Shown: positions 1 to 64,000 of the stretch, piece by piece
Position numbering within the stretch: position 1 is the stretch's first letter
How the letters are laid out: every line of letters starts with the position of its first letter
Source: Siphonodentalium dalli
Lineage: Eukaryota; Mollusca; Scaphopoda; Gadilida; Siphonodentaliidae
NCBI GenBank assembly: GCA_032622095.1
Contig: CP136061.1
Location: 41,545,797 to 41,609,796 of the forward strand
DNA length: 64,000 nucleotides
Direction: 5' to 3'
The notes under the pieces: model-generated
Databases searched by the model: none
What the model was told of the DNA's origin: nothing
What the model saw: the letters and a program-made list of their open reading frames with translations, nothing else
Translations under genes and position numbers: made by a program

Positions 1-300
1 TAGCTGCAGCGGAAGTGAATAAATTAACCCATACGCTGCTGCCGAATTCGCTATAAACGCCGAAATTAACACCCGCCGAACGCACCGCCCTAATGGGTCC
101 GAGTGTGATGGTGTTTTTACTATCGTGCAGAATAGTACCAAAGTACCAAAGTTCCAACCCCCAAGTCGATAGCTCGAGTGGATATGGCACTGTTAACCCC
201 TAACTTGCGACCGGTTCCACGGGTACGCGAAATCCAAAAAGGCACAAACCGCATCTCCCCTGGTTGCACGACCACGGAAATGGACATCATGTCATGCAGC
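1..300 (-). repeat. Inverted copy of the ~355-bp satellite
   Basis: Read on the minus strand, this stretch follows the unit of the tandem array at 3268-4378. It shares the block 'ggggttaacagtgcc', the block 'ctcgag' followed by 'tcgacttgg', and the 'gaattcggcagcagcgtat' block, in the same order. The copy is diverged and is cut by the window edge. Short frames in it are not conserved between units, so it is read as non-coding. Confidence 0.85.
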
Positions 301-1050
301 GAAGAGTGTATTCTGGTCCTGCTAGATCAACACCGATATTCGAAAACTTATACGAGGTGAGTGATAACATATCAATTAAAACATATATGTATGAGACCCG
401 GAGAATTTTCTTTATGGTACATGCATATTATTATAAAACAACTTAATATGTTAATGGGGGGGGGGGTGTAACCCCATGTTTATTTATTATAAAACAACAT
501 GGTTCAGGTCATGATAGTCGCATGGGTAGTGACTTAAAGTGGTATTCTATTCAAAGCACTGCATGTGACATTATGTATGGATTGTAGCGAGGCGTCACAT
601 TCGTCACCACGGACGAATTCAATTAATTTATTTATTTTGGTGAATCCCTTGTGATTATCAGTCCAGTGATTAACTAATTTACTTCGACTTCTCGTGCGAT
701 TTACCTTTGGCGGTTTTCTTACAATAAATAATCATGAATAATGTACATGTATCAATTGTACGTGTTTTTATAGGAATTGGTTTAGACAGTAGTTATACGA
801 TCGTGCGAATTAATTGGGATTTAAAACAAGATCAGATTAAGATATTTTAAAATCGGATTATGAACCTTGGCCTCATCCGTGGGACGTTTGAGCTGCATGA
901 TGGCTTCGTGTACATGGCAAGAAACCCATTCGAATTTAATTTGCAACCAATGGAATGAACCAATGATATGGTTGCATTGATATATAAAATGGTTACGTTC
1001 TAAATTGTGTCAAATCTCGATATTTCTCAATTCTCGATATTTCTCGATCC
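301..1050. other. Intergenic DNA, no gene seen
   Basis: AT-rich sequence with an 11-base G tract at 456-466. No splice-bounded frame, RNA gene or recognisable element was seen. Confidence 0.5.
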
Positions 1051-2095
1051 GGCAGCTCGCTGGGACGGTCGCAAAAGTGCTTGACGCACGAAGCCAGTGA
1101 GTTGCCGTGACTTTTTTGTCAAAGGCTCGGTGGACAATGGATTCTACTCTAATCCCCACCGAGCTTTTGCATGCTCTGAGCTGCTTTCAGTCGGCCCATT
1201 GTGTTAGCTGGACTCTCCATGCTAACAGGGATCGGCTGGAAGCAGTTTTGAATATCCAGGTCACCCCGGTAGAACCTTCTACCGGCCGGGGCCTGGATGG
1301 ACCGACTGGATTCCTCCAGTCCGGGGCTAACAGGAACAGCAGCACCGGGAAGAAGAAGAAGAAGAAGACACCATCAAGACGACGCAGGGACGCCGAAAGA
1401 AGGGCCAAGTGGAAACGGAGAAGAACTGAGAGACGCCCAGTTCTCCCCCACTTGGCCTCTGGCTCAGACCATCGACGTGTGGCGCCAGCTAGCATCACCA
1501 GCAGGGACGCCGACGCTCCTCCGGATGTCCCGGTTGTCGTCGAGGACAGCGGAAATGGGGACACCGACGTCACCCCGGACGTCCCCGCCACTGTCTTCGA
1601 CGTGGAGGTGGCAACACCTACATCCAGCCAGACTCCACCAGGGACGGAAAATGTCAGCTACGTCCATGCGACGCCGATGTACGAAGAAAGGCCGGTGTCA
1701 CCAAAGAAATAAACTTTAGAAGAACATATAGAAAGAAATCGTGTGGAAATCAAACTGAACATCTCCGATTTTCACAGAGAAGGAAAGGTCTACCAGTGCT
1801 CTAATTTGGAATTCCACCTACTGAGAGACCGTAAAATCTACAAAGGGCCAGACAAGAACGAAGCTTCATCAGGGAACGCCTGGATAAACAGCGATGACAA
1901 GATTGTCTACTCAAAAAGGCCACCACCACTGCAATAAAAGAACTCAAGAAATTTATGTTTGAAAATGCTATGTATTTTTTCTTTTTGCTTTTTGATATTT
2001 CTGAATTCAAGCTTAACACGAGGGGTGAATGAGTAGGCCTCTCGGCCTATTCGACCATCCCGGGGTTAGCCCCCCAAACCACATTATCATCATCA
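1050..2095 (+). mobile_element. Retroelement relic with gag/ORF1-like frame
   Basis: This block holds the basic-rich frame 1107-1712, a 3' segment of about 380 bases, and an ending with 'cccggggttagcccccc' followed by an 'attatcatcatcat' tail, which resembles the simple-repeat 3' end of non-LTR retroelements. No reverse transcriptase, integrase or long terminal repeat is present, so the class is uncertain. A related coding stretch occurs on the minus strand at 53487-54008, which supports dispersed repeat status. Boundaries are approximate because no target duplication could be recognised. Confidence 0.55.
1107..1712 (+). pseudogene. gag/ORF1-like protein of a retroelement
   Basis: The open frame is 201 codons. 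Its N-terminal part has Trp, Cys and Leu residues (residues about 10-65). A very basic tract follows at about residues 80-108, with a lysine run and repeated Arg clusters including 'RRRRDAERRAKWKRRR', and then an acidic, Pro/Thr-rich C-terminus. Basic nucleic-acid-binding regions of this kind occur in retroelement gag or ORF1 proteins, but no CCHC zinc knuckle is visible. The 'LRDAQ..PTWP' segment in an overlapping frame recurs in the minus-strand relic near 53.9 kb. The best reading frame differs between the two relics, which suggests frameshifts. It could be an intact small ORF of a non-autonomous element, but a host gene is unlikely. Confidence 0.45.
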
Positions 2096-3225
2096 TGTGT
2101 CAAATCGACATCTTGATCTTATCATAATGCGACCACCACGAGTTCTAACAGTTATGGTCATATATCCATGTTCTGTTTGCGACGGTGAATCCGAAGGTAG
2201 GGGAACAATTTGATTTATATTTTTAATGTTGATATATACTAACGGAAAGTTGCTAATGCAGTTTAGATAATTACTGTTTGTTTCTCCGTTATTCGCGAAT
2301 TTATAGTTATGATGTTTGGTATTATCTGATTATTCGCATAGTAAAGCATGACACCAAATATCTTTTTGTACGAATGATTTTGAGCGAGTCGAATATTGAT
2401 TGGACAAGCTAACCAACGGAATTGCATGTTCGAGCAATCATAACCTATTTTCTCAGTCTGGAAATTCCAACATTCGAATAGTCTATGAAATTATTTGTGA
2501 AATCCAATTGTTTGAAATGTTGCCAACATGTCAGCCATTTAATTTTAAATTGTCCAATAATCCATAACGATACGTATATCGGCCTATAAAGCGAATCCGA
2601 TTAACAATTTGTCTATACCATATATCAATGTTTTTTCAATTTGCTCACATTACCAGTCGATGCGCTGAATTATTCCTGTAAAACAGTTTGTGGTTACAAC
2701 ACGTGTTGCGGTACGGGTAGCTATATATATTCCAGTAACCGTATCGAACGGAGAAACGAATATTTATTTCTGAACTACATATTTACTCTCCAGTAGCCAA
2801 CTAAATTTTGTATTGACGACTGCCATGCCGATATCAATAACTCGAAACTATACGAAATATATTGACCGAGTGCAATAAATTCCATTTAAAGTCGAGATTT
2901 AACTAGCGAGGCTCGAATCGAATTTAGTGGACGAGGTTAATAAATTGAGTATTGAATTGCGACGAATTTGAGATCCATCTTTATCACTTAATCACATTGT
3001 AGCTTGGGGAAACGACCCAAAGACGGCTGCATGGGGTTAAACAATTCATAATTATTTCTTTATCACAACCAAAGAGGAAGTAAAGACATGTGCATTAAAG
3101 AAAAAATAACTCAACTCAACTCATTCAATTATGCAATATCATTATTATATTCCAATTAGCACATGACAGTTACATATATGATGGTTGTTACGGCGCATTA
3201 TGTTCAGTTCAACGTGTGTGTGTGT
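2096..3225. other. Intergenic DNA, no gene seen
   Basis: AT-rich sequence with no long frame or tandem repeat. It ends at a TG run followed by a 10-base G tract at 3226-3235. Confidence 0.5.
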
Positions 3226-3267
3226 GGGGGGGGGGTACTTAGAAAACAATATTTGTTCCACGCCAAC

Positions 3268-4378
3268 ATTCGGGGTTAGGGGTTAACAGTGCCGTGTCCG
3301 CTCGAGCTATTCATAGGGGATTCGGCAGCAGCGTATGTGTTAATTTATTCACTTCCGCTGCCGCTAGCGACTTGTCCGATCGCCCATGGATGCATATGGT
3401 TATTCACTTCATGATATAATGTCCATTTCCGTGGTCAGGCAGTCAGGGGAGGTGCGGTCGGCGCCTTATCGGATTTCCCGTACCTGGCGGAAACGGCCGC
3501 AAGTTAGGGGTTAACAGTGCCGTGTCCGCTCGAGCTATCGACTTGGGGATTGGAACTTTTGTACATTCGGGTCCAAATCTACACGATAGTGCAGACACCA
3601 TCTCGCTCGGACCCATAGGGGCGGTCCGGTCGGCGGGTGTTAATTTCGGCGTTTTTGCGTACATTTATAGCGAATTCGGCAGCAGCGTATGGGATAATTT
3701 ATTCACTTCCGCTGCAGCTAGTGACTTGTCCGATCGCCCATGGATGCATATGGGTATTCACCTCATGATATAATGTCCATTTCCGCGGTCAGGCAATCAG
3801 GGGAGGTGCGGTCGGGGCCTTATCGGATTTCCCGTACCTGGCGGAAACGGCCGCAAGTCAGGGGTTAACAGTGCCCTGTCCGCTCGAGATATCGACTTGG
3901 GGATTGGAACTTTGGTACATTCAGGTCCATTCTACAAGATAGTGCAAACCCCATCTCGCTCGGACCCCTAGGGGCGGTCCGGTCGGCGGGTGTTAATTTC
4001 GGCGATTTTGCGTACATTTATAGCGAATTCGGCAGCAGCGTATGGGTTAATTTATTCACTATTCACTTCCGCTGCAGCTAGCGACATGTCCGAACGCCCA
4101 TGGATGCATATGGTTATTCACTTCATGATATAATGTCCGTTTCCGTGGTCAGGCAGTCAGTGGAGGTGCGGTCGGCGCCTTTTTGGATTTCCCTTAACTG
4201 GCGGAAACGGCCGCAAGTTAGGGGTTAACAGTGCCGTGTCCGCTCGAGCTGTCGACTTGGGGATTGGAACTTTGGTACATTCAGGTCCATTGTACACGAT
4301 AGTGCAAACCCCATCTCGCTCGAACCCCTGGGGCGGTCCGGTCGGTGCGGTCGGGTGCGGTCGGGTGCGGTCGGGTTT
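3268..4378 (+). repeat. Tandem satellite, ~355-bp unit, about three units
   Basis: The landmark 'ggggttaacagtgcc' recurs at about 3278, 3507, 3861 and 4221, giving full unit lengths of about 354 and 360 bases after a truncated first unit. Each unit carries an XhoI-like 'ctcgag', an EcoRI-like 'gaattc' and a relatively GC-rich middle, unlike the AT-rich surroundings. The last unit ends in a short run of 'gtgcggtcgg' repeats. An inverted copy lies at 1-300. Frames inside are not conserved between units. Confidence 0.9.
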
Positions 4379-4471
4379 TAGTAGGACCGATATTTGGCTA
4401 AACGGTATACACATATTGTAAAGATGCATGGAGTGTTCAATGGGAGTTCCGTCGCAGAAAAGCACCATTGC

Positions 4472-4472
4472 A

Positions 4473-4549
<77 letters not shown>
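4472..4549. repeat. (TG)n-(TA)n microsatellite
   Basis: A short TG run passes directly into about 33 uninterrupted TA dinucleotides. The tyrosine/isoleucine-alternating frames over it are artefacts. Confidence 0.97.
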
Positions 4550-4552
<3 letters not shown>

Positions 4553-4913
4553 GCTTAAGCACTTATAAAAACGCATTTACTTGTTCATGTCTGCACGTGC
4601 GTACAATCATACAAGTGTATCAAGTCAGTGATGTATCCGCTAATGAAAATTTCAGAATTGTCAAATAATAATTATGGCGGGATATTGCTGAAACGACCCG
4701 ATATTATGGATTAATCATTGGCACAAAACGTATACATTTTCCAAATAATTGTATTTGTGACCTGTCTGCAAATGATGCCACAGACGATTGTCTACCCTGA
4801 CAACGATTCAGTCGCTTTCGGTGTGAATATAGATATCGCGCGCTTTGAACAGCTACGGACGATATAAAACGGCCGTAAATATCGCGCGGTCGCGCCCGGT
4901 GTGAATTGACCCT

Positions 4914-5250
4914 TAATATAGTGAAATATTCGCTGATCGATGCATGTTGCGTGTGGATAAATGAAAACCATTATATTAACCGCGCAGCGGGCTAACAGAA
5001 AGTGTCCTGCCAGCAATGTATTCCGACTTTTTCTATAAAAAATCTCTTAAATTCTACAAGATCCTCTTGAATTGTTCCCAGGAGTTTTGTTCCATCCAGG
5101 GTACCACCCATTATTAGCCTCTTGGAATTGAAGAAGGTTTCGTAGTGGCTTCAATGTGAATCCAGCATTCACTGTGGAGATAAATTGAACCGCTCAATTG
5201 CCCATCGCAAATCGCGGCGTTCTTATAGATTTTTCGTCTATAGAATGTCA
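4914..5250 (+). repeat. Dispersed repeat, copy of the 46-kb duplication unit
   Basis: The order 'atgaaacattcgccgatc'-like block, 'tacaagatcct' block, 'cagggtaccacccatta', 'agcctct' and the 'gccaatcgcgg'-like end is shared with 46228-46500 and 49380-49640. Divergence is higher than between the two 46/49-kb copies, so this is an older copy. The sequence on to about 5950 shows no gene. Confidence 0.75.
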
Positions 5251-6139
5251 CACGACCTCTGTGACAACAATGCGTGGGGTACATATGTGATGTGATTAGT
5301 TCGTACTTAATTGTTTTGTTATCAGGTCACGGTAAGTGGTAGGTTTGAAGATTGCACGCAGAGTTCGCATGATCATGCTCGACTTCACGAAACCGTACTC
5401 GTAACTACAGTAAAACGACAGCTAACAGAAAGAGCTCAAATTACAGTGACGTAGTACCTTATTCGTAATTCTTATCTGTAGTAGTCCATTATGCGAAAGA
5501 TGTCCATTTTCACTTGCCGAAATATTTCCATATACACAACACACCGACGAGTTATTGTAATGACCACTGTGCGTGAAACTGTTAAAGGCACGTGCGGCCT
5601 TAATTGTCGAAAATATTCATATTTGTTCCAAACACCGTAAACAGAAAAACATTAAAACGCATACAGTTCCGTTCATATATACCATGACCATCGCGTAAAC
5701 AGCATGTTATCATAAAGACCTACTATATTTTACCTAAGCAAGAGCCTGGTTGTGTTACAGAAGACAGCACAATGCTACTGGCTAATCACACACAAATGGC
5801 ATAAACGCTCTTTATTAGTTCCATATCAGGTATTCACCAACAAAGAACGCTCTTTATGTTTACCATCATAATATAAACAAACACCAGAAAAGTAACTTTT
5901 TACTGCTTTTGTTTACATAACAATGGTCAAACATATGACCATAACATACTGTGTATGCGATATTTCTTATTTGTATACGGACAAAGTCTATCTACATTTT
6001 GATGTGCTTTCTGTTTGTGGCGGTTTTTGACGGGTGGAGATATTTTCACAGGATACCCACCGCCAAGGCCAACCGTGTCTTTAAGTTAATAGCCAGGCGT
6101 TATGCCAACTGGAGGAATGTAACATTCTACTAACTCACC

Positions 6140-6425
6140 GAAAAGCTCAACCAAATCGACCGTACCAGAAAACATCGTCTGAACTATGCTCAATTGTAAA
6201 TATTTACTTCTGGTTTCGGGACGCAACTATCGACGATAAACTAATGAAAAAGATTTTGCCACCGAGAGTCACTTGATTAAATTAATAGATAAGAATGACG
6301 GTGTGTGTTGTCAATTTGGATACAATATGTTTAAACATTACTACTTTGAGCAAGATTATTTCCCATTTCTATTTGATCACCCTACTGGAGTGTTTCACAT
6401 CACTTTAAGTAATGTCCACTCCGGA
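6140..6425 (-). repeat. Dispersed repeat fragments, inverse of 43.1/46.1 kb
   Basis: 6150-6260 matches the reverse complement of about 46030-46150 (the 'aaatatttacttct' and 'cgggacgcaactatcg' blocks). 6270-6420 matches the reverse complement of about 43065-43310 ('gagcaagattatt' followed by 'catttctatttga'). These are pieces of the same family as the 45.7-51.2 kb duplication. The small open frame across 6273-6506 is a by-product. Confidence 0.7.
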
Positions 6426-6474
6426 ACGCGACCCTATAGTGGCCTACCAGTGCCCAATATTAAATGTAGTTATA

Positions 6475-6938
6475 TATGTGACCCGCCATATCAAATCCAG
6501 TCGTAAGTCGGGATTTTTTTTACCCTGTGCCAATGCATTCTCTTATATATGCGAGTCGACCATAGGTCGCCTCGCATATATCGGAGAATGCATTGGCCTA
6601 ACAATTTTTTACAATTTTAATAATATTTTCTTGTATTCTTTAACAATTTTATAATTTCACCCATACAGAGCCCCAGACAAACATGAGCAGACAACACTCT
6701 TCTATATGCTTTTATATATGTGTGGGGCTCCCTGCAGGGTAATGGATGTTTTTTATTTTATGTCCTAAAAATTGTAAGAAACATTTATTTAAAAAAAAAG
6801 ATAAAAAAGTGTTAGGCCAATGCATTCTCTTATATATGCGAGGCGACCTATGGTCGACTCGCATATATAAGATATTGCATTGGCACAGGGTAAAAAAATC
6901 CCGACTTACGACTGGATTTGATATGGCGGGTCACATAT
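6475..6938. mobile_element. Nested-palindrome foldback element (MITE-like)
   Basis: The outer arms 6475-6597 and 6814-6938 are inverted copies starting 'tatgtgacccgccatatcaa'. Each arm ends in its own palindrome (6529-6598 and 6815-6884) built on 'ccaatgcattctcttatata' and 'gcgag', closing through a 'gtcgaccataggtcg'-type centre. The unique middle carries a smaller inverted repeat around 'gagcccca' and 'tggggctc'. No transposase is present. A related double palindrome lies at 52362-52535, and a solitary outer arm lies at 63536-63592. Confidence 0.85.
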
Positions 6939-6939
6939 T

Positions 6940-7950
6940 AACAATAAATTTCACACGAGGAATACATGAGTTATTAGATATTTGGTAAGTTTCCGTTCGG
7001 GTGATTTTTCAGTTACAGTGGGCGGGGAAGTTATGGTCAGGAATGTAGGTTTTTTTAAAATAGGGTTAGTATATGGAATATTAGTGTTATGGCCTCAAGT
7101 GGACATACCGAAACTGTCCTGGACTTTCCTAATTGTCTTTTTATATCTCTTCGTAGACTGTTCTGAGAGTTTGTGGGTATTCGATCTTCTATAGAAATAG
7201 TGATTTCAAATATGTCGATCTGAGTTCATTTAATTTTGCATACTTCAGGATAACGTGATACTCATCGCCTAGTTAGTTGGTACAAAGTGTTCTCTGGCTG
7301 AATAGTCAGTATTTAGCCAAGAACCTTGTTCAATTGGCAGTTTGCAATTTCTTGTCCGAAATCGAATGATATTACTGACAATTCTATTATCATATATAGA
7401 TATGACATGTTCACGTTCGAAGTGTGTTTTAATAATTCAATAAAATGCATACCAACGGAGAGGTTCTATGCATTTAAAGACATATTATGGACTTACCGCA
7501 GTCAATACAACAAGAGAAGATAGTAACCAAACTCTCTCTCCACTGGAAGAATGTAGCAATCAACTAAGATTTTCGAATATTCCGACCACACCGACTGTGC
7601 CATTTCAGAGAGTACAACATATTAATTACGCACACTTATAAATATTTACTATTTTATTCGGGATGATTTATTGGGCATAAACATTACGGCAATGATTTCC
7701 CCAAAGGTAATGACTGCATGCAAAGCGTTTACAACAATGATGCTGTTTCCTTATATATTGATGTTAAATTTATGAAATTAACTTATTTTGGCGTGAGTCT
7801 TTGCTGTGTCATTTTGAAACCTCAGTGGAATGTTTCACATGACTTTAATGAATACAATTATAGAAATTCACGAAGGTCGGTAACATATATGGTGTATAAT
7901 ATACTCTGGTTGTGACGTCACAACTGTTGGACATTTCCAGCCTGGCACCC
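6940..7950. other. Intergenic DNA, no gene seen
   Basis: AT-rich sequence. Around 7815-7860 a short match to the 'ggaatgttt(c)acat' block of the 6.4/43.2 kb repeat is visible. No supported exon was found. Confidence 0.5.
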
Positions 7951-7954
7951 CGTA

Positions 7955-8372
7955 AGGGTGCGTTCATACGCTGGCAAGTTTGCACGGTATATTTTTGCGG
8001 GCATTTCGTCATAGAAAACCAAATGGTGCCAGAATGTGAACGGAAACTTGCACATAACATGCATCTTTACCAAAGCGAAAGACATGAGAAGTAAAATTTA
8101 TGTAGTTCCATTGTAACGGCGCTACTGGAATTTGCCTTCAAATACCTGTATAATTTATTCTTGCGATATTATTGCATGTTATTTACAGGCAAATTCCGAT
8201 AGCATCGCTACATGTGGAACTACAGAAATTTTACTTCGCACGTACTTAGCTGTGGCACAGATGCACTTTATGTGCTTGTTTCCGTTCATATTCATACACC
8301 ATATCGTTTTCTACGACAAAATGCATGCAAACTATACGGTGCAAACTTACCGGTGTATGAACGTACCCTAAG
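7955..8372. mobile_element. Imperfect inverted-repeat element, ~120-bp arms
   Basis: The left arm (7955-8060, 'ggtgcgttcatacgc') pairs with the right arm (8250-8372, 'gtatgaacgtaccc'). Inside the arms 'gcaagtttgcac' pairs with 'gtgcaaacttac'. The spacer is about 190 bases with no gene. This is typical of an aged MITE. Confidence 0.7.
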
Positions 8373-8679
8373 TGATGGACGTTTCCACCCAAAATTTTGA
8401 CCAACGGTAGCAATAAATGCGACTGTGTCTAAATGGTACCCCAAGCTATCCAACTTTTGGATATTTCCGGCCGGGCGCTCTTCTAAGTTTGGATAACTTC
8501 CGACTGATGGTCATTTCAGCCAAAACAATTGACAAATTGTAGGAAAATATGCAACTGTTTGGTATAAAAACAACAAATTCCCTATTGATTCCTGCTGGTT
8601 GGAATATACAGTAGACACACACTGTTAAAATGCTGTCGGTTTGGTGTTGTCGGACCGGACAGTTTAACGGTCCACGATT

Positions 8680-9227
8680 TTACTTTAAACATATTTTATT
8701 TGTAATAATACAAAGTGGATTGGGGCACAAGTTACATAACTTAATGAGCCCCTCTCCAGTATACATTGTTACAAAATTACATAATTGACAAAGTGGCACA
8801 ATAAGTAACTTATTTACAGCTGTGTGGAATGTGAGAGAATGGTGACTGGTGAATGATGATCTTGCGGATCGTTAGGAAAGGATGACGTAAGGTGGTGGGG
8901 GTGCCAACGTCGATTGTGTTTATTTAAAACATTGTTATGGCCGAGCAAGTACTAGGTCGAAAAAAGCAATAAACAACAATAAACATATTTATGTCCTACT
9001 TATTAATTAAGTTAATATCATTTGTCAGAAACGTTTAGTTTCCGTAATAAAATGTTGTACTATTTTGAACAATTTCACATTTTGTTTTATATCTATGTTT
9101 TGGATGCCAGAAAGTAAATCATTCATATGTGTTAATTTGAGTCCTTCTCTGTGTAGCGAATGATACATTTCTATTCGTTCTGATTGGTACAGGGAACACA
9201 TGAAAAGGTAATGATATGCATCTTCGC
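8680..9227 (-). mobile_element. 5'-truncated non-LTR retrotransposon with 14-bp target duplication
   Basis: The insert is bracketed by the direct repeat 'aacggtccacgatt' at 8666-8679 and 9228-9241, a perfect 14-base target-site duplication. On the minus strand it begins inside a reverse-transcriptase C-terminal coding sequence, continues with a 3' untranslated region of about 340 bases, and ends with 'aaataaaatatgtttaaag'. The same 3' end pattern recurs at 20255-20438 (+) and 23165-23335 (-), so this is a family of LINE tails. 5' truncation plus a target duplication is the usual signature of target-primed reverse transcription. Confidence 0.88.
9025..9227 (-). pseudogene. LINE ORF2 C-terminus (reverse transcriptase), truncated
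   Basis: About 67 residues remain. They start with a 'CEDAYHYLFMCSLYQSER' segment, which resembles the Cys/His cluster near the C-terminus of jockey/CR1-like LINE ORF2 proteins (C-x-D-x-x-H/Y-F-x-x-C-x-x-Y), and end with the family-typical 'KIVQHFITETKRF' followed by a stop. The polymerase domain is missing because of 5' truncation at 9227, where the target duplication begins. The remaining frame has no internal stop, so the insertion may be fairly young. It is not a host gene. Confidence 0.8.
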
Positions 9228-9539
9228 AACGGTCCACGATTGACAGAGATGTTGCCCTGATGACACCGTTAAACTGACGGGCATTTTTCTAAGAGTGTAC
9301 CAATGTATTTATTTATGTTCAATTCATAAAATCATCCACCAACAGTTAAAATATATGAGAAACGGGTGAGAAATTTGGTTTTTAAAATGCCACCTTTTGC
9401 TCAGGTGAAAGCGAGAGAATAAATAGGGAATTTGTTGTTTTATACAAACGCAAAACTATGTGATTTAATTCCATCATTCAACAATAAAGATCAGCTATTG
9501 TTTTATTTTTTTATATAATAAAGAGTTTCAAGATAGGCA

Positions 9540-10105
9540 CGTGTTCGAGAGTGTTCGTGAGGTTTCTCAACACACTATAGTTCAACTATCATAGGACACA
9601 ATATCCCACCGCACCTTATGAAATATAGTACATAATGCACTGAAGCACGGGGCGTAACATATTAGTATTGTCAGCATTAAATGAGGCAGCCTCTAGTATG
9701 TGGCACACTGTTAAATGTGCTGGTAATTGTGCTGCCATCACATTTGCTATACAAATACGGAATATCCGTGAAGTTTATTCTTATCAGTTATTTCACGTAC
9801 GTGGTCATACACCCAGGAACACTCGATGCATGAATGGATTTGCTTCATAAAAGCGGGAATCTCTAGCAGATTTGATTACACTGTGATGTAAAATTATGAC
9901 AATTTGATGTAAATATTCATTAATTTGATAGCATAAAGTGCCATAAGAATATGGTATTTTTTGACAGTGAAAAGTACACTCGATGTTAAGTGAGGTTTCT
10001 CAACACACTAAAGTTTAATAATCATTGGAAACAATATCCCGCCACAAATTATTGAAGGGATGCAGTGAAATACGGAGCGTAACATATTACTACAATCAGA
10101 AGAAG
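9540..10105 (+). repeat. Direct duplication, two ~130-bp copies
   Basis: Both 9540-9675 and 9975-10105 run through 'gtgaggtttctcaacacact', an 'acaatatcccgcc'-type block and 'ggcgtaacatatta'. They are about 435 bases apart. The space between is AT-rich and has no supported gene. Confidence 0.75.
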
Positions 10106-10108
10106 GAG

Positions 10109-10664
10109 TTAAAGATGGATTATCGTTTCATATAACAAATTTGAAATAGTTTCGTGGGTATAAAATAATAAATATAAATTTAAGACCCATGTCCTGAAAC
10201 GCTTCTATCAATTAATATTGATTTTCTTTTCGAATATTTTATAATAAAATGAGATGATAAAGTGGGACACTTTATTCTTCTATTTTTAGAAAATACCAGT
10301 GAGAAGATACCATATAGCGATATAGATCATTAGGGTCTCCACATAGCTATGCTCCGAACGCCATATGTCTCAGATTCAGTGTATGTATTGTTTTATTACA
10401 TAGCTATACGCGACTTTAATGAGTCTAATTAACGTTTATGTGTGACAAAATTACGCAATAAAATTTATGGTCTCTGTTAACAGTAACCACTATTGATCGC
10501 TAGCTAAACAACCATACGTTTTAGACCAGAAAATATTCGAAATATTATCAATGTTAATCGATAGAAGCATTTCCGGACAGGGGCCTTCGATTCATATCTA
10601 ATAGTTTATACCTGTTAATTACATGTATATAACACCTGTTTACAAAGAGATAGACTATCTTTAA
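10109..10664 (+). mobile_element. TTAA-flanked MITE (piggyBac-like target), copy 1
   Basis: The element starts 'ttaaagatggattatc' and ends 'gatagactatctttaa', so the ends are inverted and bounded by TTAA on both sides. The internal sequence is shared with 30393-30918 and 61240-61755 ('gtgggtataaaat', 'tttccggacagg', 'ttgttcgttagctaaacaac'-type blocks) and, inverted, with 11466-12702. There is no transposase frame. TTAA target choice is characteristic of the piggyBac superfamily. The terminal bases are not the classical CCC, so the superfamily is inferred from the target alone. Confidence 0.85.
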
Positions 10665-10910
10665 GGGGTGTAAAACGATATAACACAGCTTCGTTAGCAC
10701 GACAGTGGGTGGAATAATCCCATAACATGTCAAAGTCATCCTATGTGCTGGATTTTGCGTTCCATTGTTAATCTTTGTTGAACAAGCTTTGAATCAACCA
10801 ATAGTAATGCTGCATCTTAATTGTGACCCACCTTACTACAATTATATCGATTCATTTAGTGTTAGAAAACAGCTGTTAAATAGATCAACTCTATCATAGT
10901 TCCTGGAACG

Positions 10911-10971
10911 ATGGACAGAAAGGTGGTTTTGTTGTCTTTATGTGTGCTGATAGGTTATCTTGATTGCTGTG
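10911..10971 (+). CDS. Gene A exon 1: signal peptide (predicted)
   Basis: ATG at 10911 opens 20 codons, MDRKVVLLSLCVLIGYLDCC, with a Lys/Arg start and a continuous hydrophobic core, as in a cleavable signal peptide. The exon ends in 'gctgtg' immediately before a strong donor, 'gtaagtat' at 10972. One base (g) is left over, so the intron is phase 1. This fits the next recognised exon at 19996, whose first two bases (at) would complete an Asp codon. The small exon is too short for ordinary ORF listing. Its assignment to this gene is inference: it is 9 kb from exon 2 and no transcript evidence is available. It could belong to a different splice form or another gene. Confidence 0.5.
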
Positions 10972-11065
10972 GTAAGTATTGTTTGTTGTGTAACTCAGAA
11001 ATCTGTATTTATGCACGGTTAAAAGGGTTGAGCCTTTCTTTACTAAATAATCACTGACGAGTTCA

Positions 11066-11121
11066 TGTTCAGATAATAAGTTCAACAAATGGCCATAGTA
11101 TTGAACTTATTATATGAACAT
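11066..11121. repeat. Short hairpin repeat, 'agataataagttcaa' type
   Basis: 'tgttcagataataagttcaa' is followed 16 bases later by its inverse 'ttgaacttattatatgaaca'. The same hairpin occurs at 24186-24252, and the motif is part of the 63-bp minisatellite at 62484-62822. Confidence 0.75.
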
Positions 11122-11465
11122 TTACCACCAACGAATAGGAATCTGTTGAACTTCTAGCAGCTTTTTCGTCTGCGTGGCGTCTGTTCAATTTTAGTGAACA
11201 ACAAACAAGTGAAATTTGGACCATTCCAAAGTATACTTTCATAACTGGGTGGGAGAAACCTTTTTGTAATGAAATGCTTAAATAAAAGCTGCTTTCTTCG
11301 AATCAAGGCGCAATATTTGACCAATCTCTCAAGATGTTTTCTGCACTGTTATGCATATAAATCACGCCGATGTGTTTCATTTAAACATGCAAAGACGATT
11401 TTCAGCTGACATTACATGGATATTCCGATTAACCGAAAAATAGCAAGATTATTCAACTATTATAT

Positions 11466-12702
11466 GTGGTCTATCTCTTTGTAAACGTGTGTTATATAGT
11501 TACCGGGGTATAAAGGTGGTCTATCTCTTTGTAAACTTGTGTTATATAGTTACCAGGGTATAAAGGTGGTCTATCTCTTTGTAAACTTGTGTTATATAGT
11601 TACCAGGGTATAAAGGTGGTCTATCTCTTTGTAAACTTGTGTTATATAGTTACCAGGGTATAAAGATGGTCTATCTCTTTGTAAACTTGTGTTATATAGT
11701 TACCAGGGTATAAAGATGGTTTATCTTTTTGTACACTTGTGTTATATAGTTACCAGGGTATAAAGGTGGTCTATCTCTTTGTACACTTGTGTTATATCGT
11801 TACCAGGGTATAAAGGTGGTCTATCTCTTTGTACACTTGTGTTATATAGTTACCAGGGTATAAAGATGGTCTATCTCTTTGTAAACTTATGTTATATAGT
11901 TACCAGGGTATAAAGATGGTTTATCTCTTTGTACACTTGTGTTATATAGTTACCAGGGTATAAAGGTGGTCTATCTCTTTGTACACTTGTGTTATATAGT
12001 TACCAGGGTATAAAGATGGTCTATCTCTTTGTACACTTGTGTTATATAGTTACCAGGGTATACAGATGGTCTATCTCTTTGTACACTTGTGTTATATAGT
12101 TACCGGGGTATAAAGATGGTTTATCTCTTTGTACACTTGTGTTATATAGTTACCAGGGTATAAAGATGGTCTATCTCTTTGTAAACGTGTGTTATATAGT
12201 TACCAGGGTATAAATATTAGACATGAATCGAAGATTCCTTTCCGGAAATGCTTTTATCGAATAATATTGATTATATTTCGAATATGTTCTGGTCTAAAGA
12301 CGAGTGGTTGTTTAGCTAACGAACAACAGTAGTTACTGTGAACAGAGACCACACTTTTTATTTTGCAATATTGTCACAAATAAACGTTAATTAGACTCAT
12401 TGTCGCTTATAACTATGTAATAACACATAGCAATCAATCAATCTGGGACATTTGACACTCTGAGCATAGCTATGTGAACACCCTAATGATCTCCATTGAT
12501 ACATGGTATCACTTGAATGGTCTGTTGTAAAATAGAACAATAAAGTGTCCCACTTTATCATCTCATTTTATAATAAAATATAATTAAAATCAATATTAAT
12601 TGATATAATCGTTTCCAGAGATCTGTCTTCAATGCATATTTATTATTGTGTGCACACGAAACTATTTCAAAATTGTTATATGAAGAGCAAAGCCATCTTT
12701 AA
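11466..12702 (-). mobile_element. TTAA-type MITE, inverted copy carrying an internal minisatellite
   Basis: Between 12214 and 12702 this is the reverse complement of the element at 10109-10664, ending in 'ccatctttaa' at 12693-12702. Its other end has been replaced by the 50-bp array 11468-12213. No clean TTAA is present at the left edge (the sequence there is 'tattatatgtgg'), so that end is rearranged. The element lies in gene A intron 1. Confidence 0.8.
11468..12213 (+). repeat. 50-bp minisatellite, about 15 copies
   Basis: The unit begins 'ggtctatctctttgtaaac', continues 'ttgtgttatatagttacc' and 'agggtataaag', and repeats every 50 bases from 11468 to 12213. Copies differ by a few substitutions (gtaaac or gtacac; ggtataaagg or ggtataaaga). 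The unit is the subterminal sequence of the surrounding MITE family, which is single-copy in the elements at 10109, 30393 and 61240. It is not CRISPR: there are no unique spacers between units. Confidence 0.95.
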
Positions 12703-13084
12703 TTGCATAAGTGTACAGCACTGAGTACCGTTATAGAGCATGGTGGAATGAACGTTTGACAACAATCTGATGTGCACATTGACAAACACAGCTCAATGAA
12801 GTCTGGTCTTATTACAAATAATGTTCGCATTATATTCCAAATATTCTAATTGTTGTGTTGTGCTATGCGTGTTTACTTCATTTCGTGTTCTTCTCTGCTA
12901 AGCTCATTATGTACTTGTATAACGATTGTACAATGAACTATGCCAGTGTATATCACGACACGTAAGTTGTTTCGACCACCGCTAAAATTTAGTGACACGC
13001 TTGATAAATTGGTCCTGCTAGAACATCCCTAATGTAAGGTATACACCATTGCAACAGCCATATTGTATTGGGATTGTAGTTGTG

Positions 13085-13385
13085 ATTGATTGATTGGGGG
13101 TTAATTTCGCTTTGCGCAACTAAGACCATATCACGACATTGGCAGTTTTATTGGTGCATGGAGGCAACCGCACACTTACGGCTAATATAATAGTAATTTC
13201 AATGTCTGATAAACTGGTCGATCATGTGCGGCAAACAACCGGCCATCGGCGAGTATCTGGCAACTCCACCAGCTAACGATTTCACGATGGACACATGCGG
13301 ATTTGAACCCTCATCGCCAGCGCTGGAGGACGATACGGCTTGGAGTTGTGCCCCTAAGCGAGTGAGCCACGAGGCCCATTATAGT
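13085..13385 (-). mobile_element. tRNA-derived SINE
   Basis: On the minus strand the element starts near 13385 with 'gggcctcgtggctcactcgc', a close match to a tRNA A box (TGGCTCACTCG). It then carries 'ggttcaaatcc' near 13310, a near-perfect RNA polymerase III B box. It ends at about 13090 in 'acccccaatcaatcaatcac', a short tandem tail typical of SINEs borrowing a LINE 3' end. The tRNA part has no intact cloverleaf that I can fold with confidence, so it is not called a tRNA gene. No clear target duplication was seen. Confidence 0.75.
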
Positions 13386-13609
13386 AGTAGTAACATCACC
13401 ATCATACTCAATGTTCATACACTACCCAAACATACAGTTTATTTAACTGGGTAGGAAAAAATGTTGGGAACCAAACAACAAATATAAACCGGACCAAAAA
13501 TCAAACAATGTAACTGTGTACTGATAAATTACATAATAACTATTGCTGTGTCAATCTCAAACATGGAAATTATATTATAGGACGAAGAAGGATTGGATGT
13601 CACATAGCA

Positions 13610-13690
13610 CGTGATTATACACGTTCGTCGTATATAAGCGACTGCCATTTGCGCGCTTATACGACGTTTTCTACGTGTAGACGCGGGTGT
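13610..13690. repeat. Imperfect palindrome
   Basis: 'tacacgttcgtcgtatataa' and 'gcttatacgacgttttctac' form inverted arms around a short centre. The neighbouring sequence to 14420 is AT-rich with a CT run near 13828 and shows no gene. Confidence 0.55.
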
Positions 13691-14420
13691 AATAATATTG
13701 TTTTATAACTCTAGTATTGTGCATAAATGTGAGGTAAAGTAACACATATACATATCTATATATCTAATAGTGGTGCATAATATATAAGTGGTGTATACAA
13801 ATGGTGGTAGACCGATAACCTGAGTCTCTCTCTCTCTATAATATATTGGAGAATTGTAGCTACTTACATACTATTTGGGTGAATACCTGATGAGGTGTTT
13901 GGTAATACACATTAGGATTTGTTCTTCTGTTGACCATATTTTGGGAGCTCTCTTCATTGTGTGATAGTCACTGTTGGAAGTAACATATGAGGTTCATGCA
14001 AACGAACCGAGCACTGATATTCGGGTTTGCATCTTACTTATATGAGTATTGATATTATATGGGATTACGTCACTATGAAGGGATTTGTTATAAAAACTTC
14101 AAAATATATAGTTCGGTATGGCCATTTCTTCAGATATATTGGTAGTATATATTGGTTTATAGATTGGAAAATTGAACTATCGTAGTTATGTCGACCTATG
14201 TTCCAGTCTGAAACTACGAAATAATATTGCTTAATGCATAACGTTTACCACCGATATGACTGTTTTACCGGGATTTGGGAGGGTTGATGGGGTAGTAGAC
14301 CACATAGCTCCATCCCTGTACCAAACACCACGTCCGATTTGCTGATAATTCACATATTGTTCATGAAATGTTATGTCACTTGGGTGCGTGCCCTTATGAA
14401 AAATAGTACACTACAGTATA

Positions 14421-15215
14421 ACTATTATATAGATAATGAATGGCTTGGAGTTGACTATGCCAAAATAGTTGTCCTCGAGGAGGAATAGTCCACGGGCCGC
14501 AGGCGAGTGGACTATTCCTCCTCGAGGAGCACTATTTTGGCATAGTCAACGACAAGACATTCATTATTTATTATATTATATCGAACATTTGTCGGCATTG
14601 GTGCCAATTCTCACACATTTTCTCTGTCTGATTTGTCACAATTTTATTTACCGTGAATTTTGGAAATCGGTCTCAGATTTTACAATTTACGGCAATCATT
14701 TGACGATGGCAGGGGAGAATAAATATGTTATTAGTTACATCTAACAGCATCTCTTCGTGATTCATGCATTTATTTCTATAAATATGTCATTAGCAAAGAT
14801 ATTTTGGCGAAATTTTAGAAGTTAACTTGCTTAACTTCGACTAGAACGGAAATAACGTCCACTGGCATTACAAAATTAGGACTGGCCGCTTTCCAACTAA
14901 ACGGACAAACTATTAAATACACACACAGTCTGGATAGCAATGATCGAGCATTTGTAAGATCATTACAATACGCCAATAAATCTAATGATATACCAACATT
15001 GCAATAATTATCGTACACGTTATACTTTAAGATTGGTCGTATTTTCAAGGCGGCAACCCGATTTCGCGAAATGAGTTTGTTACTATAAATAGAAAAAGAA
15101 TAGTAGGTATGTAGGAATCCTACTGGGGTACTATAGTAAAATAGTATAGCAGTGTGTAGCCAATCAGAATGCGAGAAAGTCACGTGAGATATAATATAGG
15201 ATAATATAGTACAGT
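14421..15215 (+). mobile_element. Foldback element, copy 1 (inverse copy at 25955-26710)
   Basis: One end is a long palindrome (14421-14580): arms 'ttgactatgccaaaatagt' and 'cctcgaggaggaatagtcca' mirrored about a GC-rich centre near 14500. The remaining ~600 bases, including 'gatttcgcgaaatgagtttg' and the end 'cacgtgagatataatata', are present in reverse orientation at 25960-26570. The 138-codon antisense frame in it is not conserved as an open frame in the other copy. Class II MITE or foldback status is inferred. Confidence 0.8.
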
Positions 15216-15235
15216 ATGAAATAAAATGCATCAGT

Positions 15236-18020
15236 CTTAGTACTCATGGGACGTTTAATAAAGTATGTTGTAGTAATACTATACTAGCCCATGATTTTCC
15301 CAGTATTTTTGATTTGCATGTACGTGTTGTACACTCTTAGATATAACAATCCGTATAGGTACTTCAGAGTACAACATACTTCAGAGTACATATACGTCTC
15401 CTGGTTTCAAAGCAATATGTATCGAGAATCATTAGGTTCTATATATTGATGTAATACCGACGAGCGTTAGGTACTAGTCAATTTCGAAATAAATGGTGAC
15501 CACGTGATTGCATCACGTGATGCACGATACAATTCCACGAAAACATGGCGGCGTCTGGCCAATTGAGGCGATTGAGTTTTTTTTTACAATATATAAAAAT
15601 AGAGAGGATGCAGACATACACATTTTATGTTGAAATCGCCCTCGGTCTCGGCTTACATGCTATAGGTGTGCCCAATTAGGTACATTGTACTTTGACTGGA
15701 GGTATTTAAGAATACGGAAGTGAACTTTTCTGAAATTGATCAACATATTTTGTTGTGTGAAATTGGACCTAACTTGCTTCTTATTAACCTGGAATATTGT
15801 TAGCACTGTCTGGATTATGTTTGTATATGTAAGGGACAAGATGTTATAACCTCCGAAAATTAACGGGGGCTAATCATTGATAATTCCCTCTGCAAGAGAG
15901 CAGCAATTTTCAGAGAACTGAGACAGACCAAATTCAAACAGCAACAGCTGAGTCGTTGAGTGCAGTGGGGTTACACTTGACATGCACGACAGTGTTGTGA
16001 ATTTCAAAAGACAGATACTTCAAGTAAAGTTTCACAAAATTATAAACAGCCCAATTAACTCACAAGATTCAACCACTGGTGACTAGGATTACGACACGTA
16101 CAACACTGTCGAAATTAGTCGGAATTATGACGTCACAGATCAGTCATAACTCATGAGTCAGTCACAAGTTTGTTGGCTACAACATACAAGTACATGTACA
16201 AAGGACGATGGATCTTATTCTTCAATTTGCATCGAAACATGATTTGAGAATAATGTCGACATAACATATCGCCCAGTTACGGAGTCTGCTATTATTTTGA
16301 TCTAAACGCTGGTGACGCTGTGCAATTATTGTGATATATTTATTGAATGACGGATAATCTCGGTGACACGGATCCAATTATGTGACACACATTATCACTG
16401 AATCCGCCATAAGCTTTTATTAGAAGTTGACTTTTTTCACTGTAACGTACTACTGTACAGCTATACTCTAATTAATCGTCCCCTTTAACAAGGCTGTAGG
16501 GCATTAATGACACCGGTTATACCATACCGGCGTTCAACCACGTTCAAGTGGTTGAGATGACATTGTGGCAACCGCTAGTAATCTTTCTACGGTACTAGCA
16601 ATAATATTTTGCGACCACTGTACTCCGCATTAATTTTTCACATGGCCACCTTACACCCAATCTAGCTTTTCGTGAGCGCCACGCACCGTGTTATCTATAC
16701 ACAAAACAATATTTCAATTCATAATTTGTTTACGGTTTAATAAACATTCGAAGTTGGTAACTGACCGACATTTGCAACTGCATCACCAAAGCAGCGTCAA
16801 GCCATGCCAGAAATATACTCTGTGGTGGTTATAATGCTGAATTAAAAAAGGTACGAAGGTCGTCCATGGTAGGATTGATATTGGTTAATAGCATCAACGC
16901 AGTCGAGTAACGTGGTATTATCGGTAGTGAACGTCGTTAAGGGGGGGGGGGTAAATTATAGCTTAGCTGTTTACATACATGTACATGTGGACCATTCCAA
17001 TGTCCAGATGTATCATGTTCTTATCAAAACATGTGTGGCTATCATTCTGATAGATTCCGCCATTTCCGCTTTGCTAGGAAATAACCTCTTCCATAATTGG
17101 AAACCATATTCGCGAAATTCTACATTATTACGCGCGCCGCGTGTATACTAATCTCGAGATTCTTTTTTCGCCTGGGCGCATCGGGGTTTTGTTTATAGAA
17201 CTGGTAATTTTTGGGAGGATTAAAAATCGAACTGCGAACCGGAGGCCGAGTCCGGTAAAAGGTGTAGTTTCGATTTCGTTTATTGTCGTTAACATTATGT
17301 CAATAATGTTGATTTTTGGTTTGTGATAATCTATGCCAATTACAAATAAAAGAAATAAAAAAGATAATTTGTAAGTCTTATATTTCAACTTGTATAGACA
17401 TTTTTCGTTCTGCAGCCCACTGGGGGTTGTGGTCGGAGACGGCCGCCGGTTCGTTAATTAGGTACTGGTTGTTATTGTTATTTTAACGGAATTCTGAGTT
17501 GGTCATTTGCGAAACCAATATATTTTATATTCTATAATTACAATCATGGGTATATATATTATCTTGAGCGCGTTACCATTTCTGACATTGTATGGCTCTG
17601 GTGATCAGGCAATGACATTGACTCGATGACGCATAGTTGCGAATGGAGAATAATGTATTCGCTATGGCTTTACCAAACCGGATTATATATTAAATACATT
17701 ACTCTCTCTTTGTGTGAGCTTTGTTTGTTTGTTCATATACCGATACATCACATCGTAAGTGTACGACAAACAAAACAATCAACACCGTGGCGAATTGTTT
17801 TTTGGGAGAGTGATTACGGTGATCCATTCAACACCAAAATCTTGTGGCGAGGACTAGTGAGCGCTATAACAGTATAACAAGGTGCCAGCTTTAATTAACC
17901 AAAGTTCATTAGTGTGGTCTCCCCACTGTTGAGTATTTTGCTTATCGCACGCTATATATATGTACATACTTTACAACAGGTTCTGGAACAGAATTTGGCT
18001 TTGTTCACATAATGCAGATT
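15236..18020. other. Gene A intron 1 sequence, no gene seen
   Basis: AT-rich sequence. It includes a solitary 'tacactcttag' terminus with 'ggtacttcagagtac' repeats near 15335-15395, related to the 19.2/47.2 kb element, and an 11-base G tract at 16941-16951. Small frames around 17130-17390 show no recognisable product. Confidence 0.5.
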
Positions 18021-19225
18021 AGGAACTACGACAAATACATACTATTTATTATTATTTATTATGGTATAAAGAAAGGTCTGAGTGAACCACATGTTAACTA
18101 TAATGTCCTGATCGGGCTAAAATAGACCGATCGGTCTTCCTGGCACATCGGTCACTGTTGTAAGAAAGGGAACTCTATATATCTTGACTATTGAAATTTT
18201 GTTTGTTTGAAGATTTGCATATGTTTATTTTGAATATTCTCAGTTTGCGATTTATCGTAAAGATGTTTGAGATTTATTGGAAAGGTTTGCGAGTTATCGC
18301 AAAGATGTTTGTGATTTATTGCAAAGTTGTTTTGGAATTTATCGCAAACGTTTGCTCCCCTTATCCCATATGCATGCTGGCTGTGAAAGACCGATTGGTC
18401 TATTTTAGCCCGACTCGGCAATTATAGATTCATAGGTTGTTCACTCAGACCTGTTTAAGATGTCTGATTTATAATGTTTACTTTAATTACACACAAATTA
18501 AGAAATTTGGACGATTATTTCAGACAATCAGACAAAATTTACTCCACGTGCAGGCAACAGGTCAGGGAAATCCTGACCCGTACCTGTTTAAGATGTCTGA
18601 TTTATAATGTTACAAAAAAACCCATTAGTGCCAAAAAACCTTTGTGACAAATCTCAAACATCTATGCGATAAATCTGAGAGTTATCGTAAAGATGTCTGA
18701 GATTTATCGCAAAGGTTTGTGATTTATCGCAAAGTTGTTTAGTGATTTATCGCAAAGGTTTGCTCCCTTATCCAACATGCATGCTGGCTGTGAAAGACCG
18801 ATCGGTCTATTTTAGTCCGACCTTGCTATGATAGATCGATTGGTGGTTCACCCAGACCTGACATTGAATATGTCTGATTTATATTTATATTTATACAGTT
18901 CAGGCCCATTAGTGCCAATTAACACATAAACATATATTTATCGCAAACCTTTGTGATCAATCGAAAACATTTGCATCAAAAACGCGCATATTTATTGCAA
19001 AGTTGTTTGCGATTCGCAAATGTTTGCAATTTATCGCAAGGTAATGTTTTATTTATCGGGTTATTATAGATCGATTGGTGTTTCACCCTGACCTGTTTAA
19101 GATGTTTGATTTATAATGTTTACTTTAATATTATTGCACACAAATTAAGAAATTTTGACTATTATTTTAGTCATTCAGACAAATTTTACTCCACATGCAG
19201 GGAACAGTTCAGGGAAATCCTGAAA
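18020..19225 (+). repeat. Complex tandem repeat with 'atttatcgcaaag' units
   Basis: Blocks built on 'gatttatcgcaaaggtttg' occur at about 18240-18350, 18650-18765 and 18930-19045. They are bordered by inverted 'gaccgatcggtctattttag' elements (18112-18140, 18386-18415, 18795-18825). A second block, 'gtttaagatgtctgatttat' through 'actccacgtgcagg', is duplicated at 18450-18575 and 19097-19225. Together they form two to three diverged ~400-650 bp repeats. Confidence 0.75.
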
Positions 19226-19775
19226 TCGAGATATTAAACCTTGAATTAAGTACAGAAACACGATCAAGGTTCTATACTAATAAAAGATATATAATTCGGA
19301 TTATTTCATTTTGCACTATGCAAGGGAGTCTATGTAACCTCGATTGTGGTTTTGTACTTAATTCGATGTTTAAACGCCGTAACATAATTTGGAATCTAAG
19401 ATGCCACATTGTTAAATTTTCCGTCGGCCATTTTTCGTAATTTCGAGTGCTTGGTATCTGGGCAGGTTCTCCACATAGTACTTCCTACGGGACAAGTTCA
19501 GTACCTACGTAGGTACTCTGGAGTACCTATTGTTTTAAGAATATGCATAATGCCTGGATAGGTACTCCAGAGAACCTAAATATAGGTACTCCAGAGAACC
19601 AAAATATTGGTACTCCACAGAAACTAAATATAGCTACTCCAGATAACCTATATATATAGGCACCTAAATATTTGGCAGGTACTCTAGAGAACAAACAATT
19701 AGGTACTCCCCTGGGACAAAGGATAGTACCTACGCAGGTACTCCAGAGTGCCTATTGTTTTAAGAGTGTAGATAC
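19190..19775 (+). mobile_element. 'ggtactccagagtacc' element, copy 1
   Basis: Order of blocks: 'aatcctgaaatcgagat', 'aagtacagaaacacgatcaa', 'atgccacattgttaaatttt', 'cgtaatttcgagtgcttggta', a minisatellite of 'ggtactccagagaacc' units (about 19560-19680), and a terminus '(t)tttaagagtgta'. The same order is found inverted at 47175-48195, where the minisatellite is longer. No transposase frame is present. Confidence 0.8.
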
Positions 19776-19995
19776 ATTCTGGCCGCCGGTTTTCAACAAA
19801 ATTTCCAAAATTGTTTGCACTGATAGACCACGAGCCGGTTAGTCAGTGTGAACATTTTTCGTTTGTGTGTGTTATTTTTTTTTTTGGAGTTTTATTGTAT
19901 ATCTTTGTATACCTGGGTGTACCATGCAAGGTTGTATGTCACCGAGGGTGTACACTCGACAATATCCCAGCCTTGTGTTTGATTGACATTACCAG

Positions 19996-20187
19996 ATGGA
20001 GTGTGCAGCCATAACTTTACAGAGGTTGTCGAAAACTCCTGGGAGGATACATTACACAACATATGCTATTATCAACTGACTGGCTGGTTTACATATCTTG
20101 AGGCAAAACAAGTCTGCGAATCAGCCGGTACTCATGTTCTCTTCCTGGAGACAGAGGCAGAATATGGTTATGTGGCTTCAGAGTTAC
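19996..20187 (+). CDS. Gene A exon 2: N-terminal half of C-type lectin domain
   Basis: The 192-base exon lies between acceptor 'attaccag' and donor 'gtgagt', phase 1 at both ends. It encodes about 64 residues. 'WEDTLHNICYYQLTGWF' matches the opening of a CTLD, 'YLEAKQVCESAGTHVLFLE' matches the first helix with the conserved Ala, Cys and Gly, and 'TEAEYGYVASEL' matches the second helix. An N-glycosylation site (NFT) lies near its start. In the family this half carries the Cys that pairs with the final Cys of the domain. The paralogous exon of gene B is not recognisable in the window. Confidence 0.85.
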
Positions 20188-20254
20188 GTGAGTATTATTG
20201 CTCTGCATACAACGCCCCACCGTTGTCCAACGCGCTCCAAGAATATACACATTT

Positions 20255-20438
20255 ATAATTATAAATACACCAACTATATATTCGCCTTGTCGATTCGATC
20301 GGTGCCTCTCTAATCCCTCTTTGTTTATCTGGGAACGGGACAAATCTAAGTGTCGGCACTTGTGTCCCAATCCCAATTGTTGTATGTATACATACATGTA
20401 TATATTATATGGCAATAAAATATGTTTAAACTAAACTA
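20255..20438 (+). mobile_element. LINE 3' tail
   Basis: It ends 'ggcaataaaatatgtttaaa' followed by 'ctaaactaaa'. Upstream, 'gcacttgtgtcccaatccc' matches the tail of the LINE at 8680-9227. It is inserted 70 bases downstream of gene A exon 2, inside intron 2. Only 3' untranslated sequence is present. Confidence 0.65.
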
Positions 20439-20439
20439 A

Positions 20440-21945
20440 AAAAACAACATTCTGGAACACACGGGAACATCCAAGACTATCCGGGTGCGGTCCAATGCAT
20501 TATATAGACATTCTCCCACAAACTCCTTCTAACTCAAAACGGATTTGCTCAAGATCTGGCTGGAAAATGGTTTGTTTTATTATTTGCAGTAATGTGACAC
20601 ATTATTTAAGAATCAACAATCGCTCACATATTTTAAACCCATTGTGTAGTTTACGACCAGAAAATTACATAACAGTGCGTTGTTTTAAGGAAACAAATGC
20701 GTCTACAATATCTAACTCTTCCTCATTGAAGCATCTTTCTATTAAACTGTTGCTAGACACCACATTTTAACAGTCCGTTGATTTCTTCGGGTTTGATGGA
20801 CATGAACTTGTTCTCGTTGGGCAGAACTATTCGTGACTGTTTCCCCCAATGTAATAGGCATGGGCTACACTGTTATGTAACCTAATTAAAATAATTAAAG
20901 ATGCTTTCCCCTATCTGTTCCCAGCAGCACTTTTTTATAAATTGTCCACAATCCCATTTTTATCATGCTTAATATACAAATAATATATATATAAAGTAGA
21001 GTACATGGTGGGACCAGTATTAAAGTCAAAATTACAATAGTATTGTCGTCGTTCTCGTTGGGGTTCTAAACATTCTCACTGACGTTAACACTCAATATGT
21101 TGGTATTTGAAGACGATGGGCGTGTCGACAGGGGGCTTGTGCTCAATGTACTGTGTCACACATGCACCCATTGCTATTCAACAGTTGGACATTTAATGGC
21201 TAACACAACATCAGCATAGAGACTTTCAGACCAAACGTTAGTTGAAAATATTCTGATATTTTCAATTTTCAACCAGTGTTTTTATTGAGTAATCTGTTTT
21301 CCTTTTTTTTATAAATATTTTAGACAAAACAAATTTGTTTTTGCTACCTTCGGGTCTAATCGTTGGACTGGAATGAACGTGTGTAGAAACAGTGATGACC
21401 AAAGCAGGTGTTAGGTAGGGAAGTTCAAACCATTTCAAAGCTGGAGGTACCAATTGTAAAATTCGCGCGACGAGCAGTAGCTATGTCACATATGGCACGA
21501 AATGTGAGCATCGAAAACTATATATCAGTTTGCCGTACCTTGGCTTATCACTGGTACACCTTGATACAGCTGTTACACGCCCAATCTAACGGCTAGTTTC
21601 ACGTCAGCCCTGTACTTTGTTTATCCAAGTCAGCCCAATAATTCGCATTATCAGAATCATCGGGAGATTTTCAGCAAGTTATATTTTATCGAAACTAGCT
21701 ATTTTGAAGTTTTAAATATGTTTTTTATTGTATTTATATAACTACTAATATTACGGTGATCGCACATGGACTATGTTCGACTGCGGTCACTGAAACCGAC
21801 GCGAAACTACGGAAATCTCATCTGCGACCGTCACTTGCGATTTCGCCAGTTTTTTCTGCTCACATTTCATGTCATATCTAAGCTATGTTTGTTTAATATA
21901 AATCATTTCCACTCAAAATCGCGGCGACGTCGCAGTGAAACAGAT
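20440..21945. other. Gene A intron 2 sequence, no gene seen
   Basis: AT-rich with small, non-conserved frames. No repeat structure was recognised by eye apart from ordinary low-complexity runs. Confidence 0.5.
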
Positions 21946-22125
21946 GTCAGTGATTTGAAGTGGACTGATCGGGGCGTGAAGCGAAGTGGGCTGCTTTAAA
22001 TGGACTGATCACGGCGTAGTGGGAAGTGGGTATTGCTTTAAGTGGATTGATCATGACGTAGAGCGACGTGTGGTTGATTTAAATGGACTGAGCACGGCGT
22101 AGTGCGACGTGTGGTTGCTTTGTAT
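21945..22125 (+). repeat. ~48-bp tandem repeat, about four copies
   Basis: Units of the form 'aaatggactgatcacggcgt' plus 'agtgcgacgtgtggttgctt' repeat at about 21955, 21998, 22040 and 22083, with substitutions in each copy. Confidence 0.8.
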
Positions 22126-22919
22126 TTGATAGTTTGTATACCCTGAGGCGTTATTTCGCTAAAATCCCGATTCAGAATCTGGATTCAGATTACAGATTGG
22201 TCCCCGTACGACTTGGTTCGGCAAAAGAACAGACCAGAAATTGGCAGAATCAGTAAACGAACAGACCGTAATCTCAATCTCGTGGTAATCCGAATCTGGA
22301 TTCGGATTCCGATTACGGACTCAAATGTTCGTAATGTAAACAAACCGAGATTTCGCCACCTCGGAGTTTAAAAACACAATAAAACATAAGAATCCGTCTC
22401 TTGTGTACAAATTATTGCAGAATATAAACGATCTATATCAAAGAATTTTAAATGCGGAGACAAATTTGTTTTATTGAATGTAAACTGGGAGAAGATTACT
22501 GAAATTAGCCAAATAACAACGCTATTGATAGTAACGCTGGGGGAGCACTTCGGTTGACGGCGAAGCAAATCATTGTTGATTGTCACTTACATATGTCTAT
22601 TTCATAATTCCATCCATAAAATACCGCCCGAACGCATGTCGATTTCGAATTCGGCGGATACGTCACCATTGACCGAATTCATATGAACCTGCATGGATAT
22701 GTCTTCTGCTGTGTTCGTTATTATAATGCGTCTTCTTATTCAAGAAATAGTAGGATTATATGATATCGATGGATTATCAGATACACGTATGTACTATCAT
22801 CTAGTCTTATAGCAATTTCATGTTTAAAATGTTTTGTTTCGTTAAATGCAGTCGTGTTGCACAATAGTCTCTGTATAGACAACAGACACATGTTCTAGGG
22901 ACGTGGCTAGAAGTTTCCT

Positions 22920-23075
22920 CAAATTTCCGACCAACTGCACACCCCCCCCCCCCCCATTGAACCAAACATCAATCTCACAGGTTCGCAGAATTCCATTTGC
23001 TCCCCTTGGAAATATCCAACCTGACAAACACTAAGATTGGAAAATTACCAACTTTTACTGGTTGAAAAAAATCAA
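22920..23075 (-). repeat. Repeat with 14-base C tract and 'ggaaat-tccaac' units
   Basis: A run of 14 C lies at 22942-22955. It is flanked by 'accaactgcac' on one side and by short units such as 'ttggaaatatccaacc' and 'ttggaaaattaccaac' on the other. The inverse arrangement (short units, a 15-base G tract, then 'gtgcagttgg') occurs at 36095-36270, so this is a dispersed repeat. Confidence 0.6.
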
Positions 23076-23164
23076 ACTATGAGAACAATGCCAACCTATA
23101 TATGGTGTCAAATTAATGTCCAACTAATGTTGTGTCATGCATGAAATTTCCGACTGCTGGAATG

Positions 23165-23335
23165 TTAAAGTTTAGTTTAGATATATTTATTTCAAATATA
23201 TATGTCAAATTTAGATAACACATGGTATATAACACATACATTTGTTTATACATACAAAGGAATTAGGGGACAAGTGCTGACTCACTTAAGGGTACCCCCT
23301 CTCCCATATGTTATTACACTGAAAAAAATAAATAT
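23165..23335 (-). mobile_element. LINE 3' tail, minus orientation
   Basis: Read on the minus strand it contains 'gcacttgtcccctaattcc' and 'gaaataaatatatctaaact' then 'aaacttt', the same tail architecture as 20255-20438 and 8680-9020. Confidence 0.6.
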
Positions 23336-24185
23336 TTAGTAATGGCAAAGCAACATGACTACCAAAACAAGTTGAACATATATACAGATCACTGGACACC
23401 CCTCTCCCGAGTTAGTCATAAGTTTGTATATGTATTTATTTAAAATCGGGTTTGTTTGTTGCGTTTGCTGGCTTGTACGTATCATTATTTGGAACAGTTA
23501 GTCAAAATAATCCTGATTTTCCTCACGTATGAATGACTGCACAGCTAATCAAATTGTACCAAAGTTCGGGGTGGGGGTCGAGACACCCAATCAACCCCTG
23601 TCGTCACGTCCCTGTTCAACTGACAAGTTTCGTGTGTTCTTCACAACATCTTCGGAATTTGATTCAGGAGGCATATAGCTGTCACGTTTAGATATGCTTT
23701 CCCTCATCAATAAACACACTTTAACTTGAAAAAAAGATGCGATTAAGTCGGATTGGCAGCAAATTATGTGCCGTGTATATACACATAGAAGAAAAGCTTG
23801 ACTTTCACAACAAACATGAACTTTATAAATATAAGATACAAATGATACTTGTGTCAAATACAATGAGCCATGTTTGACGCTGGGAGAACATTAAACATAG
23901 TTTCGGAGACCACGTGGATTTAAAAATCTGACCTAGAATCGGGAATTAGCCCCGCCCCCGTAATCGGCTTCGGATTCTGAATCCGGATTTTAGCGAAATA
24001 ACGACTCTGGTGATTAGTGTGTATATGTGGAGATGTGAGACAAGGGATGGAACCGATTTAAAATATGCGTGTACCCCTCCAAGAACATTTAGGCTAGCTG
24101 AGTATACAATCTGATACATTTGTTCTTATCTGTTAACCATTTATATACTACATAATAACTGCTGAGAAATTATCCCATAGGATAT

Positions 24186-24252
24186 GTTTAGACAATAAGT
24201 TCAAAAAACGACCATGACCATTGGTCATTTGTTGAACTTATTATCTGAACAT
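24186..24252. repeat. Hairpin repeat, second copy
   Basis: 'gacaataagttcaaaaaacg' is mirrored by 'gttgaacttattatctgaac' around 'accattggtc'. It matches the hairpin at 11066-11121. Confidence 0.75.
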
Positions 24253-24374
24253 TGACCACATTAACATACCTCCAAATCAATAATTGACCATTCATATGCA
24301 CACTGTTTAACTGACTGCGAGATTCCATTTAGTATAGAAAGGATTGACATAGCAATGTCTTCTTTAATCAACAG

Positions 24375-24617
24375 CTAGCAGCATCAAATTTATCTGGGTC
24401 GGACTGGAGTTGATAAGTGACTCATGGTACTGGGTCGGCAATAACCAGAGCAAGATTGAACCATGTCCCAGATGGGATTCAAGCCCTATAGTGGGACAAC
24501 CATACGTGTTTACGACCCATATACGTAAGAATGCCTTCTTGGATACTGGAGCAGGAACTACATCTACTGATGCGGTTTGCGAGTATGGAGCCTCCGATTT
24601 TGATAAAAATAAAACGG
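24375..24617 (+). CDS. Gene A exon 3: C-terminal half of C-type lectin domain
   Basis: The 243-base exon lies between acceptor 'tctttaatcaacag' and donor 'gtgagt', phase 1 on both sides. It encodes about 81 residues: 'KFIWVGLEL' (the WIGL-type core strand of CTLDs), 'SWYWVGNNQSKIEPCPRWD', and the closing 'AVCEYGASDF', where Cys is the final disulphide Cys. Canonical sugar-binding triplets (EPN or QPD, and WND) are absent, so calcium-dependent sugar binding is doubtful. Gene B's equivalent (62990-63235) has GQPCVC where this gene has GQPYVF, so two Cys differ by one base change each. An NKT glycosylation site lies at the exon end. Confidence 0.85.
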
Positions 24618-24619
24618 GT

Positions 24620-25080
24620 GAGTGTATAAATACATATATTTAGGCCGCCTGCATGGCGCGTGACTACATGCACACGCAGTGTGTAAATAGAGCATACGCA
24701 TAGTAGAACTGCATCGTAGTTCGGAAGATATATATAGTTCTTATGTTACATTCATTTAAAGTTGGAAGTTGTCATAATTTCAATTATATATGAGGAACAT
24801 TGGCTCCGTTTCAATCAAATGTAGCTTTCTAGTGTTATATGAACTAGGAAACATATGAATGGTTGTATTAGGTTACTGGTAGCTCAGAAACAGACTGAGG
24901 TCATGGCGTAACTGTTTGCATCACTGCGCACATTCCTTATAGCGTCGTTGTTTGTCTATCGGTGAGGATAAACATTAAAAGTAAACAACGGAGTAGTTGA
25001 ATTCGCGGAATACAAAATTTAGTATTCTCAGCTACTATGGGTGTATCTATTATATATTTTGGGAGATCTGTGTGTGTGTG
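24620..25080. other. Gene A intron 3, start; nothing recognised
   Basis: AT-rich sequence running up to a TG run and a 15-base G tract (25084-25098). No gene or element was identified. Confidence 0.5.
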
Positions 25081-25109
25081 TGAGGGGGGGGGGGGGGGTG
25101 TCTGTCTGT

Positions 25110-25800
25110 GTGTTCGCGATGGACTCGAAAACGACCGAACCGATTTCGATGAAACTTGGTATGTGGGGGTACTTTCGGCCGTGGAATGGCATGGGCCTAT
25201 TAATTTGCCCGTGCGACTTGACCTTGACACCGGGTCATTTCAAGGTCAAACGCCCGAATATCACGGGATTTCGATGAAACTTGGTAGTGGGTGTATTTCG
25301 GCCGGGGAGTGGCATAGGCCTATAAATTTGCCCGTGCGACGTGACCTTGACCTTGAAATCGGGTAATTTCAAGGTCAAACGCCCGAATATCACGTGATTT
25401 CGATGAAAATTAGTGTCTAGGGATACTTTCGTATGGGCAGTCTCATATGCCTATTTATTTACCCGTGAAACGTGACCTTGACCTTGAAATCGTGTCAATT
25501 CAAGGTCAAATCGCGAATTTTGATGGGATTTCCACGAAATTTGATACATGGGGTTACTTTTGTCCACTGAGTGTTTTGGACGGGTCAAATCGTGACCCCG
25601 ACGTGACATTGACCTTCAAAATGATCAAATCAAGGTCAAATCGGGTAAAACCGGATGGATTTCGACGGGTACTTTTGTCGGGAACTTTTGTCCGGGCAGT
25701 GTTTTGGACGGGTCAAATCGTGACCTCACCTGACCTTGACCTTCAAAATGGACAATTCAAGGTCAAATCGCGCAATTCGCTGAAAAGCAGAGGGGAAACA
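25110..25800 (+). repeat. ~140-bp tandem repeat with 'tgaccttgacctt' motifs
   Basis: Five diverged units each carry 'cgtgaccttgaccttgaaat' or a close variant, followed by 'ttcaaggtcaaa' and 'gatttcgatgaaa'. Perfect 'tgaccttgacctt' occurs three times. The GC-richer composition stands out from its surroundings. The 177-codon and 109-codon frames over it follow repeat structure rather than a conserved protein. Confidence 0.85.
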
Positions 25801-25908
25801 GCCCGGACGAAGTCGGGTCCACCTGCTACAAACAGAAAACAGTTCATAATATACAGTATAAATAAAATACATATATTATGCTACTATGCGATTATTATAT
25901 ATTATACG

Positions 25909-25934
25909 ATATATATATATATATATATATATAT
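25909..25934. repeat. (TA)n microsatellite
   Basis: About 13 uninterrupted AT dinucleotides, immediately before the foldback element at 25955. Confidence 0.9.
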
Positions 25935-25954
25935 CACTGAAACTTCTATTAAAT

Positions 25955-26710
25955 ATCTCCTTATATTATATCTCACGTGACTTTCTCGCATTCTGATTGG
26001 CTACACACTGCTATACTATTTTACGATATTACCCCAGTAGGATTCCTACATGCCTACTATTCTTTTTCTATTTATAGTAACAAATTCATTTTGCGAAATC
26101 GGGTTGCCACCTGAAGATACGGCCAAACTTAAACTTAACCTTTTTGTATGATATACTTGTTGCAATATCGGTATATCATTAGATTTATTGGTGAATTGTA
26201 ATGATCTTACATAACAAATGTCCGATCATAGCTAGCCAACGTATTTAATAGTTTGTCCGTTTATTTGGCAAGCGGCCAGTCATAATTTTGTAATGACAGG
26301 ACGTTATTTATAATTTCCTTTCACGCTTTGATCGATGTTAAGCAAGTTATCTTCTACAATTTCGCCAAAATGTCTTTTCTAATGACGTATTTATAGAAAT
26401 AAATGTATGAATCATGAAGAGATGTAACTAATAAAATAGTTATGCTCCCCTACCAACGTTAAAAGATTGCTGTAAATTGTAAAATCTGAGACCGATTTCC
26501 AAAATTCAAGGTAAATAAAAATGTGACAAAATCAGACACAGAAATTGTGTGAGAATTTGCACCAATGTTCGATATAATATAATAAATAATGAATGATTTG
26601 TCGTTGACTATGCCAAAAATAGTGGTCCTGCGGCTCGTGGACTATTCCGCTTCGAGGACCACTATTTTGGCATTGTCAACTCCAAGCTATTCATTATCTA
26701 TATAATATAT
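25955..26710 (-). mobile_element. Foldback element, copy 2 (inverse of 14421-15215)
   Basis: It starts 'tatattatatctcacgtgac', runs through the inverse of the 14.8-15.2 kb sequence, and ends with a palindrome (26571-26709) whose arms 'gttgactatgccaaaaatag' and 'ctattttggcattgtcaact' flank a shorter GC-rich centre than copy 1. The frame that is open in copy 1 is interrupted here. Confidence 0.8.
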
Positions 26711-27072
26711 CACCAGTGACGAATAGGCGCCAGCTCCTCATGCAGGATCACTTGGCATCGCGCCGAAAATATGACCGCGCGTCTTTACATTGATTCAGGC
26801 GGATTGATACTAATTCGAAATCCGCACATGACATCAACACCAGACAATGCAAAAATGATTGCTATGTATTTAAAGTTAAACGATTGTCCACTTCGTAGTA
26901 CTAACGAAAATAGACACAAAAACAATGTGGCAATTTGGGGGACTATATTGGGAGACGTATACGGCTGTGAAGCGCGTCACCCAAGGCTGCAATTGTATGC
27001 ATTTTTCATGCATTTGCAGCTTCTTTTAAGGATTTTGATTTGTTAAAAAGGCATAAAGCTCTAGGATTTGTC
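26711..27072. other. Gene A intron 3; one unrecognised 91-codon frame
   Basis: An ATG-started frame at 26771-27046 has mixed composition but no recognisable domain, no strong splice sites and no relative in the window. It is left uncalled. Nothing else was seen. Confidence 0.4.
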
Positions 27073-27074
27073 AT

Positions 27075-27245
27075 GCGATATATGCAAGATCTTCAATTAG
27101 TTATGTTGGGATATAAGATTTTATGACACTCGTTTAATAAATTTGATTCGCAACTCATCTACGACTCGTTGTGAATCAAATTTATCAAACTCGTTTAATA
27201 AAATCTTATATCCAACTAACTAGCTGGAGATCCTCTATATATGCA
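27075..27245. mobile_element. Palindromic foldback element, ~75-bp arms
   Basis: 'gttgggatataagattttat' and 'actcgtttaataaatttgat' on the left are mirrored by 'atcaaatttatcaaactcgt' and 'aaaatcttatatccaactaa' on the right. The centre is 'caactcatctacgactcgttg'-like. Both arms contain 'actcgtttaataaa' as a direct internal repeat, which may allow alternative hairpins. Confidence 0.85.
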
Positions 27246-27689
27246 ACGGCATACATTGTTGATTATTCCATTCGTATCGAAGTTACATGTTTACCGTCGT
27301 TCCGCTTTTTTATTTAGAAAAACGTTTAACTGTTTTACGCGCAACATCGCTGCCAGAATACAGTAAGAAGAACGGAATAGGCCGTAGCATATTCCGCGGT
27401 ATACAACCGTTAAAATAACTGGCAGACTGTAACCTGTAACTGTCAGACCGTTATAATTAATATCAAGACCGTGACTAATAAAGGTCAGACCAATGGTATT
27501 GTTCATGGGTCAACACCAATTGTTTGCTCTTACTTTGCTAATTTACCATAGAATTAGCCAGGTTCCCATGGTGACAATATGATTTCCCGGCAGGCATTAC
27601 GATTCATATGTTTTTGAATGGTCAAAACCAGTAGTATTCCTCATTGAAAAATACATCTTAGTTCTTATGTTACGATCATAGTTTTGATG

Positions 27690-28800
27690 AAATGTAAATC
27701 CTCCATGTATAAAGTGATTGACAATACTTATGAAACTTTACAGTTTGCAGAGGAGCAAGCTTGTTATCTGCCTCGTCGAATTTAATCTCGAAAAAGGCTG
27801 CGCACGCGTAATGTGTTAGCCTTTCACTAACTACTGTATAAATATGGCTGTAAATAAAAAACGATACTAGTAATAGCGGATAAACCAACCCATAACTATC
27901 CAGTTATGAGTAATACTAATTTCGACCATTCTAAAACATGAATCGGCATGCCCTTTTAAGCCATACAAAGAACAAATTTACATGTTTCACAGTTAAAACT
28001 CAAATGTATGTACATGTAAAAGTAAACTATCTTAATGGCATACTTGTTGGTAACATATAAGGCGTGAAATTGTCCAGTCACTTGTAAACACAGTTTTTGT
28101 TTTAGCAGGTGAATCCGTACATCATGACAATACAGTACCAGTCAGAAGATTTGGTATTTTTAGGCGCACCTTTATTGCGATATTGAGCGAGCTTAATTTA
28201 GAAAAAGGCGTGATTATAGCACAACACCAAAAATCTGTCGCGCTTATTATTGCAATATTAAACGCAAAATATTGTGATACTAAGCGCTAAATTTCATACA
28301 GACCCGATAGTGTTATATTTATATTAGATAAATACTGTGCATATAGTGTACATACGGTGTACATATAGCATTTACAACTATAATTATATACATACCTAAA
28401 ACATTGTCTCTATTTATACAATAAACAATATAGAAGAAGCAATAATTTGATTTGAATGTCACAATTTTGAGCGCAAGATGTCGCAATATTAAGCGCAAAA
28501 TATTGAGATATTAAGTGCAAAATATTGCAATATCACAAGCGACATGCTTATAAGCGTTTCCACTTGCAATATTATTGCGATATTGAGCGCGAAAATAGCG
28601 CGCTTAATACACCACTTCTTTTGACTGGTACTGTATATCAATACCAGCTAGTTGGGATTGGAACCTTCAAGACAACAGCAGATCCCATAATAACTGTGCG
28701 CAATGACTTGGTGACAATGGTCTCCTGTAGTCGCACATTTTCCATGAAATTTTAAAGCATGATGCATCAAACTGTGTACTGGTATCACAATACTTATAGT
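27690..28800 (+). repeat. Direct duplication, copy 1 (contains a TA-type MITE)
   Basis: 27690-28130 plus 28634-28800 align with 30230-31310 through shared blocks 'ggctgcgcacgcgt', 'cacagttaaaactcaaatgt', 'taaggcgtgaaattgt' and 'gccagttgg'-type sequence. The copies differ by independent insertions: 28133-28633 here and 30393-30918 in copy 2. Confidence 0.8.
28133..28633. mobile_element. TIR MITE with TA target duplication (Tc1/mariner-like)
   Basis: The 501-bp element begins 'cagtaccagtcagaag' and ends 'cttcttttgactggtactg', with TA on both sides. Copy 2 of the surrounding duplication has an unfilled 'gacaatatcagtt' site with a single TA at the same place, so the boundaries and the target duplication are directly visible. 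Ends starting CAGT and a TA target are typical of Tc1/mariner. The inside is rich in 'attgcgatattgagcgc' repeats in both orientations and has no transposase. Confidence 0.88.
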
Positions 28801-29914
28801 CGGGGAGACAATAAGGTCCACCTGCACCCCCCCCCCGATGATTACAAATAACCTTATTTTTATTGTTCCCTATGGTATCCAGATAAGGAATCCGGATTTC
28901 ACCGAAAAATAAAGGTGGCCCTACTAGGTGCTAGAGCCATTTGAATCCAAGATGGCCGCCATTTCCTCTAATTCCGACCAGCTGTATTTAATCGTTGTAA
29001 TAGATCGGTTGTTAGCAAAAGACACAGACAAAATGTATGCCATTTTGTTGGTATGATGTCCTACTTCAAAATTACGGCAAATAATTTAATAGAATGTCAA
29101 CAACTAAGTGCTTAATTTTTTTGGACGGATGTTTTACTTCAATGGGAATGAAATTGGTGTAGAAAATTTCCAAAATGGCCGCCGAAAATATGAAAAATGG
29201 TAAATATTGCCCCAGGGTGTCCTGCAATGGCTTACAAGTTGTGGTTGATATATAAAATTGGCTAATCTGTATTATATACATTGAATACCAACATGTCTGA
29301 TGCACCATGGATCATTGTTACTATTGTCACAACTGACATCACCAGAAATATTGGATTTTTCTCTCAGAAAACTTGACATAAATATCGGCAAAAATTCACT
29401 TTTCAGGGTTGGACAATTTTTTAAAGAAAAATGCAACTATCATTGGTATCAAAGGTATTTATTGTTTTGGTCTATCTTAAATGTGTCACACTACGGTGTG
29501 TATAGACCAAATTGCTCAAGATGGCTTCCAAAATGGCAACCAAATTTGTAAAAAGTATTTTTTTTACTTATATCCCGAACATTATTATCTGCGTTATCCG
29601 ACAAGGTAGCAAACTGTGACTCACTTGGTTATTATACGTGTTAGTTAATTAACTGACAACTACGTTCTATTCTGTTTGTCCCAGTTCCGTATGGGGCATG
29701 ACAAATTAATTTTAAAGTTGCAGTATGGAATTTTGCGAAGAACCTCTTTTGTGATTCTGCCCATATTATTGAAAGGAAATGGGCAGAACTTTGAGACGGA
29801 ACTGAGATGAACCATACTATGTGGAACTTAACCCCGGAATGATAATAACGTACCGTACTCACGAATATACGTACGGGCCCGCATAACACAGAATGAATGC
29901 CGGATTAATAATAC
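28800..29914. other. Gene A intron 3; no gene seen
   Basis: Contains a 10-base C tract (28827-28836), several 'aagatggccgcc'-like and 'caaaatggc' words (28951, 29171, 29520 region), and no supported exon. Confidence 0.45.
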
Positions 29915-30165
29915 ATATTAAATATCAGCAGAGTAAGATTAAGTCATACTGTATGGAGTCATTGTCGTATATAATATGGTCGCCGATAAATATACTATTG
30001 AAATTTGACGGCATGACTGAATCACGAAAATATTTCATTTAGACAATTTTCATGGGCACATAAAATAACGGTAAAAAAACCGTCAAACTGATGAAACGGT
30101 ATGGGACCGTCGTTTATGACGGCCCGAAACCGTCGAACCGACAGTATTGTCTAACAGTGTATGGA
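29915..30165 (+). mobile_element. 'TACACTGTTA' family MITE, copy
   Basis: It shares with 32260-32497 the order 'tcatac-gtat-gagt', 'attgaaatttgacg'-type block, 'gcacataaaataacgg', 'gatgaaacggtatg', 'ggaccgtcg' and the end 'gaccgacagtat...taacagtgta'. The right end is the inverse of the left terminus of the element at 8614. Confidence 0.7.
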
Positions 30166-30229
30166 ACAGGGTTTTCACAAATGTTCAGGCAGCTCCAGTC
30201 ATTGAAGGGTTAACTCGTCAATGTATCGA

Positions 30230-31310
30230 AGTCATATGATACTTTGAAGTGATATGATACTTTGAAGTTTGAAGAGGATCAAACTTGTTATATGCCCGCG
30301 TTGTTTAATCCGGATTAAAGGCTGCGCACGCGTGATGTACACACCTTGCACTGAGTGTAAATACAGCACGATAACAGCTGAAAAGCTCACACATTAAGTT
30401 TTTTAATTATTTTAAATAAATTTTTTTAAATAGTTGCGTGGGTATAAAATAATCAATATGAACTGAAGACCTATGTCCGGAAAGGCTTCTATCAATCAAT
30501 ATTGACTTTATTTCGAATATTTTATTGGGACCGTTTATTTGTCTATTTTTAGAACAGACTATTCGGGTGATACCATATAGCGATAGAGAGCGTTAAGCTG
30601 TTCCCATGACTACGTACCGAACGTCAAATGTCCCAGATTGATTGGCTGTATTGTTTTATTCCATAGTTATAAGCGATAATGGGCATAATTAACGTTTATT
30701 TGTGACAAAATTACGCAATAAAATTTCTGGTCTGTGTTAACAGTAACTACTATTGTTCGTTAGCTAAACAACCACACCTTTTTAGACCAGAAATATTTGA
30801 AATAAAATCAATATTAATCGATAGAAGCATTTCCGGACAGGAGTCTTTGACTCAGATCTAATATTCTATACCCCGGTAACTAAATAATACATGTTTACAA
30901 AGAGATAATCCACCTTTAACATATAATTAAAACCTAAATTGGTGTGCTTCACAGTTTTGAGTAATACTGAGTTCGAACCGGGCATCCCCGTTTAAGACAT
31001 AAAGGGACAAAGCTATCACAGTTAAAACTCAAATGTATGTAAAAGTAAGACATCTGAATGGCATACTTCTTTTTAACATGTAAGGCGTGACATGTTCTAG
31101 TCACTTGCAAACACAGTTCATGTATTAACGGATCCATGCGTACATTTATGACAATATCAGTTAAATCACAGCCAGTTGGATTGAAACTTATGACAATAGC
31201 TTACCCCGAAATAACTCGATGAGTTGGCGACAACGTTCTCCTATAGTCACAAATTGTTCGATGAAATTTGATAAAATGATCCACCAAACTGAGTACCGTA
31301 TATCACGACA
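30230..31310 (+). repeat. Direct duplication, copy 2 (contains a TTAA-type MITE)
   Basis: Paralogous to 27690-28800. The inserted element at 30393-30918 splits it. In copy 1 the corresponding place is unfilled, and in this copy the TA-type MITE is absent. Confidence 0.8.
30393..30918 (+). mobile_element. TTAA-flanked MITE, copy 2
   Basis: Internal blocks 'gttgcgtgggtataaaataa', 'ttccggacaggagtctt' and the end 'agagataatccacctttaa' match 10109-10664 and 61240-61755. The left terminus is worn: AT-rich sequence replaces the usual 'agatggattatctc'. Confidence 0.82.
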
Positions 31311-32260
31311 CTGTGATGGATATCAATATCACTTTTTATCAGAGAATCATATATAGTTTGACAGGAATATTCTATTAACCAATAGCGAAATCCGTAAATT
31401 GGCGTAATAGCTGGATGATAACTTGCTGAATGGAGAAAGTGTTCTTTTATCGACGATGAAAATTAATTAACATGATGCATCGGACTGTGTAATTGTAATG
31501 GTTTATTTGTATTACCTGTGTAATTCTAATGGTTCATATTTATCACTAGTTGTTCTTGTACTAGTATGTTGGAATTGTGATAATCCGTCAGTTCATTGTT
31601 GTTGTTGACATCGAAGCTCTTATGAATTATTCTGGTTCATTTATCCTCTTTTGTAAATGTATCATTGTATGCGAGCACTTTTAAACAATCAGAACACTGT
31701 CAAGTGGATTGAACAGGTCTAGTTAAAAAACTGACAACACTCACAACAGTCAACATTATAATAGTAATATTTACGTTGTTGTTGATATTATTGTCACTAG
31801 TTGACATGAAAGCTCTTGTAAATTACCCTGGTGTTGTATCCTCTCGTGTAAGTACAGTCATAACACTGTCGATTTCAAAAACAACAACAACACTCGAATC
31901 GAATGAAGTGAAGTCTGAGCCGACTACGGTCTGTCATCGAAGTGGAACATGCAGCAATCGATGACAACCGACTGCCACAATTTAGGGGAAATTTTCAATG
32001 ATTAAACAGGTTTTCGCAGATTTTGAACTTGTCCGGTACACCGAAGTCAGACAGTCTTAACATTATTCCATCACTGTACAAGTCAGTTTTCCCAAAAAAG
32101 CAATAGTTTACAATCAGGAAGTCAAACAGACAAACCGAAAATGCGATAATAATTGAGGTTGCGGACTGATATATTCATTGGACGCAAAAGCGGCGCCGTA
32201 ATACATTACTCTGACTGAGCATGTCGGATGCATTGCACTGAATACAAACACTCTTGAATA
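31310..32260. other. Gene A intron 3; no gene seen
   Basis: AT-rich with 'gttgttgttgacat' and 'aaaacaacaacaac' runs. No conserved frame or element end was recognised. Confidence 0.45.
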
Positions 32261-32497
32261 AAATAGACAAATATCAACATAGTCAGATTTAGTCATACGG
32301 TATTGAGTGACGGCCGTTTGTCACCGAAAGTATTGCTGAATTTTGACGCCATGAACTTGTAATCACGCAAAATTTAGACCATTTTTAAGGCGCATAAAAT
32401 AACGGTGACTCACCGTAGAACCGATGAAACGGTATGTGACCGTCGAATTAATACGGTCGGACACTGTCAAACCGACAGTATTTTTAACAGTGTAGCC
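32260..32497 (+). mobile_element. 'TACACTGTTA' family MITE, copy
   Basis: Parallel to 29915-30165 over its whole length, ending 'ccgacagtatttttaacagt' then 'gta'. It is non-coding. Confidence 0.7.
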
Positions 32498-32499
32498 TA

Positions 32500-34725
32500 T
32501 AGGGCTTAGTTACTGCCAATAACGGCGTACGTACGTCGTACTATAGCGTAATTATGCCATATTGCGGAGAATATTCGCGGTACTTGGGCGTAAGTACATC
32601 GTGCTAGGTGTATACTTACGACGAATTACGGCGAGTATACGTCTTAGAATACTATTGTAGCAAGGCGGTTCAATGCTTCCGTATTCCGCTGCATCTGTTT
32701 CGCGATGTGATGGAATGTGGTTGGTGCTACGTCCGCATCTCGGCACAACGCTGCCGAATCTCAACAGCCAGTGGGAGTATTTCAAAGTAATATATTTTGT
32801 CACCACGCTGTCAATTATATAAGCTATGCGGCCATTTCTTTATCGTCAGCAATGGAACGAAGATACCGTTTTGTTATAAGAAAAGTGTTGCACAAAAGTG
32901 TAACTCTACGAAATATTTATTCGAACACTGGACAGAGTGTCATTATTTAATTTTATCGGCATATACCCGCTACAGTTGTCGCATCTTTTATTGTTGGGTG
33001 GCAAAAACCATGATTACACAATTCGGTATCAAACACATAACCGTAGATTTGAGAATTGACTTAAGCTTCGAACTCATTACTGATGTGAATGTTCAATACC
33101 AGGAGTTTTGACTTAAATAAATTCCCAATTCTTCTTCAAGTGCCACTTGTATAATATGAAGGTTGATGAATCGTGCGGTCAAGATTATACGCCCGGCAAC
33201 AATGTAAAAAGTTAAAATTCATTCGGTGACGCCGATAAATAAAATTAATTATATTTGTTCCAATGTTGGAATAGGAATTTCGCAGAGTTGTACTTTTCTC
33301 ATAACAACACGACATCTACACCCCCTTTCTGCAAATACCGAAATGGTTGAATATCTGTCCTACTTGACAACGTGGAGAAATAATATAGTTACTTAAAAAT
33401 TCGCCTCATTTTGTGTTTGAAATTCGGCAGCGTTCAAATTCGCACCGAGAACGGGACATATAACTGCCGAGACCGGGACGCAGCACCGACCACATTCAAG
33501 TAATGATAAAGTGTGATACATGTATTATATGCTCGCGTTAAATCACATGCACTGTGTAATAAGAAACTGGGTGGTCGTTCACATGAACAATAAACAACTG
33601 CAGCGTTCATTTAGGAAAACGGACGTCTTAAAATATTCGGTCTAGCTGACCATTTTAGTTGGACAGCGGTTATTTATAATTTATTATAACCGATGAGTTT
33701 GTTCATTCATTAACAGTGTTGTAGTTTATTGTGTGTCCATTTACACATTTCTGTGGTTTGGGTGGCATGATACATGTACGCCCCCGTGAATCAGCAATGA
33801 AATAGTACTCTTTAATGTTCAATCAAAAGTATTATATATAGTCCAAACTCCACGTATTCTTCGTGCACATTTTTTTCACCCAATTTTTATAATTGGGTCA
33901 TTATTTTCGATTCAAAAGATGTTTCTGACTTTGCGAGGGTCTGTATTACCTGTCGTCGTAGTGTCTGAACTCGATATGTTCATGATATCAGTTCAGTAAT
34001 ATTGAACAACAATAATGCAAAAACAGCATCGTGGATCATCAACATCAGTGTGGATACTCACCAGCATCATCGTGGTCCCGTCCCTATACCAATGTGGACA
34101 TATAATACACAATTGGGCTTGTTGCAAGCGTACATTATGTATCCTTTGAATGAATGCATATATTTGTTATCGAAATCATCATTCCCTTCATCTGGGATGA
34201 TTTTTAGCCAAGTAATGCGACAACACTTATGGGTTTTTGGTAATCATTACTAGCTGAATACTCACAAAATAACGCCAATCTTAATTCGTCCGTGGAGTTG
34301 CATAATATAATATATCTAACCAGAGGATTCAGTGGATTAATATGTAGGTTCGATGTAAACATAGAAAAATAGCATGACCCATCACCATCATTGGAAGTTA
34401 GCAGAATCACTTGACCAGGGGTGATATTTCTCTCATTTTCCTCGATTCTGATTGGACATGTCCTAGCAACGCCTTAGTTGCTATCGTATCGATATGGCAT
34501 CAGTGGGAGTAAAACATAGACTGGTGTCCCATCGAAATAGGGATCGACCGCATGCACTTATATTATTTGCCATCCAATTGTTTTGGTCAACATAGCTATA
34601 TGTTGATCAAAATTGGCGAAGCTATCAGCTTCGTCTACCACTGATGATGTGATAAAACACCTATGCACCATGTGTGTGATGTGTTGCAACACATAACAAC
34701 TGAGATTTCATGTAATTTATTACAG
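32500..34725. other. Gene A intron 3, end; no gene seen
   Basis: A few small frames (for example 32797-33111) have no recognisable domain. The interval ends in the acceptor 'aatttattacag' at 34725. Confidence 0.45.
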
Positions 34726-35873
34726 ATACATCTTGTTTACCAACAACAACAACGACCACAGAAACGAGTCCCTCACCCGATACAACTACTATAACCACTG
34801 GCGCAACAACAACAACAACAACCACAAAAACAACAACAACAACCACAACCACAATAGCAACTACTACTACTGCTTATACCACTATTACTGACACAACTAG
34901 GACTACAACCCCCACCTCAACTGGTACAACCGCCACTACATCAACAACAACAACAACATCAACATCCCCACCCAGTACAACCACCACCACTACTTCAACC
35001 ATTATCACAACCTCTACTACAACACCTACATCGACCACTACCGGAACCAGTACCACTACAGCAGCAATAATAACAGCCATGACCACAACTAGTATTGACA
35101 CTGCTATTACAATATCAACCAGTACCACCAGTACCACAACTACTACAAAGGACGGCTCAACCACAACAACCAGTCGAACAAGTACAACTACTACACTTAC
35201 TTCTACTACCGCCAGAATAACCAGTACCATATCATCAACCACTACAACCACACCAGTCACCATTATCACACATACTTCTACAACAATCACCACACACAGT
35301 ACCGCACCAACAGCAAGTACCGTCACTAGCACGACCACTGCTACACAGACTACTGGCACGATCACCACAACAGCCACTACCACGGTCACCACTACACCAA
35401 CCACCAGCACCACGACAACAACCACCACCGCTGCCACAACAGCCACCACCACTGGGACGACGGTTACCACAGCCTACACCACTGGGACGACGGTTACCAC
35501 AGCCACCACCAGAGGGATGACGGTTACCACAGCCTCCATCATGGGGACGGCAGTTACTACAGATAAGACAGTGGGTGCCACGTCACCATACATGATTACG
35601 CCAGTCAACCAAGGCACAGGTTGCGGCTTACAACTTGACAGAGAGCAACTACGTTTCAACTGTATGTATCGGAACATGGAACCGATTTCAAATGGAGCTG
35701 AATCACTGTATGTTATCAGTAGGCTGGGTTGTGCTAAAGAATGTGCGGCCGTTGATGAGTGCTGGTCATTCACCACCGACGGCAAACGAGCATGTCGGCT
35801 GCATGGTTGTCCCAGTTCGTACAACTTCACATCACGACACGGAGTGAATTACTACGCTGTCCGCAGCCCATGA
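34726..35873 (+). CDS. Gene A exon 4: Thr-rich mucin stretch and PAN/Apple-like C-terminus
   Basis: Acceptor at 34725, phase 1 entry, then 381 codons to TGA at 35871-35873 in one open frame. It starts 'TSCLPTTTTTTETSPSP' and continues as an almost pure Thr/Ser/Pro/Ala stretch to about residue 285, the composition of O-glycosylated mucin domains. Near 35449-35565 it becomes a 30-base repeat encoding TTGTTVTTA units. The last ~90 residues are globular: 'LGCAKECAAVDECWSF' and 'ACRLHGCPSSYNFTSRHG' give the Cys spacing and central Trp expected of PAN/Apple modules, which bind proteins or sugars. Valine-rich frames on the opposite strand are shadows of the Thr codons. Confidence 0.88.
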
Positions 35874-37984
35874 ACAATGTAACCATGAGATACATGCATA
35901 CAGTGACGTGGCAGTATGGTGTTTTGGGTGTCACACCCCCAAACTTTGGCCTTGTTTTTACGTTTTGTGCCTTAAGGCAGTGTTGATTGTAAATTTTCAG
36001 ACCAAAATTAGATTAGTTTTTTTTCTGATAGTTTGATATAACTAGTAAATAATGAATTTATTTTGTATTTACCCACTTTCATTAAAACTTTTTGATTGAA
36101 ATGGTAACTGTTTGGAAAATTCCAACCATATGGGTCGTTGAAAATTGCCAACCATTGGAAAGATTGAGTTCTGCTGAGAAAAATTCCAACCCAAAGGGGG
36201 GGGGGGGGGGTGTTTTAAATGGAATTTCGTGTGTTTGGTCATTTCGGTGCGTTTCTAAGGGGTGCAGTTGGAAATCTAATGTATACCATAATTGCAAGCG
36301 TCAGTGTGTGTATAACACCTATTTTGTGAATTTCAGCTTTGCACCCGACTATTTTAGCGCCGATTTCAACAAATTGATACACATTCTTCTCCGTTATATT
36401 AGCTTGTTGTCTAATCCTCTTTCGCAATTTCTCTGTATCTATATGTGTGTTGTGTTATATATTTGATTTTTATAATATAAATAGTATTTACACCAACCTC
36501 AAAATCATCACGTTTAATCGCCTGTGGGTTTCGCTATGAACATACACATTTCCACATTGCCAGTGTAGTGCTAATGTTACTCTAAAATGCATTGCACATT
36601 AGAGCATAATGTTGATGTTGATATGCCCTTTATGCTGAATTGGCCAAACATCTTGGATAATTGGTATTGTATAAAATTAATTGGCAACTAAAAATAGATA
36701 TCCGTCAACTGCATAACTAGCAGCATATATCTGAGCATGAGCCATTTGAGATAAATTCGACAGTCTGTCAGACACGTGGCCATCAGGTACTCGTATCTGA
36801 AATAGTAGATACATTTCGCATTTTGAACAACAGATAATTATTACATAAAGCTATTTGTTGTAATTTTTTTCGACGGTCCAAAATATGTTCGCAGATTTGG
36901 CGACAACGAATCCGTTTATGAGACAATCTTGCCTGCTACTCACTGTAAGGTGATTACAGGACTGCGTGCCGTGATTATTGTGTACTTAATTATGTTGTTA
37001 TCAGGTCATAGCTTTTTGTTTTTATTTGTACAATAACAAATGACATAACAACAAAATTATGAACAAGTATATAATAAGTATTGTACAGGAGCAGCATGAC
37101 CATGTTGGTCGTCTCCCTGATGCTCTGAATGATATATATATACACAAGGTTGGCGGATGAATTCAAAGATGTATTCAGGGTTCGATACCTCTAGATACGG
37201 CACCAATATATTTTATAAAATCTATTTCTGGGATGGCCACTAGCTTTGTGGCGCTGAACAGTTTTACTATAAGCAGAGTCGACACAATTTCATAGGTTAT
37301 AAAATAAAAAAATAAAAAGAAGCAAACAAAATTTGATCTGTCAATTTAATTGTCCCTCAAGTATTCCGCTGAATTACATTAATTCTAGACTTGACTGATT
37401 ATTTTCCCCGACGCAAACGTGTGTTATGAATTATGGTGCTTATCAAGCAAGAGTGTTTACACGATATCAATAACTCTGAATACATCTTTAAGTATATGCT
37501 ATATACATGCTGTTCCAGACTTGAATGCGAAGCGGAAATTAAAGAAACACAACTTTTATTTAGGGCACACTAGACTAAGTGTATACGCTTATCGCTTTGT
37601 GTTTCGCAAGTGTCTCGTGTTTCACGACGACGTGTGATGTTATTGCCACTAATAGATACAAATTAAGGCACAATCATGGCGATCACAATTTAAGAACATA
37701 ATCTCAGAGTCATCTCCCATATTGAGGAAATGAGAAACGATCGCTAACTTATTACTATATCGCGTGTTTGTGAGTTTTATTGAAAATCCGAACCTGTAAT
37801 CGTAGCAGCAAATGTGGAAAAAACGACAAAGACTATAAAGAACATAAAGTGTAGTGACGTAGGATCCTATTTGTAATAATTGTATGGTGTTGTTCAAAAT
37901 TCGAAAGGTGTCTATTATTGCGTTTCAACATATAGACACACTAGCATCTGGTTAAGGGATCCTACTATAATACTGATAGTTGTG
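35874..37984. other. 3' flank of gene A and intergenic DNA
   Basis: The first ~50 bases after the stop resemble the 3' flank of gene B ('tgaacaat', 'accatga', 'gacgtggc' in order). A candidate ATTAAA polyadenylation signal lies at 36081-36086. A dispersed repeat with a 15-base G tract (36196-36210) spans about 36095-36270. No further gene is supported up to the minisatellite at 37985. Confidence 0.5.
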
Positions 37985-40172
37985 CCCCCTGTTTTAGATA
38001 TGCTGTTGGTTCGTCGTACTGATTTATTTGTGAAGTTATTTTTTCATGGTGATTTAGCCATGGTGTTGGTTGGTCCTGATGATTTGTGTTGGTGGGTCCT
38101 GCTTGATTTAGATATCATAATGGTGTTTCCTGCTGATTCAGCTATGATGTTGGTGGTTTCTGCTTATTTAGTTATGATGTCAGTGGGTCCTGTCGATTTA
38201 TCTATGATGTTAGTGGGTTCGGCTGATTTAACTATGATGTTGGTGGGTTCTGCTGATTTACATACCAAGTTAGGTGGTCCTTTTGATTTACATATCATGT
38301 TGGTGGTTCCTGCTGATTTATCTGTGATATTGGTGGGTCGTGCTGATTTAGATATGATGTTGGTGGTTACTGCTGATTTAGTTATAATGTTGGTGGATCC
38401 TGCTGATTTAGTTAAGATGTTGGTGGGTGCTGTCGATTTAGCTATGATGTTATGCTGATGTAGAAACGATGTTAGATTTTCATGTTGATTTAGCTATGAC
38501 GTACGTGGTTCCTGCTGATTTAGATATGACGCACGTGGGTCCTGCTGATTTAGCTATGCTATTGGTGATTCCTGCAGGTTTATATATGGTGTTGGTATGT
38601 GCTGCTGATCAAGCTATGATGTTGGTGGGTTATGCTGATTTAGCTATGATATTGGTTGGTTCCACTAATTAGTTATGCTTTTGGTTGGTCCTGCTGATTA
38701 ACTTATGCAGTTGGTGGTTCCTACTGATTTAGATATCATGTAAAATTTAGTTGGTGGTTCATGCTGATTCAGCTATGATGTTGGTGAGTCCTGCTAATTT
38801 AGCTATGGTGTTGGAGGGTCCTTCTGATTTACATACCAAGTCGGTGGTTCCTGCTGATTTAGATATCATATTGTAGGGTCAAGCTGATTTACATATCATG
38901 TTGGTGGTTTATGTTAATAAGCTATGGTGTTTGTGGCCCCTGTTGATTTAGTTATGATGTTGTGGTTCCTGTTTATTTACCTATGATGTTGGTGGTTCCC
39001 GCGGGTGTATCTATTATGCTGGTATGTCCAGATGTTCTTGAGCCATGCTGATTCAGCTATGATATCGGTTGGTCCTGCTAATTTACCTATGGTATTGGTT
39101 GGTTCTGCCGATTTAGTTATGATTTTGTTTGGTCCTGCTGATTTACCCATGCAGTTGGTGGGTCCTGCTGATTTATATATGTTGTTGGTGGTTACTGCTG
39201 ATTTAGACATGTTGTTGGTGGTTACTGCTGATTTACATATGTTGTTGGTGGTTACTGCTGATTTACATATGTTGTTGGTGGTTACTGCTGATTTAGATAT
39301 GATGTAAAAAAATTGTCGGTGGTTCCAACTGATTTAGCTATGATGTTCATGCTGATTTAGCTATGGTGTTGGAGGGTCAAGCTGATTTACATATCATGTC
39401 GGTGGTTTCTGTTGATTTAGTTATGATATTGGAGGGTCAAGCTGATTTACATATCATGTTGGTGGTTTATGTAAATAAGCTATGGTGTGTGAGGGTCCTG
39501 CTGATTTAGTTATGATGTTGTGGTTCCTGTTTATTTACCTATGATGTTGGTAGTTCCCGCATGTTTATCTATGGTGCTGGTATGTCCAGATGTTCGTGAG
39601 CCATGCTGATTTACTTATGCAGTTGGTGGGTCCTGCTGATTTAGATATGATGATGGTGGTTACTGCTGATTTAGATGTGATGTAAAAATTTAGTTGGTGG
39701 TTCCGGCTGATTTAGCTATGATGTTCCTGCTGATTTAGCTATGGTGTTGGAGGGTCTTGCTGATTTAGTTATGATGTTCGTGCTGATTTAGCTATGGTGT
39801 TGGATGGTCCTGCTGATTTAGCTAGGGTGTTGGAGGGTCCTGCTGATTTAGCTATGTTGTTCCTGTTGATTCAGCTATGGTGTTGGGTGGTCCTGTTGAT
39901 TTAGCTATGGCGTTGGAGGGTCCTGCTGATTTACTTATGATGTTCCTGCTGATTTAGCTATGGTGTTGGATGGTCCTGCTAATTTAGCTATGGTGTTGGA
40001 GGGTCTTGCTGATTTAGTTATGATATTGCTGATTTAGCCATTGTGCTGGTTGTTCCTGTTGATTGAGTATGCTATTTGTGGATCCTGCTGATTCAGCTAT
40101 GGTGTTGTTGGGGACCTGGCGATTGAACTATGATGTTGGTGAGTCCTGCTGAATAACATACGTTGTTGGGGT
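37985..40172 (+). repeat. 30-bp minisatellite, ~2.2 kb, roughly 70 diverged units
   Basis: The unit is close to 'ggtggttcctgctgatttag' plus 'ctatgatgtt'. Because 30 is divisible by three, frames stay open across many units and read as decapeptides such as LVVPADLAMM on one strand or KSAGPTN-type on the other. Indels break the frame repeatedly (38458, 38672, 39307) and no frame has a convincing start or splice context, so I read it as non-coding. A near-perfect local block at 39180-39300 repeats 'ttggtggttactgctgattt' four times, which suggests recent expansion. Confidence 0.92.
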
Positions 40173-40429
40173 TTGGAGTGTATCAATCCCAAAATGTTGT
40201 CAAACATGTACAAACATGCAATCAAATAACACAGTATGCTACTGTCACATACTTGAAGTAAACAGAGTTGTGTTTAAAGATGTTTTATACAACGCCAATA
40301 CAGCTATACTTTTATCAGAACAGTTTATACATAATGTAACTGTGCTTTTTATGAAACCATCTTATGAACTACTAGTAGGTTAGCCCGCCACTGGCGTGGT
40401 TGGTCAGAAACATGACATTTTTAAAATTA

Positions 40430-40935
40430 TTTTTATTCAATGAGTTAATTCTGCCTTTTTAATTTTTTAATTTAATTTTTTGTTTTTCAATGAGTTAATT
40501 CTGCCTTTTTAATCAAGAGAAATGATGGTACCCGTCCCTAAAAGATGTATGATTTACGGCACATCGGGCGGAAAAACTGACCCGATGAAAATCTCCCCCC
40601 TTCCTAGGAACGACAGACATAAGAATCACACAACACGCATTTTTTTGTTTTTGAAAGTATGGTACCCGTCCCTAAAAGAGGTATGATTTAAGGTGACCCG
40701 ATGAAATTCTCCCCCTTCCTAAGAAAGACAGACATAAGAATCACACAACACGCATTTTTTTTTTTCAAAGAGTTAATTCTGCCTTTTTAATCAAGATAAA
40801 TTATGGTAACCGTCCCTAAAAGAGGTATGAGTCGATGAAAATCTCCCCCGTTCCTAGGAACGACAGACATAAAATCACACGACAAGCATTTGTTGTTTTC
40901 CAATGAGTTAATTCTGCCTTTTTAATCAAGATAAA
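40430..40935 (+). repeat. Tandem repeat, ~110-280-bp spaced units
   Basis: 'aatgagttaattctgccttt' followed by 'ttaatcaaga', 'ggtacccgtccctaaaagag' and 'cgacagacataa' recurs three to four times with deletions between copies. Confidence 0.8.
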
Positions 40936-41280
40936 TGCATTCCGCCGTTCCGGTGCGTTTTGCATCCGTAGTTTCGTACGTATAGGTGACCATTTAGCAA
41001 CGCCGATGGCAATAAAGAGCGTTACTCGGTTAACAGCGCCAAATTTGGTCAATATAAAGGAGAGCGTGACTGCCTTAACCCCTGCAGTGCCGAGGGCCAT
41101 GATTTTGATGATTGGGAGTGGAGAACGGGTTCTCTGAGCTTCTCCAAAATGCCGCGACGACGATTCCCGTGGTTTTTTACCCTTAGATGGGAAGTTTGAG
41201 CCCAATCGGTCCAGCCGTTTTCGAGTCTACAAAGGACACATATATTTATATACGGAGTTCTCAAAATATATAGCAGATTT
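40936..41280 (-). repeat. Repeat remnant, unclassified
   Basis: A GC-richer block with small overlapping frames on the minus strand. The phrase 'cccaatcggtccagccgttt' and the block around it look like the kind of sequence seen in dispersed repeats, but nothing in this window confirms a family. Confidence 0.35.
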
Positions 41281-41455
41281 AACAATGATTTTATCAGACC
41301 AGTTTATACAGAATAGAACTATGATTTTATCACACCAGTTTGTAAAGAATATAACTCTGAATTTATCATATGCGTCTATAATCAATATAACTACGAGTTT
41401 ATAAGACAAGTTTATAAACAATATAACTATGATTTGATCAGACCAGTGTGTAGGC
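41281..41455 (+). repeat. ~40-50-bp tandem repeat
   Basis: 'aactatgattttatcagacc' followed by 'agtttataaacaatat' recurs about four times with small changes. A further unit lies at 42738-42775 on the other side of the TIR element. Confidence 0.75.
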
Positions 41456-41496
41456 AATAGTGCGCAGTGAGTAGCTTTCTTTGTAAATCGGGACGA

Positions 41497-42263
41497 TATA
41501 AACACCTAAAAAAAAAAAAGTCCCACCCTAATATATTCGGTAATATTTTGTGAGATATTGGATGGATTTGACGAATCTTTAGTGAAATGTTTAGTGGTAT
41601 CTGATACACAACCTGTGTGAGGCACCGTCCTGTAAGTATGTTATGGCCGGCGGAGCATGAATGGAATGGAAGAGGGGTGCTTTTCAAAAGTTGCAAAACA
41701 CTGACGTAGAGTGGACAGTTACTTCATTGTTCCATTGTTCACACAAGTTGTTACTGGCTGTAAATGTTGTCTAAAAGTGACACTGTGAGTCTACGATAAC
41801 ATGCGTGTCATCTTCGGGACACATTGTTCCTGCTGAATGCCCAGGCCATTGAGTCTAACCACATTCCTTTGGAATGACATCTTGAAATTTCATGCTGTGA
41901 GCAACACATAGGTATTAAAATCAGTCTCTTTGAAGCCATTTTTCAGTAACCATGTTTCCAACCATGTATGCCATTGATGTACCAACATATAAGGATGTTC
42001 CAAGCCTGTGCGAGAAGTGGGGACCAAGGCACAGCTGAATGTCTGTGATAACTCTACCTGTGTTTTTGCAACTTTTGAAAAGTGCGCCTCTTCCATTCAA
42101 TTTGTGCTCACTCAGCCATATATCACCTCACAGCACAGTAATTAACACACTTGATGTCTTTGGTACCACAAATCAGTTGTGGACAGTTTCATCAAAACTC
42201 ATTCAATATCTCATAAAATATTACCGAATATATCAGGAGGGACTTTCTTTTTTTGAGGTGTTT
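41497..42263. mobile_element. TIR element with ~210-bp arms
   Basis: The left arm (41497-41705: 'aaaaagtcccaccctaatat', 'attcggtaatattttgtgag') is inverted in the right arm (42055-42263: 'ctcataaaatattaccgaat', 'tcaggagggactttcttttt'). The inner arm parts 'cttttcaaaagttgcaaaac' and 'gcaacttttgaaaagtgcgc' also pair. The ~350-base centre has no recognisable transposase. Confidence 0.85.
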
Positions 42264-43540
42264 AGTAACAAAAGAGAACCAACATCTTCATTTGTGTTTG
42301 ATGAAAGGCCGAACAGTCAGTGTACATGGGCTTAGTATGGCGCTGGTCAGCAAGTTGCAACTGATGTTGCACCTATTGTTTACATCTTGTTTTGGCTTAT
42401 TCTATGAAGATTTTCTCATTTTACTTCTTCGGCTTTTATTTTTTTCAAAAGTTTGCAAACGGCTCCGAGTCATTGCTGTCCGCCTCTAAATGTATGCAAA
42501 GAACACAAGGAAAATGGTGTTATAAGACGAATGTGTTTTAATGTGGGATACGCTTACACCGACAGTTGTGTCACCTGGTCAGACACACACTTACCTATAA
42601 TGGTTAGATCAAACACAATGACATGTACTCTAACTACAATTTCGAACAGTCACTCAACTAACATAGTATCGGACCGTGATATACTTGAAGTTCTCAGAGT
42701 TGTGTTATTAAAGATTTTTTCTACAACATACAGCCATTAGAACTATGATTGTATCACACCAATATATAAACAATAGCCAGTGTCCAGTAGTGCGAGTGTG
42801 AGTAGCTTTCTTTGTAAATCAGGACAATATAATAATAACAGAGAAGCTCTGTCCAAACTAAAGTTTGCCGAAAGCTTCCGACGAAGAATTTGAAAACATT
42901 TTCTCAAACCAACATTCGCTGTCGATGTTTTGTTCAGAGAGAGATAATAGACGCCGTTTCATTGTCGTGAGCTGTATCCGCGCGTTCATTGGAATCATAA
43001 TAACCATCGAAACACTTGTATGTCGCACAATTCAGGCCCAAGTACCTTTAATGTTTAATATAATAATCGACGTGTTGTGTCACGTATAGTGTACCTTTGA
43101 TGGTTAAGACAATGAAACATTCGCCGATCAATATGGTGTGCTAATAAAGTACAGAGTACATTTAAAGTGATGGGAAACATTCCGGTAAGGCATTCAAATA
43201 GAAATGTAGAATAATCTTGCTCCAAGCAGTTATTTACAAATATTATATCCATATTAACAACACACACTCATTCTTATATATTAATTAAACACAGTTACTC
43301 TCGATGGCGAAATCGTTTTCATTGGTATACCTTAATCGTTTTTAAATTCGCCCAGTACTATTTTTTGCTCAGTTTTGCACACTTTAAATTCGCGCACCTA
43401 TCTGCGCAGATCAAAACTAACAAAAATATGTTCGTATAAGTCTTGTATCTGATGACAGTTTAAGTTCTTAGTAGTTTCCGAAGACAATATTATGTGTACA
43501 TCGGATTTTCATCGTGTAGACCATGACTCTTTCAAGCATC
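42264..43540. other. Intergenic DNA with repeat fragments
   Basis: 43065-43310 is an inverse copy of 6270-6420 ('attcaaatagaaatgtagaa' block). The sequence next to the TIR element at 42730-42830 ('gtgagtagctttctttgtaa') also occurs at 41465-41500, flanking the same element on its other side. No gene was seen. Confidence 0.6.
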
Positions 43541-46500
43541 TTAACTTTGTTGCGGTGATGGATGATTATATGCTCCAAATAATTTTTCTTTCTGTGAAAT
43601 ATATAGTGATGGACTGAACATCAATGAAATTAACTCGAAAACAGATAACCGCGATTGCGAACGCAACTGACCTAAGAAAAACCGACACTTGGCTGCGGGT
43701 TGTGATCACATAACTAACGCAGTATGTATGGTTACGGTGTCACTCCAAGGGCCTTTACTATAGAATTACAATTGCCGTGTTTCTCCACGTGGACAAACTG
43801 TCGAATACTATGGATACGATAATTTACAAGTGTGTGCGATTCCCCGTCATTTACAAGAACAGATAAAATCCAGTACTATGGATCTCCGTTTATCTGCGCG
43901 TGGAGACGAACGCTTGTAAAGGGAACATACTCTAATATTATACATAAATGGATATAGTAATGCCTATATATATATTTGAGTCATTTGGCGAGTGGTTTAG
44001 TGGATGTATAAAGTCAATGTTTTGCTACTTGCGTGCACCATAATTCCAATGGCACAAGCATCGCGAAAATACACAAACGATTACAACATTTTACGCTGAA
44101 CACGAGTACAAAATATCGTAAGCGAGAACGCTCGTTATAAGAGATAGATGTTTTATTGACCTACATCATAGAAGACAATATATAGCTTTTCATGTCTTTC
44201 CTTGTATTTACATGGTTCATGGTAAAATATATTTAACGATGTATGTACGAACAAAAAGGGATAGAGACGGATAGAGTGATCACAAATAAACCCCATCGAC
44301 AGAAAAACCTACACATGGTGATTATAGTGTCAGATTGAGCAGGGAAATTTTAACTGGTTGTCGTATACGTACGATTTCGATACATGTACAATGTAATTGA
44401 AAACAAACTAAATTGCCGGAGATAATATACTGATAAAAATATTTCCAAGTTAAAAGGGTGAACATATATATTTCAAGTATATTTTCCAAAGGGTCGGTGT
44501 AACTTTTTGTTTAAGTAGAAACTTAGATTTAACAACCAAAATTACACTGAATGTAGGAAAGCATCATACCAGTGGTATAAATTATAATTTGCAGTTACAA
44601 TAGTTGGAAAATTTAGTCATTGTAATGATTATAACCTATTCTCCAGTCTTAATTTTTAAATTTAGTGCCATTTTCTACCATGGAATCGCGGTAACATTCA
44701 CGTATAAGGTCTCCGCTGCCCGAGTACACCTCCTCCCTGAACCAGAAAACTATATTTGCACCCCATTCGGTTGAAATTCTGCAATGGTTACTCAAGATTT
44801 CCAACTGTTAGAAATCCCCAAACCAACAATTCCAACCGATCGAAACTTCTCAACTAATTGCCATTTACCCCCATAAATCAATCATCACTAACTTTGGGAC
44901 GAAGATTATTGTGATGCGCCAACACCCATTGAACGTCGCTGCATGACATTCCCAATTGTTGAGTATTTTGCTGAGAATCGCCCCCGTCACAACATAATTT
45001 ATGTGGAATCCCTTATTTCTCAAAGCCAATTTGTCTATGTTTATGAACCCCATCTCAAAATATATCTATCTACACCATGCGTAATTTGAACCCAACATCC
45101 CAATATGACTACGATTGTATTGACCCGGTGAAACTTCGCACGTCGAGAAAGGGTTAATGCATGAGTGCTCTATACACAAAGCGATAATCCGACATATCGA
45201 CATTCGCACGCGTTTCATTGCGGTGACAACCACTAATTCAGCCTCGTATACTTGTAATGTTAACACCGTGTTCTACCCGATTTGTGTTATGTCTGTACTA
45301 TGGAACTCCCTAAATTGGTAATTTATCAGCCCGTCAAGCGAGTTCTTGCTTTACCCCAAGTTAGACAATTCGAGTACTATAGAATAACAAAAAGATGCAG
45401 CGTTGGGACACTCCAAACACCACAAAAACCGAGCAGCTTGCTGCTGAAATGAATCCCAGTTTCAGAATGGCTCTCCCAGAACATTTTGTAAGTCAGTTCA
45501 CAACGATGTATGATGTGAAAAAGGGTAATCGCCTATTGTTAAATTCCAATGTCCAATGCAAGGAATTTACAAGAACACAATTGCTCGAGTACTATAGAAC
45601 ACAAGTCTAGCTTTACAAGACTGGGAAATTACCGACTAACTCTGTCCACGTGGAGAAACACGGCAATTGTAATTATATAGTATAGGCCCCATGGCGGTGA
45701 ATAGGGGACGTACATTGATGAACATTTAATCTAGGATATGCGTATATCTTACAAGCATTTCAACATCGTCGACGTTACCGTGATTTGTATATCGATTGGT
45801 ATTGAGTTAAGGTTTTGATTTTTTATATTGGTTGACCGAATGTAAATATAGGTCTACACGTATAGGCGTAATTACATATTCAGTGTCCAACTTTTCGTAA
45901 TGTATGTAACTCATCCATGTAGGCCTCTTGTTTTCCCTGTAGTATACATTAAATTCAGAGTCGTACATTTTTGCTCAGTTTTAAATTCGCGCACCGACGG
46001 GTGCGCGAAAAATAGTACTGCTCGAAATACGAGTAAGGTATCGCCGATAGTTGCGTCCCGGATCGAGAAGTAAATATTTACAATTTAAATATTGAGCGTA
46101 TTTCAGACGATGGTTTCTATGGAGTGGTACCGTCGATTTTCTTGAGATCGTCGGCGATGTTAGCGCCGGAATACCAACTAGTAACTTATCAGTTTCGCGC
46201 ACCTGAACAAGTCCGTAATATGTCGTTTAATATAATGAAACATTCGCCGATCGATGTGGTGTGCGAATAAAAACTTCTTTATTGTTTGCGCGACGGGCGA
46301 TCAGAAAATATTCTGCTCTCTGTCAGCATGAAAATATCTTCAATTATACAAGATCCTTGTTCATCGTTCCTATAAGTTTGTTTTCACCCAGGGTACCACC
46401 CATTAGTAGCCTCTGTGAAATTCAAGTAGGTTTCATAGTGATTTCAAACTGCGTTGAAACAATCTACTTGCCCATGTATGGCCAATCGCGGGTTTTTTTT

Positions 46501-47175
46501 ATAGCTCTTTTGTCCATACGATTATTCTTGATTTATTTTTCAGTGTAATAACAAACGGGAGATGAGGTACTCATAAGTGAGTCTTGTCTATAAAATGTAT
46601 GTATCATTTCCTATGTGTTATTGAATTTAGACAAATAAATATGTATAAACATACGACGTTAGTCACGTTACTTGATCTATAAAATTCCATCGGGTACCTC
46701 TCACGTGACATACCACCCGTAGGCGCTGTGTCGATCCAAGTGTGGGCGAAGTTTCATCCCAAAGTTACTTTAATGTACTAAAATTTCCTCTATTTGACGA
46801 ATATGTTTAGCCTAAAGTAACAACAAGAACTTTACCATTATGCCAAGTATGCGCATCAATGAAAATGGACATCGCTCCGGAAAAAAACATGTTAGTCGAC
46901 CAAAATCCGACAGCTTTCACTGTAACGAGTACGATGTGAGTACGAATCGACGGGAATATAAATATATTACGGATGGCAACAGAACCGGGATGCAATGAAT
47001 AGAACACAAGCTCGTCATCGAAATATTCTCGTCAATTTTCAGGCAAATGCATCAAATAAAATGTTACATTATAGACATACTTGTCTCAGAAATGTATATT
47101 TGTTTTATTCTGTAGTCATCGGTTGTCTTTAGTTGACATCAGTATCGACATATATGTTTAGACGATGTGTGGTAA
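43540..47175 (+). repeat. Segmental duplication, copy 1 (split by a 1.9-kb TIR element)
   Basis: 43540-43748 and 45691-47165 match 48205-48425 and 48425-51210 in the same order and orientation. Shared blocks include 'agtgatggactgaacatcaa', 'ggctgcgggttgtgat', 'aacatcgtcgacgttaccgt', 'cagggtaccaccca'-type and 'atgtttagacgatgtgtg'. The identity is visible by eye over long stretches, so the duplication is fairly recent. No host gene is recognised in either copy. Confidence 0.85.
43749..45690. mobile_element. TIR element, ~1.94 kb, inserted in duplication copy 1
   Basis: The left end 'gggcctttactatagaatta' continuing 'caattgccgtgtttctccac' and 'gtggaca' is inverted at 45640-45690 with few mismatches over about 47 bases. 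Copy 2 of the segmental duplication lacks it: 'gtcactcca' runs directly into 'ggttggtaaatatggg' at 48404-48425. Internal pieces such as 'gagtactatagaa' recur. A 71-codon frame at 45395-45610 shows no transposase motif. Confidence 0.85.
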
Positions 47176-48195
47176 ATGTACACTCTTAAAAGAATAGGTA
47201 CTCCAGAGTACCAACGTGGGTATTGAACTTGTCCCGCGGGGAGTACCATATTGTTGGTACTCTGGGGTACCAAATATTGTTGGTAATCTAGAGTACCAAA
47301 TATCCAGGTACTCAAGCGTACCTGTCCATGTACCTGGGATAGCAACTATCAAGACAGGTACTCTGGGATAGCAACTATCAAGACAGGTACTCTGGGATAG
47401 CAACTATCAATACAGGTACTCTGGGATACCAACTATTAAGACAGGTACTCTGTGATACCAACTATTAAGACAGGTACTCTGGAGTAACAACTATCAAGAC
47501 AGGTACTCTGGGATAGCAACTATCAAGACAGGTACTCTGGGATACCAACTATTAAGACAGGTACTCTGGGATAGCAACTCAAGACAGGCACTCTGGGATA
47601 CCAACTATTAAGACAGGTACTCTGGAGTAGCAACTATCAAGACAGGTACTCTGGGATAGCAACTATCAAGACAGGTACTCTGGGATAGCAACTATCAAGA
47701 CAGGTACTCTGGGATACCAACTATTAAGACAGGTACTCTGGGATAGCAACTCAAGACAGGTACTCTGGGATACCAACTATTAAGACAGGTACTCTGGAGT
47801 AGCAACTATCAAGACAGGTACTCTGGGATAGCAACTATCAAGACAGGTACTATGGGATAGCAACTATCAAGACAGGTAATCTGGGTACTATGTGGAAAAC
47901 CTGCCCAGGTACCAAGCCCTCGAAATTACGAAAAAAAATCCGACGGCAAATTTAACAATGTGGCACGTTAGATTCCAAATAATGCCACGGCGTTTAAACA
48001 TCGAATTAAGTACAAAACCCCAATCGATGGTCTTCCAGATCATGTTACCAATTACATGGACTCCATTGCATGGTGCAAAATTAAATAACCCGAATTATAT
48101 TACTTTTATTAGTATACAATCTTGATCGTGTTTGTGTACTCAATTCAAGGTTTAATACCTCGATTTCAAGATTGCCATGACCTGTTCCCAGCACT
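47175..48195 (-). mobile_element. 'ggtactccagagtacc' element, copy 2 with expanded minisatellite
   Basis: Inverse of 19190-19775: it starts 'tacactcttaaaagaatagg', continues through the expanded array, then 'tgcccaggtaccaagccctc', 'aatttaacaatgtggcac' and 'aaggtttaatacctcgattt'. It sits exactly between the two copies of the segmental duplication. Confidence 0.85.
47300..47885 (+). repeat. ~29-bp minisatellite, about 20 copies
   Basis: Unit 'ggtactctgggatagcaact' plus 'atcaagaca'. Variants alternate ('gatacc' or 'gatagc'; 'attaagaca' or 'atcaagaca'; 'ggagtagc') in a higher-order pattern that itself repeats around 47515-47640 and 47690-47810. Confidence 0.92.
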
Positions 48196-48570
48196 TGGAG
48201 TAAAATTAACTTTGTTGCGTTGATGGATGGTTGGTTATATGTTCCAAATAATTTTTCTGACATATATAGTGATGGACTGAACATCAATGAAATTAACTCG
48301 AAAACAGACAACCACAACGGAGAAGGCAACTGACCTAAGAAAAATCGACACTTGGCTGCGGGTTGTGATGACATAACTAACGCAGTCTGTATGGTTACGG
48401 TGTCACTCCAGGTTGGTAAATATGGGACGTGCATTCATGCACATTTAATCTAGGGTATGCGTATTTCTTACAAGCATTTCAACATCGTCGACGTTACCGT
48501 GATTTGTATATCGCTTGGTATTGAGTTAAGGTTTTGAATTTGTGATATTGGTTGACCGAATGTAAATATA

Positions 48571-49005
48571 TAGAGAGAACACAACGCGCATCTTAATCGA
48601 GAATCTTTTATCGAATGAGTTGCGGATGGCGCAAGGATATATTTCGCGAGAGCGTAGCTCGAGCGAAATATAACTTTGCGCCGTCCGCAACGAGTTCGAT
48701 AAAAGATTCGATATTATGATGCAAGTTGTGTTCTGTATTTATTCTACACCGTTCTGTAAAATCCATGAATATCACCTCCATTGTTTCTATAGCTACCTTT
48801 ATTGTGATTTAAGTCTGACAAATAACCAGTAATTATGGGGGATCACCGGAAGCGGATGATCGACATAATGTACGTCATCTTTCTTGGCGACAACGTCAAC
48901 AAGAATAGTTCCGGCTTGTATTCCACCAGATGTATACACTAATATGTATTCAATGGCTGGGATTCCGTTGAACACATGTGTCTCACGTCAATGGATGTGG
49001 AATAA
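48571..49005. mobile_element. Insertion with long palindrome, absent from copy 1
   Basis: In copy 1 'gaatgtaaatata' runs directly into 'ggtctacacgta' (45838-45866). Here about 435 bases intervene. The first part (48573-48738) is a palindrome with ~75-base arms: 'agagaacacaac', 'gaatcttttatcgaat' and 'ggcgcaaggatatatttcgc' mirrored around 'gagagcgtagctc'. Confidence 0.8.
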
Positions 49006-50796
49006 AAGCCTACACGTAGAGGCGTAATAACATATTCAGTGTCCAATGTTTCGTAATGTAACTCATAACCCTCTTGTTTTCCCTGTGGCATACATTAAAT
49101 TCAGAGTCGTACTATTTTTTGCTCAGTTTTAAATTCGCGCTCCGATGGGTGCGCGAAAAATAGTACTGCGCGCATTTAAATACGAGTAAGGTATAGCCGA
49201 TAGTTGCGTCCCGAATCTAGAAGTAAATATTTACAAATTAAATATTGAGCATATTTCAGACGATGTTTTCTATGGAATGGTACCGTCAATTTTCTTGAGA
49301 TCGGCGGCATGTTAGCACCGCAATACCAACTAGTAACTTATCAGTTTCGCGCACCTGAACAAGTCCATAATATGTCGTTTAATATAATGAAACATTCGTC
49401 GATCGATGGGGTGTGCGAATAAAAACTTCTTTATTGTTTGCGCGACGGGCGATCAGAAAATATTCTGCTCTCTGTCAGCATGAAAATCTCTTCAATTATA
49501 CAAGATCCTTGTTCATCGTTCCTATAAGTTTGTTTCCACCCAGGGTTCCACCCAGTATTAGCCTCTGTTAAATTCAAGTAGGTTTCACAGTGATTTCAAA
49601 CTGCGTTGAAACGCTCGGCTTGCTCATACATGGCCAATAGCTCTTTCGTCCATACGATGTTAGTCATGTGACTTGATTTATGAAATTCCATCGGGTACCT
49701 CTCACGTGACATACCACCCGCAGGCGCTGTATCGATCCTAGTGTGGGCGAAGATTAATCCCAAAGTTACTTTAAAGAGGGGGAGTATATACTAAAAATTT
49801 CCTCTATTTGACGAATATGTTTAGCCTGAAGTAACAACAAGAACGGTACCGATATGCCAAGTGTGAGTACCAATGGAAATGGACATCGCTCTGAAATAAA
49901 ACATGTTAGTCGACCAAACTCTGAAACTTTCATTGTTACACTCATCCCTATTTTACATCTATCTGATTAGCCGGGAGACATTGTTTTTGTCGCCAGCGTG
50001 ATGTTATATTGCAAGAATATACCCAAGCACACACTGCAGTACATCAGCTATATCACATCACTACGATATATACCCACGGATTCGCAAAAAAATTCGCAAC
50101 ATATTCGAACTTTTAACTTGATACTTTTATCGTACAAGCGTTATTATGTACTTTTTACATCGAAACAATTCGGTGATTCAATATAAAATGTCCACATTAT
50201 GGTACAAGATTGAAAGAGTCTATCCCTTGAGGTTGGTTATACATGATTGCTGGTGGATAACGTAATACATCCGTTTGTCGCGATTGGTCCTGTACGCGTA
50301 TCCATCATATCAGACCTCTCCGCGATGTCTGCAATGTGACCATAGAAGTATGTTGTGTTGGAATCGCCATGTACTTGTAGCATTGACATATATGAATGTA
50401 CATTAATGAAATCGACAACTACCAAATAGGTTTCGGGGAAAGATCGTAATGAAGTAAACATCTCGAGTAAATTCCGCGCACAAGACGAGATTGAATATGT
50501 TAAATTGCAGAAGGGGATAACATATCTATATATGGCTTATTAGTTTACATTGCATGGACAGATATTGACGATTCAACCACCAAAATGATCGTAAATAAAC
50601 GGTGAATATCAAACGCTTAACGTCTTGACAACGATTATAGAACAAAAATCATATAGGACGATAGGAAGTTAATGAAAATATACATAATTTAATCGGGACA
50701 GAAGGACTCGTGACTCAGTGCAACATCGTGCGTGTGGATGGAAAGGATTTTGTTCTGTAGTAATAAGGATAACAAAACAGTTGTTGCCCTTCTTTT

Positions 50797-50908
50797 CGGG
50801 AGACATTGATATTTGTCACCCGCTCGAGAACGGAATGTCTCCCTCGGACCTGCGCTCCTCGGGAGACATTCCGTTCTCGAGCGGGTGACAAATCTCAATG
50901 TCTCTCGA
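50797..50908. mobile_element. Near-perfect palindrome, ~48-bp arms
   Basis: 'cgggagacattgatatttgt' and 'cacccgctcgagaacggaat' are mirrored by 'attccgttctcgagcgggtg' and 'acaaatctcaatgtctctcg'. The centre is GC-rich ('ctcggacctgcgctcctcgg'). Confidence 0.88.
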
Positions 50909-51215
50909 TCTCGACAGCGGGCGACAACTGTATACTGTACTGAGTACGACGGGAGTACGAATCGAACTTAATATCGAATGGAATAAAATTATTTTACGGA
51001 TTGCTTTGTGTGACCCACAAACCGGAATTCAATGAATAGAACGCGAGCTCGTCATCGAGATAGTCTCTAAATTTTATTTGCATCAAATAAAATGTTACAT
51101 TATAGACATACTTGTCCCAGAAATGTATTAGTTTTATTCTGTAATCATCGGTTGTCTTCAGTCTCGTCTCGTCATATATGTTTAGACGATGTGTGCTAAA
51201 TGTATAACCCAATCA

Positions 51216-52002
51216 AAAACCGTTAATGAATTGTGGTTACATCGCGTATTCGGAAATCCGTAACTTAATATGTTACTCCAGCAGATTTATATTTAATAAT
51301 TAAATTTGATTGTTATGATAGTCTGTTAACCTAAACGTTTTGAACAGACATCTTTGACTCAAAGTAATTATTAAAAAATATATTATCAATAATATAATAA
51401 TTTTAAGTGTGTAATCCACCAATTTTCGGTTTTACAACCTTCGTTGGTGGTAGACAAGTCAACAATGAAATACACAAGAAGAAAGTTGCAGTTAACGACG
51501 TAAGCACTCATATTTAAAATGACGCATTCGCGTTGGCTCACAGTAAACAAGTGTTGCGCTGAACTTGAAATTCGTGATTATCGCGACGAACACATATGAA
51601 CGTTATAACCATGCCGACATGATAAACTGCATCAAGATTGATACCATCATATATTTACATACTAAGTGTGATCATCACTAAATCCAGCATTCCGACTGGT
51701 CGGCGCCCACGTGGCTAGTTGCAATCTCGGTGAACGCGCAACAGCTCATAACTGCAGCCTCATAATTACATCGACACGTCATCAGTTTCGGAAAGAAGAA
51801 CGCGTAATGTTTTGGGCGCATTTGGACTCGCGCAGGATTGAATTAATACATCATCGGGTTTCAATATAAAGAGAAATTGTTCCTGTTAACTTTTGCCATG
51901 GGTGCTATGGGATATTTTGGGCTTGTTTTGTCACGATGCACTTTTCGATTTAAATACATTTACCAAAGTGGCTTTTTCGCTAAATGTATATAAATATAAG
52001 GA
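51216..52002. other. Intergenic DNA, no gene seen
   Basis: AT-rich; no frame or repeat recognised. Confidence 0.5.
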
Positions 52003-52150
52003 TTAAATGTCATGTGGACTGTTTTTATGGAGATGTAACCGTGAGGTAAGTGGTCATAACTTGTATGTTAAACCCTTCTGGTTTTACACAAGTTATGACC
52101 ACTTACCTCACGGTTACATCCCCATAAAAACAGTCCACATGACAGTTAAT
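52003..52150. mobile_element. Near-perfect palindrome, ~64-bp arms
   Basis: 'attaaatgtcatgtggactg' through 'ccgtgaggtaagtggtcata' is mirrored by 'tatgaccacttacctcacgg' through 'cagtccacatgacagttaat'. The loop is about 20 bases. Only two or three mismatches were seen, so the element is likely young. Confidence 0.9.
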
Positions 52151-52361
52151 CATTATGTAAACTATTGAACCTCGCTATATACCTCCGTCCCACAGCCTGT
52201 CGCCTCTGTAAATATGGCGATCCATCACGGATCACGCGAACACGGATATTTCGTTCAGAGTACCCACCAAGATTAAAGTGGCTAGCCACAGGCAAGTTTT
52301 TCTCATTTTTTGCATAGATAAGAGAATGACTGGAGCGTCCTGAATTTTTACAAAAACCCTG

Positions 52362-52535
52362 TGCCAATGCATTCTCTTATATATGCGAGTCTACCATATG
52401 TCGCCTCGCATATATAAGAGAATGCATTGGCCTAATAACATTAACCTTAATCTTGTAAGCCGGTGCATTCTCTTATATATGCGAGGCGACCTGTGGTCGA
52501 CTCGCATATATAAGAGAATGCACTGGCACGGGGTA
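52362..52535. mobile_element. Double palindrome, 'tatatatgcgag' family
   Basis: Two successive palindromes (about 52362-52434 and 52458-52533) built on 'caatgcattctcttatatat' and 'gcgag', preceded by 'accctgtg' and followed by 'ggcacggggt'. This is the core of the nested element at 6475-6938 without its long outer arms. Confidence 0.85.
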
Positions 52536-52539
52536 TTTA

Positions 52540-53480
52540 ATTCTGCACCATCGCAGCTCCTGACATGAAAGTGTTAAATTGCTGTTGCATTATGCTTGAG
52601 CAGGTTTATATGTAACCCTCGGGGAGCCTCACATAGATGGAAGCATGCACTACATAGTGTCATCTGCTCCAGTCTATGTCGGGCTCTCTATGGGTTTTTA
52701 ATATTTTGTTGGTGGCCATTTATCCTCGAGCGTAATTGTTGTCCAGTTTCCCCTATGCAATGTGCATCTGGCTATTTAGGACACGTAATTCCATATATAA
52801 GCCCACTTGAATTGCAGTTGAACGAACTTTTAAATTTAAAGGCGCGGCATGCATCATTTGTTGTAAGTGTCTTATTTATGATGAGGGAGCATGTCCCACA
52901 CCTCGGGGAACGACATGGTGCAGTACCGGATTCTTCATCTCCTTTTTTTTAAATAATTTATTAATCTTTTTGGTACAATTTGCTGTAAACTTAACATATT
53001 TCCATACATCAATGTATACATACATAGATATCTGAAATGCTTACATAATAACTTTTTAAATCAATTAAATTGTCCAACTGTTTTTGAGTAGTTAGTACAC
53101 AATGTCAATCGCTTTAAGCTAAATGAATCTACGCGTCATTTATTGTTTTCTGTCAGTCTTCATTAGAAAGTCATCACTGATTTTTTTAGTGGTTGACCTT
53201 CTAATGTTAAAAAGAAGTTGATGTCAATTATAGCGGGTTCTGACTAATCATTGTTATATTATAAAAAGGTATGTTTTGTTTGGTGAACTGGAGAGCCCTG
53301 GATTTAATATTTGGGATTTTATTTTCTTATTTTTTGTATTTTTTAAATTTCTGAGGGGTTTTTGTTTATAAAAATTATGCATTGATCAGGTTGAGGACAC
53401 TGTTCCACTACAATTGATGATTTAAGTTGGTTCGAGACAAGCTTCTGGCTATGTGGACGCTACCGTTGTAATACATTTCC
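52540..53480. other. Intergenic DNA; one unrecognised 118-codon frame
   Basis: The frame 52596-52952 (+) has no recognisable domain and lacks an ATG start. It ends in a T-rich stretch that may be another retroposon tail in minus orientation. No host gene is supported. Confidence 0.4.
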
Positions 53481-53486
53481 GAATGT

Positions 53487-54008
53487 TTAACTTCGTGTTG
53501 TCGTGAAGTCGTGATATGCTTTTCTTATTTGTTTAGTTTCAGCCACAAGTCCGCTGTTTCTTTGGCTTTGGCCAGTATAGTTTGGCCAGTATAGTTTGGC
53601 CAGTATAGTTTGGCCAGTATAGTTTGGCCAGTATAGTTGCGATGTCGAAATTAGAGCTCTCGCTGTTCGTGTTAGTGCATGGAAATAGTTGTTAAATTCC
53701 GGCGTCTGTGGGGTGCATGATGATAACTCTCTCGCGACTGCGACTGCGATTGCAGACTGCGGTGGTTGTTCCGTCTCCTCCCAGTTCTCCGCGGCGGTGG
53801 CATGAGTGACGTCAGTCGGTCCCGGCGGGGGAGAGCTGTCAGTGGACTTGGCGTTGAGAGGGTGTTCCCGTCCTGAGGCCAAGTGGGAGGGGGCTGGGCA
53901 TCCCGCAGCTCTCTTCTCATATGGCACTCCTTTCGACGACGACGATGATGCTCTTCTTCTGTTTCCGACTGGTTCCCCGTAGTATCCGGTGGACGACTGG
54001 TTCACCAC
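53487..54008 (-). pseudogene. gag/ORF1-like retroelement relic
   Basis: The 173-codon minus frame contains 'PSHLASGREHPLN', comparable with 'LPHLASGSDH' in the frame at 1107-1712. In an overlapping frame 'LRDAQPPPTWPQ' matches 'LRDAQFSPTWPL' of the other relic, so homology switches frame and both copies look decayed. The C-terminal part is interrupted by a 14-bp repeat (53571-53640). No zinc knuckle or polymerase is present. Confidence 0.5.
53571..53640 (+). repeat. 14-bp tandem repeat, five copies
   Basis: 'ggccagtatagttt' is repeated about five times without change, giving the YWPNYTGQ-type peptide pattern on the minus strand. Confidence 0.95.
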
Positions 54009-54164
54009 AGTAGGTAGTGGACGTCTGGTCCCTCAAGTGGTCATGCATCGCGGTGTTTAGCTAAGCTGGACATTCAAATAATAACGAATGGTTGTATGAA
54101 ACATTCATATTTTTAAAAAATGTTTGAACAATGGCTGTATTGGTGCTTGCAGAAGTAGAGGATC

Positions 54165-54280
54165 TACAACTCGTCCCAAGTTGACCGCGGAATTTACAAA
54201 ACTCGTCCAGTAAATTAGGTCCAGACCTAATTTACTGGACGAGTTTTGTAAATTCCGCTGTAAACTGGGGCGAGTTGTAT
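54165..54280. mobile_element. Near-perfect palindrome, ~55-bp arms
   Basis: 'acaactcgtcccaagttgac' and 'aaaactcgtccagtaaatta' are mirrored by 'taatttactggacgagtttt' and 'gtaaactggggcgagttgta' around 'ggtccagacc'. The inner 35 bases of each arm are perfectly complementary. Confidence 0.9.
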
Positions 54281-54879
54281 ATTATATTTATTACATTATC
54301 CAAAACCTCGACAAAACATACTTAAATCAACAAATGGGAGCGAAACTAGCATCGGCTTCTATAAGACAGGCGATGACGTTTCACGTAACTATGCGTTGTT
54401 TGCCCGCGTACAGAAATAGTCCCAGATAAATATGGACTCATACATAACTTTTCAAACTTTTCATTCATTATAGTTTGTTGAAAAAAAATATTGGAAGCCA
54501 AAATAATTTGAATGGAATAAGGGTAGGATCTTGTAATAAATATATATTTTAATTATGGTCGGTTTGCAACAACCAACAAACAAATTAGTAAAACATTCTA
54601 TAGGATGTATGTTTTTAATGTTTCCAGCATTATATGAGTTCAGGAGGACCCACCAGCATCATAGCAGACTATCAGGACCAATTTACCAGGGTTGATTTAT
54701 TCAGCATGTGTACTGACTCGTAACCGATACTTGAGCGTTCTGACATGTCGATAGAGAGTACGTTATGTGACACATAGGATGAACCGCTAATAAAACGCTC
54801 TGTATTAAAAGGTTAATAATTGAAGTTGAGGCGAACTCGCCATGAGGAGTGTAAATTCCAATTAAAAAGACACGAGTCT

Positions 54880-54970
54880 GTTGAAAATTATTAATTAACC
54901 TCGAATGGCGTACCATCTCGTTGATTAATTATTAATTGACCTTGAATGGCGTACCATTTCGTTGATATAC
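54880..54970 (+). repeat. ~45-bp direct duplication
   Basis: 'attaattaacctcgaatggc' plus 'gtaccatctcgttga' is followed at once by the close variant 'attaattgaccttgaatggc' plus 'gtaccatttcgttga'. The DNA from 54290 to 54880 and from 54970 to 55380 shows no gene. Confidence 0.8.
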
Positions 54971-55384
54971 AACCGACGTTGTCGAAATTGATAAATAGCA
55001 CACTATATTGATATTAATACACGATATTGTCATAATACAAACAACAACTGGATTTAGCATTTGAAAAGTTTCAAAAATATAATTTAGGACACCATTCCAA
55101 GGAAAACGCGATTTGGTCGTAAATTATTTGGTGCAGAGTTCTTTACTTTTAGCAACGACGCGTCGTGTTAATTGTCATTATAAACAGTAGTTTATACAAT
55201 GTACATCAATGACTTTCCCTCAGTTTTCTCTGAGTTTTGACATGCTTTACCATAACATATGGATTGTAGTTATTTCGGGGAAATTGAGAATCCGAAATTA
55301 GTTTAAATTCACATAGCTCGAAATATATTCAGCGACTTTGGGAAAGTTTTCATGTTTTTGTAAACAGGAAAGTAAAATCTAAAT

Positions 55385-55845
55385 GGGATTATGGTTGATT
55401 TTTGTAAGTTGTTTATAATGGGTTTATATTGTTGATTTGTGTATGTTGTTTATAATGGGCTTATTGTTGATTTACGTATGTTGTTTATAATAGGTTTGTG
55501 TACGTTGATTAAAATGGGTTTATGTGTATGTTGTTTATAATGGGTTTTGGGTATGTTGTCTATAATGGGCTTACGTATGTTGTTTATAATGGGTTAATGT
55601 GTATGTTGTTTATAATGGGTTTATGTATATTGCTTATAATGGTTCATGTATGTTGTATATAATGTGGTTATTGTTGATTTGTTTACGTTGTTTATCATGC
55701 GTTTATTGTTGATTTTTGTATATTGTTTATAATGGGTTTATTTTTATATTTTATTTATAATGGATTTTTGTATATTGTTTATAATGGGTTTATTTTTATA
55801 TGTTATTTATAATGGATTTTTGTATATTGTTTATAATGGGTTTAC
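55385..55845 (+). repeat. ~23-35-bp minisatellite
   Basis: Units of 'gtatgttgtttataatgggt' with optional 'ttattgttgattt' are repeated about 18 times with variable spacing. The last units (55740-55840) alternate 'tttttatattttatttataa' and 'tggatttttgtatattgttt'. Confidence 0.9.
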
Positions 55846-55849
55846 GCAC

Positions 55850-56546
55850 TTTCTTTACTTATTCCTGCAAAGAAACACTATTACAGTAAGTATCAGGTTT
55901 GGCATTTGGTTCTCATACACGCATTGGACTAGAACCAATGTCTTCTACACGGACGATAGTTGCCAAGTAACGTCGTATTCACGTCATGGATTCTATTGAA
56001 ATTTCCTTTATTCAACCGGGAACAATATAAAGAGCGTTCCTTGTTATTGGACTCCTGATATGGTAAACGACAAAGATCGACCATCTCCCTTTCTTGTTGA
56101 AATTTGAACACAGCGAATAGTACGACTCATGTGAGTATTTTTTGAGAGCACAAAAAGCCTGTCTGTCGGTCTTCAATGTATTTTTGGCCTATATTTTCTT
56201 AACTTTCAATTTACTTGTACATATAATTGTTAGGTTCACACTAGAGGTGTGACTGTCCCAAAGTGACTAAGGATACACCCACATGGACCACAAACAGGTA
56301 GCGACATTAGTCCTTTCATGACGGGTGCTAGCTGATGCAGCATTAAAGAACATGTTCCAGTGGATTATCTTATATATGCGAGTCTCCCATGGGACAAGAA
56401 ACCCCACACTATAGTCTGGTTTGAATATAAAACTATCAGAACAAATTCAACCTGCTTTAATCTGAATTATCCAATTAATGTTCGTTCCGGCCTGAACTTT
56501 CACATTCTGAAATCGCCACGTCTCGTCTATATCATGGTACTATTGT
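55850..56546. other. 3' flank of gene B, no other gene seen
   Basis: 56363-56384 holds a fragment ('cttatatatgcgagtc') of the 'tatatatgcgag' palindrome family. The 50 bases next to the gene B stop match the 3' flank of gene A. Confidence 0.5.
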
Positions 56547-58057
56547 TCATGGGTTGCGTACAGCGTAGTAATTCACTCCGTGTCGTGATGTGAAGTTGTA
56601 CGCACTGGGGCAACCATACATCCGACATGCTCGTTTGCCATCGGTGACAAAGGACCAGCAGCCATCAGCAGCCAAACATTCCTTTGCACATCCCAGCCTG
56701 CTGGCTACATACAGTGAGTCAGCTCCATTTGAAATCGGTTCCATGTTCTTATACATGAAGTTGAAGCGTAGTTGTTCTCTGTCAAGTTGAGAGCCACAAC
56801 CTGTTCCTGGGTTTACAGCCGTAGCCATTTGTGATGAAGTGGCCGAAGTATCTGTCTCTGTGATTGAGGTGGTGGCACTAGTGGTTGGTCCATTTGTTGT
56901 CATGGTAGTCGTTGCTGTGGTGATCGTGCCAGTGGTTAATGTAGCAGCTACCGTGCTTGTGACGGTGCTTGTGCTGGTTGTGGTGATTGTAGTAGAAGTA
57001 GGTGTCGTAGCGACTGGGGATGTTGTTGCTGTACTGGCTGAGAGGCTGTTACTGGTTGTTGTGGTGGTAGCAGAAATATGAACGGTAGTGGTTCCTGTTG
57101 TGCTTGCGGCAGTTGTTGTAGTTGATGATGTGATAGTAGTTGAGGTCGTTGTACTTGTGGATGTGGTGGTTCTTGTACTAGCAGCATCATTTGTAGCTGT
57201 AATCGTGGTAGCTGGTAATGCTGTCGTAGTGGTGCTGGTTCCGGAAGTAGTAGTGGTGGTACTCGTCGAGGCGGTTGTTGTTGTAGAGGTTGTAATTGTT
57301 GTAGCAGTAGTGGTGGTGGTACTGGTCGATGCGGTTGTTATAACAGCAGAGGGTGTATTTGAAGTAGTAGTGGTGGTGGTGGTGAAACTGACCGAGGCAC
57401 TCGTTGTAGTAGATGTTGTAGGTGAAGTAGTTGTGGTGGTGGTGGCGGTTGTACTGGTCGAGGCAGTTGTAGTAGAGGTTGTAGTTGTAGCTGCAGTATA
57501 GGTGGTGGTACTGGTTGATGCGGTTGTAGTGGTATAGGTTGTAGTTGAAGTAGTAGTAGCGGTAGTGCTGGTTGAGGCGCTTGTTGTAGCAGAGGTTGTA
57601 ATTGATGTGGTAGTTGTGGTGGTACTGGTCGAGGCGGTTGTTGAAGTAGAGGTTGTGGTAATGACTGAATTGGGTGTTGTTGTTTCTGTTTCAGTTGTTG
57701 AGGTAGTTGTTGTGGTGGTACTGGTTGATGCAGTTGTTGTTGAGGATGAGGTTGGTGTTTTTGTTGCTGTTGTAATGATATTGGTTGTGGTGGTACTGGT
57801 CAAGGCTGTTGTAGGAGTTGTTGAATATATTGTGGTTGAGGTGGTGGTAGTGGTGGTGTAACTGGTTGAGGTTGTTGTATATATCGTGCTTGGTGCGGTG
57901 GTGGTAGTGGTACTGGTGGGTTCGGTTGTTGTTGTACTTGTAGCATCGGTTGTAGTTGTGTACGTGGTTGTTGCAGTTGTAGTGGTGCTTCCATTGGTGA
58001 CAGTTGATGTATCTGATGAGAAACTCGTCTCTGTTATCGTCGGCGATAAACAAGTAT
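56547..58057 (-). CDS. Gene B last exon: Thr-rich mucin stretch and PAN/Apple-like C-terminus
   Basis: Acceptor 'tccgttattacag' ends at 58058; phase 1 entry, then 502 codons to the stop at 56547-56549. It starts 'TCLSPTITETSFSSDTS', equivalent to 'TSCLPTTTTTTETSPSP' of gene A. A Thr/Ser/Ala stretch of about 410 residues follows, roughly 120 longer than in gene A and rich in 'STSTTTT'-type repeats. The final ~90 residues are the PAN/Apple-like module, with 'LGCAKECLAADGCWSF' and 'ACRMYGCPSAYNFTSRHG', closely matching gene A. The extra Cys of gene A (FNC) is Phe here (FNF). The plus-strand Val-rich frames are shadows. Confidence 0.88.
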
Positions 58058-59060
58058 CTGTAATAACGGATGTGTATTATCATATCACACAAAGTTGCAT
58101 TTTCTTTTATTTTAACTATTTTTATGAGCATGACTTCGGTGTGTTTTGTCAAATTTCCAGTTTCACGAGCATCATATTGGGCAATATGTTTCAGCAAATG
58201 AGCTCAACTGATTTATATTTCTGTAATATAACATTTACTAAATACGCATGAAAAGACTCCAGACTCCAGATATATGTAATCGTGTTTGGTTCACATGTGG
58301 TCGGTTTGATTCAGCAGCAGCGAACACGTATGACAAAGATAGTAGGGAGCAACATTTGTCCAAGCCAACAGTAAGTACGGAGTAGAGATAATGTCTATTC
58401 GGATGCGAAATTTCAATATATCTAGAAAAATACAAGATAAGGTCTTTACAAATAGTGCCAAGCTGTCAAGAAGGGTTGGGATGTGCCTCACCTCACCCAC
58501 GCTTTGGCCAATATTTTCAATAGTTAGAAATTTCATTGGAATAATAAACCAAAGCTGTGTTGACATTGGCATGCTAGATTGATATCACAGCCAGCACCTC
58601 CAACGGCTGACATAATTGTATGTCGCATGCTTGCTGTCAATTCAAATTTTCTAATGTAATTTTCTTAATGTTATAGGCCTACATATGTACTACATGTATA
58701 AAAATTGTTAATTCATGATACAATACGATTTATTTACATACGCACCAATAAATGCAGTATGCTACCAATACAATACAATTCATAATAAAACAGTAATTTA
58801 TGAATATATACAAACGAATATGATATGCAAATTTGAATTTGTTTGAGACAATGCAAATTTTTGAAATTGGGTGGGATACGAACCCCGGCCCGACTAGCTA
58901 CATGTATTGACATGTCTCGCTACATATATTTGTATTGCTTGATGGCATGCATAATATGTATTCAGAATGGGGACACGCTGGAGCACCTTGCACAATTTAC
59001 AGCAAATAAATATGTGTTCGCAAAGTATTGTTAAAACATCATCACTTATCGCATACTAGC
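58058..59060. other. Gene B intron; possible tRNA-SINE fragment near 58.87 kb
   Basis: On the minus strand 'gggccggggttcgtatccca' at about 58869-58888 resembles the B box and T arm of a tRNA-derived SINE ('ggttcg'), but no A box at the right distance is convincing. Nothing else was recognised. Confidence 0.35.
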
Positions 59061-59061
59061 G

Positions 59062-59690
59062 TTATTAACCTATATAATCGATAATATATCTATATTAATA
59101 TATATTAACCTATATAATCGATAATATATCTATATTAATATATATTAACCTATATAATCGATAATATATCTATATTAATATATATTAACCTATATAATCG
59201 ATAATATATCTATATTAATATATATTAACCTATATAATCGATAATATATCTATATTAATATATATTAACCTATATAATCGATAATATATCTATATTAATA
59301 TATATTAACCTATATAATCGATAATATATCTATATTTATAAATATTAACCTATATAATCGATAATATATATATATTAATATATATTAACCTATATAATCG
59401 ATAATATATCTATATTAATATATATTAACCTATATAATCGATAATATATCTATATTAATATATATTAACCTATATAATCGATAATATATCTATATTAATA
59501 TATATTAACCTATATAATCGATAATATATCTATATTAATATATATTAACCTATATAATCGATAATATATCTATATTAATATATATTAACCTATATAATCG
59601 ATAATATATCTATATTAATATATATTAACCTATATAATCGATAATATATCTATATTAATATATATTAACCTATATAATCGATAATATATC
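59062..59690 (+). repeat. 40-bp AT-rich satellite, about 15.7 near-identical copies
   Basis: Unit 'tatattaacctatataatcg' plus 'ataatatatctatattaata'. Almost all copies are identical; the visible variants are confined to about 59333-59372. The unit contains self-complementary parts ('tatattaatatata', 'ataatcgataat'). It lies in the gene B intron and contains no spacers. Confidence 0.97.
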
Positions 59691-59782
59691 TTGGCAAAAT
59701 CGCATTTTCTGCTAAATGATGCTTGAAACACGATCCTCATCTATTTTATGTTCCAACAAAAACAGCGATATAAGTACAATTG

Positions 59783-59920
59783 TTAACCCTTTACCCAACA
59801 AAACGGTCAAAACCGACCAAATAAAGCTTCAACAGCCTAAAATATCTTCGGTCTGTCTCAATAGAACCATACAATATGGATATCATTGGCACAGGGCCCT
59901 TCTGTTGGGTAAAGGGTTAA
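59783..59920. mobile_element. 138-bp piggyBac-type MITE
   Basis: A perfect 18-base inverted repeat, 'ttaaccctttacccaaca' at 59783-59800 and 'tgttgggtaaagggttaa' at 59903-59920. The ends are TTAA followed by CCC and GGG followed by TTAA, the hallmark of piggyBac termini and target. No coding sequence is present. Confidence 0.85.
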
Positions 59921-59924
59921 AGGC

Positions 59925-60780
59925 GTAAAGAAAACTAGAAACCATATCCTTCTTCGCCAACCTCCCTGCTCTGACATTTTCTTCATAGCGACAAATTTAC
60001 TTGACGGTACTACGATGCAATTGTGGGGATGTCTATATATGCGAGTGGTGAAAGTTGGTGCTAATCACTAGACCGTCGATCACACCAGTTCTCATATATA
60101 GGTTAATTCTGTCGTAATGACTATATATGTATCAGGTCCTGGTTAATTTAAGTATTTAATTTTTTATAAAATTTAATCAATATTGATATGCCGAACAAAT
60201 CAGCTAGATTATAATTTAATTTGTCGAAGTTTTACTTGATTATTTCCACCGCGAACGAGACTTGTTTCTAGAGTTTAAAAAATGTATTACATCACATTCC
60301 CCGAACTATTATTTACATCTTCTCCATACTGGCGTTAACAACAATTCCGAGTGGTCAGTTTATTTTGAGGTGTTTGATGAAGAGTTCGCGATGGCTGGCA
60401 CAAAATGTTTCAACAAGTTGTCGGTGTTTAATTTTCCTCATATATGTCGCAATAAATGGGTTATTAGCATTGAAATTGGGTCGCGAAATGGATACAACAG
60501 AGTGTTGGTAGATTTTTCGCGAAAAGTGTACATAAATACTGCTAACGGCACGTATATAAAGTATGCTAAGTATAATCACCATACTAAAAATTAGAGAATA
60601 GTCATTGATACATCGGTGTAAAATCAATTCATGTCGTCCAGCAGTTTTGTAGTGTTAAAAATGATTATTTTGAGTGGTGTCCACTCTTTTTCCTGTTCCG
60701 AACTGTGTGTGTCATCCGACTATCCGTGTTCGATTACAATGCGTGGTTACGCGAACTAACCAAAGTCGGATTTTTAATTA
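59925..60780. other. Gene B intron; one unrecognised 110-codon frame
   Basis: The frame 60262-60594 (+) lacks an ATG at its start (TTG) and has no recognisable domain. 60030-60105 holds a weak inverted repeat, 'ctatatatgcgag' and 'ctcatatatagg'. No exon of gene B is expected here. Confidence 0.4.
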
Positions 60781-60794
60781 ACTGCTAAATGTAT

Positions 60795-61820
60795 CTTGGT
60801 AACCCTAATTTTTAAGAATAGTGGAAATATTTTCATTTCTTTCGTTGGAGTTATTCTCTGGTAAGTAAATGTAAATTTGTGACAAAAACACATCAGATTT
60901 TTAAACGACTTCCAAATGTAACTTTGTAACTATTTATTTGAAGAATATTGAAAATATTTTCATTTTTACTTCTAACAACTGTAACCCGGTTACGAACGCG
61001 TAATGCATATTTGGCGCACCAAATCTCGACCTATATATTTACTGACGGCTCCGCGTGTATGGGCAGTGGTTACATGTGGGCATATCACATTCCATTGGCC
61101 AGTTTGTGGGCTATTCCATTTTCTATTTGATATATCATATCTATAGTTGGAGTTATTCTCTTGTATGCAAATGTAACTCTATGACAAAATACGTCGGATT
61201 TTTAAAGGACTTCCAAATGTAACATTGTAACCCTTATATTTAAAGATGGATTATCTCTTTAAATAACAAATTTGAAATAGTTGCGTGGGTATAAAATACT
61301 AAATATGAACTGAAGACCCCTGTCTGGAAAGGCTTCTATCAATTAATATTGATTTATTTCGAATATTTTATTGGGTCCATTTATTTCTCTATTTTAAGGA
61401 CAGACCATTCGGGTGATACCATATATCGATATAGAGAATTAGGCTGTTCCTGTGGCTGCGCACCGAACGTAAAATGACCCAGATTGATTGGTTGTATTGT
61501 TTTATTCCATAGTTATAAGCGATAATGAGTTAACGTGTATTTGTGACAAAATTACACAATAAAAGTTCTGGTCTCTGTTAACAGTAACCACTATTGTTCG
61601 TTAGCTAAACAACCACACCTTTTTAGACCAGAAAATATTCGAAATAAAATTAATACTAATCGATAGAAGCATTTCCGGACAGGAGTTTTCGATTCAGGTA
61701 TAATATTTTATACCCCGGTATAATACATGTTTACAAAGAGATAATCAACCTTTAAGAATATTATAAATATTTTCATTTTCACTTGTAACCACTGTAACCA
61801 GGTTACCAACTCTTAATAAT
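60795..61820 (+). repeat. Direct repeats around a TTAA element
   Basis: 'ttggagttattctctggtaa' and following 'caaatgtaac-ttgtaaccct' blocks recur at about 60840-60960 and 61147-61239. 'gaatattgaaaatattttca'-type sequence recurs at 60812, 60940 and 61756. The last copy is split by the MITE at 61240-61755. Confidence 0.75.
61240..61755 (+). mobile_element. TTAA-flanked MITE, copy 3 (best preserved)
   Basis: It starts 'ttaaagatggattatctctt' and ends 'agagataatcaacctttaa', giving about 20-base inverted ends bounded by TTAA at 61240-61243 and 61752-61755. An unfilled relative of the target, with a single TTAA, is at 60812-60815 in the neighbouring repeat. No transposase is present. Confidence 0.9.
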
Positions 61821-61844
61821 CAAGGTTCGCGCTGTCACTTGCCA

Positions 61845-62280
61845 AATGTGCCAATGGCAAAAATGATTCACATTTGGCAAAAAAAAATTCATTTGGCAAA
61901 AGTTTTGGCAAGTCACTTTTTAAATCCTCAAGAAAGTTGAAAAATATTGGTCAATAAATACCATGCATTTCAGGAAACTCTCACATCACATTAGTGGTGT
62001 TTTATAAGGTCTAGGAAAAGTTAAAACCTTTATTACGATACAGTTAATCTGATAGCATTAGTATTGGGGGGTGAAGGGATTACCCGTATTTAGTGTGGTG
62101 GTGGTGTTTACATATCTAATCCTCTTGTGATGTGCCCTTCTGGTGAAACAACCCTCTACAATTTTATTGTTCGGTGATTGGTTTATTGTTGTGTGATTAA
62201 CCAGAAAATAAGACTCAATGTTGCAGAAAATTATACTATCAGGGATAGCATTTGGCAAATTCTAAAAGAAATTGGCAAAA
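61845..62280. repeat. 'atttggcaaa' repeat-bounded segment
   Basis: 'cacttgccaaatgtgccaat', 'cacatttggcaaaa', 'catttggcaaaagttttggc' (61845-61915) and 'gcatttggcaaattctaaaa' (62248-62270) cluster at both ends of a segment without a gene. An element boundary is suspected but not proven. Confidence 0.45.
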
Positions 62281-62483
62281 ACTATTTTTATTATTAATAA
62301 TAATTATTTGGCGCATCACATCGGGAAATATCAATTTGTACAAAGGCTCTGCATGTATGGGCAACGGTTACATCGGTACATGAACAGATTACAAATGACG
62401 ACCTGTTGTTATAAAGTGGCCATTCGGACAAAATACTATACTATACTAAAGCGTCATTGATCAGCAGTTATCCCAAAAGAAAT

Positions 62484-62822
62484 GATCAGATAATAAGTTT
62501 AACCCTTCGTATACTAAAGCATCACCGATGAGTAGTTATCCCAAATGTTCAGATAATAAGTTTACCCCTTCCTATACTAAAGTATCATCGATGAGTAGTT
62601 ATCCCAAATGTTCAAATAATAAGTTTAACCCTTCCTATACTAAAGCATCATCGATGAGTAGTTATCCCAAATGTTCAGATAATAAGTTTAACCCTTCTTA
62701 TACTAAAGCAGCATCGATGAGTAGTTATCCCAAATGTTCAGATAATAAGTTTAACCCTTCCTATACTAAAGCATCATCGATGAGTAGTTATCCCAAATGT
62801 TCAGAAAATAAGTTGAAATATG
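62484..62822 (+). repeat. 63-bp minisatellite, about 5.4 copies
   Basis: Unit 'ataataagtttaacccttcc' plus 'tatactaaagcatcatcgat' plus 'gagtagttatcccaaatgt'. Sixty-three is divisible by three, so a 101-codon frame with a 21-residue repeat (MSSYPKCSDNKFNPSYTKA-type) stays open at 62528-62833. There is no start context or splice support, and it lies in the gene B intron in antisense, so it is read as non-coding. Confidence 0.9.
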
Positions 62823-62989
62823 TCGTTTGTTGAACTGAACAATATATATTACTCCTTCTGCACTTTTATTTATCTGTCGTCTGCTTTTATCACATTAACA
62901 TCTTTCCACATGAATGATAGAACACACCAATGTATTATTATATAGCTGAATGGGAGAATCCATTTATAATAGAAATGATATAAACTCAC

Positions 62990-63235
62990 CGATTGTATGT
63001 TCGTCAAAATCGGAGGCTCCATACTCGCAAATCACTTCATTGAATGCAGCTACAGTTTCAGTCGCCAAAGTTGCATCCGAATGAATTTGGGACGTACATA
63101 CGCACGGTTGTCCATCTTTTGGGTAGGTAGCATCGAATCTGGGACATGGTTCAACCTTGCTCTGATTATTGCCGACCCAGTACCATGAGTCATTTGTCAA
63201 CTCCAGCCCGACCCAGACGAATCTGATGCTCTGGT
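62990..63235 (-). CDS. Gene B exon: C-terminal half of C-type lectin domain
   Basis: Acceptor 'tctttaatcaacag' (identical to that of gene A exon 3) and donor 'gtgagt', phase 1 at both ends, 246 bases. It encodes 'RFVWVGLEL', 'DSWYWVGNNQSKVEPCPRFD', 'GQPCVCTSQ' and 'EVICEYGASDF'. The WVGL core and closing VICEY are CTLD signatures. No EPN/QPD or WND sugar-binding motif is present. It keeps two Cys (GQPCVC) that gene A has replaced by Tyr and Phe. The product is one residue longer than gene A exon 3. Confidence 0.87.
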
Positions 63236-63535
63236 CTGTTGATTAAAGAAGCAGTTTGTATTAATTAATCAAAAATGTTATTATTGGTGCCATTTGTTTA
63301 TTTGCTTTGGACAAAATTACGCGCAATGATATGTACAGATAAATCGTTGTCTGTATCGGATCTGACAACACACCTTAGAATGTTATACTAAATCTCAGAC
63401 GCGTTATACACATGATTAGTAGGGACGTGGCGACACACTGATTTGTTTGGATGCCTCCGAAGTTTCCGAAAATATGCCTGAAACTATGCCCGTTGGGGGA
63501 CTAAATGAAATAGCCCAGGGTAACGGGATTAGGAA

Positions 63536-63592
63536 TATGTGACCCACCATATCAAATACAGTTGTAAGACGGCATTTTTTTTTACACAGCAA
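63536..63592 (-). repeat. Solo arm of the nested-palindrome element
   Basis: 'atgtgacccaccatatcaaa' followed by 'tacagttgtaaga' matches the outer arm at 6475-6520 and has no mirrored partner nearby. Confidence 0.75.
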
Positions 63593-63604
63593 TGGCCATA
63601 TACA

Positions 63605-63710
63605 GGACCTTGGTCCCATGCTGCTTTAGTGAGGTCTTCCCCAGACGATATGCCACCAATATCTTGAATACACATTGTGATCTTGAAGATGGCCTTCGCA
63701 ATAGGATTTG
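63605..63710 (-). CDS. Possible exon, unrecognised
   Basis: Minus-strand frame after an acceptor-like 'ctttttaaacag' (63711-63722). With phase 1 entry it reads 'NPIAKAIFKITMCIQDIGG' then 'ISSGEDLTKAAWDQGP', with balanced, protein-like composition but no domain I recognise. The phase fits the other exons of gene B, but nothing similar occurs in gene A, and no good donor is visible (candidates 'aaggtcctg' and 'cctgtatat' are weak). It stays open into the repeat arm at 63592. It may be an exon of another gene, a pseudo-exon or chance. Confidence 0.25.
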
Positions 63711-63722
63711 CTGTTTAAAAAG

Positions 63723-64000
63723 TCACATCCGTTAACACCATCATAAACAGAAAGAATATTAAAATATAGTCAGATTTTGTTCTTATACAAGTCATAAATA
63801 TCGCATATATAGCATGTTATTGTCAAGATCGTACGCCTTGTTAGTTAACAAACGCCATATTATGATACAGTACAGTGCGCAAAGAGTGTGCGATACGCAG
63901 AACACTCAACACCGGGGGATACCACACTTTATGGACTTTGGTTGACACTATATTGTTTACAGCATACCGATATAGCGATTGCTAATCCTCGACACTCATG
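63723..64000. other. Right edge, nothing recognised
   Basis: AT-rich sequence without a CTLD N-half exon or signal peptide on the minus strand. Confidence 0.45.

Follow-up and report, generated by a model that had tools for sequence, protein, structure and literature searches.

Organization of the locus

The window analysed here, a stretch of 64,000 nucleotides at C1:41545797-41609796 in a genome of 2.23 Gb in 9 contigs, contains two long Thr-rich open reading frames that face each other, at 34716-35873 (+) and 58076-56547 (-). These belong to two genes, A and B, with stop codons at 35873 (+, gene A) and 56547 (-, gene B), i.e., tail to tail with 20.7 kb between them. Both gene models are predictions from the DNA sequence alone, and their missing exons were obtained by comparing four loci (A-D). 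The original prediction had proposed two tail-to-tail genes with the order C-type lectin domain (CTLD), Thr-rich stretch and PAN module, and both were found. The window holds exons 3 and 4 of gene B only, and its exons 1 and 2, which lie 12-20 kb outside, are given below in contig coordinates.

Gene A
10911..10971, + strand: exon 1, signal peptide MDRKVVLLSLCVLIGYLDCC; donor GTAAGT, phase 1; homologous exons upstream of gene B and of a C6 CTLD gene
19996..20187, + strand: exon 2, first half of the CTLD; 192 bases, phase 1-1
24375..24617, + strand: exon 3, second half of the CTLD; 243 bases, phase 1-1; the joined CTLD matches Pfam Lectin_C
34726..35621, + strand: exon 4, first part, Thr-rich stalk; 299 residues, 56% Thr, 10% Ser
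35622..35873, + strand: exon 4, last part, PAN/Apple-like module and stop; 83 residues

Gene B
C1:41629883-41629823, - strand: exon 1, signal peptide; beyond the window
C1:41622417-41622226, - strand: exon 2, first half of the CTLD; 192 bases; beyond the window
62990..63235, - strand: exon 3, second half of the CTLD; 246 bases
56799..58057, - strand: exon 4, first part, Thr-rich stalk; 420 residues, 54% Thr, 17% Ser
56547..56798, - strand: exon 4, last part, PAN/Apple-like module and stop

The predicted products comprise 547 residues for gene A, encoded by four exons, and 669 residues for gene B. An AATAAA/ATTAAA motif occurs 207 bases downstream of the stop in gene A and 85 bases downstream in gene B. 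Signal peptides were called with an ad hoc hydrophobicity filter, not a trained predictor, and the signal-peptide exon of gene A is supported by its homologues upstream of gene B (70% DNA identity, E 1.5e-10) and of a CTLD gene on C6 (82% identity, E 1e-39). The C6 relative encodes a similar signal peptide with an identical donor, and is found ~19.5 kb upstream of the related CTLD exon on the same strand. The filter also returned one further, unrelated candidate upstream in each of A, B and D, and none in C.

Related genes in the cluster and elsewhere in the genome

A protein search with the PAN end of gene A gave 12 matches at E up to 0.001, 7 of which fell within C1:41.378M-41.643M. This cluster comprises at least five related genes (A-E) in ~275 kb, four on the minus strand and A alone on the plus strand. 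In genes C and D, CTLD, stalk and PAN follow one another as in A and B, while gene E has both CTLD halves and a PAN module joined by a short T/S linker. Gene F, 36 Mb away at C1:78.185-78.199M, contains the two halves of a CTLD and an exon of the Thr-rich-PAN type, and its joined CTLD scored 26.6 bits with Lectin_C. With the same order in C, D, E and F, the architecture is not a peculiarity of the A-B pair. For C and D, the 20 kb and 15 kb searched gave no homologous signal exon, and truncated PAN copies lie directly downstream of gene C.

Related CTLDs on C4 and C6 had no PAN match nearby with the gene A query, a result limited by sensitivity since the same query also missed gene F. At two C8 loci, a CTLD second half, recognized by similarity to gene A, continues in-frame into Thr-rich sequence; in Pfam one of these loci matched nothing and the other scored 17.4 bits, under the cut-off. 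Two C3 loci carry Thr-rich-PAN exons. One of these loci has laminin-G-like exons upstream, among which a sister exon reached 26.1 bits (cut-off 22.9). Part of the exon nearest to the stalk exon gave only a sub-threshold match to another family. As read by eye, the nearest laminin-G-type exon closes in phase 1, the phase in which the stalk exon opens, and we infer that the laminin-G-type exons and the Thr-rich-PAN exon may form one gene.

Genome-wide family lists gave at least 150 CTLD and 133 PAN exon matches, among which four same-strand CTLD-PAN pairs were neighbours within 50 kb. This excess is weak, since 500 random placements of the matches produced a mean of 0.35 pairs and a maximum of 6. 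PAN is downstream in three of the four pairs, at two loci (C2:46.63M and C2:114.01M), where no Thr-rich exon was found between CTLD and PAN among the listed open frames of at least 70 aa. The cluster genes themselves are absent from both lists, which thus miss such weak members. A search of the genome for molluscan haemocyanin gave no match, a result that does not by itself demonstrate absence.

Modules of the predicted proteins

The joined CTLD of gene A matched Pfam Lectin_C (PF00059) with 36.5 bits (cut-off 22.6), and Lectin_C matched the joined CTLD of all four genes A-D (E up to 0.1; best E 2.4e-12). Taken singly, the half exons of A and B scored 16.7 and 18.0 bits, under the Lectin_C cut-off. 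The CTLD profile also matched 101 distinct PDB sequences (E up to 0.01), including lymphocyte antigen 75, mannose receptors and selectins. EPN/QPD and WND motifs are the hallmark of classical calcium-dependent sugar binding. EPN, EPD, QPD, QPN and WND-type motifs were missing from all four CTLDs checked (A-D), and such binding by the heads is therefore unlikely, which weakens the earlier description of the proteins as carrying two recognition modules. Cysteines 4, 24, 41 and the last are kept in all four CTLDs. Genes A, B and D have both cysteine 95 of the CTLD and a cysteine where the stalk begins, and C has neither, a paired pattern that may point to a bond between head and stalk.

In genes A-D, one phase-1 exon codes both the stalk and the PAN tail. 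The stalk is 159 residues long in C, 160 in D, 299 in A and 420 in B, and consists of 54-62% Thr, 66-78% Thr plus Ser and 1-4% Pro. A long Ser/Thr-rich segment and a signal peptide are features also of gel-forming mucins, from which the family differs in the low Pro content of the A-D stalks and in a four-exon model without a VWD or cystine-knot domain. Neither domain was found when the modelled exons were scanned with Pfam, where the only matches were Lectin_C in the CTLD and PAN_1 in the last exon of A, with nothing in the last exon of B or the signal exon of A.

The PAN assignment is the weaker of the two in gene A itself and is backed through relatives, while the CTLD call stands above the Pfam cut-off. 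The end of gene A scored 15.4 bits with PAN_1 (PF00024), under the cut-off of 21.4, and PAN_1 matched the ends of all four genes A-D at E up to 1 (best E 0.0056). The homologous ends of E and F scored 22.4 and 24.9 bits, both over the curated cut-off, and are connected to gene A by a chain of matches (A to E, E 8.7e-8; E to F, E 1.3e-4), whereas two C3 relatives matched no Pfam family. The PAN cysteine pattern is C-x3-C-x5-C plus a further C; the first and the four central cysteines, with the core C-x3-C-x5-C, are invariant in all eight aligned ends. A profile of the four ends A-D matched the PDB entries 2yil (E 0.0062), 4a5v (E 0.11) and 2drp (E 0.45), the last an unrelated zinc-finger entry. 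With a profile of the eight ends, the only matches at E up to 1 were 2yil (E 0.00079) and 4a5v (E 0.0011), apicomplexan microneme proteins that we take to hold PAN/Apple domains and, presumably, to bind galactose-type sugars. AlphaFold2 gave a pLDDT of 36.7 for the PAN end from an alignment of the 2 window sequences only, too low for the model to be of use.

Relationship between genes A and B

The exon borders and phases shared by the two genes were confirmed: CTLD exon 1 has 192 bases in both (as in all four genes A-D), CTLD exon 2 has 243 and 246, and the A and B junctions are all of phase 1 with GT/AG sites. As inverted copies of each other, the PAN ends are identical at 84.5% of 316 bases in the DNA and at 84% of 89 columns in the protein alignment. 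A second inverted match, between 24359-24628 (+) and 63251-62979 (-), codes the second half of the CTLD and agrees at 78% of positions; the CTLD identity of 57-58% is below that of the PAN module. The common 3' flank, put at about 50 bases in the original prediction, was recovered as ~48 bases that align starting at the stop, with a score reached by 1 of 500 shuffles of the 60 bases past the stop. Every other inverted match between A and B is either short or falls in sequence present more than once in the window, and none runs collinear with the exons; hence, no inverted block extends past the exons and their close flanks.

These data agree with common descent of A and B, which was one part of the earlier claim that the pair arose by inverted duplication. 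The other part fits less well: a simple or single recent A-B inverted duplication is disfavoured because the CTLD places B with C, not with A. The CTLD trees joined B and C with a support of 96/97 (ten rows) and 96/98 (six rows), and left A and D without a resolved place beside the C4 and C6 sequences. Forcing A and B together changed the log-likelihood by -15.2 (p-AU 0.074), and forcing A and D together by -2.0 (p-AU 0.118). The PAN tree did not separate the relations of A-D. The flanking DNA gives mixed pairings. In the 5' flank of CTLD exon 1, A is closest to D (score 57; A-B 23; shuffle maxima 13), and in the 5' flank of the last exon it is closest to D and C (47 and 42; A-B 15). Beyond the stop, A exceeds its shuffles only with B (19; maximum 15), and C is closest to D (60). 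Tandem duplication followed by inversion of one copy would fit these patterns.

Evolutionary rates of head and tail

The rate of nonsynonymous substitution was higher in the CTLD than in the PAN module in all six pairs among A-D (bootstrap 0.974-1.000), which share sequences and are not independent. Between A and B, omega was 0.72 for the CTLD and 0.26 for PAN. An omega higher in the CTLD than in PAN had a bootstrap of 0.984-0.985 in the pairs AB, AC and AD, and a lower one in BC (0.90), BD (0.71) and CD (0.74). Pooled omega was below 1 in all six pairs for both modules, with pairwise CTLD values of 0.44-0.72. The head is the faster part of these predicted proteins and the tail the slower, a difference that could reflect relaxed constraint and need not mean positive selection.

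Gene conversion of the PAN exon was also weighed, given that PAN identity exceeds CTLD identity. Selection is the simpler explanation because dS between A and B is equal in the two modules (CTLD 0.37, PAN 0.38).

A proposed model for the function of the family

Genes A and B belong to a new family assembled from known parts. We tentatively read them, at somewhat below an even chance, as two copies in a locally duplicated set of genes for secreted, stalked linkers with a conserved PAN anchor, an O-glycosylated stalk and a faster head. The signal exon in A and B, the CTLD over two phase-1 exons and the phase-1 stalk-PAN exon can be read directly from the DNA. The stalk would be O-glycosylated and act as a stiff, hydrated spacer, and the slow PAN tail would dock to a partner common to the family, be it matrix, mucus or another copy. 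The faster head, lacking classical calcium/sugar motifs, would touch a changing partner, and the protein would in this way tie a target that varies to an anchor that stays the same, within a secretion or the extracellular matrix. New versions may come about when genes duplicate, when a stalk gains or loses length and, probably, when heads and tails are exchanged in phase 1.

A structural role in adhesive, mucus or shell matrix, where the stalk does the work, the ends only assemble and the head is weakly constrained, is unlikely but deserves some weight. In its favour are the high Thr content of the stalks, their varying length of 159-420 residues, and heads devoid of EPN/QPD- or WND-type motifs. 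Against it, the head retains its four conserved cysteines in every gene and evolves at an omega below 1. To a similar degree, we doubt the initial reading, namely that the protein recognizes microbes in mucus or blood and that its CTLD and PAN modules both bind glycans. The microneme proteins as the sole PDB matches of the eight-end PAN profile speak for it, as does the large size of both the CTLD and PAN families in this genome, but no classical calcium/sugar motif occurs in any of the four heads, and the PAN matches are no evidence that a sugar site has been retained.

A reproductive protein of the egg coat, sperm surface or egg-mass jelly, with head and stalk evolving fast through gamete recognition, appears somewhat less probable again. 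Gamete proteins often show fast evolution, and a fast head on a slow tail, local duplicates and a signal exon in A and B would all suit this explanation, although no reproduction-specific feature was found in the sequence. That the genes are decaying duplicates with expression lost is very improbable: the truncated PAN copies downstream of C and the C and D genes for which no homologous signal exon was found point that way, but the open frames, the GT/AG sites and an omega below 1 in every pair and both modules argue against it.

Returning to secreted linkers with a constant anchor and a changing head, a bolder extension, which we consider rather improbable, is that the phase-1 stalk-PAN exon serves as a reusable tail onto which diversifying CTLD or, elsewhere, laminin-G heads are swapped in this animal lineage, yielding a repertoire of stalked recognition proteins that can expand, with variable heads, a fixed anchor and a reach tuned by the length of the stalk (~15-420 residues). 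In its logic, such a repertoire would resemble the FREPs of snails. The family offers a small and clear case of a domain combination with matched exon phases, in which head, stalk and tail differ in rate within the same genes. If the heads have varied ligands and the tails one partner, it would amount to a repertoire of stalked recognition proteins that makes no use of immunoglobulin or fibrinogen domains; otherwise, it would be an ordinary lineage-specific family of secreted glycoproteins.

Comparison with known architectures

In nematodes, a CTLD is combined with a PAN/CW module in one protein (PMC5297725), as predicted for genes A-D; the portion of that account used here describes no long Thr-rich stalk. 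A rotifer secretory lectin has a single CTLD beside a long, low-complexity Thr/Ser-rich region (PMC8878817), an adjacency likewise seen in the present family, with the difference that in the rotifer lectin the CTLD comes after the Thr/Ser region. None of the whole words PAN, apple and mucin appears in the main text of that paper (PMC8878817). Since both the nematode CTLD-PAN and the rotifer CTLD-Thr/Ser arrangements are known, the family of genes A and B is best described as a variation on known architectures.

CTLD and PAN sequences elsewhere in the genome

Exons for the C-type lectin-like domain (CTLD) and for the PAN/Apple-like module (PAN) are both numerous across the genome (G000). The initial candidates numbered 1097 for CTLD and 1852 for PAN; 150 of each were scored, and a match was found in 150/150 (at least 150 exons) and 133/150 (at least 133), respectively. 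On contig C4, a related CTLD gene occurs in three copies on a single strand (25.628M, 25.692M and 25.764M), spaced 64-72 kb apart and with equal or almost equal search scores. The three copies had no PAN match in the protein search, in which the same gene A query also missed the dispersed gene F.

At C8:94.7M (locus L016, 5080-7461), a single open frame of 794 codons encodes the second half of a CTLD followed directly by a Thr-rich repeat of great length, with PAN not seen within the 9 kb of sequence examined. At C3:227.7M (locus L023, 5823-6611, with L018), a 603-codon Thr-rich-PAN open frame is preceded by repeated laminin-G-like exons. Immediately 3' of the stop codon of gene C, a minus-strand member of the C1 cluster, are two truncated PAN copies (locus L003, G000:C1:41642140-41642503), both giving a stop-free match of 55-56 residues.

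Repeats in the window

The introns of both facing genes carry repeats, and a further tandem repeat has inverted relatives at 1-303.

3309-4345, tandem repeat, 354-base unit, about three copies (the repeat with inverted relatives)
11467-12214, tandem array, 50-base unit, gene A intron 1
14423-15198 and 25962-26707, inverted pair, ~750-800 bases, 82% identity, inside gene A introns
59063-59691, tandem array, 40-base unit, gene B intron following CTLD exon 2
62441-62814, tandem array, 63-base unit, same gene B intron

The inverted pair in gene A is perhaps a dispersed repeat.
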